Of a DNA stretch of 46,186 bases, positions 1-46,186 are shown piece by piece. The notes under the pieces are model-generated. The model did not search any database. It saw only the letters and a list, made by a program, of their open reading frames with translations, and was not told the DNA's origin. The stretch comes from Planctomycetia bacterium. Lineage in GTDB: Bacteria; Planctomycetota; Phycisphaerae; FEN-1346. The DNA lies in the NCBI GenBank assembly GCA_003170085.1, contig PMZT01000036.1, positions 1-46,186 on the forward strand. Reading direction: 5' to 3'. Within the stretch, counting starts at the first letter, position 1; every line of letters starts with the position of its first letter. A program made the translations under genes and the position numbers.

Positions 1-25
1 CCCCCGGTAGACTGAAACAACGACA

Positions 26-52
26 GGGCGGCCACATGGGGCCGCCCCTACG
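26..52 (+). repeat. Dispersed GC hairpin, copy 1
   Basis: A hairpin with arms GGGCGGCC and GGCCGCCC around a short loop, followed by CTACG. The same hairpin plus CTACG recurs near 31038-31059 (opposite strand) and 40578-40604, with a sequence variant at 30996-31022. All copies are intergenic. This first copy lacks the longer flanks shared by the others. Function is unknown. Confidence 0.75.
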
Positions 53-116
53 AAAGGAACCACCTGCCAGAATTCACGGCCACACCCCTGGGCGAGCAGG
101 ATTTTTGAAATACCCC

Positions 117-143
117 TTGCACGGGCACTGCTCTTGGTACAAT
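117..143 (+). promoter_or_regulatory. Possible promoter for the response regulator gene
   Basis: TTGCAC and TACAAT separated by 15 bases resemble a sigma70 promoter with a slightly short spacer. It lies about 160 bases before the response regulator start. The rest of positions 1-301 holds a hairpin repeat and no other convincing gene. Confidence 0.35.
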
Positions 144-301
144 CACAGTATGCAAAAGGTGATGCTTGGCGACTTCGTTCGGCGTGGGGGGCGCGTCGCC
201 CGGCGGATTCGGCACCCCATAAGATACGACACCTCGGAAGCCTTCACCCCGTTGTAGAAACTGGAAGCATACGTGTCTCCCGTAGCGGCCAGGAACGCGC
301 C

Positions 302-955
302 ATGAGCACGCGAATACTTCTGGCAGACGATCACAAGATGGTGCGGGCGGGATTCCGCCACCTTCTTGCGACCAACCCCGACATGGAAGTCGTTGCCGAG
401 GCCGACAACGGCCGCGAGGCCGTGCGGCTGGCGGCGGCGCACCGCCCGGACGTCGTTCTCATGGATATCACGATGCCGGAGCTGAACGGCATCGAGGCCA
501 CGCGCCAGATCCGCAAGGCCACGGAGGCGATCAAGGTCCTGATCCTTTCGGTGCACGGCACGGCGGTACACGTGATCGCCGCCCTGCAAGCGGGGGCCTC
601 CGGATACCTTCTCAAGGACGCCGATGCCGAGGAGCTCTTCACCGCCATCCGGGCCATGATCGCAGGTCATGTCTACCTGTCCCCGGAAGTGGCCGATGTC
701 GTGGTCCACGGGTGTGCGAGCGGAGAGAGCAACGAGTGCCTGGCGGCCCTGGCCACGATCTCGCCGCGAGAGCGGGAGGTGCTCCAACTGCTGGCCGAAG
801 GGTTGGGCTCGAAGGAGATTGCGGCGAAGCTGCACGTGAGCATCAAGACGGTCCAATCGCACCGCGAGCGGCTGATGGACCGGCTGGACATCCACAACGT
901 GGCGGGGCTGACGAAGTTCGCCATCCGCCACGGCCTTACAACGTCCGACGCCTGA
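302..955 (+). CDS. NarL/FixJ-family response regulator
   Basis: A 217-residue two-domain DNA-binding response regulator. Residues 1-120 form a receiver domain with the acidic pair D9/D10, phosphoacceptor D55 in LMDITMP, and the conserved lysine in YLLKDA. Residues about 148-210 form a LuxR-type helix-turn-helix (LSPREREVLQLLAEG, then SIKTVQSHRERL). Length is normal for the NarL family. The ATG at 302 is chosen because the receiver begins immediately after it; in-frame sequence upstream to 134 has no family similarity. It is probably phosphorylated by a kinase. The next gene is a HisKA kinase, but NarL-type regulators usually pair with HisKA_3 kinases, and one lies at 6672. Targets are unknown. 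Confidence 0.92.
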   Translation: MSTRILLADDHKMVRAGFRHLLATNPDMEVVAEADNGREAVRLAAAHRPDVVLMDITMPELNGIEATRQIRKATEAIKVLILSVHGTAVHVIAALQAGASGYLLKDADAEELFTAIRAMIAGHVYLSPEVADVVVHGCASGESNECLAALATISPREREVLQLLAEGLGSKEIAAKLHVSIKTVQSHRERLMDRLDIHNVAGLTKFAIRHGLTTSDA

Positions 956-1165
956 CCTCCCTGCGGTAATTTGCGCTGATTCGCAGGGTTTCCCCTAGCC
1001 CTTCCTCATCGTTCCCCCCTAACAGATTACGCATCCTTTGGCTGCGCCAGACCGTAGTTCCCCGCATTTACAGCCGCCCGTAAAGGGCCGATACTAAGAG
1101 ATGTCGTGGCAGTGCGTAGCGTAATTGGCTGCCGCACTGGCGGCACAGGCAGAGGGGGCCGAGTC

Positions 1166-2368
1166 ATGCGTACTCCAATAGGTCAACAAGGTGCAGGGCC
1201 AATAGGCGGCAGGAAGATCCGGTCGTGGGCCAGCGATGTTCTAAGGCTTGTCGCGGTCCTTCATCCCGCCGGAATCCTCCTCCTGGACACCGAATCGCGG
1301 ATTACCTGGGCAAGCCCCCGTGCCCGGGCGCTGCTGGACCTCGGCCCGGAAGGCATCGGCCGCCTCCCTGGCGCCGCATTGCACCTCCTGGATGCGCAGG
1401 GCCTGCCCCTCACGGAAAGCCAGTTGCCCCAGGCGCGCGTAACGGTCGCCGGCCAGGTGATCCGCGGCATGCGCTACGCGACCACGCGGGCCGATGGTTC
1501 GCTGGTGCTCCTGCGTGTCACCGGCGCCCCCCGACGGAGCAGTTCCGGCCTGATCACGCGCATCCTCCTGGTTCTCGAAGATATCAGCCGCGAGGCCGTG
1601 ATGGAATCGCACCTGGCGCGGACCCAGCAGATTCAAGCGGCGGGCATCCTGGCGAGCGGCCTTGTCCACGACTTCAATAACGAACTGACGGTCATCAAGG
1701 GCTCCGCCGAGCTCCTGCGCGACACACCGGCCAACGCCCCCGAGCGGGCGGAGCGGCTGGGCACCATCGCGGGCGCCGCCGACCGCTGCGCGTCGCTGGC
1801 CCAGCGACTCCTGAAGTACTGCCGGCGACAGAAGCCGGAGGTCGAGGCCCTGGACGTCAACCAGGTCGTGTGCAACCTGGCCAAGCCGCTCGCACGCGTC
1901 CTCGGTGGCCACATTGCCCTGACGGTCACGCCGGCGGCAACGGAGAGTTGCATTGCCGCGGACCCGGTCATGCTGGAGGGCGCCATCCTCAACCTGGCGA
2001 TCAACGCCCGCGACGCCATGGCCGACGGCGGGCGGCTGAAGATCGAGACCCGCACCGTTTGCGGCGGCGACGATGGCGCGGCCGGCCGGACCGACGCGCC
2101 CGACCGCCCCTACGTCATGCTCATCGTATCCGACACCGGCAAGGGCATGGACCTCCCGACCCAGCAACGGGCGTTCGATCCGTTCTTCACGACCAAGGCC
2201 GAGGGAACGGGCCTCGGCCTGGCCATGGTCCGGAACTTCGTGCGGGAAACCGGCGGGTTCGTCTCCGTGAAGTCGGAACCGGGGAAGGGAACCACCTTCC
2301 GTATCTGTCTTCCGTGCCTTTCGGCGCTCGTAGCGCCCGCGAAAGTGGCCGTAACGGTCCCTGCCTGA
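1166..2368 (+). CDS. PAS/HisKA sensor histidine kinase
   Basis: A soluble histidine kinase of about 400 residues. The N-terminal part (about 25-140) resembles a PAS sensor domain, with 'AGILLLDTESRITWAS' as its first strand. A HisKA dimerisation region follows, with the H-box SGLVHDFNNELTVIKGS (phosphoacceptor His in HDFNN). Then comes a HATPase_c domain with an N-box (LNLAINARDAMADGG), G1 (VSDTGKGM), F-box (FDPFFTTK) and G2 (EGTGLGLAMV). No membrane segment is visible, so it probably senses a cytoplasmic or diffusible signal. The start at 1166 has a purine-rich stretch (AGAGGGGGCC) before it; an in-frame start at 1106 is the alternative. It lies 210 bases after the response regulator and 66 bases before the sigma factor, so the three may be co-regulated. 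Confidence 0.88.
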   Translation: MRTPIGQQGAGPIGGRKIRSWASDVLRLVAVLHPAGILLLDTESRITWASPRARALLDLGPEGIGRLPGAALHLLDAQGLPLTESQLPQARVTVAGQVIRGMRYATTRADGSLVLLRVTGAPRRSSSGLITRILLVLEDISREAVMESHLARTQQIQAAGILASGLVHDFNNELTVIKGSAELLRDTPANAPERAERLGTIAGAADRCASLAQRLLKYCRRQKPEVEALDVNQVVCNLAKPLARVLGGHIALTVTPAATESCIAADPVMLEGAILNLAINARDAMADGGRLKIETRTVCGGDDGAAGRTDAPDRPYVMLIVSDTGKGMDLPTQQRAFDPFFTTKAEGTGLGLAMVRNFVRETGGFVSVKSEPGKGTTFRICLPCLSALVAPAKVAVTVPA

Positions 2369-2434
2369 GCGAGCAGGCGCGGGAATCCGTGTATGTCGAT
2401 GCTTGAGGGAGCTTACGAACAAGGGGAAATTGCC

Positions 2435-3259
2435 ATGCAACACCGAGTGCACCAGACGCACACGTGGACGAGTTCCGTGCAGCTTGCCTCAGACACCCTG
2501 GCCCAGACCTGGCAGAAGTACACTCAGAACCGGCGCGTGAGGCTGCGCAACCTGCTCGTGGAGCACTACCTGGCCTATGCGGTCGCGACGAGCGAGCGGT
2601 TCTGCCAGGGCCTGCCCCGCGGGGTCGGTGTCGACGAGACGATCTCGGCGGGCGTGGCCGGCCTGACCGCGACCGTCGAGTCGTTCAACCCCGGCTGCGG
2701 CGTGAAGTTCGAGACGTATTGCTACGCGCGTATTCACGGGGCGATTCGCGATGCCCTGCGGCAGTCGGACTGGCTGCCGCGGTCGCTCCGCCGCGACCTC
2801 CGCCATTGGCAATCCGCCCGCGACCAGCTTCACATGCGGCTCGGCCGCCCTCCGGAGACCGGCGAACTGGCCGATTCGCTGGGCCTGTCGCGGCCCGAAT
2901 GCGAGGCCCTTGCCCGGCACGCCAGGATCACCAAACTGACCAGCCTTGACGCCACGGCCCTGGGTGCCGGCCGGGACCAGCCGGTTCCCCAGCGAGACCT
3001 GGTGGCCGACGACCGTGTCGGAAGCCCCGCCGGCCGGTTCCAGGCGGCGGACCTCAAGCGGCTCATCACCCGAGGTTGCACGGACGCCGAGCGCCAGATC
3101 CTTATCCTCTATTACTTCGAAAAGACGACGATGAGGGAGATCGGCCTGGTGCTGGGCATGACCGAGTCGCGTGTCAGCCAGTTGCACCACAGCGTGATCG
3201 GGCGCCTGCGCACCAATCTGGCGGGGCGAGAGCGCGAGTTTCTGCCGCTGGAGAATTAG
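2435..3259 (+). CDS. FliA/WhiG-like RNA polymerase sigma factor
   Basis: A 274-residue sigma70-family factor. Region 2 is visible around residues 30-110 (LVEHYLAYAVATSERF, then FETYCYARIHGAIRDALR), region 3 in the middle (RLGRPPETGELADSLGLS), and region 4 at the C-terminus with the helix-turn-helix MREIGLVLGMTESRVSQLHH. The SRVSQLH signature and overall length fit the FliA/WhiG group. No flagellar gene occurs in the window, so a motility role cannot be claimed; it may control an envelope or stress regulon. ATG 2435 is chosen over ATG 2393 because AAGGGGA at 2421-2427 is correctly spaced. The stop codon TAG (3257-3259) coincides with the first bases of a palindromic repeat element. Confidence 0.85.
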   Translation: MQHRVHQTHTWTSSVQLASDTLAQTWQKYTQNRRVRLRNLLVEHYLAYAVATSERFCQGLPRGVGVDETISAGVAGLTATVESFNPGCGVKFETYCYARIHGAIRDALRQSDWLPRSLRRDLRHWQSARDQLHMRLGRPPETGELADSLGLSRPECEALARHARITKLTSLDATALGAGRDQPVPQRDLVADDRVGSPAGRFQAADLKRLITRGCTDAERQILILYYFEKTTMREIGLVLGMTESRVSQLHHSVIGRLRTNLAGREREFLPLEN

Positions 3260-3331
3260 GACTACAACGCCACTTGGCGCGGCGGGTCTCCCGACCTGCC
3301 GCGCCAAGACTTAAGTGGCGCTGTCGTATTA
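3257..3331. repeat. Palindromic repeat element, solo copy A
   Basis: A 75-bp imperfect palindrome. The outer arms TAGGACTACAACGCCACTT and AAGTGGCGCTGTCGTATTA match at 15 of 19 positions in inverted orientation. The centre is a strong stem (TTGGCGCGGC..., GCCGCGCCAA) around GGGTCTCCCGACC. The same ends and core form the terminal inverted repeats of the larger element at 15649-15880. The left end supplies the stop codon of the sigma factor gene. The remaining intergenic bases to 3427 hold nothing else recognised. Confidence 0.8.
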
Positions 3332-3427
3332 GCGCTCCGTCACTATTGAAACCGTGAATGCAGGTGCCCCGCCGCGGCGCGAGAACCTCTCCCCTTCGCG
3401 CATCCACCCTCGTTCGTTCTCTTCACT

Positions 3428-3640
3428 TTACATCTGGCACCACTCGCGCATCGCTTGCTTCTCGTCGCCCTTGTATCGGGCTACGAGCAGCCAGTACATG
3501 GCCTTGCTCCCCCCGGGAGCGACGCCGCATTGTTTTTCGACGGCCAGTACCTGGTTGAGCTTGTTCTCCGCCTCCGCGTATCGCCCCGCGGCGCAGTCCG
3601 CCATCGCTTCGTTGGTCAACTGCTCATAAGGGTTTGCCAC
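3428..3640 (-). CDS. Small TPR-like protein, unknown function
   Basis: A predicted 70-residue protein starting with GTG, preceded by a purine-rich AGGAAGAGG site. The sequence looks helical, with an Ala-rich pattern (AMADCAAGRYAEAENKLNQV) resembling one tetratricopeptide hairpin. This would suit a protein-protein contact, but no partner is known. It is the last gene of a run of small minus-strand genes (3428-4940). Codon use looks less GC-biased than in the flanking genes. The family is not recognised. Confidence 0.6.
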   Translation of the reverse strand: MANPYEQLTNEAMADCAAGRYAEAENKLNQVLAVEKQCGVAPGGSKAMYWLLVARYKGDEKQAMREWCQM

Positions 3641-3679
3641 TTGCCTCTTCCTTTCGCAGGTTCTGACAACACGATGACG

Positions 3680-3967
3680 TTACCAAAGACCCATGCGCCT
3701 CTGCGCATCGCCTGTCGCCTTACCGCATTTATGCCGGCAGTCCTCGGAACAATAGCGGTCGCCCAGACTGCTCCCGGTAACAGCGGCTTCCGCGGAAGAA
3801 AGCGGCCGGCCACACCACGTACATTTTCCGCCCAATACGGCTGAGATCTTGTCAATACACTCGCGCTTCGAGCAAAACCATCGTTCCCCACCCGAGGAAT
3901 CGACGAACACCGGGCCATGGCCGTCGAACACCGTGCCGCACGCGGAACACGTCACTGACTTCGCCAT
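3680..3967 (-). CDS. Cys-rich zinc-ribbon-like protein
   Basis: A 95-residue protein with two probable zinc sites. The first uses CSAC near the N-terminus plus later cysteines (WFCSKREC); the second uses CTWC with CSEDCRHKC near the C-terminus. Start choice is supported by AGGAG about nine bases upstream. No catalytic motif is seen. The arrangement suggests a small structural or nucleic-acid/protein-binding zinc protein. It neighbours another CxxC-pair protein (4105-4356) and two TPR-like proteins, all on the same strand. No named family is recognised. Confidence 0.65.
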   Translation of the reverse strand: MAKSVTCSACGTVFDGHGPVFVDSSGGERWFCSKRECIDKISAVLGGKCTWCGRPLSSAEAAVTGSSLGDRYCSEDCRHKCGKATGDAQRRMGLW

Positions 3968-4104
3968 GAAACAACGCTCCTTTCCAAGGGGATAACCGCT
4001 CTCTGACAGCCGGCAGGTACGGCAGAGCCGGAATGGCCGGCAAGCGGGTCAAACGTTGTCATCCTCTTTCTTACGGTCATGGGCGATGACAAGAAGAAGC
4101 CGAT

Positions 4105-4356
4105 TCAGAGGAGATAGGGCGTCAGCTTCGTCATGCACGTGTCGCAAACGTTCCAGTCCGATTGCGAAAGACGTCCGTTGATGGCTTCGACGCGCCAGGA
4201 ATCATAGGAACTGCCTCCCAGGCCCATCATCTCCAGCAGATCCGGAACGAGTCCCTCCTTGAAGGGATTGAAACCGTCGCGAACGGCCGCACTCATGTCT
4301 TGCGCCTTGACAATCGCGCCCATGCCCGGCGTGTTGCAGAGATCACAGATAGCCAC
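4105..4356 (-). CDS. Small protein with terminal CxxC pairs
   Basis: An 83-residue protein with CDLC at residues 4-7 and CDTC near residue 71, a layout suggesting that the two ends meet to bind one zinc ion. The middle is a predicted mixed region (SAAVRDGFNPFKEGLVPDLL) without a known motif. An AGGAG site sits four bases before ATG. Lies in the minus-strand island of small orphan genes. Function unknown. Confidence 0.65.
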   Translation of the reverse strand: MAICDLCNTPGMGAIVKAQDMSAAVRDGFNPFKEGLVPDLLEMMGLGGSSYDSWRVEAINGRLSQSDWNVCDTCMTKLTPYLL

Positions 4357-4439
4357 ATCTTTCTCCTTTTACCTGCCGGGTGGCGCGGGCCAGGCGCGCG
4401 GGGATCGCGTCGCCGGCCTCTTCCCGTTCGGCCTTTTTT

Positions 4440-4940
4440 TCACAAGTCAGCCTTCATCCCCTTCAGGTTCCGCTTGGCTCTTTCGTTGTCCGGATTCACC
4501 CTGACCGCCTTCTCAACCCATTGGATCCCTTCGCGAAGGTTGCCCTGCCGGGCCAGAACGACGCCGTAACTCATCAGGGTAAGATCATTGTAGGGGTTCA
4601 GTTCAAACGCCTTGCGGTACTGCCTTGCCGCCGTGGGCATGTCTCCCCGGCTTGCGGCCGCATCGCCTTGTTGGGCTTCCCGAACGGACTGGCAGAGAAT
4701 CTCAATGTCGCCGATCGGCAACTTGCGCACGAGGTTCAGGTCTGTTTCGTCCAGGGAGACAATCGCCGGAGCCTCGTCTCCCTTCTTCTCCTTTATGATG
4801 ACTTGATACAAGAATGGGTTCAGATTACTGACCGCACATTTTCCCTTGGCGCCGAGTACGGCGAGGAACGCGCCGCCGCTTTTCCGAGCGCTTTCCCCGG
4901 TCCCTTCACTACCGCCCAGCCATTTATGCCACCAACCCAT
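4440..4940 (-). CDS. TPR-repeat protein
   Basis: A 166-residue protein whose C-terminal half holds tandem tetratricopeptide-like repeats (AARQYRKAFELNPYNDLTLM, then GIQWVEKAVRVNPDNERAKR). The N-terminus (MGWWHKWLGGSEG) and the middle part are not recognised. ATG 4940 is preferred over ATG 4946 because the AGGAG site is seven bases from the former and only about two from the latter. A likely scaffold for protein contacts. First of the four small genes running to 3428, just downstream of the membrane protein gene at 5049-6185. Confidence 0.7.
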   Translation of the reverse strand: MGWWHKWLGGSEGTGESARKSGGAFLAVLGAKGKCAVSNLNPFLYQVIIKEKKGDEAPAIVSLDETDLNLVRKLPIGDIEILCQSVREAQQGDAAASRGDMPTAARQYRKAFELNPYNDLTLMSYGVVLARQGNLREGIQWVEKAVRVNPDNERAKRNLKGMKADL

Positions 4941-5048
4941 TCTCATTCTCCTTTCGGGTTGCCCAGCGCGAGGCGGCAGCCGCGCGGCTTGTCCGCCGCG
5001 GCTCGACACCCGGGTTCGGCATTCCGCGGACTGTCCGCACCCTTGCGC

Positions 5049-6185
5049 TCATAGCTTACGGCAGTGCTCCAGCGTTGCTTTTGCTCCTTCCTTGTGCTCC
5101 TTTTTCTCCGCGACAATCGTTGCCAGCCTGGCGATTTCTCCCGCAAACTGATGCCACGGCGCTTTCAGCGCATGCGTCGCGATTTTGCCCTGACGAAGCG
5201 CGGCCTCGTGCACACAGGCCATCTCCATCGTTCGCTTCAGGGTTTCCCACCGATCGGGATAGCAGTAGACCCAACACATGACTCGGCCGGCAGTCACTCG
5301 GGGTGAAGGAACGTCCCCCTCCGCCCGCGCCCCCCAGAAGCCTTGGAGAAAGCTCGCCAACCCCAGGAAGGGACGAAGTTCACCGGGCCATGCCATCAAG
5401 GTGTCGATCGCCTCTTCCTCCTCCCACCCTCGCAGCACGTTCATCAGGGCGCCTCCCAAGATGGCGTAAAGGGCGTAGAACTTCGCCCATTCCTGGGCCA
5501 TCTCCGCATTCGCTTGAGCGAGAGCTACCTGGAGCGCCGTGTTCACGTCAGCGTGCATGCCAATACTGTCAAGCATGATCTGTCCCGCGCGTTTCGCGCG
5601 GGCCGATAGGATACGCTGCATTTCGTCGGAAATGACCTTACCCACGACGTGAATGGCGTGCAGGCGTACGGTGTGTGCCTTATCCGCCGTGTCTGCCGCC
5701 AAGATCACTTCCCCGGTGGGATTTAAGGCGGCCTTTCGCACTTGGGCCTCGGCTACGGAGAGGGGTTCCGCAAGCACCGCCTTCACGTGGCTCTGGATTC
5801 CATCCAAGCGGGCCTGCCTCTCTTGTTTGAATCCCGTAGCGTCCAGAAATTCGCGAATATCCGGCGCGTACTTGAGTCGAACCGGCAAATAAGGGACCGC
5901 CTCCTCCTTGGAAAGTCCCGCACGGCGGCAAGCACGAGCGAGGGTACTCTCGGCCCCCCACGGGCCGATCCGCATAAGAGCAATCGCCACAAAGCCGACA
6001 ACCGCGCCCCCCACGCCAGCAAGAATGCCGGTTCCCGGCGATTCAAAGGCGGTCATACCCGCGAATCCAAGGATTCCGGTCGCCAGGGGAATCCACCGTC
6101 CTCGCCATCGGTCCAGCCGTGCCTCAACCCGCGGCATGGCCTGTTTGAATTCCTCGGGAGTCCGGGATGTTCCGCCATCGTTCAT
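5049..6185 (-). CDS. Membrane protein of unknown function
   Basis: A 378-residue protein. After a charged N-terminal segment (about 1-30) there are two adjacent hydrophobic stretches (IPLATGILGFAGMTAF and GILAGVGGAVVGFVAIAL) that should form a membrane hairpin, leaving a large soluble C-terminal part. That part is helical in appearance and ends with a Lys/Glu-rich segment. No enzymatic motif is recognised. AGGGGGAACACCC precedes the ATG; a very similar leader precedes the other orphan membrane protein at 45683. It heads the minus-strand orphan island, and its base composition is less GC-rich than the carbohydrate genes. Confidence 0.7.
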   Translation of the reverse strand: MNDGGTSRTPEEFKQAMPRVEARLDRWRGRWIPLATGILGFAGMTAFESPGTGILAGVGGAVVGFVAIALMRIGPWGAESTLARACRRAGLSKEEAVPYLPVRLKYAPDIREFLDATGFKQERQARLDGIQSHVKAVLAEPLSVAEAQVRKAALNPTGEVILAADTADKAHTVRLHAIHVVGKVISDEMQRILSARAKRAGQIMLDSIGMHADVNTALQVALAQANAEMAQEWAKFYALYAILGGALMNVLRGWEEEEAIDTLMAWPGELRPFLGLASFLQGFWGARAEGDVPSPRVTAGRVMCWVYCYPDRWETLKRTMEMACVHEAALRQGKIATHALKAPWHQFAGEIARLATIVAEKKEHKEGAKATLEHCRKL

Positions 6186-6590
6186 GGGTGTTCCCCCTTA
6201 CCCGCCTAATCATGCTGAGATGGATCTGCATAGGCAATTTCCGCAGGCCACGTATATAACTAGCCCATTGTAGGTATCTCTGACTTCACCCCGATCTCCC
6301 GGTGCGGCGGCTGGAGTGGCGGGACCGAAGAACCTGGCGAAGTTGCTCCGGGCGCGGGCGCCTTCGCCCGGCCGGGGCGGCGGACGCGCCCCCGTCGGCC
6401 GGCCTCAGGGTGTCATGCGCTTCCCGCAACGGTTTTGCCCCCCTCCTCAACGGTGCCAACTCAGCCGCTTGGACGCAACCCTATGCTCGCCCGGAAGCAT
6501 AGGCATCGAATTCGGCCTTTACAAGTACATTCCGGCCGCCGCCCGTCTATTTTACTTTGTATCCCACAAGAAGACGATGCACATGGTACC
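6186..6590. other. Divergent intergenic region
   Basis: About 400 bases between the divergent membrane-protein and kinase genes. It should contain both promoters. A TACAAT-like -10 on the minus strand lies near 6265-6270 but no matching -35 is obvious. The middle is very GC-rich. No RNA gene or convincing ORF is seen. Confidence 0.5.
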
Positions 6591-6671
6591 ATGGAAAATG
6601 GCAGAGCGATTGAGATCCTCCGGGTCGAGGACAGCCCCGCCAACGTGCGGCTGACCCAGGGAGCAATCCGA
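6591..6671 (+). pseudogene. Relic start of a second receiver domain
   Basis: In frame with the downstream kinase, these 27 codons read like the first strand and helix of a CheY-like receiver (EILRVEDSPANVRLTQ), directly followed by the start of a complete receiver. This is either a vestigial duplicated domain in the leader or an N-terminal extension if translation starts at ATG 6591. The downstream ATG at 6672 has a much better ribosome binding site. Confidence 0.45.
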
Positions 6672-7844
6672 ATGGCTGAGCCCGTCACCCGCATCCTGCT
6701 CGTCGGGGATAGCCCGCCCGATGCGCAGCTCTTGCGCGCGATCCTCGCCGAGCCCGACGTCGTTCGTTATGAGGTCACCCACGTCCAGCGCCTGACCGAG
6801 GCCGTGCGGTATCTCCAGGCCGACCGCTTCGACATCACCTTGCTGGACCTCTCGCTCCCCGACAGCCAAGGCATGGAAACGGTGCGGAACATCCGCCGCG
6901 AGGCGCCGGGCGTGCCCATCGTGGTCCTGACGGGCCTCGATGACGAGACCCTGGGCATCGCCGCCGTCCGCGAAGGCGCCCAGGACTACCTCGTCAAGGG
7001 CCAGTCCGACCGCCGTCTCCTCGTGCGGGCCATCCGCTACGCCATCGAACGCCACCGGGCCGAGGAGGCCCTGGCGCGGTATCGCGACCACCTGGAAGAG
7101 CTCGTGGTCCAGCGGACCGAGGCGCTGGCGGCCACGAACGCCGTCCTCCAGGAACAGATCGTCGAACGCGCGCGGGCCGAAGAGGCCCTCGATGCCGCCC
7201 GCCACAAACTCGAAACCGAGCGCGAGCGCCAGCGCCTGAGCCTCGCCAGCGAACTCCACGATTCCGTCGGCCAGGAACTCATCGGCATGAAGTTCACGCT
7301 CGAGCGCGTCATGGCCACCTCCAAGGCCGGCCTGACCGACAGCGCGCTGGCCGGCATGAAGGAAGCCGTCAGTCAGTGCTCCGATCTCATACGCGAGGTA
7401 CGGGCGATTTCGCACGGCCTCTATCCGCCGGCCCTCCGCGCCTTCGGCCTCACCCAGGCCCTCAAGCACGTTGGCGGCGATGGCCAGCAGGGTATTCCGG
7501 TGGTGGTGACCACCGATGCGGCCCTTGAAGCAGCACGCTTCCCCAACGATATCGAGATCACTCTGTACCGCATCACCCAGGAGGCCCTGCTGAACGCGCA
7601 GCGGCACAGCCGCGCCACACGCATCGCCATCCATCTGGGGTGCGATGGCGACCACGCCGTCCTGACCATCACCGACGACGGCGTAGGCTTCAGCCCGGAC
7701 AAGGTAGCCGGCCGCGGGCTAGGATTCATCTCGATGAACGAGCGTGTGGCCAACCTCGGCGGCACGTTCAACGTCCGTTCGGAGCCGGGCGAGACGCGGA
7801 TCGAGGTGCGGGTGCCCTCGCAGGCCTGCGCCACGCATGAATAA
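6672..7844 (+). CDS. Receiver-HisKA_3 hybrid histidine kinase
   Basis: A 390-residue cytoplasmic signalling protein. Residues 1-120 form a receiver with phosphoacceptor Asp in TLLDLSLPDS. A coiled-coil linker (about 135-195) follows, then a HisKA_3 domain with LASELHDSVGQELIGM (His phosphoacceptor) and a HATPase_c domain (ITQEALLNAQRHSRA; TITDDGVGF; GRGLGFISMNERV). This is the NarX/DegS-type catalytic core, the type that normally phosphorylates NarL-family regulators, so the regulator at 302-955 is a plausible partner. AGGGAG at 6658-6663 supports ATG 6672; ATG 6591 is the alternative. No membrane segment, so the input is probably another phosphorelay acting on its receiver. Confidence 0.88.
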   Translation: MAEPVTRILLVGDSPPDAQLLRAILAEPDVVRYEVTHVQRLTEAVRYLQADRFDITLLDLSLPDSQGMETVRNIRREAPGVPIVVLTGLDDETLGIAAVREGAQDYLVKGQSDRRLLVRAIRYAIERHRAEEALARYRDHLEELVVQRTEALAATNAVLQEQIVERARAEEALDAARHKLETERERQRLSLASELHDSVGQELIGMKFTLERVMATSKAGLTDSALAGMKEAVSQCSDLIREVRAISHGLYPPALRAFGLTQALKHVGGDGQQGIPVVVTTDAALEAARFPNDIEITLYRITQEALLNAQRHSRATRIAIHLGCDGDHAVLTITDDGVGFSPDKVAGRGLGFISMNERVANLGGTFNVRSEPGETRIEVRVPSQACATHE

Positions 7845-7869
7845 CAATCGGGTGGCACGGCCTCTGTCA

Positions 7870-7902
7870 AAGGTGCTTGGAGGGTGACAGGCCCAGGCCA
7901 TC
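7870..7902 (+). repeat. Dispersed repeat, copy after kinase gene
   Basis: A 33-base stretch beginning AAGGTGCTTGGAGGGTG that matches 12323-12355 at about 29 of 33 positions. Both copies sit shortly after the 3' end of a plus-strand gene. This copy lacks the perfect hairpins of the other. Function unknown. Confidence 0.65.
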
Positions 7903-7948
7903 CACCAAGCGCCGGCCACCGCACATTACACCTCTCTGCATTTTTCCC

Positions 7949-7976
7949 TTGATTTAGCGCGGCATCGCAGTAGAAA
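7949..7976 (+). promoter_or_regulatory. Possible promoter for the NCS1 permease
   Basis: TTGATT, 16 bases, TAGAAA, about 110 bases before the permease start, which would give a leader of about 100 bases. No known riboswitch motif is recognised in that leader. Confidence 0.4.
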
Positions 7977-8084
7977 CTCTCTCTACCGTTGCTAAGCGTG
8001 ACCAGCGGCAGCCGGACGCCATCGGCAGCAGGGCAAGGCGCCTGGCGTGCTAATCCAAGGGTACATCTCGCGAAAGGACGAAAC

Positions 8085-9518
8085 ATGGCCAACGGGAATC
8101 TCCCAAGCTACCTCGCCTCAGCCAAGCCTAACCCGATGCAGAATCGACTGCCGTGGTACAAGAACACGGCCCAGGTGTACGCGGGAATCATGCTGTGGTT
8201 CGTATTCTGGCAACAGATCCCCTTGGGGGCGGGGGGAGATGGCTACAGTAAGTTCGCCGGCGGCACGCTGGCCCAGGGGCTCGGGGTGGCCTTCCTCGGC
8301 CTGATCGCGGCCGCCCTCATCTGCCACTTCCTCTTCTATCTCGTGCCGGGCATGCTGGGCATGAAGACCGGGCTGCCCCTTTATATCGTGGGCACTTCCA
8401 CTTACGGTGCGCAGGGCGGGTTCCTGATGCCCGGCTTGCTGATGGGCGTGCTTCAGTTCGGCTGGCTGGCGGTGAACGGCTACTATGCGGGCTTGCTGCT
8501 GGTCATGCCGTTCCTTGACAAGGCGGAGCTCTCCGTGCCGCACCTGGTCGTGTCGACGGTGTGGATCATCCTGGGCGCTTTCATGGGCGTCAAGGGGATC
8601 AAGTACGTGGCGAGCGTGGCCAGCTTCCTGCCGCTCATCCCGCTGGCCATCCTGATCGTCCTGCTGGTGGCGACGATCGGCGGCATCGGTAACTTTGACA
8701 ACCAGGCGCTGGTCAAGGCGGGCGAGACGTCCACGCCCGCAGCGGTCGGCGTTCAGCCGGCCCTGTCGACGTTCGGCATTTTGGCGCTCCTGGCGACTTA
8801 TGTCGTCGGATTCTTTGCGACGGCCGGCGCCGCCGGCGCCGACTTCGGCATGAACAACCGTGGCGCCAAGGACGTGCACCTGGGCGGCCTCGTGGGCGTG
8901 GCCCTCTCAACCGTGTTCGCAGGCGGCGTGGCGCTTCTCATCGTGGCTGGCGCGTACGGAAGCGGCATCGTGACGAGCGGCGCCATCATGGAGCCGCCGC
9001 GTCTCATGGGCAACATCGTCGGTGACAAGACGGCGGCCGTGTTCATGTACCTGCTAGCCATCGCGGCATTCCCGCCGGCCTGTTTCTCCGCGTTCATCGC
9101 GGCCAATAGCTTCAAGACTGTGCTGCCGAGCGTGAAGCCTCTGATCTCGTGTGGTCTTGGATCGATTGTCGCCATCGGCCTGGTGATTATGGGATTGGCC
9201 GGCAAAGCGATCGTGGTGTTCTCAATCATCGGCGCTTCCTTCGGCCCCGTCTGCGGCGCCATGATGGCCGACTACCTCCTCTCCGGCTGCAAGTGGAACG
9301 GGCCACGGGCAGGCTTCAACCCCGCGGGCTGGATTTCGTGGATTCTCGGCTTTGCCGTGGGCGCGGCCGACTTCATCCCCGGCCTTGCCGGCCAGGTTCC
9401 GTGTCCGCCGGTAGCCGCCTTCATCGTGGGCTTCATTCTGTACGCGCTGCTGGCCAAGGCCGGCCTCCAAAGTAAGACCTTGCAGATGCCCGCGGCCACG
9501 GCGCAGCAGGCGTCATAA
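8085..9518 (+). CDS. NCS1/CodB-like purine-cytosine permease
   Basis: A 477-residue inner-membrane transporter with about twelve hydrophobic segments. It begins with a short soluble tail, then WYKNTAQVYAGIMLWFVFWQ, which resembles the first helix of the nucleobase-cation-symport-1 family (CodB group), and has the Gly-rich second segment typical of them. Substrate is likely a nucleobase or related compound, imported with a cation; the exact one cannot be told. ATG 8085 is chosen because GAAAGGA lies seven bases upstream. The gene is followed by a rho-independent terminator at 9560 and appears to be a single-gene unit. A second, unrelated purine-type permease is at 31090-32652. Confidence 0.85.
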   Translation: MANGNLPSYLASAKPNPMQNRLPWYKNTAQVYAGIMLWFVFWQQIPLGAGGDGYSKFAGGTLAQGLGVAFLGLIAAALICHFLFYLVPGMLGMKTGLPLYIVGTSTYGAQGGFLMPGLLMGVLQFGWLAVNGYYAGLLLVMPFLDKAELSVPHLVVSTVWIILGAFMGVKGIKYVASVASFLPLIPLAILIVLLVATIGGIGNFDNQALVKAGETSTPAAVGVQPALSTFGILALLATYVVGFFATAGAAGADFGMNNRGAKDVHLGGLVGVALSTVFAGGVALLIVAGAYGSGIVTSGAIMEPPRLMGNIVGDKTAAVFMYLLAIAAFPPACFSAFIAANSFKTVLPSVKPLISCGLGSIVAIGLVIMGLAGKAIVVFSIIGASFGPVCGAMMADYLLSGCKWNGPRAGFNPAGWISWILGFAVGAADFIPGLAGQVPCPPVAAFIVGFILYALLAKAGLQSKTLQMPAATAQQAS

Positions 9519-9559
9519 GTCAGGATGCGGCGAAAGCCTATGTAGCACCCGTCCGACAA

Positions 9560-9598
9560 GGCCGTGGCTCGCCCTCGCGGGTCACGGCCTCTTTCTTG
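9560..9598 (+). terminator. Rho-independent terminator after permease
   Basis: GGCCGTG and CACGGCC form a stem (9560-9566 with 9583-9589) with further internal pairing, followed by TCTTTCTT. It separates the permease gene from the Gfo/Idh genes. Confidence 0.75.
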
Positions 9599-9652
9599 GC
9601 GATACTTGCGGGCGGCGCCGTGGTTCACTCTTATAATAGTAGGAGCCGGCTC

Positions 9653-10960
9653 ATGACACGACTTACCCGTCGCACGTTCCTGAAGGCCGCGGCCTTTGGC
9701 GCCGCAGCGCCTTACATCGTTTCCGGCACCGTCCTCGGAGCCGGCGAGCGCCCGGCCCCGTCGAACCGCATTACCATCGGCAACATCGGCGTCGGCGGCC
9801 GGGGCAACAGCCACATCGGCAGCCTGCTGGAAGAGAAGGACGCCCAGATTCTGGCGGTGTGCGACGTCGAGAAGTCGCATCGCGAGGGCACCAAGGGCCG
9901 CGTCGAGCAGCGCTACGGCCGCGACCAGCCCGGCGGCTACGCCGGGTGCGCATCGTTCAACGATTTCCGCGAGGTCCTGGCGCGGCCCGACATCGACGGC
10001 GTCGTCATCGGCGCCCCGGACCACTGGCACGCCCTGATGTCGGTCATGGCCGCCGAGGCCGGCAAGGACATCTATTGCGAAAAGCCGATGTGTGCCGTGA
10101 TCGGCGACGGCCGCGCGGCCGCCAATGCCGTCAAGCGCTACGGCCGCGTCTTCCAGACGGGCAGCCAGGAACGCTCGGGCGGGGGGCGGTTCGCCTGCGA
10201 ACTCGTGCGCAACGGCTACCTCGGCAAGATTCACACGATCCGGACGTTCCTGCCGATGGAGCCGCACTGCCTGGCGCCGCAGGGCGACGCCTCGCCGCAG
10301 CCGGTGCCCGAGGGCTTCGACTACGACCTCTGGCTGGGGCCGACGCCGTACGAGCCGTACACGGCCAAGCGCTGCCACTTCAACTTCCGCTGGATCACCG
10401 ACTATTCCGACGGCGAACTCACCGACCGCGGGGCGCACGTGAACGACATCGCCCTGTGGGGCGCGGGGCCGCTCCTGGTGGGGCCGGTGGACATCGAGGC
10501 CACGAACGGCAAGTTCCGCCAAGACACGCTGTGGGACGTCCCGATCCAGTTCCACCTTGAGTACACGTATGCCAATGGCATGAAGATCATCTGCGAATCC
10601 GACGGCCAGCGCGGCATCAAGTTCGAGGGCGACAAGGGCTGGGTCTTCGTCGCCATTCACGGCGGCATGCTCACGGCCGAGCCGGCGTCGCTCCTCAAGA
10701 CGGTCCTCGCGCCCGGCGACATCACGCTGCCGCGCACCCGCGGCCACATGCGCAACTGGCTCGACTGCATCAAGACGCGCGAGCTTTGCGTGGCCCCGGC
10801 CGAGGACGGGCACCGCACGGCGTCGTTCTGCCACCTGGGCCTGATGGCGCTCTGGGCCGGACGCAAGCTCAAGTGGGACCTCGAGAAAGAACAGTTCATC
10901 GGCGACCGCGACGCCAACGCGTACGTCACGCGGCCGATGCGGGCGCCGTGGCACCTGTAA
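9653..10960 (+). CDS. Tat-exported Gfo/Idh/MocA oxidoreductase 1
   Basis: A 435-residue NAD(P)-dependent sugar dehydrogenase-type protein. The N-terminus carries a twin-arginine signal (LTRRTFLKAAAFGAAA), so it should be folded with its cofactor and exported. The Rossmann motif GNIGVGGRG is at about 43-51, and the family's catalytic EKP is at 143-145 (YCEKPMCAV). A C-terminal alpha/beta domain includes DRGAHVNDIALW. Related proteins oxidise or reduce a sugar hydroxyl using tightly bound NAD(P). ATG 9653 has AGGAG at 9641-9645; a TATAAT at 9632-9637 may belong to a promoter. The next gene, 19 bases on, is a close paralogue. Confidence 0.9.
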   Translation: MTRLTRRTFLKAAAFGAAAPYIVSGTVLGAGERPAPSNRITIGNIGVGGRGNSHIGSLLEEKDAQILAVCDVEKSHREGTKGRVEQRYGRDQPGGYAGCASFNDFREVLARPDIDGVVIGAPDHWHALMSVMAAEAGKDIYCEKPMCAVIGDGRAAANAVKRYGRVFQTGSQERSGGGRFACELVRNGYLGKIHTIRTFLPMEPHCLAPQGDASPQPVPEGFDYDLWLGPTPYEPYTAKRCHFNFRWITDYSDGELTDRGAHVNDIALWGAGPLLVGPVDIEATNGKFRQDTLWDVPIQFHLEYTYANGMKIICESDGQRGIKFEGDKGWVFVAIHGGMLTAEPASLLKTVLAPGDITLPRTRGHMRNWLDCIKTRELCVAPAEDGHRTASFCHLGLMALWAGRKLKWDLEKEQFIGDRDANAYVTRPMRAPWHL

Positions 10961-10979
10961 GCTCTGTTGGAGGTGAAGC

Positions 10980-12320
10980 ATGGTCAAGCCGCTTAGCATC
11001 ACCCGTCGAGACCTGCTGAGGGGCGCTATTGCCGCCGCCGCGGCGCCTTACGTCGTCTCGGCCACCGTCCTGGGCGCCGGCGACCGCCCTGCCCCGTCGA
11101 ACCGGATCTGCGTGGGCAACATCGGCGTCGGCGGCCGGGGCAACAGTCACATCGGCAGCCTGCTGGAAGAGAAGGACGCCCAGATCCTGTCGGTGTGCGA
11201 CGTCGACAAGACGCATCGCGACAAGACCACGGACCGCGTCGAGCAGCGCTACGGCCGCGACCGGGCCGGCGGCTACGCCGGCTGTAAGTCTTACGCCGAT
11301 TTCCGCGAGGTCCTCGCGCGGCCCGACATCGACGCCATCGTCATCGGCACGCCCGACCACTGGCACGCCCTCATCTCGGTCATGGCAGCCAAGGCCGGCA
11401 AGGACATCTATTGCGAGAAGCCGATGAACGCGGTGATCGCCGACGGCCGCGCTGCCGCCGATGCCGTCAAGCGCTACGGCCGCGTGTTTCAGACGGGCAG
11501 CCAGGAACGCTCGGGCGGCGCGCGGTTCGCCTGCGAACTGGTGCGCAACGGCTACCTCGGCAAGATTCACACCATCCGCACGTTCCTGCCCACCGGCGAC
11601 AAGCACTCCGGCGCCACCGGGCCGATGCCCGTGCCCGAAGGGTTCGACTACGACACGTGGCTGGGCCCGGCCCCGTGGGAGCCGTATCACCCGGCCCGCT
11701 GCCACGGCAACTTCCGGTGGGTCATGGATTACTCCGACGGCGAGCTGACGGACCGCGGGGCGCACGTGAACGACATCGCCCTGTGGGGCGCCGGGCCGCT
11801 CCTGGTGGGTCCGGTCGAGATCGAGGGCCGCGGCACGTTCATCCGCGACCCGCTCTGGAACGTTCCGTACGCGTATCACATTGAGTTCACGTATGCCAAT
11901 GGACTTAAGTTCATCGTCGATAGCAGCGATGCGCCCGGCGGAGTCATCTGTAGCATTACCGGGGCACACCGCGGCATTCTGTTTGAGGGGACCGAGGGGA
12001 AGGTCTTCGTGGCCATCCACGGCGCGGCGCTCGCGGCCGACCCGCCGTCGCTCCTCCGCACGGTCCTGGCGCCCGGCGACATCACCTTGCCGCGCACCCG
12101 CGGGCACATGCGCAACTGGCTCGACTGCATCAAGACGCGCGAGGCCCCCGTGGCCCCGGCCGAGGACGGGCACCGCACGGCGTCGTTCTGCCACCTCACC
12201 CTGATCGCGTGCCTGCTCGGCCGCAAGTTGCGGTGGGACCTCGAAAAGGAGCAGTTCATCGGCGACCGCGACGCCAACGCGTTCGTCACGCGGCCGATGC
12301 GGCCACCGTGGCACTTGTAA
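10980..12320 (+). CDS. Tat-exported Gfo/Idh/MocA oxidoreductase 2
   Basis: A 446-residue paralogue of the preceding protein, highly similar along its whole length. Twin-arginine signal (SITRRDLLRGAIAAAAA), Rossmann motif GNIGVGGRG, catalytic EKP in YCEKPMNAV. The main difference is an extra segment of about 14 residues in the C-terminal domain (around DAPGGVICSITGAHR), near where the substrate pocket is expected, which could mean a different substrate. GGAGGTG precedes the ATG. Co-transcribed with gene 1; a tandem duplication is the simplest origin. Confidence 0.9.
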   Translation: MVKPLSITRRDLLRGAIAAAAAPYVVSATVLGAGDRPAPSNRICVGNIGVGGRGNSHIGSLLEEKDAQILSVCDVDKTHRDKTTDRVEQRYGRDRAGGYAGCKSYADFREVLARPDIDAIVIGTPDHWHALISVMAAKAGKDIYCEKPMNAVIADGRAAADAVKRYGRVFQTGSQERSGGARFACELVRNGYLGKIHTIRTFLPTGDKHSGATGPMPVPEGFDYDTWLGPAPWEPYHPARCHGNFRWVMDYSDGELTDRGAHVNDIALWGAGPLLVGPVEIEGRGTFIRDPLWNVPYAYHIEFTYANGLKFIVDSSDAPGGVICSITGAHRGILFEGTEGKVFVAIHGAALAADPPSLLRTVLAPGDITLPRTRGHMRNWLDCIKTREAPVAPAEDGHRTASFCHLTLIACLLGRKLRWDLEKEQFIGDRDANAFVTRPMRPPWHL

Positions 12321-12322
12321 AG

Positions 12323-12425
12323 AAGGTGCTTGCAGGGTGGCATGCCCAGGCCGTCTGTTGCCTGGGCATGTGGGCGCAACGCCCGTTCGCATGCCCACGC
12401 GAACAGCGGCGTGGGCATGCCACCC
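12323..12425. repeat. Nested inverted repeat with two hairpins
   Basis: GGGTGGCATGCCC (12335-12347) and its perfect inverse (12413-12425) enclose 65 bases. Inside are two further perfect hairpins: CATGCCCAGGC with GCCTGGGCATG (12341-12351/12360-12370) and GCATGCCCACGC with GCGTGGGCATGC (12389-12400/12409-12420). The first 33 bases repeat the sequence at 7870-7902, and GGGTGGCATGCC recurs near 43689. A repeat element or structured transcript; no T-run, so a poor terminator. Confidence 0.75.
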
Positions 12426-12467
12426 GGCGCCCCTAGTTCAGAGGTTATGCTACGCGGCGCGTTTTCG

Positions 12468-12497
12468 TTGCTATGCAAGGGTTACGTTGACTAGAAT
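12468..12497 (+). promoter_or_regulatory. Possible promoter for HEAT-isomerase gene
   Basis: TTGCTA, 18 bases, TAGAAT. Lies after the nested hairpins and about 100 bases before the start codon, so the fusion gene probably has its own transcript. Confidence 0.38.
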
Positions 12498-12595
12498 AGG
12501 CACCGCTCGGCGCTGCCGTTGAGGCCGCCGGGCCGGATCGCTTGATAAGACGGGCCCCCGGGGGTCCGTGGCACCTGCAACAGAAGGAGTACATC

Positions 12596-15589
12596 ATGCG
12601 TTGCTGGACAAAACTGCTCATGGGATTGACGGTAGTGGGCCTGTGCCTGGCGCTGGCGGCCCCCACGGGCCTCGCCGCCGCCAAGGCCAAGAAGGATGCC
12701 TCGCCGGCCGCAACGATCCCCGAGGGCCCCAAGCCCGCCAGCCTCGACGAGGCCTTCACGATCCTCGCCAAGTATGAGTTCGGCCAGAGCCGCGAGGCGC
12801 TCACGATGATCTCCGACGCCCTGCGCGATACGATCAAGGACCCGGCGGCCCGTAAGAAGCTCGTTGACCGCCTGACGGTCCTCCTGCCGTCCGGCGCCAC
12901 GCTCGATGCCAAGCGGTTCGTTTGCCGCCAGCTCAGCATCGTGGGCATGGCCGAGTCGGTGCCGCCGCTGGCGGCGCTGCTGCTCGACAAGGACCTCTCC
13001 GACTATGCCCGGTACGCGGTTGAGCGCATCCCGGTGCCCGAGGCCGAGAAGGCGCTGCTCGACGCGCTGCCCAAGGCCCAGGGCAAGGTGAAGATCGGCA
13101 TCGTCAACTCGCTGGGCGAGCGGCGCGACGCCTCGGCCCTGGCCGCCGTAACCGCCTGCCTGGGCGACGCCGATGCGCAGATCGCCTCCTCGGCGGCGAG
13201 CGCGCTCGGAAAGATCGACGGCTCCGACGCCGCCAAGGCCCTCATGGCCGCCCGCGCCACCGCCAAGCCCGAGGTGCGGCCGGTCATCAACGACGCCCTG
13301 CTCATGGTCGCCGATAAACTCCGCACCGAGAAGAAGGGCGACGAGGCCCTCGCGATTTACCAGGAGATGTACAAGCCCGCCGAGGCCAAGCACGTCCGCA
13401 TCGCGGCCCTGCGCGGCCTGATCGCGTCGGGCGGCGACAAGGCCCTCCAGCTCGTGACCGAAATTCTCGCCGGCGGCGATGCCGACATGCAGGCCGCCGC
13501 CCTGCGGTTCCTCCGCGAGACGTCCGGCCCGGATTCGGCCAAGACCGTCGCGGCCCTGTTGCCCAAGTCGCCGGTCTCGGCCCAGCCGCTGCTGCTGGAC
13601 GACCTGGCGGCGCGCGGCGATGCGACCACACTGCCGGCCGTCATGGCGATGATCAAGTCCGGCGATGCCGCTGTCCGCCTCTCGGCCATCAAGGCCGCCG
13701 GCAAGCTCGGCGATGCCTCGACGCTGACCGTCCTGGTGGAGTACGCCACGGGCGCCGCCGGCCCCGATCAGGACGCCGGCCGTGCGGCCCTCGATCGCCT
13801 GCCCGGCGCCGACGTGAACCCGGCCCTGCTGGGTCTGGCCGAGAAGGGCGATGCCAAGGTTCGCGCCGAGGTCCTCCGCACGCTGGGCGCCCGCCGCGTG
13901 GCAACGGCCGTGCCCGTCGTACTGAAGGCCGCCCAGGATGCCGACGCCGGCGTCCGAGCCGCGGCCCTGTTGTCGCTCGACACGCTGGCCGATGAGAAGT
14001 CGGCCCCGGCCATCGTGCAGATCATCGTGAAGGCAAAGGATCCGAAGGACATCGCGGCGGCCGAGAAGGCCCTCGCGTCGCTGTGCAGCCGCGCTACGAA
14101 CAAGGACGCCTGCGTCGACCCGATTCTGGCGGCGCTGGCGGGTGCCGAGAAGGACGCCAAGGCCGCGCTCATCCGCGCCCTCGGCCGTGCCGGCGGCGCC
14201 AAGGCGCTGGCGGCCGTCAAGGGCCTTGCGAAGGATGCCGTTCCGGAGATTCAGGAAGCCGCGATCCGTTCTCTGACCGACTGGCCGGACGTCAGCGCCG
14301 CCCCCGAGCTCCTGGCGATTGCCAAGGGCGAGGGCAAGACGGCTATCCTGGCGATGCGCGGCTACGTCCGCCTGGCGGCCGGCACCGACGTTGCCGCCGG
14401 CGACAAGATGAAGATGTATAAGGAAGCATGGGACACCGCGAAGCGGCCCGACGAGAAGCGGCTGGTCCTGGGCGGCCTGGGCGACCTGAAGTCAACGGCG
14501 GCCCTCGAAATGCTCACGACGTGCCTCGATGACCCGGCCCTGGGCGCCGAGGCCTGCGCCGCAACCGTGAAGGTGGCCAAGGCCCTCAACAACGGCCCGA
14601 AGCCGCAGATTCAGGCCGCCATGACCAAGGTCCTTGCCCTGACGAAAGACAACAACCTCAAGAAGGAGGCCGATGACATGCTGAAGGCAGCCGGCGGCGC
14701 TCCGGCGCCCAAGTCGAAGGTGAACAAGGCCCCGCGCATCGCGGTGTACAAGGCCCCGGCGGACGCCCCGAAGGTCGATCTTTCACCCGCCGACGCGATC
14801 GGCTGGCACCTGGCGGCGCAGGCGTACACGTTCCGCGCGGTGAGCTTCTCCGAGACGATCGACATCCTCAAGAAGATCGGCATGAAGTATGTCGAAATCT
14901 ATGGTGGCCAGAAGTTGACGCCCACCTCGGACGTCAAGGTCGGCGTGGGCATGACCGACGAGCAGATCGCCGAGATGAAGAAGATCGCGGCCGACGGCGG
15001 CGTCCGGATCGTCAACTTCGGCGTGACCGGAATCGGCGGCGATGAGGCGAGCGCCCGCAAGACCTTCGAGTTCGGCAAGAAAGTGGGCCTCGAGGTGATC
15101 GTTACGGAAGAGCACGAGGACCGGTTCCCGATGCTCGCCAAGCTGGCCGACGAGTACAAGATCAACCTCTCGCTGCACAATCACCCGAAGCCGTCGTACT
15201 ACTGGGACGTCGATCACGTGCTGAAGGCCTCCGAGGGCCAGACCCGCATCGGTTCGTGCGCCGATACCGGCCACTGGATGCGTTCGGGCTTCGTGCCGCT
15301 CGATTGCCTGAAGAAGCTCAAGGGCCACATCATCAGCCTGCACTTCAAGGACCTCGACAAGATGGGGCCGGTCGAGAAGGGCCAGCCCGGCCCGAAAGAC
15401 GTGCCGTGGGGCACCGGCGCGGGCAACGCCAAGGGCATGCTGACCGAACTGTACGCGCAGGGCTTCAAGGGCGTGTTCTCGATCGAGTACGAGACTGGCG
15501 GCGGCCAGGAGTTGATCGACAACGTGACGAAGTGCGCCGAGTTCTTCGCGGCCACCGCAGCCGAGCTTGGCAAGGGCGGCAAGAAGTAA
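12596..15589 (+). CDS. Secreted HEAT-repeat/sugar isomerase fusion
   Basis: A 997-residue protein in three parts. Residues 1-25 are a signal peptide (KLLMGLTVVGLCLALAAPTG). About 30-710 is a long alpha-solenoid of HEAT-like repeats (e.g. AALASVTACLG-like helices; ALRFLRETSGPDSAKTVAAL). About 735-995 is a xylose-isomerase-like/AP-endonuclease-2 TIM barrel (IGWHLAAQAYTF, YVEIYGG, NLSLHNHPKPSYYWDVDHV, GSCADTGHW, ISLHFKDLDKMG), with the His, Asp and Glu residues expected at the metal site. Such barrels usually isomerise or epimerise (keto) sugars; here the enzyme is exported and tethered to a protein-binding scaffold. AGGAG precedes ATG 12596. Followed by a strong terminator. The substrate is unknown; neighbours suggest a keto sugar. 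Confidence 0.85.
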   Translation: MRCWTKLLMGLTVVGLCLALAAPTGLAAAKAKKDASPAATIPEGPKPASLDEAFTILAKYEFGQSREALTMISDALRDTIKDPAARKKLVDRLTVLLPSGATLDAKRFVCRQLSIVGMAESVPPLAALLLDKDLSDYARYAVERIPVPEAEKALLDALPKAQGKVKIGIVNSLGERRDASALAAVTACLGDADAQIASSAASALGKIDGSDAAKALMAARATAKPEVRPVINDALLMVADKLRTEKKGDEALAIYQEMYKPAEAKHVRIAALRGLIASGGDKALQLVTEILAGGDADMQAAALRFLRETSGPDSAKTVAALLPKSPVSAQPLLLDDLAARGDATTLPAVMAMIKSGDAAVRLSAIKAAGKLGDASTLTVLVEYATGAAGPDQDAGRAALDRLPGADVNPALLGLAEKGDAKVRAEVLRTLGARRVATAVPVVLKAAQDADAGVRAAALLSLDTLADEKSAPAIVQIIVKAKDPKDIAAAEKALASLCSRATNKDACVDPILAALAGAEKDAKAALIRALGRAGGAKALAAVKGLAKDAVPEIQEAAIRSLTDWPDVSAAPELLAIAKGEGKTAILAMRGYVRLAAGTDVAAGDKMKMYKEAWDTAKRPDEKRLVLGGLGDLKSTAALEMLTTCLDDPALGAEACAATVKVAKALNNGPKPQIQAAMTKVLALTKDNNLKKEADDMLKAAGGAPAPKSKVNKAPRIAVYKAPADAPKVDLSPADAIGWHLAAQAYTFRAVSFSETIDILKKIGMKYVEIYGGQKLTPTSDVKVGVGMTDEQIAEMKKIAADGGVRIVNFGVTGIGGDEASARKTFEFGKKVGLEVIVTEEHEDRFPMLAKLADEYKINLSLHNHPKPSYYWDVDHVLKASEGQTRIGSCADTGHWMRSGFVPLDCLKKLKGHIISLHFKDLDKMGPVEKGQPGPKDVPWGTGAGNAKGMLTELYAQGFKGVFSIEYETGGGQELIDNVTKCAEFFAATAAELGKGGKK

Positions 15590-15615
15590 CGATGGCGCTG
15601 CGATGTGCGATTTCG

Positions 15616-15649
15616 GCCAGCCCCCTGCCTTCGCGGGGGGCTGGTTTTT
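15616..15649 (+). terminator. Rho-independent terminator after fusion gene
   Basis: Stem CCAGCCCCC (15617-15625) with GGGGGGCTGG (15635-15644), then five T residues. The T-run ends exactly where the inverted-repeat element begins. Confidence 0.85.
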
Positions 15650-15880
15650 AGTACGACAGCGTGACTTGTGACTTTGCGCGGTGGGTCTCCCGACCCACCG
15701 CGCATAAATGCCGCATGCTCGCGAAGCTTAGCGGCAGCCGGCCCGCCACGGCGGGTCTTCGACGCGGCGGATACGGAGACCCGCCGCGCCAACCACGTTC
15801 TCGACCGCGCCAACGCTGCTTCGTTGCGCGGTGGGTCGGGAGACCCACCGCGCAAAGGCTTAAGTAGCGCTGTAGTATTA
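15649..15880. mobile_element. MITE-like element with about 56-bp inverted ends
   Basis: The left end TAGTACGACAGCGTGACTT and the inverse of the right end (TAATACTACAGCGCTACTT) match at about 15 of 19 bases. Inward of these, both ends carry the same core palindrome TTTGCGCGGTGGGTC...GACCCACCGCGC in opposite orientation, giving terminal inverted repeats of about 56 bp. The central 120 bases encode nothing recognisable. No transposase is present, so any movement would need one in trans. Shorter related copies lie at 3257-3331, 20937-20964, 22292-22343, 33763-33787 and 40528-40543. Confidence 0.7.
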
Positions 15881-15970
15881 GAAAGTCGGCGGGTTTTCGC
15901 CTCGCCGTGCGAGATACCTGTGGGGTCCAGAAGGTCAACCGGCCGGTGGCCTCCCGAAGCAACTCGCCTC

Positions 15971-15998
15971 TGGCAATTGCAAAAAAGGTGTGTACAAT
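15971..15998 (+). promoter_or_regulatory. Promoter for the Gfo/Idh-cytochrome operon
   Basis: TGGCAA, 16 bases, TACAAT. About 80 bases before the third Gfo/Idh start. The same TACAATCAC string follows the proposed promoter at 117-143. Confidence 0.45.
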
Positions 15999-16077
15999 CA
16001 CGGGACTTTCACGTATAAAAAGTGCCCCCGCGCGGCGGGGCCACGGAACCCTGGACGAAGAGGAGGTTGTACCTAAC

Positions 16078-17490
16078 ATGGCTCACACGGAAACCAATAG
16101 TGGCGGTCTCAGCAGGCGGGACTTCTTGAAGGTAACGGGCGCCGTCGGAGCGGGGATGGTCCTGGCCCCCGTTATCCTCGGCGAAGAGGCCAAGAACGCC
16201 TCGAAGACCGTTAACGTCGGCTTCATCGGCGTCGGCACGCAAGGCCGCGTGCTCCTGACGAACGCCCTGAAGATCCCGAACCTTCGCTTCGTCGGCGTCG
16301 CCGACATCTGGCCCTACAACCAGGGCTACGCCGTCCGCACCCTCAAGAAGTACAACCACCCGGCGAACGGCTACATCGAGTACGCCGAGATGCTCGACAA
16401 GGAAAAGGACATCGACGCGGTCATCGTGGCCACGCCCGACTGGAAGCACGCCGAGTGCACCGTCGCCGCCCTCAAGGCCGGCAAGCACGTTTACTGCGAG
16501 AAGGAGATGTCGAACGACATCGCCCTCGCCAAGGAAATGGTCGTCACGTCGCAGCAGACGAAGAAGCTGCTGCAGATCGGCCACCAGCGCCGCTCGAACC
16601 CGCGCTACCAGTTGGCCATCGACTACATGCAGAAGAAGAACTGCTGCGGCATGTTGACGTTCCTGTCGGCCGGCTGGAGCCGCTCGAAGCGTCTGGACGT
16701 GGGTTGGCCGAAGGGTCAGGAGCTCGACGAGGCCGCGCTCAAGAAGTACGGCTACGACACGATGGCCCGCTTCCGCAACTGGCGCTGGTACAAGAAGTTC
16801 TCGGGCGGCCCGATCGCCGACCTGGGCTCGCACCAGATCGACATCTTCAACTGGGCGCTCAAGGCATCGCCCGCGGCCGTCATGGCGGCCGGCGGCTGCG
16901 ATTTCTACGAGGGCATCGAGTGGTACGACAACATCTCGGCCCTGTATGAGTGGGATAACGTGGATCAGGGCGGTAAGAAGCACACGGTGCGCGGCTACTA
17001 CCAGCTCCTGAGCACGTCGAGCCACGGCGGCTACTCCGAGACATTCATCGGCACCGACGGCTCGCTCATCATTTCCGAGAACGCCGGAACGGGCGGCATG
17101 CGCCGCGAGCAGGAGGCCGCCGAGGCCGACTGGGAAAAGGAACTGCCGAAGCCGAGCGGTCCGAACGCCGCCCCTGCCGCCGCCCCCAAGGTCGAAGAGA
17201 AGAAGGCGGAGACGAAGGACGGGGCGAAGAAGGACGCCGACGACGACATCAAGGTCGGCCACTCGGTTCCGGCCCCCGGCCGCTACTTCGGGCCGATCAC
17301 GGTCGCCGGCTTCAACAAGTCGGAGCACCTGCCGCACATCGAGAACTTCATCGCCGCGATTCGCGAAGGCGCCGCGCTCACCTGCCCGGGCGAGGTCGGC
17401 TACGATACGGCCGTCACCGTGCTCAAGGTGAACGATGCCATCGTGGCCGCCAAGCGCCTGGAGTTCAAGCCCGAAGAGTTCAAGGCGTAA
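16078..17490 (+). CDS. Tat-exported Gfo/Idh/MocA oxidoreductase 3
   Basis: A 470-residue protein of the same superfamily as the genes at 9653 and 10980 but clearly divergent. Twin-arginine signal GLSRRDFLKVTGAVGAG; Rossmann motif GFIGVGTQG. The usual EKP is EKE here (YCEKEMSND, 141-143): the catalytic-type lysine is kept but the proline is lost. DLGSHQIDIFNW in the second domain is typical. A low-complexity Ala/Lys/Glu insertion lies at about 370-405 (APAAAPKVEEKKAETKDG). GAGGAGG precedes ATG 16078. Only 16 bases separate it from a multihaem cytochrome gene, suggesting its electrons are handled by the cytochrome c/b pair. Confidence 0.9.
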   Translation: MAHTETNSGGLSRRDFLKVTGAVGAGMVLAPVILGEEAKNASKTVNVGFIGVGTQGRVLLTNALKIPNLRFVGVADIWPYNQGYAVRTLKKYNHPANGYIEYAEMLDKEKDIDAVIVATPDWKHAECTVAALKAGKHVYCEKEMSNDIALAKEMVVTSQQTKKLLQIGHQRRSNPRYQLAIDYMQKKNCCGMLTFLSAGWSRSKRLDVGWPKGQELDEAALKKYGYDTMARFRNWRWYKKFSGGPIADLGSHQIDIFNWALKASPAAVMAAGGCDFYEGIEWYDNISALYEWDNVDQGGKKHTVRGYYQLLSTSSHGGYSETFIGTDGSLIISENAGTGGMRREQEAAEADWEKELPKPSGPNAAPAAAPKVEEKKAETKDGAKKDADDDIKVGHSVPAPGRYFGPITVAGFNKSEHLPHIENFIAAIREGAALTCPGEVGYDTAVTVLKVNDAIVAAKRLEFKPEEFKA

Positions 17491-17506
17491 CATCGGGGGT
17501 AACACC

Positions 17507-19453
17507 TTGCACACCACAACGACAACCGTCGGCGCGACCCGGGGAATGGCCCTGGTCGCGCTGGCGGCGACCTTGCTGGCGGCAGCCGGAACGTCCGACG
17601 CCGCCCAGAAGTTCCTGGTTCCCGATGGCAACCGCTCGGCCGCCGTCCACCGCATCCCGATGCTGGCGGACCCGGTCCTCAAGGGCGACGACAAGCCCAT
17701 CGGCCCCGAAGACACGCCCGTCCTGCCCTACTCGCCGCGCGCCACCTGTAGCGCCCGGTGCCACGATTACGCGATCGTCGAGGGCGGCTGGCACTTTAGC
17801 GCGCCGGATCCCAAAGTGGCCCCCGGCCGGCCCGGCGAGCCTTACTTCCTGACGGACCTCAAGACGGGCACGCAGATACCCGTCTCGCCGCGCGGCTGGC
17901 CCGGCACGTACAAGCCGTCGGCCGTGGGCCTGACGCCGTGGAAGTTCATGCTGGCCTTCGGCGGGCACACCCCCGGCGGCGGCTACGGCGAGAAGTTCAT
18001 CGGCGACATGCAGGCCGATCCGGCCGCCCGGTGGCAGGTCTCGGGCAAGATCGAGATCGACTGCCAGGGTTGCCACAGCGGCGATCCGATGCAGGACCAG
18101 AGCAACTGGGCCTCCAACCTCGAACGCGAGAACTTTATGTGGGCCGCCACGGCCTCCAGCGCCATCGGCATGGTGCGCGGCAACGCCAAGACGGTGCCCG
18201 AGACCTGGGACCCCATGACGCCGGCTACCGGCGACAACCCCAAGGAGTTCCCCCCGTCGGTCGTCTATGACAAGTGGCGCTTCAACGCGGCCAACCTGAC
18301 CGGCAAGGAACCCGCGAAGAACTGGGAAGTCTTCTTCAACGTCAATTGGAAACCGTCGAACGAACGCTGCTTCTTCTGCCACACGAACCACCCGCTCGGC
18401 AAGGACGCTCCCAAGAAGTTCCAGGAAAACGGCGACGTCCACCTGGCCGCCGGGTTGAACTGCGCCGATTGCCACCGCCACGACCTCGACCACAACATGG
18501 CGCGCGGCTATGAGGGCGAGACGATCGGCGGCACACCGGCCACGCTGACGTGCCGCGGCTGCCACCTGGGCGAGCAGTCGGCCGCCGCCGGCCCCGACAC
18601 GATGGGCGGGCGTCTGGGCGCCCCGGTTCCGGCGCACAAGGGCATCCCCACGGTCCACTTCAAGAAACTCGCGTGCACGACCTGCCACAGCGGGCCGATG
18701 CCCGACAAGACCGTCATGCACGTTCAGACCTCGCGGGCTCACAACCTGGGCGTCAAGGCCAAGGAGCATCGCGACGACGCTCCGCCGTTCATCCAGTGGC
18801 CCGTCTTTATGCGCGATGAGAGCGGCAGGATCGCGCCGAACAAGGTGGCTTGGCCCGCGTTCTGGGGCCGGATGAAGGACGACAAGGTCACGCCGATGGC
18901 CCCGGAGGCCGTTCAGGAAGTCGGCGGCGACGCGCTGGCCACCGACGAACTCCGCAAGTGGAAGCCGCTCTCCGAGGACCAGATCAAGAAGATCCTCACC
19001 GCCCTGGCCGCCAAGAAGGATGCCGGAGAGCCGGTCTTCGTGACCGGCGGCAAGCTGTACCGCCTGGCCGGCGGCGCCCTCACGAGTGCCGAGCACGCCG
19101 CCGCGGCGCCGTATGCGTGGCCGGTGGCCCACGACGTCCGCGCGAAGACGCAATCGCTGGGCGCGGGCGGCTGCACCGATTGTCACAGCACCGATTCGCC
19201 GATCGCCTTTGGCCAGGTTGCGGCCGATTCGATGGCCGAGACCCAGGCGCCGCTGACGAAAGTCATGTACGAGTTCCAGGGGCGTAATCCGCTGGAGCTG
19301 AAGGCGTGGGCCATGTCGTACATGTTCCGTCCCATGTTCAAGGTGGTGGGGTTTGCCACGGCCGCCCTCCTCGCGGCGGTGCTGGCACTCTACCTGTTCT
19401 TGGGCCTGGCCGCATTCCTGCGGTGGGCGAGCAAGAAGGCCCCCCAGGGCTGA
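17507..19453 (+). CDS. Membrane-anchored seven-haem cytochrome c
   Basis: A 648-residue exported protein. A signal peptide occupies about residues 1-33. Six CxxCH haem-binding motifs are visible: CQGCH (186), CFFCH (288), CADCH (319), CRGCH (349), CTTCH (390), CTDCH (556). A seventh site, CSARCH (81), has three residues between the cysteines. One transmembrane segment (about 612-638) near the C-terminus anchors it to the inner membrane with the haems outside. TTG 17507 is chosen because GGGGG lies seven bases upstream and it gives a complete signal peptide; ATG 17546 is the alternative. Upstream is a Tat-exported dehydrogenase, downstream a cytochrome b: an electron-transfer module. Confidence 0.85.
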   Translation: MHTTTTTVGATRGMALVALAATLLAAAGTSDAAQKFLVPDGNRSAAVHRIPMLADPVLKGDDKPIGPEDTPVLPYSPRATCSARCHDYAIVEGGWHFSAPDPKVAPGRPGEPYFLTDLKTGTQIPVSPRGWPGTYKPSAVGLTPWKFMLAFGGHTPGGGYGEKFIGDMQADPAARWQVSGKIEIDCQGCHSGDPMQDQSNWASNLERENFMWAATASSAIGMVRGNAKTVPETWDPMTPATGDNPKEFPPSVVYDKWRFNAANLTGKEPAKNWEVFFNVNWKPSNERCFFCHTNHPLGKDAPKKFQENGDVHLAAGLNCADCHRHDLDHNMARGYEGETIGGTPATLTCRGCHLGEQSAAAGPDTMGGRLGAPVPAHKGIPTVHFKKLACTTCHSGPMPDKTVMHVQTSRAHNLGVKAKEHRDDAPPFIQWPVFMRDESGRIAPNKVAWPAFWGRMKDDKVTPMAPEAVQEVGGDALATDELRKWKPLSEDQIKKILTALAAKKDAGEPVFVTGGKLYRLAGGALTSAEHAAAAPYAWPVAHDVRAKTQSLGAGGCTDCHSTDSPIAFGQVAADSMAETQAPLTKVMYEFQGRNPLELKAWAMSYMFRPMFKVVGFATAALLAAVLALYLFLGLAAFLRWASKKAPQG

Positions 19454-19471
19454 GGCTGACAGGATAAACGA

Positions 19472-20161
19472 ATGACCGGGTTCCAACTCTACGCAGCCGT
19501 TGCCATCGTCGCGGTCCTCGTGGCCATGCCGATTCACTATGTCCTCTTCGCCCGCCGGCAGCCGCATCCCGGCTTGGGCGAGCGCCACGTGAAGCGTTAT
19601 AACGTGTGGGAGCGCCTGGTCCACCTGGCCCTGCTCGCCAGCTTCATCGTGCTGGCCTGGACGGGCTTCTCGGCGTCCATCGGCTGGGGCGGACCCATGC
19701 ATGGATACCTGTTGATGATCCATACCACGTCGGGCGCCGTGTTCGCCGTGACCGTGGGCATCATGTTCCTGACGTGGGCGGCCGATCACGCTTTCACGAA
19801 GTGCGACCTCCAGTGGATCCGCGACGGCGGATGCCTCGCCACCAAGGAGCTTCCGGCGGGCCGCTTCAGCGCCGGCGACAAGATGTACTTCTGGCTGGCC
19901 GGACTCCTGACGCTCGTGGCCCTGCTCTCGATGCTCCTCAGCATGATCCCCGTGCTCGGCACCGGCGGCCAGTTGCTCATGTACAACGTGCACCGCTGGT
20001 CAACGCTGGTGCTCGTGCTGGCGACCCTCTGGCACGCGTACGTGACGCTGGCGAAGCCGGGGGCGCTTACGGCGATCCTGACCGGCCGCGTGAGCGCCGC
20101 ATGGGTCAAGCGCTTCCATCCGCTATGGGGCGCCGGCCATGACGCAACCGGTCGCAAATAA
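19472..20161 (+). CDS. Cytochrome b subunit (FdnI/cyt b561-like)
   Basis: A 229-residue inner-membrane protein with about five hydrophobic segments and histidines suited to bind two b haems: ERLVHLALLASF, MHGYLLMIHTTSGAVF and VHRWSTLVLVLATLWHAY. This is the layout of the di-haem b subunit of formate dehydrogenase/thiosulfate reductase-type complexes, which link a periplasmic redox subunit to the quinone pool. It follows the multihaem c gene by 18 bases and overlaps the next gene by 23, indicating co-translation. Direction of electron flow is not deducible from sequence. Confidence 0.85.
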   Translation: MTGFQLYAAVAIVAVLVAMPIHYVLFARRQPHPGLGERHVKRYNVWERLVHLALLASFIVLAWTGFSASIGWGGPMHGYLLMIHTTSGAVFAVTVGIMFLTWAADHAFTKCDLQWIRDGGCLATKELPAGRFSAGDKMYFWLAGLLTLVALLSMLLSMIPVLGTGGQLLMYNVHRWSTLVLVLATLWHAYVTLAKPGALTAILTGRVSAAWVKRFHPLWGAGHDATGRK

Positions 20162-20912
20162 CCCTTCTGGCGCCAACGACTTGATGGACCTTTCCATCGT
20201 CATCCCGGCGTTTCGTGAAGCCGCCAAGATCCGCCACGATGTCGAGGGAGCGGCGGCGTTTCTCGTCAAGTCGGGCCTCAAGGGCGAGATCATCGTCGTG
20301 GACGACGGCAGCCCGGATAACACCCGCGCCGCCGCCCTTGCCGCCGAAATCCCGCCCACCGTCGAGCGCCAGGTCATCCGATACGAGCACAACTGCGGCA
20401 AAGGCTGCGCGGTCCGTACCGGCATGAAGGCGTCGCGCGGCGAGTTCGCGATGTTCGCCGACGTGGGCCTGTGCGTACCGTTCGAGAACGCGCTCCGGGG
20501 CATCGAACTTATCCGTCGCGGCGAATGTGAGATCGCCCACGGGTCGCGCAAGCTGCCCGACAGCGTCATCCTCAAGCCGCAGACGCTTTACCGGCGGCTG
20601 CTCTCGCGCACGTTCCGGTTCGTCGTCCGCCATTTCATGGGCACGCCGCGCGACCTTACGGACACGCAGTGCGGCTTCAAGGTCTACCGGGGCGACGTGG
20701 CGCGGCAGCTTTACGGCGAGTGCTTTTGCGGCGGATTCATGTTTGACATCGAGATCCTGCTGCGCGCCCTGAAGCACGGCTACCGCGTGCGGGAGTTTCC
20801 GGTCGAGTGGCGGTGCGACTGGGACTCGCGGCTGCACCCGGCCCGCGGGGCGGCGCACACCCTCGGGGAACTCTCGGAAATCAAGCGGCGATTGAAGGAA
20901 GACAAGCCGTAA
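20139..20912 (+). CDS. Family 2 glycosyltransferase (DPG synthase-like)
   Basis: A 257-residue GT-A glycosyltransferase, close in outline to dolichyl-phosphate glucosyl- or mannosyltransferases. Visible motifs are LSIVIPAFREAAKI, IIVVDDGSPDNT (nucleotide-sugar binding) and DTQCGFKVYRGDVARQLY, with ending EFPVEWRCDWDSR. The usual DADLSTP metal-binding motif reads FADVGLCVP, so the second acidic residue is missing. No membrane segment. ATG 20139 lies inside the cytochrome b gene; ATG 20184 is an alternative. Likely makes a lipid-linked sugar donor, which would suit the Agl23/GT39-like protein encoded at 25539-27146. Confidence 0.82.
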   Translation: MTQPVANNPSGANDLMDLSIVIPAFREAAKIRHDVEGAAAFLVKSGLKGEIIVVDDGSPDNTRAAALAAEIPPTVERQVIRYEHNCGKGCAVRTGMKASRGEFAMFADVGLCVPFENALRGIELIRRGECEIAHGSRKLPDSVILKPQTLYRRLLSRTFRFVVRHFMGTPRDLTDTQCGFKVYRGDVARQLYGECFCGGFMFDIEILLRALKHGYRVREFPVEWRCDWDSRLHPARGAAHTLGELSEIKRRLKEDKP

Positions 20913-20936
20913 GGCCGGCTTCGGCCAAGAAAAGAA

Positions 20937-20964
20937 GCGCGGTGGGTCGGGAGACCCGCCGCGC
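20937..20964. repeat. Palindromic core, copy C
   Basis: GCGCGGTGGGTC and its near-perfect inverse around GGGA, the same core as in the element at 15649-15880 but without the outer ends. Located just after the glycosyltransferase gene; may act as a terminator-like structure although no T-run follows. Confidence 0.75.
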
Positions 20965-20971
20965 AAGCGCC

Positions 20972-21078
20972 CGCCGTTGACGATTATGCCCTTCCCCGCG
21001 TGGGTCCGTTTGAAATCTCAAATTTGAGATTTCAGATTCGAGAGAGGACCCCCCCCACACGAGCCGCTATTCCTTCAG
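20972..21078 (-). repeat. 107-bp direct repeat, copy 1 (relic DUF1080 end)
   Basis: Almost identical to 21112-21218, exactly 140 bases upstream. It contains a 22-bp perfect palindrome (21012-21033, GAAATCTCAAA and inverse). At its right end, read on the minus strand, it contains CTGAAGGAATAG, i.e. Leu-Lys-Glu-stop, matching the last codons of the DUF1080 gene whose end lies in copy 2. It therefore looks like the preserved 3' tail of a lost gene copy. Confidence 0.8.
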
Positions 21079-21111
21079 TCATGTAGGGTGGGTGCTCTGC
21101 ACCCACGCGGT

Positions 21112-21218
21112 CGCCGTTGACGATTGTGGCCTTCCCCGCGTGGGTCCGTTTGAAATCTCAAATTTGAGATTTCAGATTGGAGAGAGGACCCACCCCACAC
21201 GAGCCGCTAGTCCTTCAG
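21112..21218 (-). repeat. 107-bp direct repeat, copy 2
   Basis: Second copy. Palindrome at 21152-21173, flanked by GTGGGTCC (21140-21147) and GGACCCAC (21186-21193), giving a larger stem. The right end overlaps the last codons and stop of the DUF1080 gene. Between the copies lies a separate hairpin GTGGGTGC-TCT-GCACCCAC (21088-21106). The structure sits between convergent operons and could terminate both. Confidence 0.85.
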
Positions 21219-22250
21219 TTCTTTAATCCAGATATTTCTGAACTTCACCGTGTTGCCGTGGTCCTGGAGGCGGAGCGGGCCGGCCTTGACCTCGATGCCG
21301 CCGTCCTTCGACGCCCCACCCGTCGGCCCCGGAATCTCGAAGTTGTCGTGGATCTTCACCCCGTTCAGGAGCACCGTGATCACGGCGCCCTTTTCCTTCT
21401 CGCCGGCGGCCTTGAACCGCGGGGCGTGGAACGTGATGTCGTACGTCTGCCACACCAGCGGCGGGAACGCCGCCTGCACCCTGGGCGCGGCCTTGGTGTA
21501 GATGCCGCCCACTTCGTTGTTGGCGGTCGGAAGGCCGAACGAGTCGAGAATCTGGACCTCGATGCGGTCCATCTGGTACACGCCGCTGTTGCCGCGGCCC
21601 TGCCCCCGCGCCGTCGGCATATATGGACACATGAATTCCAGGTGGAGCTGGTAATCGCCGAACGCTTTCTTCGTCTTCGTATCGCCCTTGCCTTTGTTGA
21701 TCGTCCCGTCCGGGTTGGCCACCCAGGTCGTGTTCGTCCACTCGTCAATCGACGGCGCCTTGCCCGGCTCGTACGCCAGCAGAATGATCGCGCCGGCCGG
21801 CGGCTTCTCGAGTTCGGTGGGCGACTTCGGCGTCGTGTAGGCAAGCTCGACCTTGGCGCCGTTCACCTCGGCCGAAAACTTCTTGTCGGCGATCTGGCCC
21901 TTCCCGTTGCCGATCAGATCGACCTTGCCGTCGGCCAGCTTGCCGCTCATCTCGATCTTCGGGGCGTTCTCGCCGCCCACATAAAGGTTGACGCGATACC
22001 CGCCGCCGCCCTGCCCGATTACTTCGGCCTTGCCGGCCTGGCCGACGTAGAGGCCCTGGATCCCGTCATCCGCCTCCTCGGCGGGCTTGGGCGCCGGCGG
22101 CTTGGCAGGCCCCTTAGGCGCATCGGCCTTGGCCCCTGCCTTGGGCGCCTCGGCCTTGCCCGGAGCGGCCGTCTCGGCGGCGTACAGCCACGCACCGACG
22201 GCCATCACCACGAGACCCACCACCACCATCGTCACGATTTTGTGCGCCAT
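21207..22250 (-). CDS. Secreted DUF1080 (3-keto-disaccharide hydrolase family) protein 1
   Basis: A 347-residue exported protein. Residues 1-25 form a signal or anchor segment (IVTMVVVGLVVMAVGAW). A Pro/Ala/Lys-rich linker follows, then a domain of about 100 residues starting DDGIQGLYVGQAG, then a DUF1080 lectin-like fold with GQGRGNSGVYQMDRIEVQIL, WQTYDITFHAPRF and LNGVKIHDN. The family cleaves or hydrates keto-glycosides in characterised cases. ATG 22250 is chosen because AGGAG is seven bases upstream; ATG 22256 is too close. Last gene of the minus-strand operon that starts at 27907. Its stop lies inside a 107-bp repeat. Confidence 0.87.
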   Translation of the reverse strand: MAHKIVTMVVVGLVVMAVGAWLYAAETAAPGKAEAPKAGAKADAPKGPAKPPAPKPAEEADDGIQGLYVGQAGKAEVIGQGGGGYRVNLYVGGENAPKIEMSGKLADGKVDLIGNGKGQIADKKFSAEVNGAKVELAYTTPKSPTELEKPPAGAIILLAYEPGKAPSIDEWTNTTWVANPDGTINKGKGDTKTKKAFGDYQLHLEFMCPYMPTARGQGRGNSGVYQMDRIEVQILDSFGLPTANNEVGGIYTKAAPRVQAAFPPLVWQTYDITFHAPRFKAAGEKEKGAVITVLLNGVKIHDNFEIPGPTGGASKDGGIEVKAGPLRLQDHGNTVKFRNIWIKELKD

Positions 22251-22291
22251 GTGCATTCTCCTGGGATTGTCTCTCTCGTTCACACCCGACA

Positions 22292-22343
22292 ACTTGTGAC
22301 TTTGCACGGTCGGCGCAGCGGGTACGGAGACCCGCCGCGCAAA
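22292..22343. repeat. Partial copy D of the palindromic element
   Basis: ACTTGTGACTTTGC matches the left end of the element at 15649-15880, and GGTACGGAGACCCGCCGCGC matches its interior near 15770-15790, with the sequence between deleted. Inserted between two DUF1080 genes. Confidence 0.65.
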
Positions 22344-22385
22344 CCCTGGCAAACTTCGTCGGCGTTTCACGCCCGACGCGCCGGC

Positions 22386-23438
22386 CTACTTCGCCTCGTC
22401 CTTGAGTTCCACGATCCAGATGTTGCGGAACCGCACGGGATGCTGATGGTCCTGCAGCCGGATCGGCCCGGCCTTCACTTCCGGCCGGCTCTTGGCCGAG
22501 CCCGTGGGGGCCTTGATGTCGGTGTTCTCCTGCACCTTCACGCCGTTTTGCACGGTCGTGACCGTCGCATCCTTGATCTTCTTGCCGTCGGCATCGAACC
22601 GCGGCGCGCGGAACGTGAACTCGTACGTCTGCCACGAGCCGGGCGGGAAGCACGCGTTCACCAGCGGGGCCGTCTGCGTGTAGATGGCGCCGCACTGGTG
22701 GGCTTCCGGCTTGATGCCGTAGGAATCGAGGACCTGCATCTCATAGACGTCATGCAGGAAGATGCCGCTGTTGCCGCGGCCCTGGCCCTTGCCGGTGGGC
22801 TCGAACGGGATACGGAATTCGGCGTGCATCTGGAAATCGCCGAACGTCTGCTTCGACTTGATGTCGCCGCCCTTGACCTGGATGCTGCCGTCGTCCATCG
22901 CGACCCACTGGCACGGCTCGCCCTTGAGTTGCGTCCACGCCGCGGTGTCGGACTTTTTGCCTTCCTCGTACGCCAGCAGGACGACCGCGCCGGCCGGCGG
23001 CTTCTGGAGTTCCGTCGGCGACTTCTTCACCGTGAACTTGAGATCGACCTTGCCGGCCTTCGACTCGGCCTTGAGCTGGCCGTTCTCGATCGTGCCGGTC
23101 CACGCATCGTCACCGCCCGAGAACGTCACTTTGCTCGCGTCGCCCTTGCCGGGCAGATCGACCCACGCGAACTTCTCGCCGGCCGCCGGCGCGCGGAGCA
23201 CGATCCGGTACGACGGGTCCTCTCGCACCACGTTGGCCTCGGCGGCAACGTCCTTGCCGCCGGTGTTTAAGGTGCCCACGTAATCGCCCACCATCTTGTC
23301 GGGCGGCGACTCGACCGGGGGCGCCTTGGGCTCCGACGACTTGGCGGCGCCCTTGCTCGCCTTCTCGGCGGCCATCACCGGCATCGCCGCAACCACGCAC
23401 AACGCCAGCCCCACGAGCAGCATCGTCCGGATACTCAT
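22386..23438 (-). CDS. Secreted DUF1080 family protein 2
   Basis: A 350-residue paralogue of its neighbours. Signal peptide (TMLLVGLALCVVAAMPVMAA), then an N-terminal domain with VGDYVGTLNTGGKDVAAEAN instead of the DDGIQG start, and the DUF1080 fold with GQGRGNSGIFLHDVYEMQVL, SWQTYEFTFRAPRF and NGVKVQEN. AGGGAGAGG precedes the ATG. Lies between paralogues 1 and 3, separated from the former by 135 bases holding a partial repeat element. Probably acts outside the cytoplasmic membrane on a keto sugar or glycoside. Confidence 0.87.
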   Translation of the reverse strand: MSIRTMLLVGLALCVVAAMPVMAAEKASKGAAKSSEPKAPPVESPPDKMVGDYVGTLNTGGKDVAAEANVVREDPSYRIVLRAPAAGEKFAWVDLPGKGDASKVTFSGGDDAWTGTIENGQLKAESKAGKVDLKFTVKKSPTELQKPPAGAVVLLAYEEGKKSDTAAWTQLKGEPCQWVAMDDGSIQVKGGDIKSKQTFGDFQMHAEFRIPFEPTGKGQGRGNSGIFLHDVYEMQVLDSYGIKPEAHQCGAIYTQTAPLVNACFPPGSWQTYEFTFRAPRFDADGKKIKDATVTTVQNGVKVQENTDIKAPTGSAKSRPEVKAGPIRLQDHQHPVRFRNIWIVELKDEAK

Positions 23439-23477
23439 TCGCCTCTCCCTTTCCGTGATGAGTTCTTTGACACCCCG

Positions 23478-24548
23478 CTACTTGCCGTCCTTCAGTTCCA
23501 CAAGCCAAACGTTCCGGAACCGCACCGGATTGCCATGATCCTGAAGCATCAGCGGCGCGGGCGACACGATCGGGCCGGCGACGCCGGCGGTCGTCACGTG
23601 ATCGATCTTCACGTTCTCATGAATCTTGATGCCGTTATGAATCACCGTGATGGTCGCCGGCGTGACGATCTTGCCGTTCTCGACCTTGGGGGCGTGGAAC
23701 GTGATGTCATACGTCTGCCACCGGTCCGGCGGCAGGCTGGCGATCACCTTGGGCACCGCCACGCTGTAGATGCCGCCGCACTCGTTGTCCTTCGGCGCCA
23801 GGCCGAACGAGTCGAGGACCTGCACCTCGTAGCGGCTCTGGAGATACACGCCGCTGTTGCCGCGCCCCTGCCCCCGCGCCGCCGGCATGTACGGGTTGCG
23901 GAACTCGACGTGCAGTTGCACATCGGTAAACGCCTGCTTGGTCTTGACGTTGCCGCCCTTGACGAGCAGGCTGCCGTCGTCCTGTGGCACCCACGGGCAC
24001 GGCTTGTCGCCGTTCAGGCTGACCCACGCATCCGTCGTGGGCGGCTTGCCTTCCTCAAACGGCAGAAGGACGATCGCACCGGCGGGCGGTTTCTGAAGCT
24101 CGGCCGGCGACTTGCGGACCTCCCACTTCATGTCGAACTTGCCGCTCTTCGATTCGGCGACGAGCGACCGCCCGCCCTCAATCGTGCCCTTCCCTTCGGC
24201 ATCGCCGGCCTTGCTCGCCAGCGGAACCTGCTTGCCTTCGGCCTTGCCGTTGAGCTCGACGCGGACGGCCTTGTCGCCCTCACCCGCCGTGAGGACCGCG
24301 CGGAAACTGCCGCCGCCCTCGCCAATGACCTTGGCCTCGGCCTTCATGCCGGCGTTCTGGCCGGCCGGCGTGTAGGTTCCGTTATACTCGCCCTGGATGC
24401 CATCGTCCGGCTCCTCGCCGGGCTTGGGGGCCGCGGGCTTGGCGGCCTTCTCGGCAGCGGCAGCCGCTACGGCGTGGACGCCCAGGAGGCAGGCGCCGAG
24501 ACCCAGGGTCAACAGGCACATCGCCAGAATCGTTGATGCACGCTTCAT
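23478..24548 (-). CDS. Secreted DUF1080 family protein 3
   Basis: A 356-residue paralogue. Signal peptide at residues 1-30 (ILAMCLLTLGLGACLLGV), linker, N-terminal domain starting DDGIQGEYNGTYTPAGQ, then DUF1080 with GQGRGNSGVYLQSRYEVQVL, RWQTYDITFHAPKV and NGIKIHEN. AGGAG six bases before ATG 24548 fixes the start. The cysteine in LGLGACLLG is not a clear lipobox. Only 37 bases after the ApbE gene, so part of the same transcript. Confidence 0.87.
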   Translation of the reverse strand: MKRASTILAMCLLTLGLGACLLGVHAVAAAAAEKAAKPAAPKPGEEPDDGIQGEYNGTYTPAGQNAGMKAEAKVIGEGGGSFRAVLTAGEGDKAVRVELNGKAEGKQVPLASKAGDAEGKGTIEGGRSLVAESKSGKFDMKWEVRKSPAELQKPPAGAIVLLPFEEGKPPTTDAWVSLNGDKPCPWVPQDDGSLLVKGGNVKTKQAFTDVQLHVEFRNPYMPAARGQGRGNSGVYLQSRYEVQVLDSFGLAPKDNECGGIYSVAVPKVIASLPPDRWQTYDITFHAPKVENGKIVTPATITVIHNGIKIHENVKIDHVTTAGVAGPIVSPAPLMLQDHGNPVRFRNVWLVELKDGK

Positions 24549-24585
24549 CGTTCGCTCCTTGAATCGCAGGCGTTGCGGCCGGGAA

Positions 24586-25542
24586 TCAAGACTCCCATTT
24601 TCCAAATCGGAGGACCTTGCGCCCACTAGAATCTTTCGTGATCAGCATGGCGGAGGTGTCGGGATGGTTCCTGACGTACGCCTCCACCTCGGCGGGCGAC
24701 ATGATAAAGAACGCGGTCGACAGGCAATCGGTGATCGTGGCCGAGGTTGCGGCAGCCCATGAACCCACGTTCGCCGCGGCCGGCCGGCCCGTGCGTGGAT
24801 CGATGATGTGCGGGTTGCCCGGCGGCATGGCCGAGCCGCTCAGCGACCGTTCCTTGAGGAGCACGCTGCCGAGCGTTTGCGACTCGTCCTCCGGGTCCCT
24901 CAGCGACACGCGCCAGCCGTCGCGGCCGGGGGGCGCTCCGAACGCCAGCACGCTCGACGTGCCGCCGTTGACGAGCGCCGCCTTGATGCTCCACTCCTTC
25001 AGCAGCGCGACCATCTGGTCCACCGCGTAGCCCTTGCCCACGCCGCCGAGGTCGATGCTCACGCCGTCGGCCTTCACGCCGACGAGGTGTTCCGACTCGC
25101 GAATGTCCAGGAGGTACATGCCGGTCCGCGCACGGGCGGCCGCCAGTTCCTCCTCGGTGGGCGTGCGGGGCTTCTTGTCGGGATCGCGCCAGCAGGCCAG
25201 CAGCGAGCCGATGGTCACGTCGAAGGCCCCGCCGGTCTCGGCGTTGACCTTGGCGGCCGCCTTGATGCAGTCCATCGTGGCGATGCCCACGCGGACGCCC
25301 TGGCCCGCGTGAAGGGCGTTGATCTGCGAGATGTCGCTCGTGGAACTGTAGCGGTTGAGCTCGTGGTGCAGGTTATCAAGCTCGGCGAACGCGGCGTCGG
25401 CCGCCTGGCGGGCGTACTCGGCATCCTCACCGGCGATGAGAATCTCGAACACCGAGGCCATCGCCACGTGCGAGAAGCGATGGACCGGCGACGAGGGCTT
25501 GCTGTCCGTGGTCACCGAGAAGGCATCGGGTATCCGGCTCAT
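24586..25542 (-). CDS. apbE: FAD:protein FMN transferase (ApbE family)
   Basis: A 318-residue enzyme that transfers FMN from FAD to a Ser/Thr of target proteins, covalently flavinylating them. Family motifs: HVAMASVFEILIAG at the N-terminus, NRYSSTSDISQIN, IDLGGVGKGYAVD, LVNGGTSSVLAFG, and HIIDPRTGRPAA with Asp/Thr residues for Mg-FAD binding. No signal peptide is obvious, although many family members act in the periplasm. The ATG overlaps the stop of the upstream glycosyltransferase gene (ATGA). No protein in the window shows the usual flavinylation motif, so the target is unknown. Confidence 0.9.
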   Translation of the reverse strand: MSRIPDAFSVTTDSKPSSPVHRFSHVAMASVFEILIAGEDAEYARQAADAAFAELDNLHHELNRYSSTSDISQINALHAGQGVRVGIATMDCIKAAAKVNAETGGAFDVTIGSLLACWRDPDKKPRTPTEEELAAARARTGMYLLDIRESEHLVGVKADGVSIDLGGVGKGYAVDQMVALLKEWSIKAALVNGGTSSVLAFGAPPGRDGWRVSLRDPEDESQTLGSVLLKERSLSGSAMPPGNPHIIDPRTGRPAAANVGSWAAATSATITDCLSTAFFIMSPAEVEAYVRNHPDTSAMLITKDSSGRKVLRFGKWES

Positions 25543-27146
25543 GGTTGCCGCTCCGCCTGCTTGCCGCCGGCGGCCTTCGGTTCCTGCGAGGCCACAAATT
25601 TCTGCCACAGGCCGTCCTGAACGTACACCACCATGAGCACGCTCGGCCTCAGGCCGAACATCCCCGTCCGGAAATACGGGCCGCGCAGCCGCGCGTCGAG
25701 TTCTTCCTGGACCTCCTTGGCGACGATCATAACCGACGCCGGCGGATCGTCCGGGTTCGCGGGCATCTCGTGATACCAGCCGATGTGATCGGGGTCGAAC
25801 TTCCGGAGATACCACGGCAGCGGCCAGTAATTCTCGGGCGTGATGACCTTGATGATCATCTCGCGGCCGTCGGGCGCGACGGCGGCCACACGCTCGACCA
25901 GCCGCGCCATTTCCACGCCATCGGTCGAGGTGGGCGGATAGTTGTACGGGTTCCGCTGGTCGGCGTAGTAGCGGAAATTCAACTGGTACGATTCCCAGCC
26001 CAGGTGGACGGCCAGCGCCGCCAGCACCAGGCACATGGCCCCCCGGCTCCAGCGGCAGGGCATCCACCTCACGAGCGCCACGGCGCCCACGCCCGCCAAG
26101 AGGATCATCCCGTGGAGGAAGCTGAGCATGCACCACGGCGTCTTGTACGGAATCATGGCATACGCGGCCGTCAGGGCGAGCGTGTAGAAACCGAGGAACC
26201 GCACGAGCGGCCGGTGGGCGTCGGGGATGTCATTCTTCCGCAGCGCAGCCACGAAGCCGACGATCGCCAGGCCCACGATAAGCCCCTCTGTCCACGTGAA
26301 CCCGCGGGCCGGGTGGTCGCAGATGAGCATCGCCAGGTAGAAGTACCACGCGTGCGTGTGGATTCCGTTCTCGCCCGCCTTGCCGGCATAGGACGTGTAG
26401 CTCAGGAGCGAATCAAGCGGCCCCCGCCAGTTGGCTCCGAACGAGGAGAAGAGCAGGCACGCCACGATGATCGCGGCGGCAATGCCCAGCACGAGCGGCC
26501 GCCAGCGCAGGCATTCGCGGAAGGCGAGGCCCCGGCCGTCGCGCAGTCGCGCCCAGAGATGCGTGAGCACGAGGCCCGCCACCATCGCGGCCCCGGCCAG
26601 AACCCACGTTTCCTTCGTGGCGTGCATGAGGCCGATCGAGACGCCCGCCGCCACGGCCCACGCCGCCGATTTCGTTTGCGTGTATCGCCAGGCCGACACA
26701 ATGGCCCCCGCCGTGAAAAATACGAGGAGCATCTCCTGGACGTAATAGCGGCTGTAGAAGACCATCGCGGGCGAGAGAGCCGTCAGGACCCCCGCGCAGA
26801 CCGCCGCGGGCATGCCAAGGCCCTTGCGGAGCGGCCAGAGGAGCAGCACGAGCGCCACGCCAAAGATCGCGGGGACGATGCGGTACTGGAACTCGTCGGT
26901 CTCGGCGAAGGTCCTGGCCTGGCCAAGCCAGAGCGACGGCAGGGTCAGGTAATAAAGGCTGGGGCCGTGATGCTCGCCGGGGTCGTAACGGTAGGTGCCG
27001 TCGTCAAACAGTTCGCCGGTCTTGACGGCCTGGTTGGCCTCGTCGGCGTGCATCGGCCGCAAAGCCAACCGTGGCAGACGGAGCGCTAACGCCCCGACTG
27101 CCACGGCCAGGAGACAGATTCCGAAAACCGCCGCATGGCGTTTCAT
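25539..27146 (-). CDS. Agl23/GT39-like membrane glycosyltransferase
   Basis: A 535-residue integral membrane protein with roughly ten hydrophobic segments. Near the start of the first loop is LRPMHADEANQAV, the acidic DE motif typical of lipid-phosphosugar-dependent GT-C enzymes (PMT/ArnT/Agl23 group). A soluble C-terminal domain (about 380-535) follows the last helices. Such enzymes transfer a sugar from a polyprenyl-phosphate donor to a substrate outside the membrane. The start and stop both overlap neighbouring genes by ATGA. The glycosyltransferase at 20139 could supply the lipid-linked donor. Confidence 0.78.
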   Translation of the reverse strand: MKRHAAVFGICLLAVAVGALALRLPRLALRPMHADEANQAVKTGELFDDGTYRYDPGEHHGPSLYYLTLPSLWLGQARTFAETDEFQYRIVPAIFGVALVLLLWPLRKGLGMPAAVCAGVLTALSPAMVFYSRYYVQEMLLVFFTAGAIVSAWRYTQTKSAAWAVAAGVSIGLMHATKETWVLAGAAMVAGLVLTHLWARLRDGRGLAFRECLRWRPLVLGIAAAIIVACLLFSSFGANWRGPLDSLLSYTSYAGKAGENGIHTHAWYFYLAMLICDHPARGFTWTEGLIVGLAIVGFVAALRKNDIPDAHRPLVRFLGFYTLALTAAYAMIPYKTPWCMLSFLHGMILLAGVGAVALVRWMPCRWSRGAMCLVLAALAVHLGWESYQLNFRYYADQRNPYNYPPTSTDGVEMARLVERVAAVAPDGREMIIKVITPENYWPLPWYLRKFDPDHIGWYHEMPANPDDPPASVMIVAKEVQEELDARLRGPYFRTGMFGLRPSVLMVVYVQDGLWQKFVASQEPKAAGGKQAERQP

Positions 27147-27907
27147 TTTTCGGGCGTGCCGTAAGCCTCAACTTCGATGTAATGATTCTGGTCGTTCGAG
27201 GTGTTGCCCTTGCTGTACAGGCGAATGTAGCGGCCCGTGACGCCCTTGGCATCCATCAGACGGCCGCGGAAGTCCTCGATGTACTCCAGATCCTTGCCGA
27301 TGCCGAGACCCGAGGAGTTGTCAAAATCGTTGTTGTACACGGTCTTGACGTTCTCGATGAAGTCCGGATCGTCGGCCACCTGGACGATGACGTCGTGATA
27401 GACGCGGCCTTCGCCATGATAATGCCACACGAGCATGGCATAGATCTTGACCTTCTGCTTAAGGTCGATCTGAACCCACTGCTTCCCAGGTCCAAGTTCG
27501 ACGAAGCTGCCGTCGGTGCCTTCCTTGTCGCCATCGGTGATGAGCTTGAGTTCGCCGATGATCGGCTCGGAATCGCTGGAGGTCACGGGCTTGCCGGCGG
27601 CGAGGTTCGCGGAGCCCTCGGGGGCGAAGAACGGATCGCGGTTCTTGTCGACGTACTTCTCGAGGGTCGGCGACGGCTTGATGTTCTTGGGCGTGCCCTC
27701 GAACATGGCCTTGGGCATCTTGATGGGCAGCGGCACGAGCTTCTCGCCGTTCGGGCCGGTCTTCGCGGCCGGCTGATCCTTGGCCGCCTCGGCCGGCTTG
27801 GCCGCATCCGCGGCCGTCGCCTGAAGGGCCGGTCCCATGACAAAGGCAAGGCCCGCCAGGCCCGCCGCCAGAGCCACCGCCAACGCCAAATACCTTCTCG
27901 TCTTCAT
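27143..27907 (-). CDS. Secreted discoidin-like (F5/8 type C) protein
   Basis: A 254-residue exported protein. Signal peptide (LALAVALAAGLAGLAFV), an Ala/Lys/Pro-rich linker, then from about residue 90 a beta-sandwich resembling coagulation factor 5/8 type C (discoidin) domains: NLAAGKPVTSSDSEPIIGEL, WVQIDLKQKVKIYAM, GRYIRLYSKGN, YIEVEAYG. Such domains bind carbohydrate or surfaces. AGGGGAAGAG precedes ATG 27907. First gene of the operon that runs to the DUF1080 genes. Probably a glycan-binding accessory protein. Confidence 0.8.
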   Translation of the reverse strand: MKTRRYLALAVALAAGLAGLAFVMGPALQATAADAAKPAEAAKDQPAAKTGPNGEKLVPLPIKMPKAMFEGTPKNIKPSPTLEKYVDKNRDPFFAPEGSANLAAGKPVTSSDSEPIIGELKLITDGDKEGTDGSFVELGPGKQWVQIDLKQKVKIYAMLVWHYHGEGRVYHDVIVQVADDPDFIENVKTVYNNDFDNSSGLGIGKDLEYIEDFRGRLMDAKGVTGRYIRLYSKGNTSNDQNHYIEVEAYGTPEK

Positions 27908-28159
27908 ACGCTCTTCCCCTGCTCCTGTGGACATTGCGTCCGGTTCATCCCCGCGGGATGGTTCCGCCCATCCTCACCTATACAACCGGTTCCGGGGCCT
28001 TGTGTGTCGCTAGAAAGTAGCGTCCGAACCCCCCGGCGTCAAGCCCGAAGACGCCCGCGCTTGCTCTCAGATTCTCCGGGCCTCTGTACTCTTCTCGCGG
28101 TTCAATCAGTGATCACACAGGAAAAATCCGGTCGAGCCGCCTGATTTTGAGGCAGATGC

Positions 28160-28188
28160 TTGAACTGCGGCAGGTTTTCGGGCAGAAT
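28160..28188 (+). promoter_or_regulatory. Promoter for the ThuA-like operon
   Basis: TTGAAC, 17 bases, CAGAAT, about 90 bases before the start codon. The divergent region 27908-28276 must also hold the promoter of the minus-strand discoidin operon; only a weak TTGTATAGG-like box near 27980 is seen on that strand. Confidence 0.5.
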
Positions 28189-28276
28189 AGCTATTTCGTT
28201 TGGCGAACATGGGCCGGGAAGGCGCGCGGGAGAGGCGCCACGGCCGCTCAACCAGGTCTTGAAAAGGAGAGGCACC

Positions 28277-29251
28277 ATGTTGCGTAAATGGGTCGTACCG
28301 GCTGTCGTCGGATCGTTGGCGCTGTTGTTCGCGGTATCCGCAAGCATCCAGGCGGCCGAGAAGGCCAAGGCCGAGCCCAAGCCCCCCACCGAGGCCAAGC
28401 CCGACGAGATCGAGAAGATCACCGCGGCGGCGCCGGACACGGCTTTCGTCAAGCCCGCCCAACCGCGCAAGCTGCTCGTGTTCAGCCTCACGAAAGGGTT
28501 CCCGCACAGTTCCGTGGGCGTCGGCGGCAAGGCGTTCGAGATCATCGGCAAGAAGACCGGCGCCTGGGAGACGGTCATCACGACCGACGTGTCGATCTTC
28601 GCCCCGGACAAGCTCAAACAGTTCGACGCCGTGATGATGAACAACACGACCGGCAACCTCATCGACGACCCGGCCCTGAAGCAGAGCCTGCTGGACTTCG
28701 TCAAGGGCGGCAAGGGCATCGGCGGCGCACATTCCGCAACGGATGCCTTCTATGACAAGTGGCCGGAATACGGCGAGATGATGGGCGGCTTCTTCAAGGG
28801 GCACCCGTTCCACAAGATTTCGGTGAAGGTCGATGATCCGAAGAGCCCGCTGACCGCCATGTTCGAGGGCAAGGGCTTCGAGTTCAGCGACGAGATTTAC
28901 ACGTTCAAGGACCCGTACTCGCGCGAGAAGCTGCACATCCTCCTCAGCGTCGACTGGGAGAACGCGAGCCTGCCGAAGGGCAACCGCGACGATAATGATT
29001 ACGCCCTGGCATGGATTCACGATTTCGGCAAGGGCCACGTCTTCTATTGCGCGTTCGGCCATCAGCACGAGGTTTTCTGGAATCCCACGATCCTCAAGTT
29101 CTACCTGGCCGGCATCCAGTACATGATGGGCGACCTGAAGGCCGATGCCACGCCCACCGCGAAGCTGAAGATCGAAGCGGCCCCCGGCCCGAAGCTGGCG
29201 CCTCAGCCTGAGAAGAAACCGGCCGAAAAGAAGCCGGCCGAGAAGAAGTAA
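28277..29251 (+). CDS. Secreted ThuA-like domain protein
   Basis: A 324-residue exported protein. Signal peptide VVGSLALLFAVSASIQA, then a ThuA-like domain (glutamine-amidotransferase-like fold) with KLLVFSLTKGFPHSSVGVGG, GGKGIGGAHSATDAFYDKWP, MGGFFKGHPFH and HVFYCAFGHQHEVFW. ThuA proteins accompany Gfo/Idh dehydrogenases in trehalose/3-ketotrehalose metabolism (ThuAB of Sinorhizobium). The C-terminus ends in a repetitive Lys/Pro tail (PEKKPAEKKPAEKK). AAGGAGAGG precedes the ATG. Cotranscribed with the DUF1080 gene that follows. Confidence 0.87.
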   Translation: MLRKWVVPAVVGSLALLFAVSASIQAAEKAKAEPKPPTEAKPDEIEKITAAAPDTAFVKPAQPRKLLVFSLTKGFPHSSVGVGGKAFEIIGKKTGAWETVITTDVSIFAPDKLKQFDAVMMNNTTGNLIDDPALKQSLLDFVKGGKGIGGAHSATDAFYDKWPEYGEMMGGFFKGHPFHKISVKVDDPKSPLTAMFEGKGFEFSDEIYTFKDPYSREKLHILLSVDWENASLPKGNRDDNDYALAWIHDFGKGHVFYCAFGHQHEVFWNPTILKFYLAGIQYMMGDLKADATPTAKLKIEAAPGPKLAPQPEKKPAEKKPAEKK

Positions 29252-29270
29252 CCCCCAAGGATACCGGAGA

Positions 29271-29302
29271 CCTCCGGCGGCGCGCGATCGCGCTGCCGGA
29301 GG
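29271..29302 (+). other. Intercistronic hairpin
   Basis: CCTCCGGC and GCCGGAGG enclose a second self-complementary stretch (GGCGCGCGATCGCGC). No T-run, so not a typical terminator; could set the relative expression of the flanking genes. Confidence 0.5.
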
Positions 29303-29322
29303 ACTCACACAAGGAGACACTC

Positions 29323-30096
29323 ATGCGTCGCATCGTTCTGGTAGCACTGGCTGTGGCGAGCCTGGCAGCGCTGGGCCTGGTTTCCGTCTATGCGGCACCG
29401 GCCGAGACACCCGCTGCAAAGCCCGCGGCCCCGGCCGCCAAGGCCGAGACGCCCGCCCCCGCCGGCTCGGGCCTCAAGCCCGATGCCGAAGGCTGGATCA
29501 CCCTGTTCGACGGCAAGAACCTCGATGCCTGGCAGGAGCCGCCGGCCAAGAAGTGGAAGGTCGTTGACGGCATCATGACGTGGGACAAGGGTTGCGGCGA
29601 CATCTGGACGAAGGACAAGTTCGGCGATTTCACGATCGACCTCGAGTTCAAGTGCGCCCTGGAAGACAAGGCCGCCGGCATCCACTCGACCAACAGCGGC
29701 GTGTTCCTCCGGTCGCCCGAGGGTGAGAAAAACTGGCTCCAAGGCTCCATCGAAATCCAGATCCTCGCCCCGCCGGCCAGCGGCAAGGCCGACAAGCACA
29801 CCACCGCCGCCGTCTACGATTGCCTCGCGCCAAGCGTCTTCGCCGACAAGCCCGCCGGCGAGTGGAACCACATGGTCCTCACCGCCAAGGGCAACTCGAT
29901 CACGATCGAGCTCAACGGCAAGAAGGTCATCGAGACCAGCCTCGACCACTGGACCACGGCGGGCGAGAACCCCGACGGCACGAAGAACAAGTTCAAGACG
30001 GCCTACAAGGACATGGCCAAGGTCGGATACCTCGGCCTTCAGGACCACGGCGCCCCGGTGTGGTATCGCAACATCAAGATCAAGCCGCTCAATTAG
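29323..30096 (+). CDS. Secreted DUF1080 family protein 4
   Basis: A 257-residue exported protein: signal peptide (IVLVALAVASLAALGLVSV), short Pro/Ala linker, then a single DUF1080 domain (GWITLFDGKNLDAWQEPP, STNSGVFLRS, SIEIQILAPP, EWNHMVLTAKGN, LNGKKVIETS, GLQDHGAPVWYRNIKIK). Unlike paralogues 1-3 it has no extra N-terminal domain and it starts with the classic LFDGKNLD motif, so it belongs to a different branch. AGGAG precedes ATG. A strong terminator follows. Confidence 0.9.
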   Translation: MRRIVLVALAVASLAALGLVSVYAAPAETPAAKPAAPAAKAETPAPAGSGLKPDAEGWITLFDGKNLDAWQEPPAKKWKVVDGIMTWDKGCGDIWTKDKFGDFTIDLEFKCALEDKAAGIHSTNSGVFLRSPEGEKNWLQGSIEIQILAPPASGKADKHTTAAVYDCLAPSVFADKPAGEWNHMVLTAKGNSITIELNGKKVIETSLDHWTTAGENPDGTKNKFKTAYKDMAKVGYLGLQDHGAPVWYRNIKIKPLN

Positions 30097-30118
30097 TTCG
30101 GCAGCGCCATTCAGACTC

Positions 30119-30153
30119 TGCGCGGCGGGTTTTTCGGCCCGCCGCGTTTTTTT
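30119..30153 (+). terminator. Rho-independent terminator after DUF1080 gene 4
   Basis: CGCGGCGGG (30121-30129) pairs with CCCGCCGCG (30138-30146), followed by seven T residues. Its stem resembles the core of the palindromic repeat family, which may have been recruited as a terminator. Confidence 0.92.
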
Positions 30154-30275
30154 CATAAGGCCCCGGCGAACCCTTGGCGTCCGCCGCGCCTCATTTCCTC
30201 TCATAGACCACGCGGCCAATGAGGTTGGGGTGCATGGCAACTGGAATCGGAACATGTGCCTGAGGAGCGCTACCC

Positions 30276-30902
30276 ATGCCCATCTTTGACGTCACGCTGC
30301 CCCTGACGCCCGCGACCCCCATCTACCCCGGCGACGCCCCGTTCACCTTCGAGATGTACAGGACGCTGGAGGCCGGCGCCACGTCGAACAACTCGCGCCT
30401 GTGCATGGGGTCGCATAATGGGACGCACATCGACGCCCCCGCACATTTCATCCGCGGCGGGGCGGAGATCGGCGACATCCCGCCCGAGGTCCTCGTAGGC
30501 CCGTGCCTGCTGGTGGATGTCGGCGGCGTGGACGTGATCACGCCCGATGTCCTGAAGCCGCTGAGGCTGGAAGGCCGCGAGCGGATTCTCTTCCGCACGA
30601 AGAACTCGGCGTGGATCAGCAAGCGGTTCCAGGAGCCGTTTGTGGCGTTCTCGGCCGACGGGGCACGCTGCCTGGTCGACATCGGGCCGGTCCTCATCGG
30701 CATCGACGCCCCGTCGCTGGACGTACGCGGCGCAGCCGGCCACCCGGCGCACATGACCATCCTGGGCAGCGGCAAAATCAGGGGCGCCATCGAGTGGCTG
30801 AATCTGGCGGGCCTGGAACCCGGCGAGTACGAGCTTTTTTGCGGCCCCCTGAACGTGACCGCCGCCGAGGCCGCGCCCTGCCGCGTGTTCCTGAAGCGGT
30901 GA
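30276..30902 (+). CDS. Metal-dependent cyclase/KynB-like hydrolase
   Basis: A 208-residue enzyme of the cyclase/kynurenine formamidase family. The zinc-binding motif HNGTHIDAPAH is at residues 47-57 (H47, H51, D53, H57). Other family features are LTPATPIYPGD at the start and GIDAPSLD in the second half. Members hydrolyse amide or ester bonds in small molecules; the actual substrate is not clear and no kynurenine pathway gene is nearby. GAGGAG precedes ATG. Separated from the DUF1080 gene by a terminator, so it may have its own promoter. Confidence 0.87.
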   Translation: MPIFDVTLPLTPATPIYPGDAPFTFEMYRTLEAGATSNNSRLCMGSHNGTHIDAPAHFIRGGAEIGDIPPEVLVGPCLLVDVGGVDVITPDVLKPLRLEGRERILFRTKNSAWISKRFQEPFVAFSADGARCLVDIGPVLIGIDAPSLDVRGAAGHPAHMTILGSGKIRGAIEWLNLAGLEPGEYELFCGPLNVTAAEAAPCRVFLKR

Positions 30903-30993
30903 CGCCAGCCGCCCGGCGCCGAATCGCGCCGCCCGAGCCTTACCACCCGCACGTATTCAGCGTCATTGCCTATTTCGCCGTTCCTGGCCGCTC

Positions 30994-31083
30994 CAGGGCA
31001 CCCACATGGGGGTGCCCCTACGAAGAACGCGCCGTAGGGGCGGCCCCGTGTGGCCGCCCGTCGTATCTAGCCATAACGCTAAA
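30994..31083 (-). repeat. 90-bp dispersed repeat, minus-strand copy
   Basis: Read on the minus strand it starts TTTAGCGTTATGGC, contains a hairpin GGGCGGCC...GGCCGCCC plus CTACG, and ends ATGTGGGTGCCCTG. The plus-strand copy at 40554-40644 has the same ends, hairpin and length (91 bp). This copy has a second hairpin (30996-31017), so the two hairpins face each other. Confidence 0.82.
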
Positions 31084-31089
31084 CACGTA

Positions 31090-32652
31090 CTACGACCCGA
31101 TCATCAGCGACCGGGCAACGTACTGCACGGCGAAGAGGATCGCAAACACGATCACCAGGATGTGAAGCTCGCGGGCGCGCCCGGTCACGACCTTCAGCAG
31201 GGCGTACGTGATGAAGCCCCACGCGATGCCGTCGGTGATCGAAAAGCTGAACTGCATCATGACGATCGTGAGAAACGCCGGAATCGCCTCGGAGTAATCG
31301 TCCCACTTGATCCGCGCCACCGTCCCCATCATCATGACGCCGATGAGCACCAGCACGGGCGCGATGACCGGGTAGAACTTGATCTCGATCGGCGTGCCGA
31401 TGACGACCTGCCGCAGCGCCTCGCCCGTGCCTGCATGGATGAAGTGCGTGCCCATGCCCACCATCTCGACCACGGGCGCGAACATGAGCGACGCCAGGAG
31501 GAGCACGCCCGTCACGATAGTCGCGAGGCCGGTCTTCGCGCCCTCGCGCACGCCCGCGGCGCTCTCGACGTAGGACGTTACGGTGCTCGTGCCCACGACG
31601 GTGCCGACCACCGTGCCGATCGCGTCGGCCAGGAGCGCCTGGCGCGCCCGCGGCAACTGGCCGCGCGCATCCAACAGGCCCGCTCGCTCGCACACGCCGA
31701 TGAGCGTGCCCACCGTGTCGAACAGGGCGAGGAAGAAGAATATGAACATCACGAGAAGGATGTCAGCGATGGAATGGTCGCGGAAGAGCGCCAGCGGGTC
31801 CTTGAAGATCGCACCGAACGTCGTCCGCGGCAGCTCAGGCAGCGCCACCACGCGGCCGAGGAGGCTCTCGCTCGCGCGCGGCTGGGCCAGGATAACCCGC
31901 ACGTCGCCCGGCTTGACCGGCGGGGCGGGATCGACCTTGCCCTTGGTGATTCCGGCCCGTTCGAGCCACTGGGCCTCGGTGATCACCTCGAGGCCGTCGG
32001 GCTGATAGTACCGGGGCTGGAGGTAATCCACCGCCAGCGCCAGGAGGGCCGTGGCCAGGATCGTCACGAGCACGGCCCCGCGGAACTTCAGCGACGCCAG
32101 CACCGCTGCAATGGCAATGCCGGCCAGGACCACCAGCGCGATCGGGCTCCGCAAGTCTCCCAGGCGGACGAGCACCGCGGAACTGTTCTGCACGAGGCCG
32201 CCGTACTGGAGGCCCACGAACGCGATCAAGAGGCCGATGCCCACCGCAATGGCGTACTTGAGGCCGTCGGGCACCGCCGTCATCACCGCTTCGCGCAGGC
32301 CGAACACGCTGACGAACACGAAGAAGGACCCCGCCAGGAAGTTCGCGAAGAGCGCTTCCTGCCACGTGAAGCCCATGCCCACGGGAATCGCGCCGCACAC
32401 GGTAAACGCGAAGAAGAAGTTGTGGCCCATGGCGGGCGCCAGGGCGATCGGGTAGTTCGCCAGCACGCCCATCAGGAAGCACGCCGCCGCCGAGGCCACG
32501 CACGTCGCGAAGAAGACGTCGCTCGGCGGCATGCCCGCGGCGGCCAGGACAGCGGGCTGAACGAAAAGGATGTAGGAGAGCGTCAGATAAGTGACGAGGC
32601 CGCCACGAATTTCCGTTCCGACGGTGGTGAGGTGCTCACGCAACTGGAACAT
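31090..32652 (-). CDS. AzgA/PbuG-like purine permease
   Basis: A 520-residue inner-membrane transporter of the NCS2-related AzgA group, with about thirteen hydrophobic segments. Motifs: GLVTYLTLSYILFVQPAVL in the first helix, ANYPIALAPAMGHNFFFAF (normally APGMGLNAFF/Y), FFFLALFDTVGTLIGVCERA, and GTVVGTSTVTSYVESAAG. The known family imports adenine, guanine or hypoxanthine by proton symport. The altered MGHNFF site and an added soluble loop of about 70 residues in the middle (around YYQPDGLEVITEAQW) are unusual. GGAG lies nine bases before the ATG. Confidence 0.88.
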   Translation of the reverse strand: MFQLREHLTTVGTEIRGGLVTYLTLSYILFVQPAVLAAAGMPPSDVFFATCVASAAACFLMGVLANYPIALAPAMGHNFFFAFTVCGAIPVGMGFTWQEALFANFLAGSFFVFVSVFGLREAVMTAVPDGLKYAIAVGIGLLIAFVGLQYGGLVQNSSAVLVRLGDLRSPIALVVLAGIAIAAVLASLKFRGAVLVTILATALLALAVDYLQPRYYQPDGLEVITEAQWLERAGITKGKVDPAPPVKPGDVRVILAQPRASESLLGRVVALPELPRTTFGAIFKDPLALFRDHSIADILLVMFIFFFLALFDTVGTLIGVCERAGLLDARGQLPRARQALLADAIGTVVGTVVGTSTVTSYVESAAGVREGAKTGLATIVTGVLLLASLMFAPVVEMVGMGTHFIHAGTGEALRQVVIGTPIEIKFYPVIAPVLVLIGVMMMGTVARIKWDDYSEAIPAFLTIVMMQFSFSITDGIAWGFITYALLKVVTGRARELHILVIVFAILFAVQYVARSLMIGS

Positions 32653-32745
32653 GGAGAACCACTCCGGCTGACCCCCAGAGTCTTATCATGCGCGCACCCC
32701 ATGCGCCAACAGAATTCAGGCGGTGGCCCAAGGACCGTTGCCGCG

Positions 32746-32934
32746 CTATTCCTCGATGATGATCGCGCCCGTCGGGCAGGCCTCGGCGGCCTCGCGGACG
32801 GAATCCCCCATCGCGGCGGCAATTTCCTTCACAAGGACGACCGACTTGTCGTCGCGTATCTCGAAGACTTCCGGGCAGATGTCGGCGCAAGGACCGCACC
32901 CCGTGCACAACTCAGGATCGACGCGAACTTTCAT
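32746..32934 (-). CDS. Single-cluster ferredoxin
   Basis: A 62-residue soluble ferredoxin with CTGCGPCADICPEVF (C10, C13, C16, C20) and a distal CPTGAI cysteine (C54). This arrangement fits one [4Fe-4S] (or [3Fe-4S]) cluster held by C10, C13, C16 and C54, with C20 possibly free or in a disulfide, as in Desulfovibrio/Thermotoga-type ferredoxins. GGAGGAGG precedes the ATG. A small electron carrier; partner not identified. Confidence 0.92.
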   Translation of the reverse strand: MKVRVDPELCTGCGPCADICPEVFEIRDDKSVVLVKEIAAAMGDSVREAAEACPTGAIIIEE

Positions 32935-33028
32935 GTAGCACCTCCTCCGGACCTCGCTCTGGCCTCACGGTTGAGGCTCCGGCCCTGATTGTACCGAAGC
33001 CGCGCCGCGGCGTCGAGAGCCGTCCGGG

Positions 33029-33064
33029 AAAAATACGTGGAGGCGGCTTGCGGCCGCCTCCACG
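33029..33064 (-). terminator. Terminator of the ArsR-type gene
   Basis: A perfect 12-bp stem (33036-33047 with 33053-33064) followed, on the minus strand, by TATTTTT. It lies after the repressor gene and before the ferredoxin gene. Nothing else is recognised in 32935-33212. Confidence 0.85.
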
Positions 33065-33212
33065 GTTTCATCTTCGTAGCTCTTGCGCTAATCCGGCGCC
33101 CCGTCCAAGTTAGAGACTTCCCGTCAGGGGCTTCTGCCGCTCCCGATCCTATCCCACGTAACCCTTCCGAGATGCCGGCCCACGCAACAGGCCGCTTCGG
33201 AGGACAGGGAAT

Positions 33213-33500
33213 CTACTTTCTGGGGGTCAGCTTGCCGATGGCTACAGCCAGATCCTTCAAGCTCGCGCCGTCGGTCACGTAGACGACCGACTTGCCCTGG
33301 CGAGTGCCGATGACCAGGCGGCCCATGCGCAGCAGGCCGAGATGATGGCTGACGGTCGGCTGCTTCAGGCCGAGCGTGTTGCACAGCGTGGTCACGTTTT
33401 TCGGCCCAGCCGACAGAATCTTGAGGATGCCCAAGCGAGTCGGGTCGGCCAGCATTGCAAATCCACGTGCCCATTCCGCCAATTCGATCCTTTTCGCCAT
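33213..33500 (-). CDS. ArsR-family winged-helix repressor
   Basis: A 95-residue transcriptional repressor. Motifs: MLADPTRLGILKILSAGPKN (helix 1/2), TLCNTLGLKQPTVSHHLGLL (recognition helix) and a beta wing RQGKSVVYV. Only one cysteine is present and the classic metal-binding ELCVCDL motif is absent, so it may sense something other than arsenic-type metals. AGGAAGG precedes ATG. It has its own promoter (33539-33567) and terminator, so it is monocistronic; targets may include itself. Confidence 0.9.
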   Translation of the reverse strand: MAKRIELAEWARGFAMLADPTRLGILKILSAGPKNVTTLCNTLGLKQPTVSHHLGLLRMGRLVIGTRQGKSVVYVTDGASLKDLAVAIGKLTPRK

Positions 33501-33538
33501 CTGAACTACCCTTCCTTTCGTTACCCCCCTGACCCTGG

Positions 33539-33567
33539 ATTATAACTCACCAACAACATCATTACAA
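33539..33567 (-). promoter_or_regulatory. Promoter of the ArsR-type gene
   Basis: On the minus strand TTGTAA, exactly 17 bases, TATAAT, about 40 bases before the start codon. A near-consensus sigma70-type promoter. Confidence 0.65.
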
Positions 33568-33762
33568 GCCCCGACGTATCACATCGTCTTGCCCGAGGCG
33601 TCGAGCCCGCGGTGCCACCCACTCATGCCAGTATAGCAATCCGCGCATTGCGTGCAAGGCAAAACCGGTTAGGCTGCTCCGGCATTCACATATTACGGAC
33701 GTGGCATGGCGCGTGACCGGCGGTGCGCCGTTGCCCGTTCGCACAGCCGGACAAGGCCGGCT

Positions 33763-33787
33763 CCGCCACGGCGGATCTTCGACGTGG
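33763..33787. repeat. Fragment of the palindromic element interior
   Basis: Matches 15743-15767 (inside the MITE-like element) at 23 of 25 positions (CCGCCACGGCGG, then TCTTCGACG). The rest of 33568-33819 shows no gene or RNA. Confidence 0.6.
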
Positions 33788-33819
33788 CACGCGGATGAGC
33801 CTCACGCCAGACACGTGCG

Positions 33820-35502
33820 TCATTCGGCCGTGAATTGCAGCCGAATCACATCCAACATCTTAGGGGCCTCGGTGAGTTGAACCTTCACCTGATTCGCCGC
33901 CGCCTCCGCCGAAAGGGCCGCGCCGGGAACCCATCGGTTCGACGCGAAACGGCCTCGCGCGGCGGACTTCAGCCGCAGGCCGGGTTTCTGGAACTCCACG
34001 CGCATGGTCTTGCCGATCAGCACGAAGTCGTCGGGCCCCATTTTGACGATGGCGGCAAAGCCGGGGGTCTCCTGCACGTCGCCTTCCCACAGATTGCCAT
34101 AGGGGCGCGTGGCCTGGGCCTTGACCGCATAGCCCTGAAATTCCGCCGCAAACACGCTCTCCGGCTTCTCGTTCTTATCGAGCTCGAAACAAATGAGCTC
34201 GCGCGGCACGAGGCCCTGGCGCGCCAGGATGAGTTCGTCCATCTCCTTGATGACCTCGTAGCTCATCTTGAGATTCGAGTACGTGAGGCACTGCGGCACG
34301 ACCTTCTGATCCGACTCGTTCGGAACGCGCAGGTAAGGCGAGAACAGCATGCCGTCGTGCTGGAAATACGTGAACCAGCACTGCTCGGCGGCGCGGGCAT
34401 CGGCGTGGGCCTCGGGAATCAGGATAGGGTTCTCCTTCTGATCAAACGCGGCCACCCACGCCTTGAAGTTGGGCTGGTAGATATCCGCCGCGCAGGAAAA
34501 CGAACTGGGCGTCGTGACGCGGAAAACATCCATGACGTGGTATTCCGGCCCGCCGATCGGCCCGCCCGGCGACTCGATCGACCCCAGCCAATCGTTGATG
34601 AACATCGGCAGCGGATAGACCTCCTTGCCCGCCCCCGCCACGTGCTCGATGAACTTCCCGACGGAGTAAGACATGAAGATCTTCTGCCCGTCGGAGCCCT
34701 CGCCGAAGACCTGCGCCCACGTGCCGGCCGTCTTCTTGCCGGCGCGGTCCCACACCTGCTGAAGCCATTTCACGAGCCGGCCGTCGTGGGCGGCAAGGTA
34801 CTTCGTCAGGTCCTCGGGCACCGCCGATTCCCAGCCTTGAGTGGCCGCCGCGGTCTGGTCCCGGGTATTGTCGATCTCCTGGCAGCCGGTCTCGTTCTCC
34901 GGCTGGACCATGACCACGGTGTAATGGCCGGCGTCCTTCTCCTTGATATGCTCCATCAGCTTGACGAACGCGCGCCGATCGGCCGTCCATGCGGCCTCGC
35001 AAAATGGCGATACGGCTCCCGTTTCCTTGCCGGCCGGCGTCGTGGCCCGGAAGAACCGCTTGCGGTCTCCCGAGACCCAGCGCGGGGCGTAGCCGACGTG
35101 CCCGTTCTTGATCGCGCCGAACCAGAGCACGACCACCCGCATGTCGCGCTTGCGGCACTGCTCGATGAGCGTGTCGATCATGCGGAAATCGAACGTGCCC
35201 TCCTGCGGCTCCAGCGTCCGCCAACTGATGGGCACCAGCACGGTGTTGAGGTCGTACCCCTTGTAGGCATCGAGCATCATCTCGAGCAGCGGAAGGTCCT
35301 TCGGCGCCTCATAGACATTATTGGAGAACTCGCCGCCGCGCATCAGGAACGGCTTGCCGTCGACCATGAGCTGCCAGACGCCGTGGTTCTTCTGGAGGCG
35401 CGGCATTTCGGCGCCGGCCGCAAGGGCCTGACCCGCCACAAGTCCCATGATCGCCGCGGCCAGGATGGCCGCCGCGCGTTTCGTGCCTCTCGGATGTCTC
35501 AT
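33820..35502 (-). CDS. Secreted GH35-like glycosidase
   Basis: A 560-residue exported glycoside hydrolase of the beta-galactosidase-like GH35/GH42 clan, with a C-terminal DUF5597-like beta domain. Signal peptide AAAIMGLVAGQALAAG. Opening motif LMVDGKPFLMRGGEFSNNVY; TIM barrel with VLVPISWRTLEPQEGTFDF; likely acid/base E204 in VQPENETG; likely nucleophile E364 in ILIPEAHAD. GGAGGTTAACAC precedes the ATG. It lies 70 bases after the discoidin protein gene and probably forms an operon with it, a carbohydrate-binding partner. Natural substrate unknown. Confidence 0.85.
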   Translation of the reverse strand: MRHPRGTKRAAAILAAAIMGLVAGQALAAGAEMPRLQKNHGVWQLMVDGKPFLMRGGEFSNNVYEAPKDLPLLEMMLDAYKGYDLNTVLVPISWRTLEPQEGTFDFRMIDTLIEQCRKRDMRVVVLWFGAIKNGHVGYAPRWVSGDRKRFFRATTPAGKETGAVSPFCEAAWTADRRAFVKLMEHIKEKDAGHYTVVMVQPENETGCQEIDNTRDQTAAATQGWESAVPEDLTKYLAAHDGRLVKWLQQVWDRAGKKTAGTWAQVFGEGSDGQKIFMSYSVGKFIEHVAGAGKEVYPLPMFINDWLGSIESPGGPIGGPEYHVMDVFRVTTPSSFSCAADIYQPNFKAWVAAFDQKENPILIPEAHADARAAEQCWFTYFQHDGMLFSPYLRVPNESDQKVVPQCLTYSNLKMSYEVIKEMDELILARQGLVPRELICFELDKNEKPESVFAAEFQGYAVKAQATRPYGNLWEGDVQETPGFAAIVKMGPDDFVLIGKTMRVEFQKPGLRLKSAARGRFASNRWVPGAALSAEAAANQVKVQLTEAPKMLDVIRLQFTAE

Positions 35503-35572
35503 GTGTTAACCTCCATGATGTACACGTTCATTGCAGATTTCGGCCCTGCCCGCGCGCGTCGTGCGTCTCACG

Positions 35573-37054
35573 TCACGGTTTCGCCTGCGGCCGCGCCGGT
35601 CGCCGCTCGGCGGCGCCCTTGTCGGCCGAGGGTGCAGCCTCCGGCGGCGCGGCCTTGGGCAAGTTGGACAAGTCCACGGTGGTCTCGGCCGCGGCTTTCA
35701 AGGCGGGCACTGGTTGGCCGCCGGCGTCCATCAACGGTTTGGCCAGGTTGGCGACCGTGAGTTTCCTGACATGGACGTCCCAGGACGGCGGCAGCACCAC
35801 GATCCGCAGGTAGCGGGCTTTCGTCTTTTCAAAATAGCCGTTCCACTGCCAGGGATTTCGCATGTGATCGACTTCCACCAAAGTCCTCCAGTGGGCCTCG
35901 TCGTTGGAGACCTGGGCACAGAAGTGGATGACCTGGATGGCCGTCACGGCGATGGTGTCGAACTCGGTTTCCGCACCGAAATCAACGCACAGCCATTGCG
36001 GAAAGTGTTGCCCCATGAACCAGTCGCCACCGCCCGACGCCGTATATTTGGCGGCCTGCGCGGTGTTCACGCTGCCGGTGATCTTCTTGCCGATAATCAG
36101 GTTCGCGGTATCCTTGGGCGCGTCGGGCGCCGATGCCGGGGTCATCGGCGGCTTGGGCGGCAGCGGCGGCCGCGGTTTCTTGGGCGGCTTGGGCCCAGGC
36201 GGCGGCGCGCTGGTGTCCACGATCGAGTAACACCGGTACTCCGTCTGATACGGCGCCTCATTGCCGCCGGTCTGAAATCTGGCAAGCACGCGGTACTCGT
36301 TTTTCAGAAGATCGGTATCCTTGAGCTTGTTGCCCGCGCCATCGTAGGCGGTGACCGTGACGCCTTCCGGTTTCGACAGTTTGCCGATAATTTCGGCCAC
36401 CGCGACAGGCCCCGGCACGGTGATCGTACCGGCGGCGTTGTCCAGGGCCAGGCCCTTCTGGCCGGTTACGGTCGCCCGCGGCGCAGCGTTCTCCTCGCGG
36501 TTGAACACCTGCAATTCAGGAATGCCCAGCGGGGCGGACTTGCTGGTAAACACGAGCCGCACGTACTTGTACTTCACCGGCTTGAAGGTGAGAGTGACGA
36601 CGTTGAGGTCTTTGGTGTTCGCGTTGGCGAACTGGCCGTCGGCATCGGCGGCGATCAGTTCGGGGTCGTAGACCGTGCCGACGCTGGAATCCTCGTCGAT
36701 ATCGCAGTCATCCGTGCCTTCAAGACGCCAGCCGGTAAAGGCCGCGCGGCCGTTGAAAAGATAGAACCGGACCGTGTTGAACGTGACGGGCGCGTCGCCC
36801 AGCTTGACGCCGCCGAAAGAGCCGGCCTGCCCGGCGGTTCCCCACATGCCCATGGTATCCAATCGGCCGTCGTTGATTTTCGAGATGACAAACGGTCCGT
36901 GCCCGCCGCTCCCAAAGGGCGCGGTGCCCTTGCCGCGGGCCAGGTTGGTGTCGTTGTCGGCCGCGCCTGATTGAGATAACGGTAGCGGCAAAAGCAAGGC
37001 TGCTGTTACCAGGATCGCGTAACATAATACGTGGCGCTTGATGGAAGCTCTCAT
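35573..37054 (-). CDS. Secreted protein with two discoidin domains
   Basis: A 493-residue exported protein. Signal peptide AILVTAALLLPLPLSQSGAA; an N-terminal discoidin/F5-8 type C domain (about 35-200; NLARGKGTAPFGSGG, NTVRFYLFNG, YKYVRLVFTSKSAPLGIPEL); a middle region; a proline-rich linker (PPPGPKPPKKPRPP...); a second discoidin domain (about 330-460; NLIIGKKITGSVNTAQAAKY, WLCVDFGAETEFD, ARYLRIVVLPP). Ends with an Ala/Pro/Arg-rich tail. GGAGGACAA precedes the ATG. Probably binds glycan and assists the hydrolase encoded next. Confidence 0.85.
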   Translation of the reverse strand: MRASIKRHVLCYAILVTAALLLPLPLSQSGAADNDTNLARGKGTAPFGSGGHGPFVISKINDGRLDTMGMWGTAGQAGSFGGVKLGDAPVTFNTVRFYLFNGRAAFTGWRLEGTDDCDIDEDSSVGTVYDPELIAADADGQFANANTKDLNVVTLTFKPVKYKYVRLVFTSKSAPLGIPELQVFNREENAAPRATVTGQKGLALDNAAGTITVPGPVAVAEIIGKLSKPEGVTVTAYDGAGNKLKDTDLLKNEYRVLARFQTGGNEAPYQTEYRCYSIVDTSAPPPGPKPPKKPRPPLPPKPPMTPASAPDAPKDTANLIIGKKITGSVNTAQAAKYTASGGGDWFMGQHFPQWLCVDFGAETEFDTIAVTAIQVIHFCAQVSNDEAHWRTLVEVDHMRNPWQWNGYFEKTKARYLRIVVLPPSWDVHVRKLTVANLAKPLMDAGGQPVPALKAAAETTVDLSNLPKAAPPEAAPSADKGAAERRPARPQAKP

Positions 37055-37288
37055 TTGTCCTCCTTCGATTGTCGACGCTCTATTCCTCGGTTCCTATTCC
37101 TCGGTTCCGCCCTGCCCGTTGTCGGGATGGAACGCCGAGGCGGGCAGGCCTGTCCCGTTGCACAGGTTGCGGACGGCCGCATTACACCAGGCAAGTCGAA
37201 TTTGCGTGGGCCGCGCCGCCCGCCGACGTGCAGGAAAAACCGGATTTACCGCGGGATTCCGAATCATACGCGAATGTACATAAGAATA

Positions 37289-37365
37289 TGGTGGGCGATA
37301 CTGGACTTGAACCAGTGACCTCCTGCGTGTCGAGCAGGCGCTCTAGCCATCTGAGCTAATCGCCC
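37289..37365 (-). tRNA. tRNA-Val (GAC)
   Basis: A 77-base tRNA with CCA encoded. Acceptor stem GGGCGAT/ATCGCCC, D arm GCTC/GAGC, anticodon arm CCTGC-TCGACAC-GCAGG, T arm ACTGG-TTCAAGT-CCAGT. The seven-base anticodon loop places GAC at 34-36 (valine), with C instead of U at position 33. A good promoter lies just upstream. Confidence 0.9.
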
Positions 37366-37389
37366 CCCATCCGCGATGCGTGCGCCATA

Positions 37390-37417
37390 AGAATACCCGC
37401 ACCGGCGGGTATGTCAA
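37390..37417 (-). promoter_or_regulatory. Promoter of tRNA-Val
   Basis: On the minus strand, consensus TTGACA, 16 bases, TATTCT, ending about 25 bases before the mature tRNA. The spacer itself contains a small inverted repeat (ACCCGCCGGTGCGGGT). Confidence 0.72.
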
Positions 37418-37468
37418 CCCCAATTCAAATTGAGCCCGGAAAACGCCTCATTCACGGCGCCGCGGACC

Positions 37469-38185
37469 TCACAGCGGCAGCCACTTGCCCCACGCCATCT
37501 GCCGGATCGCCGCCAGCGTGTCCTCACCGATGACCGCGCAGCCGGGATCGGTCGCGCGGTCCTCCGGCACGAGGCCCAGAACGGCCGCGCCGGTCACGCG
37601 CTGGATTTCGTCGGGATTCGTGAGCTGCGCCACATCTTCCGTATCGCGGTCGTACCGGTTGATGATGATGCCCGCGATCGTGAGGCCGCGCGCCCGCGCC
37701 GCTTCGACCGTCAGGGCCGTGTGGTTGATCGTCCCCAGGTTCGGCCGCGCGACGATCACCAGCGGCAGCGCGAACTCGCGGGCCAGGTCGGCCACCGTCT
37801 GCTCGCGCGTGACGGGGCACAGGAGGCCCCCGATGCCCTCGACGATCATGACGTCGTGCGCCGCCGTCATCCGCCGCCACGCCGCCCACATCGGTTCGAG
37901 GTCCAGCGTGATGCGTGCCCGTGCAGCGGCAACGGTCGGCGCCAGCGGCACGGCCAGGCGAATCGGGCAGATCTCGTCGAGCGTCTCGGGCGCATCGGCC
38001 GCCTGGGCCAGGAACTCCGCGTCCTCCGACACCAGGCCCTCGCGGCGCCGCACGCAGCCGGTGGCCACGGGCTTCATCACGCCCACGTTGACGTTCAGCC
38101 GCCGCAGCGCCATCGCCAGCGCCGCCGCGATCACCGTCTTGCCGACGCCCGTGTCCGTCGCGGTAATGAACAGGCCGTGCTTCAT
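37469..38185 (-). CDS. bioD: Dethiobiotin synthetase
   Basis: A 238-residue ATP-dependent enzyme that closes the ureido ring of dethiobiotin from 7,8-diaminopelargonate and CO2. The P-loop is TDTGVGKT near the N-terminus; MKPVATG and [10 protein letters not shown] are family motifs. Last gene of a three-gene operon; its ATG overlaps the stop of bioA by ATGA. Other biotin genes (bioB, bioF) are not in the window. Confidence 0.94.
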
Positions 38186-39555
38186 GCCCCGGTCACCTCC
38201 GCGATGCCCTGCTCCACCGCCGCCACGAGGCGTGCGAGGCTCTCGTCGGAAATGCAGTACGGCGGCATGAGCACGATCACGTCGCCGAGCGGCCTGATCC
38301 ACACGCCGCGCTTCCGCGCCGCCAGGCACACCTGCCCGCCGCGCCGCTCAGCCGCCGGATACGCCTGGCGCATGGCGCGGTCGGCGACAAGCTCGATGCC
38401 GACCATGAGGCCGCGCTGCCGGACCTCGCCCACGTGCGGCATCCGGGCGACGGCGGCAAGACGCTCGCGAAGGAGCGACTCGAGCTGCGCGATCCGCCCG
38501 AGAACGCCGTCCTTCTCAAACACGTCGAGGCTCGCGATGCCGGCGGCGCACGCCAGCGCGTTGCCCGTGTACGTGTGGCCGTGGAAAAACGTGCGGTACT
38601 GACTGTAGTCGCCGAGAAACGCCTCGTAGAGCCGCTCGGTCGCCAGCGTGGCCGCCAGCGGCAGATACCCGCCCGTGATGCCCTTCGCCACGCACAGGAG
38701 GTCCGGCTGCACGCCCTCGTGCTCGCAGGCAAACATGCGGCCGGTCCGGCCGAAGCCGGTGGCGACCTCGTCGCAGATGAGCAGGACGTCGTGCCGCCGG
38801 CAGGCGTCGGCGACCCGCCGCAGATACCCCGCGGGTTGCGTGATCATGCCGCCGGCGCCCTGCACGAGCGGCTCGACGATGACCGCCGCCACTTCGCCCG
38901 CGTGCTCGGCCAAGATCGCTTCCATCTTCGCCGCGCACGCCATGCCGCAATCCTCGCGCCGCATCTGGAGCGGGCACCGGTAACAGTACGGCGACGGGGC
39001 CTGCAACGTTGGAAACAGGAGCGGCCGGTACAGGCCGTGAAACAGGTCGATTCCGCCGACGCTCACCGCGCCGATCGTATCTCCATGATACCCGTGCGTG
39101 AGGCTGACGAACTTCGTCCGCCCGGGCTGCGGCGTGGCGCACTGCTTCCAGTACTGGAACGCCATCTTCAGCGCGATCTCGACGGCCGTGGCCCCGGCAT
39201 CGGAGTAGAAGACCCGCGTCAGGCCCGCCGGGGCAATGCCGACGAGCCGCTCCGCCAGCTCGATCGAGGGCACAGACGCCAGGCCCAGCAGCGTCGAGTG
39301 CGCGATCCGGTCGAGCTGCTGCCGCACGGCCTCGTCGATCTCCGGCCGCCGGTGCCCATGCACGTTGCACCACAGGCTCGACACGCCGTCGATGTAGCGG
39401 TTCCCGTCGGAGTCGATCAGGAACTCGCGCTCGCCGGCCGCGATGACGACGGGGTCGCCGGCCACCCACTCGGCCATTTGCGTGAACGGGTGCCAGAGGT
39501 GCGCCTTGTCGGCGTCGCGAAGCCGTCGCGTGAAGTCGCTCGGCGGGGGCGTCAT
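38182..39555 (-). CDS. bioA: DAPA aminotransferase
   Basis: A 457-residue PLP enzyme converting KAPA to diaminopelargonate with S-adenosylmethionine as the usual amino donor. Motifs: [11 protein letters not shown] near the start, [29 protein letters not shown], and the PLP lysine K291 in CVAKGITGG. It has a Cys-rich insertion (CYRC at 191-194 and CGMAC at 203-207) that could bind a metal. ATGA overlaps join it to the SAM hydrolase gene upstream and bioD downstream. Confidence 0.94.
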
Positions 39556-40361
39556 GGGGCGAGGCTCACCACCAGCGGCGTGCCGATGCCGCCGCCCAGG
39601 CGCAGCACGGCGCTCTGCCGGTTGACCGCCACTTCCAGGAGGCCCGCGCTGCCGACGTACGCCAGCAGCAGCCCGGCGGGCACGTCGCTGTAGGCGTGCG
39701 AAAGGCCGTGGATCACGGCGCCGCCGATGTGCACTTCGATCGCCGCCGGATCGTGATTCGCCAGCACGCGGCCGGTGATGTTGGTCACGAGGTTGCCGAA
39801 CGAGTCGACGTAGAGGACGCGCCCCTTGATGCGTGTGCCCTCGTGCTCCGGCAGCGGCAACTCGAAACGCTGGATGCGGTCGACCCTGGGGCCGAGGTCC
39901 GAAAGCTCCGCGCCCTCGGCAATGGCCGCCGCCACCGGCGCAAAGATGTCGCGCCCGTGGAACGTGCTCGAAACCTCGGTGCGGAAGAACCGCCGGTTCT
40001 CGATCGCGACCACGCGGGCAGGCCGGTCGCCGGTGCCCGGCAGGAACTCGCTGTGTGCCACGAGCGTCAGGAGGCCGTTGTCGGGCGCCAGGTAGATGTT
40101 CCCGCCGGCCTCGGCGGCAAGGGCCCGACGCTCGCTCCCCACCTCGGGGTCAACCACGGCCACGTGGATCGTGCCCTGCGGAAACGCCGTCGCGGCCGAG
40201 GCCAGCATGAACGCGGCCGTGTTGACGCTGTGGCGCGGTACCCCGTGCGAGAGATCGACGATCGTGGCCGTCGGACACCGGCCGAGAATCACGCCCTTCA
40301 TCTGCGCGGGGTAGGTGCTCTCGACCCCGTAATCCGTCAGCAACGTGATGATCGGCGGCAT
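39552..40361 (-). CDS. SAM hydrolase (adenosine-forming), DUF62 family
   Basis: A 269-residue member of the SAM-dependent halogenase/hydrolase family (DUF62). Start ITLLTDYG; the water-activating triad of the hydrolases appears as D71 (VVDPEVG), R78 and H135 (STFHGRDIF), which argues for hydrolysis of SAM to adenosine and methionine rather than halogenation. The usual TDFGxxD Asp is replaced (YGVES). GAGGAGG precedes ATG 40361. First gene of an operon with bioA and bioD, linked by a four-base ATGA overlap. Why a SAM hydrolase is coupled to a SAM-consuming aminotransferase is unknown. Confidence 0.88.
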
Positions 40362-40553
40362 AGGCCCTCCTCTTTCGTTCCGCCGATTATGCGGCATTTC
40401 CGGGGCAATTTCAAGCGCAGCCCGTGAAGGATCGCCGGCCCTGGTCGCAGAGGCCCGCGGACAAGGACGAGCCGCCGGACTGTCCGCCGGACCGCGGCGC
40501 CCGTTAGCACGCCATCGCGACTTCGCTCTTTGCGCGGCGGGTCTGCGTGCGTC

Positions 40554-40644
40554 TTTAGCGTTATGGCCGGACACGGCGGGCGGCCACGTGGGGCCGCCCC
40601 TACGCCGCGCGCAATCGTCCGCCGCGGCGGATGTGGGTGCCCTG
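40554..40644 (+). repeat. About 90-bp dispersed repeat, plus-strand copy
   Basis: Starts TTTAGCGTTATGGC, holds the hairpin GGGCGGCC...GGCCGCCC at 40578-40599 followed by CTACG, and ends ATGTGGGTGCCCTG. Same ends and nearly same length as the inverted copy at 30994-31083. Immediately before it, 40528-40543 is a fragment of the palindromic core (CTTTGCGCGGCGGGTC). Together these fill most of the 307-base gap 40362-40668. Confidence 0.82.
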
Positions 40645-40668
40645 ACGTCACCACAAACGAGGCGGCGC

Positions 40669-43572
40669 CTACGCGCCCGCCGGCGCCTCGGCCGGGGCGA
40701 GCGCGGCGGCGAGAAGCTCCATCGGGTGATAGACCGGCAGGCCGGTGCCGGCGGCGAGTTGCGTGCGGCACATGCCGCAGCTCGTGACCACCGCCTCCGA
40801 GCCGGCGGCGCGGATGCGGTCGATCGTCTCCTTCGCAATCGCCGACGAGGTATCGGCATTCCTTGACTTCAGGCCGTACGTCCCGCCCATGCCGCAGCAC
40901 CGCGCGTTCGAGACCACGAAGCGCACGCCCAGAACCCGCTCGAGCGCCCGGCGCGGCTGCTCTCCGCGGCCCGCGGCCCGCAGGTGGCACGGGGCGTGAT
41001 AGGCGAGTTTCTTCTGGAGAATCGGGCTGCGCGCCGCCTTGAACGCCGCCAGCCGCACCTCGGACTCGGGGGCCGCGATCAGCTCCTCGACGAGCGCGTG
41101 AACATCGATCGTGTGGCCGGCCACGAGGGCGGCGCGCGGATCGCCCTCGGCCATCTCGCGGTAATCCTCGGTCAGCGTGAGGACGCACGACGGGCAGCCG
41201 CTCACGATCGTGTAGCCGGCCTCGACGAGCGGCGCGAGGACGTCAAGGTTGAACTCCATGTCCTTGAGCGCCCCCTTGGCGTCGCCCGCCGAAATCCTGG
41301 GGATGCCGCAGCACTTCTGCACGGGAATGACGATCTCGCAGCCCAGGGCATCCATGACCCGCAGGGCCGCCCGCGCGATGTCCGACTCGTTGAAAAGCTC
41401 GAAGCAGCCGGCGAAGTAGGCGATCCGCCGCACAGGCGCCGGCGATCCCGCCTTCGTCCCCTCGGCGATCGGTTCGGCCTCGAACTCGGGCAGCGGCGCA
41501 TCCGGCCGCACGCCGCCGAGGCCCGACATAAGATACCGCACCGGGTGCCAGCGCAGGAGCGCGTTCGACACGGGCGCCACGGCGCTGCCCAGCCGGCCCA
41601 TCAGCCGCACCCGGAGCATCAGCCGGTCTCGCAGGCCCAACATGCCGCGCCCGGCCAGGTGCTCCTTGTGCCTGAGGACCAGGCCCGGCACGTTCACATG
41701 GCTTGGGCACTCTACGAGACATGTCTTACAGTTGTAGCAGAGGTCGGCGATGCCCTTCATTTTGGCGTCGGCCATGTCGGCGGGCGAAAGGACGCCCGAG
41801 AGCGCCGCCCGAAGCAGGTTCGCCTTGGCGCGCGGCGTGGCCACCTCGTCGCCCCGGACGAGATAGACCGGGCAATACGCGCGGCAGGTGCCGCAACCGT
41901 GGCAACGCCAGAGTTCGGTCCGCCAGACCTCGCGGTCGAAGGCCTCGCCCGTGGTCCGCCACTGGAAATCCGGTCCCATGCGCAGGTCGCCGGTGTAAAC
42001 GCCCCGCTCCCGCGTGATGATCTTGCCGGGGTTCAGGAGGCCCGCGGGGTCCCACAGGCGTTTGATCTCGCCCATGACGGTGTAAAGCTCGCCGAACTGG
42101 AGCTCGAGGTAGCCGCTGCGCGTCAGGCCGTCGCCGTGCTCGCAACTGATCGTGCCGCCCAGGCGCACCGTCAGTTCGGAGACGGCGTCGGCGATGCCCT
42201 TCATCTTGACCACGTCCTCGGCCCGGCGCAGGTCCAGCAGCGGCCGGGCGTGCAGGTTCGAGTCGCCGGCGTGGCCGTAGACGGCGGCCTCGACGTTGAA
42301 GCGTTTGAAGATTTCGCGCAGGCCCTGGATGTACGTCACGAGCTGCTTCGGCGGCACGGTCACGTCTTCGATGAACGGCGTGATGCGCGTGGGCCCGGGC
42401 AGGCGCTGGAGGATCTGCACGGCCCGCTTGCGGACCATCCACAGGCGCTCCTGCTCCTTCGGGTCGTACGCGTCAACGCCGCCGTACGCCAGGCGAAGCT
42501 CGTCGATGATCTTGCGGCGGACAGCGGCGATCGATGCTTCGTTCGCCTCGCGGCTATCGGTCAGGAACTCGACCAGGAGGACCGTGTCGGCCTCCTTCGG
42601 CAGGTACTGCTTCGGCACGCTGCCGTCGGTGCGGACGATATCGAGGAAGTGCTTCTCCATGATCTCGCAGGCGCTCGGGCCGAACGCGAGCACGGGGGCG
42701 ACGGCCTCGCCCGCCTTCTCGAGGCTGTCGAACCAAAGCATGACGCTCGCCCGCTGGCTCGGCTTCGCAACGGCGCGCAGGCCCGCCTCGACGACGATCG
42801 CCAGCGTGCCCTCGGAACCGACGACCAGGCGCGTCAGGTCGATCGTGCCGTCGCGCAACACCTCGAACACGTTGTAGCCGGCGGAATTCTTGCTCGTGTG
42901 CGGCCGGTAGCGGTTGATGAGCGCCGCGTGCTGCGTGAGCAGGCGCCGCGTGCCCGTGACGATCCGCCCCTGGAGGTCCTGGTGCGATTCCATCGCGGCC
43001 AGGCGCGGGTCGCCCGCATCCGTGGGGCGCAGGCGCACCCTCGAGCCGTCGGCCAGCACCACGTCGAGCCACTCCACGTAATCCTTCATCGAGCCGTAGC
43101 GGATGCCGCGGCTGCCGGACGCGTTGTTGCCGAGGTTGCCGCCGATCGTGCAAAACGTTTCGCTCGACGGGTCGGGACCCAGCATCAGGCGGTGCGGCGC
43201 CAGCGACTCGTTCACCACGCCCGTGACGGCGCCCGGTTGCACGCGGATGAACTTCTCGGCGGGGTTGATCTCGAGAATCTGGTTCATGTACTTCGTGAAG
43301 TCGAGCACGATGCCGCGGCCGAGCGCCTGCCCACACAGGCCGGAGCCCGCGCCGCGCGGCGTGATCGAAACGCCCAGCTTGCCGGCCGCCGTAACGGCCT
43401 CGACCACGTCGGACGCATCCTTCGGCACCACCACCGCCAGCGGCATGATCTTGTAGATGCACGCGGCCGTCGCGTAGGCGGTCAGGCTGAAGCGGTCGGT
43501 CAGGAGGTCTCCGGCGATGCGGCCCCGGAGCGCGCGCTCCACGTCCTCGGAGGTTACGGCATCGGTGGCCAT
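40669..43572 (-). CDS. FAD-linked oxidase/Fe-S/CCG fusion dehydrogenase
   Basis: A 967-residue fusion. N-terminal about 1-200 is an FAD-binding PCMH domain (VVPKDASDVVEAV, PRGAGSGLCGQALG, GGNLGNNASGSRGIRYG); about 200-520 is the FAD-oxidase C domain (HAGDSNLHARP, CEHGDGLTRSGYL). Then two 4Fe-4S motifs (CHGCGTCRAYCP and CYNCKTCLVECP). The C-terminus has two CCG domains (CCGIPRISAGD; CCGMGGTYG). It resembles GlcD-GlcF or Dld/D-2-hydroxyglutarate dehydrogenase fusions that oxidise a 2-hydroxy acid and pass electrons via Fe-S/CCG clusters. Substrate uncertain; D-lactate or glycolate type is likely. GGAG precedes the ATG. Confidence 0.9.
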   Translation of the reverse strand: MATDAVTSEDVERALRGRIAGDLLTDRFSLTAYATAACIYKIMPLAVVVPKDASDVVEAVTAAGKLGVSITPRGAGSGLCGQALGRGIVLDFTKYMNQILEINPAEKFIRVQPGAVTGVVNESLAPHRLMLGPDPSSETFCTIGGNLGNNASGSRGIRYGSMKDYVEWLDVVLADGSRVRLRPTDAGDPRLAAMESHQDLQGRIVTGTRRLLTQHAALINRYRPHTSKNSAGYNVFEVLRDGTIDLTRLVVGSEGTLAIVVEAGLRAVAKPSQRASVMLWFDSLEKAGEAVAPVLAFGPSACEIMEKHFLDIVRTDGSVPKQYLPKEADTVLLVEFLTDSREANEASIAAVRRKIIDELRLAYGGVDAYDPKEQERLWMVRKRAVQILQRLPGPTRITPFIEDVTVPPKQLVTYIQGLREIFKRFNVEAAVYGHAGDSNLHARPLLDLRRAEDVVKMKGIADAVSELTVRLGGTISCEHGDGLTRSGYLELQFGELYTVMGEIKRLWDPAGLLNPGKIITRERGVYTGDLRMGPDFQWRTTGEAFDREVWRTELWRCHGCGTCRAYCPVYLVRGDEVATPRAKANLLRAALSGVLSPADMADAKMKGIADLCYNCKTCLVECPSHVNVPGLVLRHKEHLAGRGMLGLRDRLMLRVRLMGRLGSAVAPVSNALLRWHPVRYLMSGLGGVRPDAPLPEFEAEPIAEGTKAGSPAPVRRIAYFAGCFELFNESDIARAALRVMDALGCEIVIPVQKCCGIPRISAGDAKGALKDMEFNLDVLAPLVEAGYTIVSGCPSCVLTLTEDYREMAEGDPRAALVAGHTIDVHALVEELIAAPESEVRLAAFKAARSPILQKKLAYHAPCHLRAAGRGEQPRRALERVLGVRFVVSNARCCGMGGTYGLKSRNADTSSAIAKETIDRIRAAGSEAVVTSCGMCRTQLAAGTGLPVYHPMELLAAALAPAEAPAGA

Positions 43573-43632
43573 GCCACGAAGCTCCAGAAACGCCGCGGCG
43601 ATGCGAAGGCGGCGGCGTCACATCCCCCGCGC

Positions 43633-43661
43633 TTGATTCGCTGCTATAATCGTCATAGTAT
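43633..43661 (+). promoter_or_regulatory. Possible promoter for PP-loop/LarE operon
   Basis: TTGATT, 17 bases, TAGTAT on the plus strand. On the minus strand TTGTAT, 15 bases, TATACT overlaps it and could serve the divergent oxidase gene. The region also holds a partial GGGTGGCATGCC repeat (near 43689). Confidence 0.42.
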
Positions 43662-43796
43662 AGCGCTCGGGCGGCTAATACAAGCCGGGTGGCATGCCTG
43701 CGCAGAACGCGATTGCGGATTGCAAATTTGAAAAAGCGACGTGCGGGCGCCGTTTCAATCCGCAATTCGCAATCCGCAATTGAACGGAGTATTCCA

Positions 43797-44810
43797 TTGA
43801 CCACGGCCATCGGATGCATCTCGGGCGGACTCGACTCGACCCTTGCAGTAGCGCTCATCAAACGCCAGGGGATCGAGGTCATCGCCTTCCACGTGTTGCA
43901 CCTCTGGCACCCGCTGCCCGAGAACCCCGGCGCCAAGCCGCGGGCCGTGGCCACCGCCGAGTCGCTGGGCGTGCGGTGCGTAACGCTCGACGCCGCCCAA
44001 GCCGATCTCGACATGGTGCAGAACCCCAAGCACGGCCTCGGCAAGCGGATGAACCCGTGCATCGACTGCCGCATCTGGTCGCTCGTGCGAGCCAAGGAAC
44101 TCATGCTGGCCGAGGGCGCCGACTTCGTCTTCACGGGCGAAGTGGTCGGGCAGCGGCCGATGTCGCAGCGCCGTCCGACGATGCGGCTGATCGAGAAGGA
44201 ATCGGGCCTCGAGGACCTGCTGCTCAGGCCCCTCTCAGCCAAGTCGCTCACGCCCACGAAGGCCGAGCGCGAGGGCCTGGTCGACCGCGAGCGGCTCATG
44301 GGCATCTCGGGGCGGTCGCGCCGCGAGCAGATGAAGCTGGCGAGCGAGTTGGGCATCACCGATTACCCGTCGCCGGCCGGCGGCTGCCTCGTGACCGACC
44401 CCGCGTTCGCGTTCCGCCTGAAAGAACTCCTGAGCCACGGCCCGCCGAGCGTGGCCGACGTTGAGCTTCTCAAGGTGGGCCGCCACTTCCGCCTGGCCGA
44501 CGGAACGCTCCTCGTGATGGGCCGCTTCGAGAAGGACAACGTCCTGCTGGAGCGGTTCCTTCAGCCGGGCGACGTAAAACTCGAGGCCGCCGAGATTCCC
44601 GGCCCCACGACCTTGCTGCGCGGCAGCGCGAGCGAGGCGAATCTCGCAACCGCGGCGTCGCTGACCCTGAGGTACATCAAGTCTCTGCCGCGCACGCCGT
44701 GGCCGGTCCTCGTGACGCCCGTCGGCGGCCAGCCGCGCCAGGTGCCCGCGGCCCCGGCCGATGATGCCGAGGCGCGGCGGTGGATCATCTCGCCGGAGGA
44801 ACCGAAGTGA
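43797..44810 (+). CDS. MnmA-like PP-loop sulfur transfer protein
   Basis: A 337-residue ATP-pyrophosphatase. The PP-loop SGGLDS is at residues 9-14. MNPCIDC (C88, C91), TGEVVGQRPMSQRR and DYPSPAGGCLVT (C197) match a family distantly related to MnmA/ThiI thiouridylases. Likely adenylates a target and transfers sulfur; whether the target is tRNA is not certain. TTG 43797 is chosen because GGAG lies seven bases upstream and the PP-loop follows at once. The gene is coupled to larE by a GTGA overlap, so the two sulfur-transfer enzymes may work on a common pathway. Confidence 0.82.
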   Translation: MTTAIGCISGGLDSTLAVALIKRQGIEVIAFHVLHLWHPLPENPGAKPRAVATAESLGVRCVTLDAAQADLDMVQNPKHGLGKRMNPCIDCRIWSLVRAKELMLAEGADFVFTGEVVGQRPMSQRRPTMRLIEKESGLEDLLLRPLSAKSLTPTKAEREGLVDRERLMGISGRSRREQMKLASELGITDYPSPAGGCLVTDPAFAFRLKELLSHGPPSVADVELLKVGRHFRLADGTLLVMGRFEKDNVLLERFLQPGDVKLEAAEIPGPTTLLRGSASEANLATAASLTLRYIKSLPRTPWPVLVTPVGGQPRQVPAAPADDAEARRWIISPEEPK

Positions 44811-45643
44811 CGAAGGCCGAACAAGCAGCGAACGATCTGGCGGCCAAGCGCGCGCGGCTGGAGGCGATCCTCAAGGAACTCCGGTCGGTGGCCATCGCGT
44901 TCTCCGGCGGCGTGGACTCTACGTTCCTCGTGGCCGAGGCGCGGCGGGTCCTCGGAAGGAAGAACGTCCTGGCGATCACCGCCAGCAGCGAGACGTACAG
45001 CCGGCGCGAACTCGATGAGGCGCGGGAACTCGCCAAGCGGCTGGACATCGAGCAGGCCGTGATCGAGACCCGCGAACTTGAGATCGAGCACTTCCGCAGC
45101 AATCCGCCCGAGCGGTGCTACTACTGCAAGAAGGAACTGATGGGGCAGATCCTGGCGATCGCGAAGCAGCGCGGCCTTGCCGCCGTGTGCGACGGCGCCA
45201 ACGCCGACGACGCCGGCCAGTGGCGGCCGGGGATGCGGGCCGCGGCGGAGCTGGGCGTCCGGAGCCCGCTGAAGGAGGCGGGCCTGGCGAAGGACGATAT
45301 CCGCACGCTCTCGCGCCAGGAGGGCCTGCCCACGTGGGACCGCCCATCGGCCGCGTGCCTGGCCAGCCGGTTCCCTTATGGCCATACGATCACGGCCGAA
45401 GGGCTGAAGCGCGTCGCCGCGGCCGAGGACGTGCTGCGCGGGCTCGGCTTCACGGGCTTCCGCGTGCGCGATCACGGGACGGTGGCGCGGATCGAGGTCG
45501 CTCCGCAGGACATCGCCAAGGTCGCCGTCGAGCACCGCGAGCGGCTGGTGCGCGACCTCAAGGCCCTCGGCTACGCGTACGTGACCGTGGACCTCCAGGG
45601 CTACCGCTCCGGCGCGATGGATGAAGTGCTGCCGCAGCGATAA
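44807..45643 (+). CDS. larE: LarE-type sulfur transferase
   Basis: A 278-residue enzyme of the LarE family, which sulfurates the nicotinic-acid-derived nickel-pincer nucleotide of LarA-type racemases. PP-loop SGGVDS at 33-38; CYYC at 104-107; SAACLASRFPYG with C184. Besides the single sacrificial cysteine (equivalent to C184) the CxxC pair suggests the three-cysteine type that can carry a [4Fe-4S] cluster. GTG 44807 overlaps the upstream stop (GTGA) and is preceded by GGAGGA. LarB, LarC and LarA are not in the window. Confidence 0.9.
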   Translation: MTKAEQAANDLAAKRARLEAILKELRSVAIAFSGGVDSTFLVAEARRVLGRKNVLAITASSETYSRRELDEARELAKRLDIEQAVIETRELEIEHFRSNPPERCYYCKKELMGQILAIAKQRGLAAVCDGANADDAGQWRPGMRAAAELGVRSPLKEAGLAKDDIRTLSRQEGLPTWDRPSAACLASRFPYGHTITAEGLKRVAAAEDVLRGLGFTGFRVRDHGTVARIEVAPQDIAKVAVEHRERLVRDLKALGYAYVTVDLQGYRSGAMDEVLPQR

Positions 45644-45682
45644 GATGGGAAGCGGGAACAGGGAAGTTGTGGGGGAACGCCC

Positions 45683-46027
45683 ATGAAAGACCTCCTGGAT
45701 TACCCGCTTGCGGCCGTTCGGTCAGCCTTCCGCACCCTCATCGGCTGGACTGCCGTTATGGCAATCACCTCCGTTGGTAGCTTCATCGTGGCTCGCTGCA
45801 TCGAACTAGGCGGTCACGCCCTTGAATTGACGGCACTATATATCCTATTCGATCTGGCTATCCTCGCTTTCTTCCACTGGCCGGTACTCTACGCTTTTAT
45901 GGCTACAGCCATGGGCTGGTCTCTTGGGCTCGTTATCGAATCATTCCGCTTCCGCCTCGTTGTTGCCCTCGTCAATGTGGCGTTATGGGCGGCCATGGCC
46001 GTATGGATGCCGCTCGAACCCCTATAG
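45683..46027 (+). CDS. Small membrane protein, unknown
   Basis: A 114-residue protein with about four hydrophobic segments (LIGWTAVMAITSVGSFIV; LTALYILFDLAILAFF; ALVNVALWAAMAVWM). No catalytic motif. GGGGGAACGCCC precedes ATG, nearly identical to the leader of the orphan membrane protein at 5049-6185. Its base composition is clearly less GC-rich than its neighbours, suggesting separate ancestry. No family recognised. Confidence 0.6.
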   Translation: MKDLLDYPLAAVRSAFRTLIGWTAVMAITSVGSFIVARCIELGGHALELTALYILFDLAILAFFHWPVLYAFMATAMGWSLGLVIESFRFRLVVALVNVALWAAMAVWMPLEPL

Positions 46028-46114
46028 GCCCGCAGGGCCGACTGTGAGTAGCCACGCGGCGCAAGCCCGTGGAAAACGACCCGCAAGACACCCCCCCCTT
46101 TCTCCTTCTTTGAA

Positions 46115-46179
46115 GAGCCCCACCGGGGCGATTGAGATCAGCCGCGCCCGGCACAGGATCAATCGCCCCCCTGGGGCTC
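46115..46179. repeat. Inverted repeat at window end
   Basis: GAGCCCCACCGGGGCGATTGA (46115-46135) and its near inverse TCAATCGCCCCCCTGGGGCTC (46159-46179) enclose 23 bases. An imperfect stem of about 21 bp. Could be another dispersed element; only one copy is visible. Confidence 0.7.
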
Positions 46180-46186
46180 AAAGACG

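Follow-up and report, generated by a model that had tools for sequence, protein, structure and literature searches.

A locus encoding exported Gfo/Idh oxidoreductases, DUF1080 proteins and a heptaheme cytochrome is conserved across planctomycetes and other phyla and may oxidize and cleave glycosides outside the cytoplasm

The interval from 9653 to 30096 (20.4 kb) was examined within the window, the whole 46,186-nt stretch of DNA analyzed here, and the proteins encoded from 7989 to 37054 were scanned. The first-pass annotation had listed three Tat-exported Gfo/Idh proteins, a secreted protein joining HEAT repeats to a TIM barrel, four secreted DUF1080 proteins and a ThuA-like protein together with redox and lipid-sugar genes, and profile searches recovered every gene of this set in place. 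Upstream of the interval lies perm, an NCS1-like permease gene with an uncertain start (7989..9518, + strand; weak PF13520 match), a homologue of which in the related locus L143 matches PF02133. GFO1 (9653..10960, + strand; PF01408 and PF19051; twin-arginine motif TRRTFL) and the tandem GFO2 (10980..12320, + strand; PF01408 and a C-terminal Gfo domain; TRRDLL) are followed at a distance by GFO3 (16078..17490, + strand; PF01408 and a C-terminal Gfo domain; SRRDFL), which belongs to a distinct conserved subfamily with the motifs EKEMSN and GHQRRSNP. All three proteins scored above the PF01408 cut-off and carried a twin-arginine motif, as expected of periplasmic Gfo/Idh oxidoreductases, and in the sequence of GFO3 both the NAD-binding motif and the catalytic-lysine region were intact. 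The best NCBIfam match of GFO1 and GFO2 was NF058561, the BT_2158-type glycoside 3-dehydrogenases; assignment to this family was rejected for GFO1-3, which scored 138, 146 and 95 bits, respectively, against a cut-off of 750. The PDB structures nearest to GFO2 were 8tdf and 8tdh.

The gene between GFO2 and GFO3 (12596..15589, + strand) encodes a secreted protein of 997 amino acids with HEAT repeats (PF13646) and a xylose-isomerase-like TIM barrel (PF01261) in one ORF. A PDB sequence search with the TIM barrel returned 3p6l as the closest entry (E 7e-61), with 4kw2, 3lmz and 3tva but not AtOGE, and the DxGH motif was retained in 30 of 30 homologues of the barrel. The secreted DUF1080 proteins are K1, which has an extra N-terminal domain (21207..22253, - strand; PF06439, 129 bits), K2 (22386..23438, - strand; 140 bits; 4qhz, E 1e-43), K3 (23478..24548, - strand; approximately 120 bits) and K4 (29323..30096, + strand; 169 bits). 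Their PF06439 scores, 119-169 bits against a gathering cut-off of 26.8, place all four in the family. The QDH motif is kept in K1-K4, and the QDHG region of K4 is conserved with PDB 8tda; judged from its position, the histidine would correspond to the one mutated in the B. thetaiotaomicron lyase (H275N; PMC13273386). A count of QDH over all DUF1080 domains was uninformative, as many members differ or have their domains cut. A secreted ThuA-like protein (28277..29251, + strand; PF06283, 142 bits) precedes K4. Among the relatives, 28 TIM-DUF1080 ORFs, five HEAT and DUF1080 ORFs and a single ThuA-DUF1080 ORF (in L138) were found.

Immediately downstream of GFO3, MHC (17501..19453, + strand; start codon unsettled) encodes a membrane-anchored cytochrome c with a C-terminal transmembrane helix and seven heme motifs, one CX3CH and six CX2CH, which were invariant in the alignments of relatives. 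It is followed by cytb (19472..20161, + strand), a cytochrome b561/FdnI-like membrane protein (PF01292; TIGR01583 at 76 bits, below the cut-off). An octaheme tetrathionate reductase (TIGR04315; eight hemes, more than 375 bits) was considered for MHC and rejected, since MHC and its relatives have seven motifs; the MHC of the window had no match to TIGR04315, and an orthologue (L068) reached only 16.9 bits. The highest NCBIfam score of an MHC orthologue was 23.5 bits, far under the cut-offs, and a fold search of MHC against the PDB gave nothing at E<=0.001, the top-ranked matches being meaningless. A LacABC-type dehydrogenase was likewise rejected because no GMC flavin subunit was present among the proteins scanned between 7989 and 37054.

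GT2, a cytoplasmic glycosyltransferase (20139..20912, + strand), resembles polyprenyl-phosphate-sugar synthases (PF00535; other matches, to dolichyl/polyprenyl-phosphate transferases, were all below cut-off). On the opposite strand lie an ApbE-like FMN transferase (24586..25542; PF02424, 186 bits), an Agl23/PMT-like membrane glycosyltransferase (25539..27146; TIGR03663, 191 bits, above the cut-off of 126) and F5F8a, a secreted F5/8C (CBM32-like) protein (27143..27907, also given as 27143..27934; Pfam score just below cut-off). The AF2 model of F5F8a matched CBM32 and fucose-binding modules (E 1e-8 to 1e-6), in agreement with a CBM32/F5_8C fold, and its homologues are frequently lipoproteins. 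Two glycan-type binding proteins had been placed in the interval; F5F8a lies inside it, but the second F5/8C protein (35573-37054) lies outside. The proposal that every step takes place outside the cytoplasm proved wrong for GT2 and ApbE, as neither has a signal peptide or other export signal, and the ApbE proteins of relatives likewise lack a signal peptide.

Comparison of the gene neighborhood across 80 loci, drawn from Phycisphaerae, from other planctomycetes and from several further phyla, showed the set to be strongly co-conserved, which contradicts the lack of co-conservation that the first-pass annotation had named as grounds for refutation; the redox and lipid-linked glycosyltransferase genes said to accompany it (MHC, cytb, ApbE, GT2 and Agl23) were conserved with it. 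In 64 of 67 loci the gene directly preceding MHC was a Gfo gene, nearly always GFO3, and the usual order after MHC was cytochrome b561, then the carbohydrate-binding protein, Agl23 and ApbE. In the 40 full loci, those with 7.5 kb or more to either side, GFO3 was present in 38, cytb in 35, F5F8a, Agl23 and ApbE in 32 each, another Gfo in 32 and DUF1080 in 24, the last against approximately 6% expected near MHC. Of the 45 relatives with cytb and F5F8a in that order, 27 had a perm or MFS permease between the two. The further conserved genes across the 80 loci were only permeases, FGGY kinases, extra Gfo/Idh and TIM genes, and unrelated genes. Among 150 genomes of the class, MHC occurred in 33 and Agl23 in 36, with both in 31 (Fisher, 1.5e-24); MHC and GFO3 occurred together in 30 (Fisher, 8e-26). 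The single-contig genome G023 retained both GFO3 and MHC approximately 2 Mb apart, and the genome of the window itself has a second GFO3-MHC-ApbE locus (L049). Conservation was highest for the pair of GFO3 and the seven-heme cytochrome, together with cytochrome b.

The genome of the window contains 21 DUF1080 and 67 Gfo/Idh genes, an abundance that would allow such planctomycete sugar genes to cluster by chance without any joint function. The 20.4-kb interval holds four DUF1080 genes against 0.10 expected (Poisson, 3e-6) and three Gfo/Idh genes against 0.31 (Poisson, 4e-3), both excesses being due partly to tandem duplication. Chance clustering is contradicted by the conserved order and the co-occurrence across phyla, and we consider it hardly credible.

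F5F8a, Agl23 and ApbE form a fixed trio, contiguous in 44 loci, with GT2 nearby in 30. Neither this trio nor the combination of GFO3, seven-heme cytochrome and cytochrome b had been noticed in the first-pass annotation. In L143 and L148, GFO3 and the trio are present and MHC is absent, indicating that the cytochrome is not obligatory. This persistence of the trio would agree with a role in envelope glycan synthesis or modification, in which GT2 and Agl23 place a lipid-linked sugar on an acceptor, GFO3 and DUF1080 edit the glycan in situ, and catabolism is secondary. However, permeases and lyase/hydratase-type enzymes are common neighbors and the fusions unite catabolic domains, so that this role appears improbable.

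A genome-wide search detected no FMN_bind protein in the genome of the window (DUF2271 and DUF3570 lay outside the search), and its ApbE is therefore encoded by an "orphan" apbE. The [ST]GA[ST] motif was conserved in none of the core families aligned; loose matches among the proteins of the window were confined to GFO2, the HEAT-TIM protein, K1 and MnmA. An ApbE-flavinylated system with an FMN_bind/[ST]GA[ST] substrate was accordingly rejected here and was found only in L148, where F5F8a is fused to an FMN_bind domain that carries a TGAS motif and occupies the position beside GFO3. This was the single such fusion detected; other matches were weak and mostly of stand-alone ORF size.

The fusions and the co-conservation indicate that the natural unit is a keto-glycoside pathway with a dedicated electron-transfer and lipid-sugar module. 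On balance, we lean towards the view, drawn from gene content and conservation, that the locus would carry out extracytoplasmic sugar oxidation and keto-glycoside cleavage coupled to an electron outlet of its own. The Gfo/Idh enzymes would be loaded with NAD in the cytoplasm, exported in the folded state, and would form a ketone by oxidizing a hydroxyl of a sugar or glycoside, at C3 by analogy. DUF1080 proteins, TIM barrels or both may then remove the aglycone by elimination and hydrate the resulting glycal, F5F8a would keep the glycan close to the reaction site, and the permease would import the keto-sugar or the released sugar. Electrons from GFO3 would pass to the heptaheme cytochrome, cytochrome b and quinone, perhaps via a flavin installed with the help of ApbE, and the NAD of GFO3 could thus be reoxidized without a second sugar. 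In the least certain step, GT2 and Agl23 would probably make or attach a lipid-linked sugar for surface assembly. The identity of the substrate, oxidation at C3, the direction of electron flow and the functions assigned to ApbE, Agl23 and GT2 are inferred. More tentatively, the locus may encode respiratory sugar dehydrogenases of a new class, spread over PVC and FCB bacteria, in which a Tat-exported Gfo/Idh feeds electrons from glycoside oxidation to a heptaheme cytochrome c/cytochrome b quinone reductase and cytosolic ApbE provides flavin on some substrate. Several observations count against the coupled pathway: GFO1-3 score far under the NF058561 cut-off, L143 and L148 lack MHC, the FMN_bind-F5F8a fusion occurred only once, approximately 40% of the full loci have no detectable DUF1080 nearby, and the window shows no flavoprotein that would link NADH to heme.

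A redox-neutral pathway resembling that of Bacteroides, in which Gfo/Idh enzymes with bound cofactor catalyze both glycoside oxidation and the later reduction of the keto-sugar while MHC, cytb and ApbE serve a separate, co-regulated respiration, would fit the several Gfo/Idh proteins per locus, the nearest structures of GFO2, the top NCBIfam match of GFO1 and GFO2 (far under cut-off as it is) and the loci that lack MHC. We regard it as rather unlikely, because the adjacency of GFO3 and MHC in nearly all loci and their co-occurrence even when unlinked are too tight for a bystander. The same anatomy leaves the direction of electron flow unset and would also suit a reductive route in which quinol electrons reach Gfo/Idh by way of cytochrome b and the heptaheme cytochrome, with keto-sugars as the electron sink; this is very unlikely, as the DUF1080, TIM, permease and FGGY kinase genes (the last near some loci) look catabolic and quinol reduction of NAD is uphill.

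Planctomycetes and their relatives carry dozens of DUF1080 and Tat-exported Gfo/Idh genes of unexplained purpose, and it has been a question how an NAD-dependent enzyme stranded outside the cytoplasm disposes of its hydride. To our knowledge, the known enzymes with such keto-sugar chemistry either recycle the hydride internally or are flavoenzymes. With its cytochrome outlet, the locus offers a concrete, testable answer; it also identifies the partner genes and supplies an orphan ApbE as a route to its substrate. If correct, this would define a way of using glycans that yields electrons, present in many uncultured lineages.

As far as could be found, the gene set has not been described as a unit. 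The chemistry of oxidation and cleavage is already known from B. thetaiotaomicron BT2157-2159, Agrobacterium OGE/HYD and Caulobacter LacABC with DUF1080, so the suggestion that the system may be undescribed holds for its coupling to the cytochrome module, of which no description was found, and not for the chemistry; overall, the first-pass annotation is partly supported. The 3-keto-glycoside pathway of Bacteroides thetaiotaomicron (BT2156-BT2160), reportedly published in Nature in 2024, is said to combine secreted Gfo/Idh dehydrogenases with a DUF1080 lyase/hydratase. The present locus shares secreted Gfo/Idh and DUF1080 proteins with it, and the matches of GFO2 and K4 include the Gfo/Idh structures 8tdf/8tdh and the DUF1080 structure 8tda, which presumably derive from that Nature 2024 work. 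The NCBIfam families of that system are NF058561 and NF058563. In contrast, GFO1-3 fall far under the NCBIfam cut-offs, and the present locus has co-conserved genes for a heptaheme cytochrome c, cytochrome b, ApbE, Agl23, GT2 and a CBM-like protein. Precedent for a DUF1080 lyase/hydratase is given in PMC13273386, which cites Angew. Chem. 2024 for a DUF1080 lyase.

The Agrobacterium operon encodes the TIM barrels AtOGE and AtHYD, an eliminase and a hydratase, with a Gfo oxidoreductase; its TIM barrels likewise act beside Gfo/Idh and eliminate 3-keto-glucosides, the evidence for hydration being preliminary (PMC10628242). The TIM barrel here differs in being exported and fused to HEAT repeats or DUF1080. 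In Caulobacter LacABC, cytochrome c is the electron acceptor and LacA is a flavoenzyme. Membrane-bound periplasmic 3-oxidation followed by a secreted DUF1080 protein is common to that system and the proposed one (PMC9007349), whereas the dehydrogenase here is a Gfo/Idh protein and the cytochrome has seven hemes. Systems of ApbE-dependent extracytosolic flavin electron transfer (PMC8238504, PMC11334425) are similar in placing apbE beside redox proteins, and L148 has FMN_bind adjoining GFO3; in contrast, the ApbE here has neither a signal peptide nor an FMN_bind substrate in its genome. Finally, octaheme tetrathionate reductase and other multiheme cytochromes resemble MHC as multiheme c-type proteins with an adjoining b-type membrane cytochrome, and MHC is distinguished from the octaheme enzyme by its seven hemes.

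The genes that the first-pass annotation had named between 9653 and 30096 were all found there, with family assignments as stated, in three groups by strand. The first (+ strand) comprises the Tat-exported Gfo/Idh oxidoreductases GFO1 and GFO2, the secreted HEAT and TIM-barrel protein HEATTIM, a third exported Gfo/Idh (GFO3), the membrane-anchored heptaheme cytochrome c MHC, the membrane protein cytb, and the polyprenyl-phosphate-sugar-synthase-like glycosyltransferase GT2. The second (- strand, in transcription order) contains the secreted F5/8C protein F5F8a, the membrane glycosyltransferase Agl23, the FMN transferase-like ApbE, and the secreted DUF1080 proteins K3, K2, and K1, and the third (+ strand) the secreted ThuA-like protein and the DUF1080 protein K4. 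Export signals were assessed by visual inspection together with a simple scan; GT2 and ApbE had none, contrary to the proposal that every step appears to lie outside the cytoplasm, and just one F5/8C protein was present in the interval instead of two glycan-type binding proteins. Upstream, a NarL-type regulator, histidine kinases, and a sigma factor (134-7844) lie outside the conserved module. At 33820-37054, a secreted GH35/GH42-like beta-galactosidase (NF051902 score of 449 bits, slightly under the cut-off of 500) adjoins a second F5/8C protein and is followed by a tRNA-Val; this is possibly another glycan locus.

The source assembly (4.47 Mb, completeness 88.9%; the window is most of one 49.3-kb contig) contains 21 DUF1080 and 67 Gfo/Idh genes. 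From these densities, 0.10 and 0.31 genes were expected in the 20.4 kb, compared with four and three observed, but local density by itself is a weak argument because tandem duplicates add to the counts; conservation is the strong test of non-chance clustering.

Neighborhoods of the cytochrome were collected from 20 regions within the class and then from the best 80 of 297 relatives in named genomes. Same-family and same-class relatives were planctomycete MAGs, many labeled Phycisphaerae or Sedimentisphaerales, and by depositor labels the 80 loci belonged to Planctomycetota (mostly Phycisphaerae), Omnitrophota, Bacteroidota, Calditrichota, KSB1, Kiritimatiellota, Verrucomicrobiota, Ignavibacteriae, and others. 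The usual order was (Gfo/Idh)n - TIM-DUF1080 - GFO3 - MHC - cytb - permease - F5F8a - Agl23 - ApbE, typically with GT2 on the opposite strand. The gene set was thus co-conserved: in 64 of 67 loci, MHC was preceded at a distance of under 400 bp by a Gfo/Idh gene, nearly always GFO3. Of the 40 loci whose flanks both reached 7.5 kb or more, GFO3 was present in 38, cytb in 35, F5F8a, Agl23, ApbE, and other Gfo/Idh genes in 32 each, and DUF1080 in 24 (about 6% of loci expected from genome density); these proportions describe MHC loci, since the loci were picked by MHC similarity.

A profile of 150 class genomes, free of that selection bias, showed MHC in 33, Agl23 in 36, F5F8a in 36, and GFO3 in 32. 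MHC and Agl23 were shared by 31 genomes (Fisher 1.5e-24, phylogeny ignored, about ten families represented). The one-contig genome G023 retained both GFO3 and MHC, about 2.15 Mb apart. In the phylum sample, MHC was matched in 29 of 294 genomes. A cytochrome aligning with just residues ~277-623 of MHC was found in nine genomes that belong to a single other planctomycete family, f38 (G185, G212, G250, G267, G325, G350, G361, G371, and G401). On contig C62 of the source genome, a second GFO3-MHC pair (L049, 14487-18836; 52% and 48% identity, respectively, to the window proteins) is accompanied by an ApbE gene of its own, encoded on the opposite strand.

GFO1-3 scored far under the cut-off of NF058561, the BT_2158-type glycoside 3-dehydrogenase family. 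The structures nearest to GFO2 were 8tdf/8tdh, and GFO3 is a distinct subfamily with the motifs VYCEKEMSN and LLQIGHQRRSNPRY. MHC has seven heme motifs, all invariant, and a C-terminal transmembrane segment; a fold search gave no match. The b561/FdnI-like character of cytb suggests contact with quinone. If the Gfo/Idh enzymes are exported folded and loaded with NAD, NADH would be unable to leave them, and in known cases such enzyme-held NADH is reoxidized by a second substrate. The close association of GFO3, MHC, and cytb suggests that electrons from GFO3 would instead exit through MHC and cytb to the quinone pool. The potential of the sugar/ketone couple is sufficiently low for menaquinone to serve as acceptor. 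The product would probably be taken up by the permease, which in 27 of 45 loci lies between cytb and F5F8a. The roles of GT2 and Agl23 are the weakest part of this scheme.

The cytochrome is not obligatory, because locus L143 has GFO3 with neither MHC nor an FMN_bind-F5F8a fusion; there, a DUF6807 (PF14100)-F5F8a fusion (7291-8889, + strand) lies between a permease and Agl23. In L148, an RnfG/NqrC-like FMN_bind domain (PF04205 over cut-off, TGAS motif) fused to F5F8a (3305-4531, - strand) adjoins GFO3 in place of the absent MHC. A search for further fusions of this kind found none; the single case hints that the slot next to GFO3 belongs to an electron carrier, heme or flavin. ApbE lacks a signal peptide in the window and in relatives, and two of the three apbE genes of the source genome adjoin GFO3-MHC pairs. 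Since no FMN_bind protein was found in that genome and no [ST]GA[ST] motif was conserved among the aligned core proteins, the window apbE is an orphan as defined previously (PMC8238504).

F5F8a has a carbohydrate-binding-module fold and is frequently a lipoprotein. F5F8a domains, up to four in tandem, also make up the extracytoplasmic portion of membrane proteins resembling anti-sigma factors in L149 (130-1759; source genome, contig C42), L156 (3133-4834), L160 (4637-8359), and L159, with an ECF-like sigma factor gene, judged by eye, directly upstream in the first three. Sensing of the pathway substrate may be a further role of this ligand-binding domain.

K1-K4 were well over the Pfam cut-off for DUF1080, and the alignment of K4 with 8tda takes in the QDHG region. 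K1-K3 (21207-24551) share an extra N-terminal domain of ~90 residues without a Pfam match. The structure closest to the HEATTIM barrel was 3p6l, and its DxGH was conserved in 30/30 homologues. Single stop-to-stop ORFs fused TIM to DUF1080 28 times and HEAT to DUF1080 five times; Pfam confirmed fusions in L068 (PF01261 + PF06439), L114 (PF13646 + two PF06439), and L138 (ThuA-DUF1080). The window equivalents are separate genes (HEATTIM, ThuA, and K1-K4), and the fusions therefore indicate that the catabolic parts belong together.

No description of the combined locus was found in the literature searched, which covered few subscription papers; the underlying chemistry is already known. A Bacteroides thetaiotaomicron lyase performs elimination on 3-keto-O-glycosides, and its H275N variant is deficient in glycal hydration (PMC13273386). 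Agrobacterium has a TIM-barrel eliminase and a hydratase of preliminary assignment (PMC10628242). Lactose use in Caulobacter requires a DUF1080 protein beside LacABC (PMC9007349), and DUF1080 is abundant in planctomycetes, with xanthan suggested as the target (PMC5673643).
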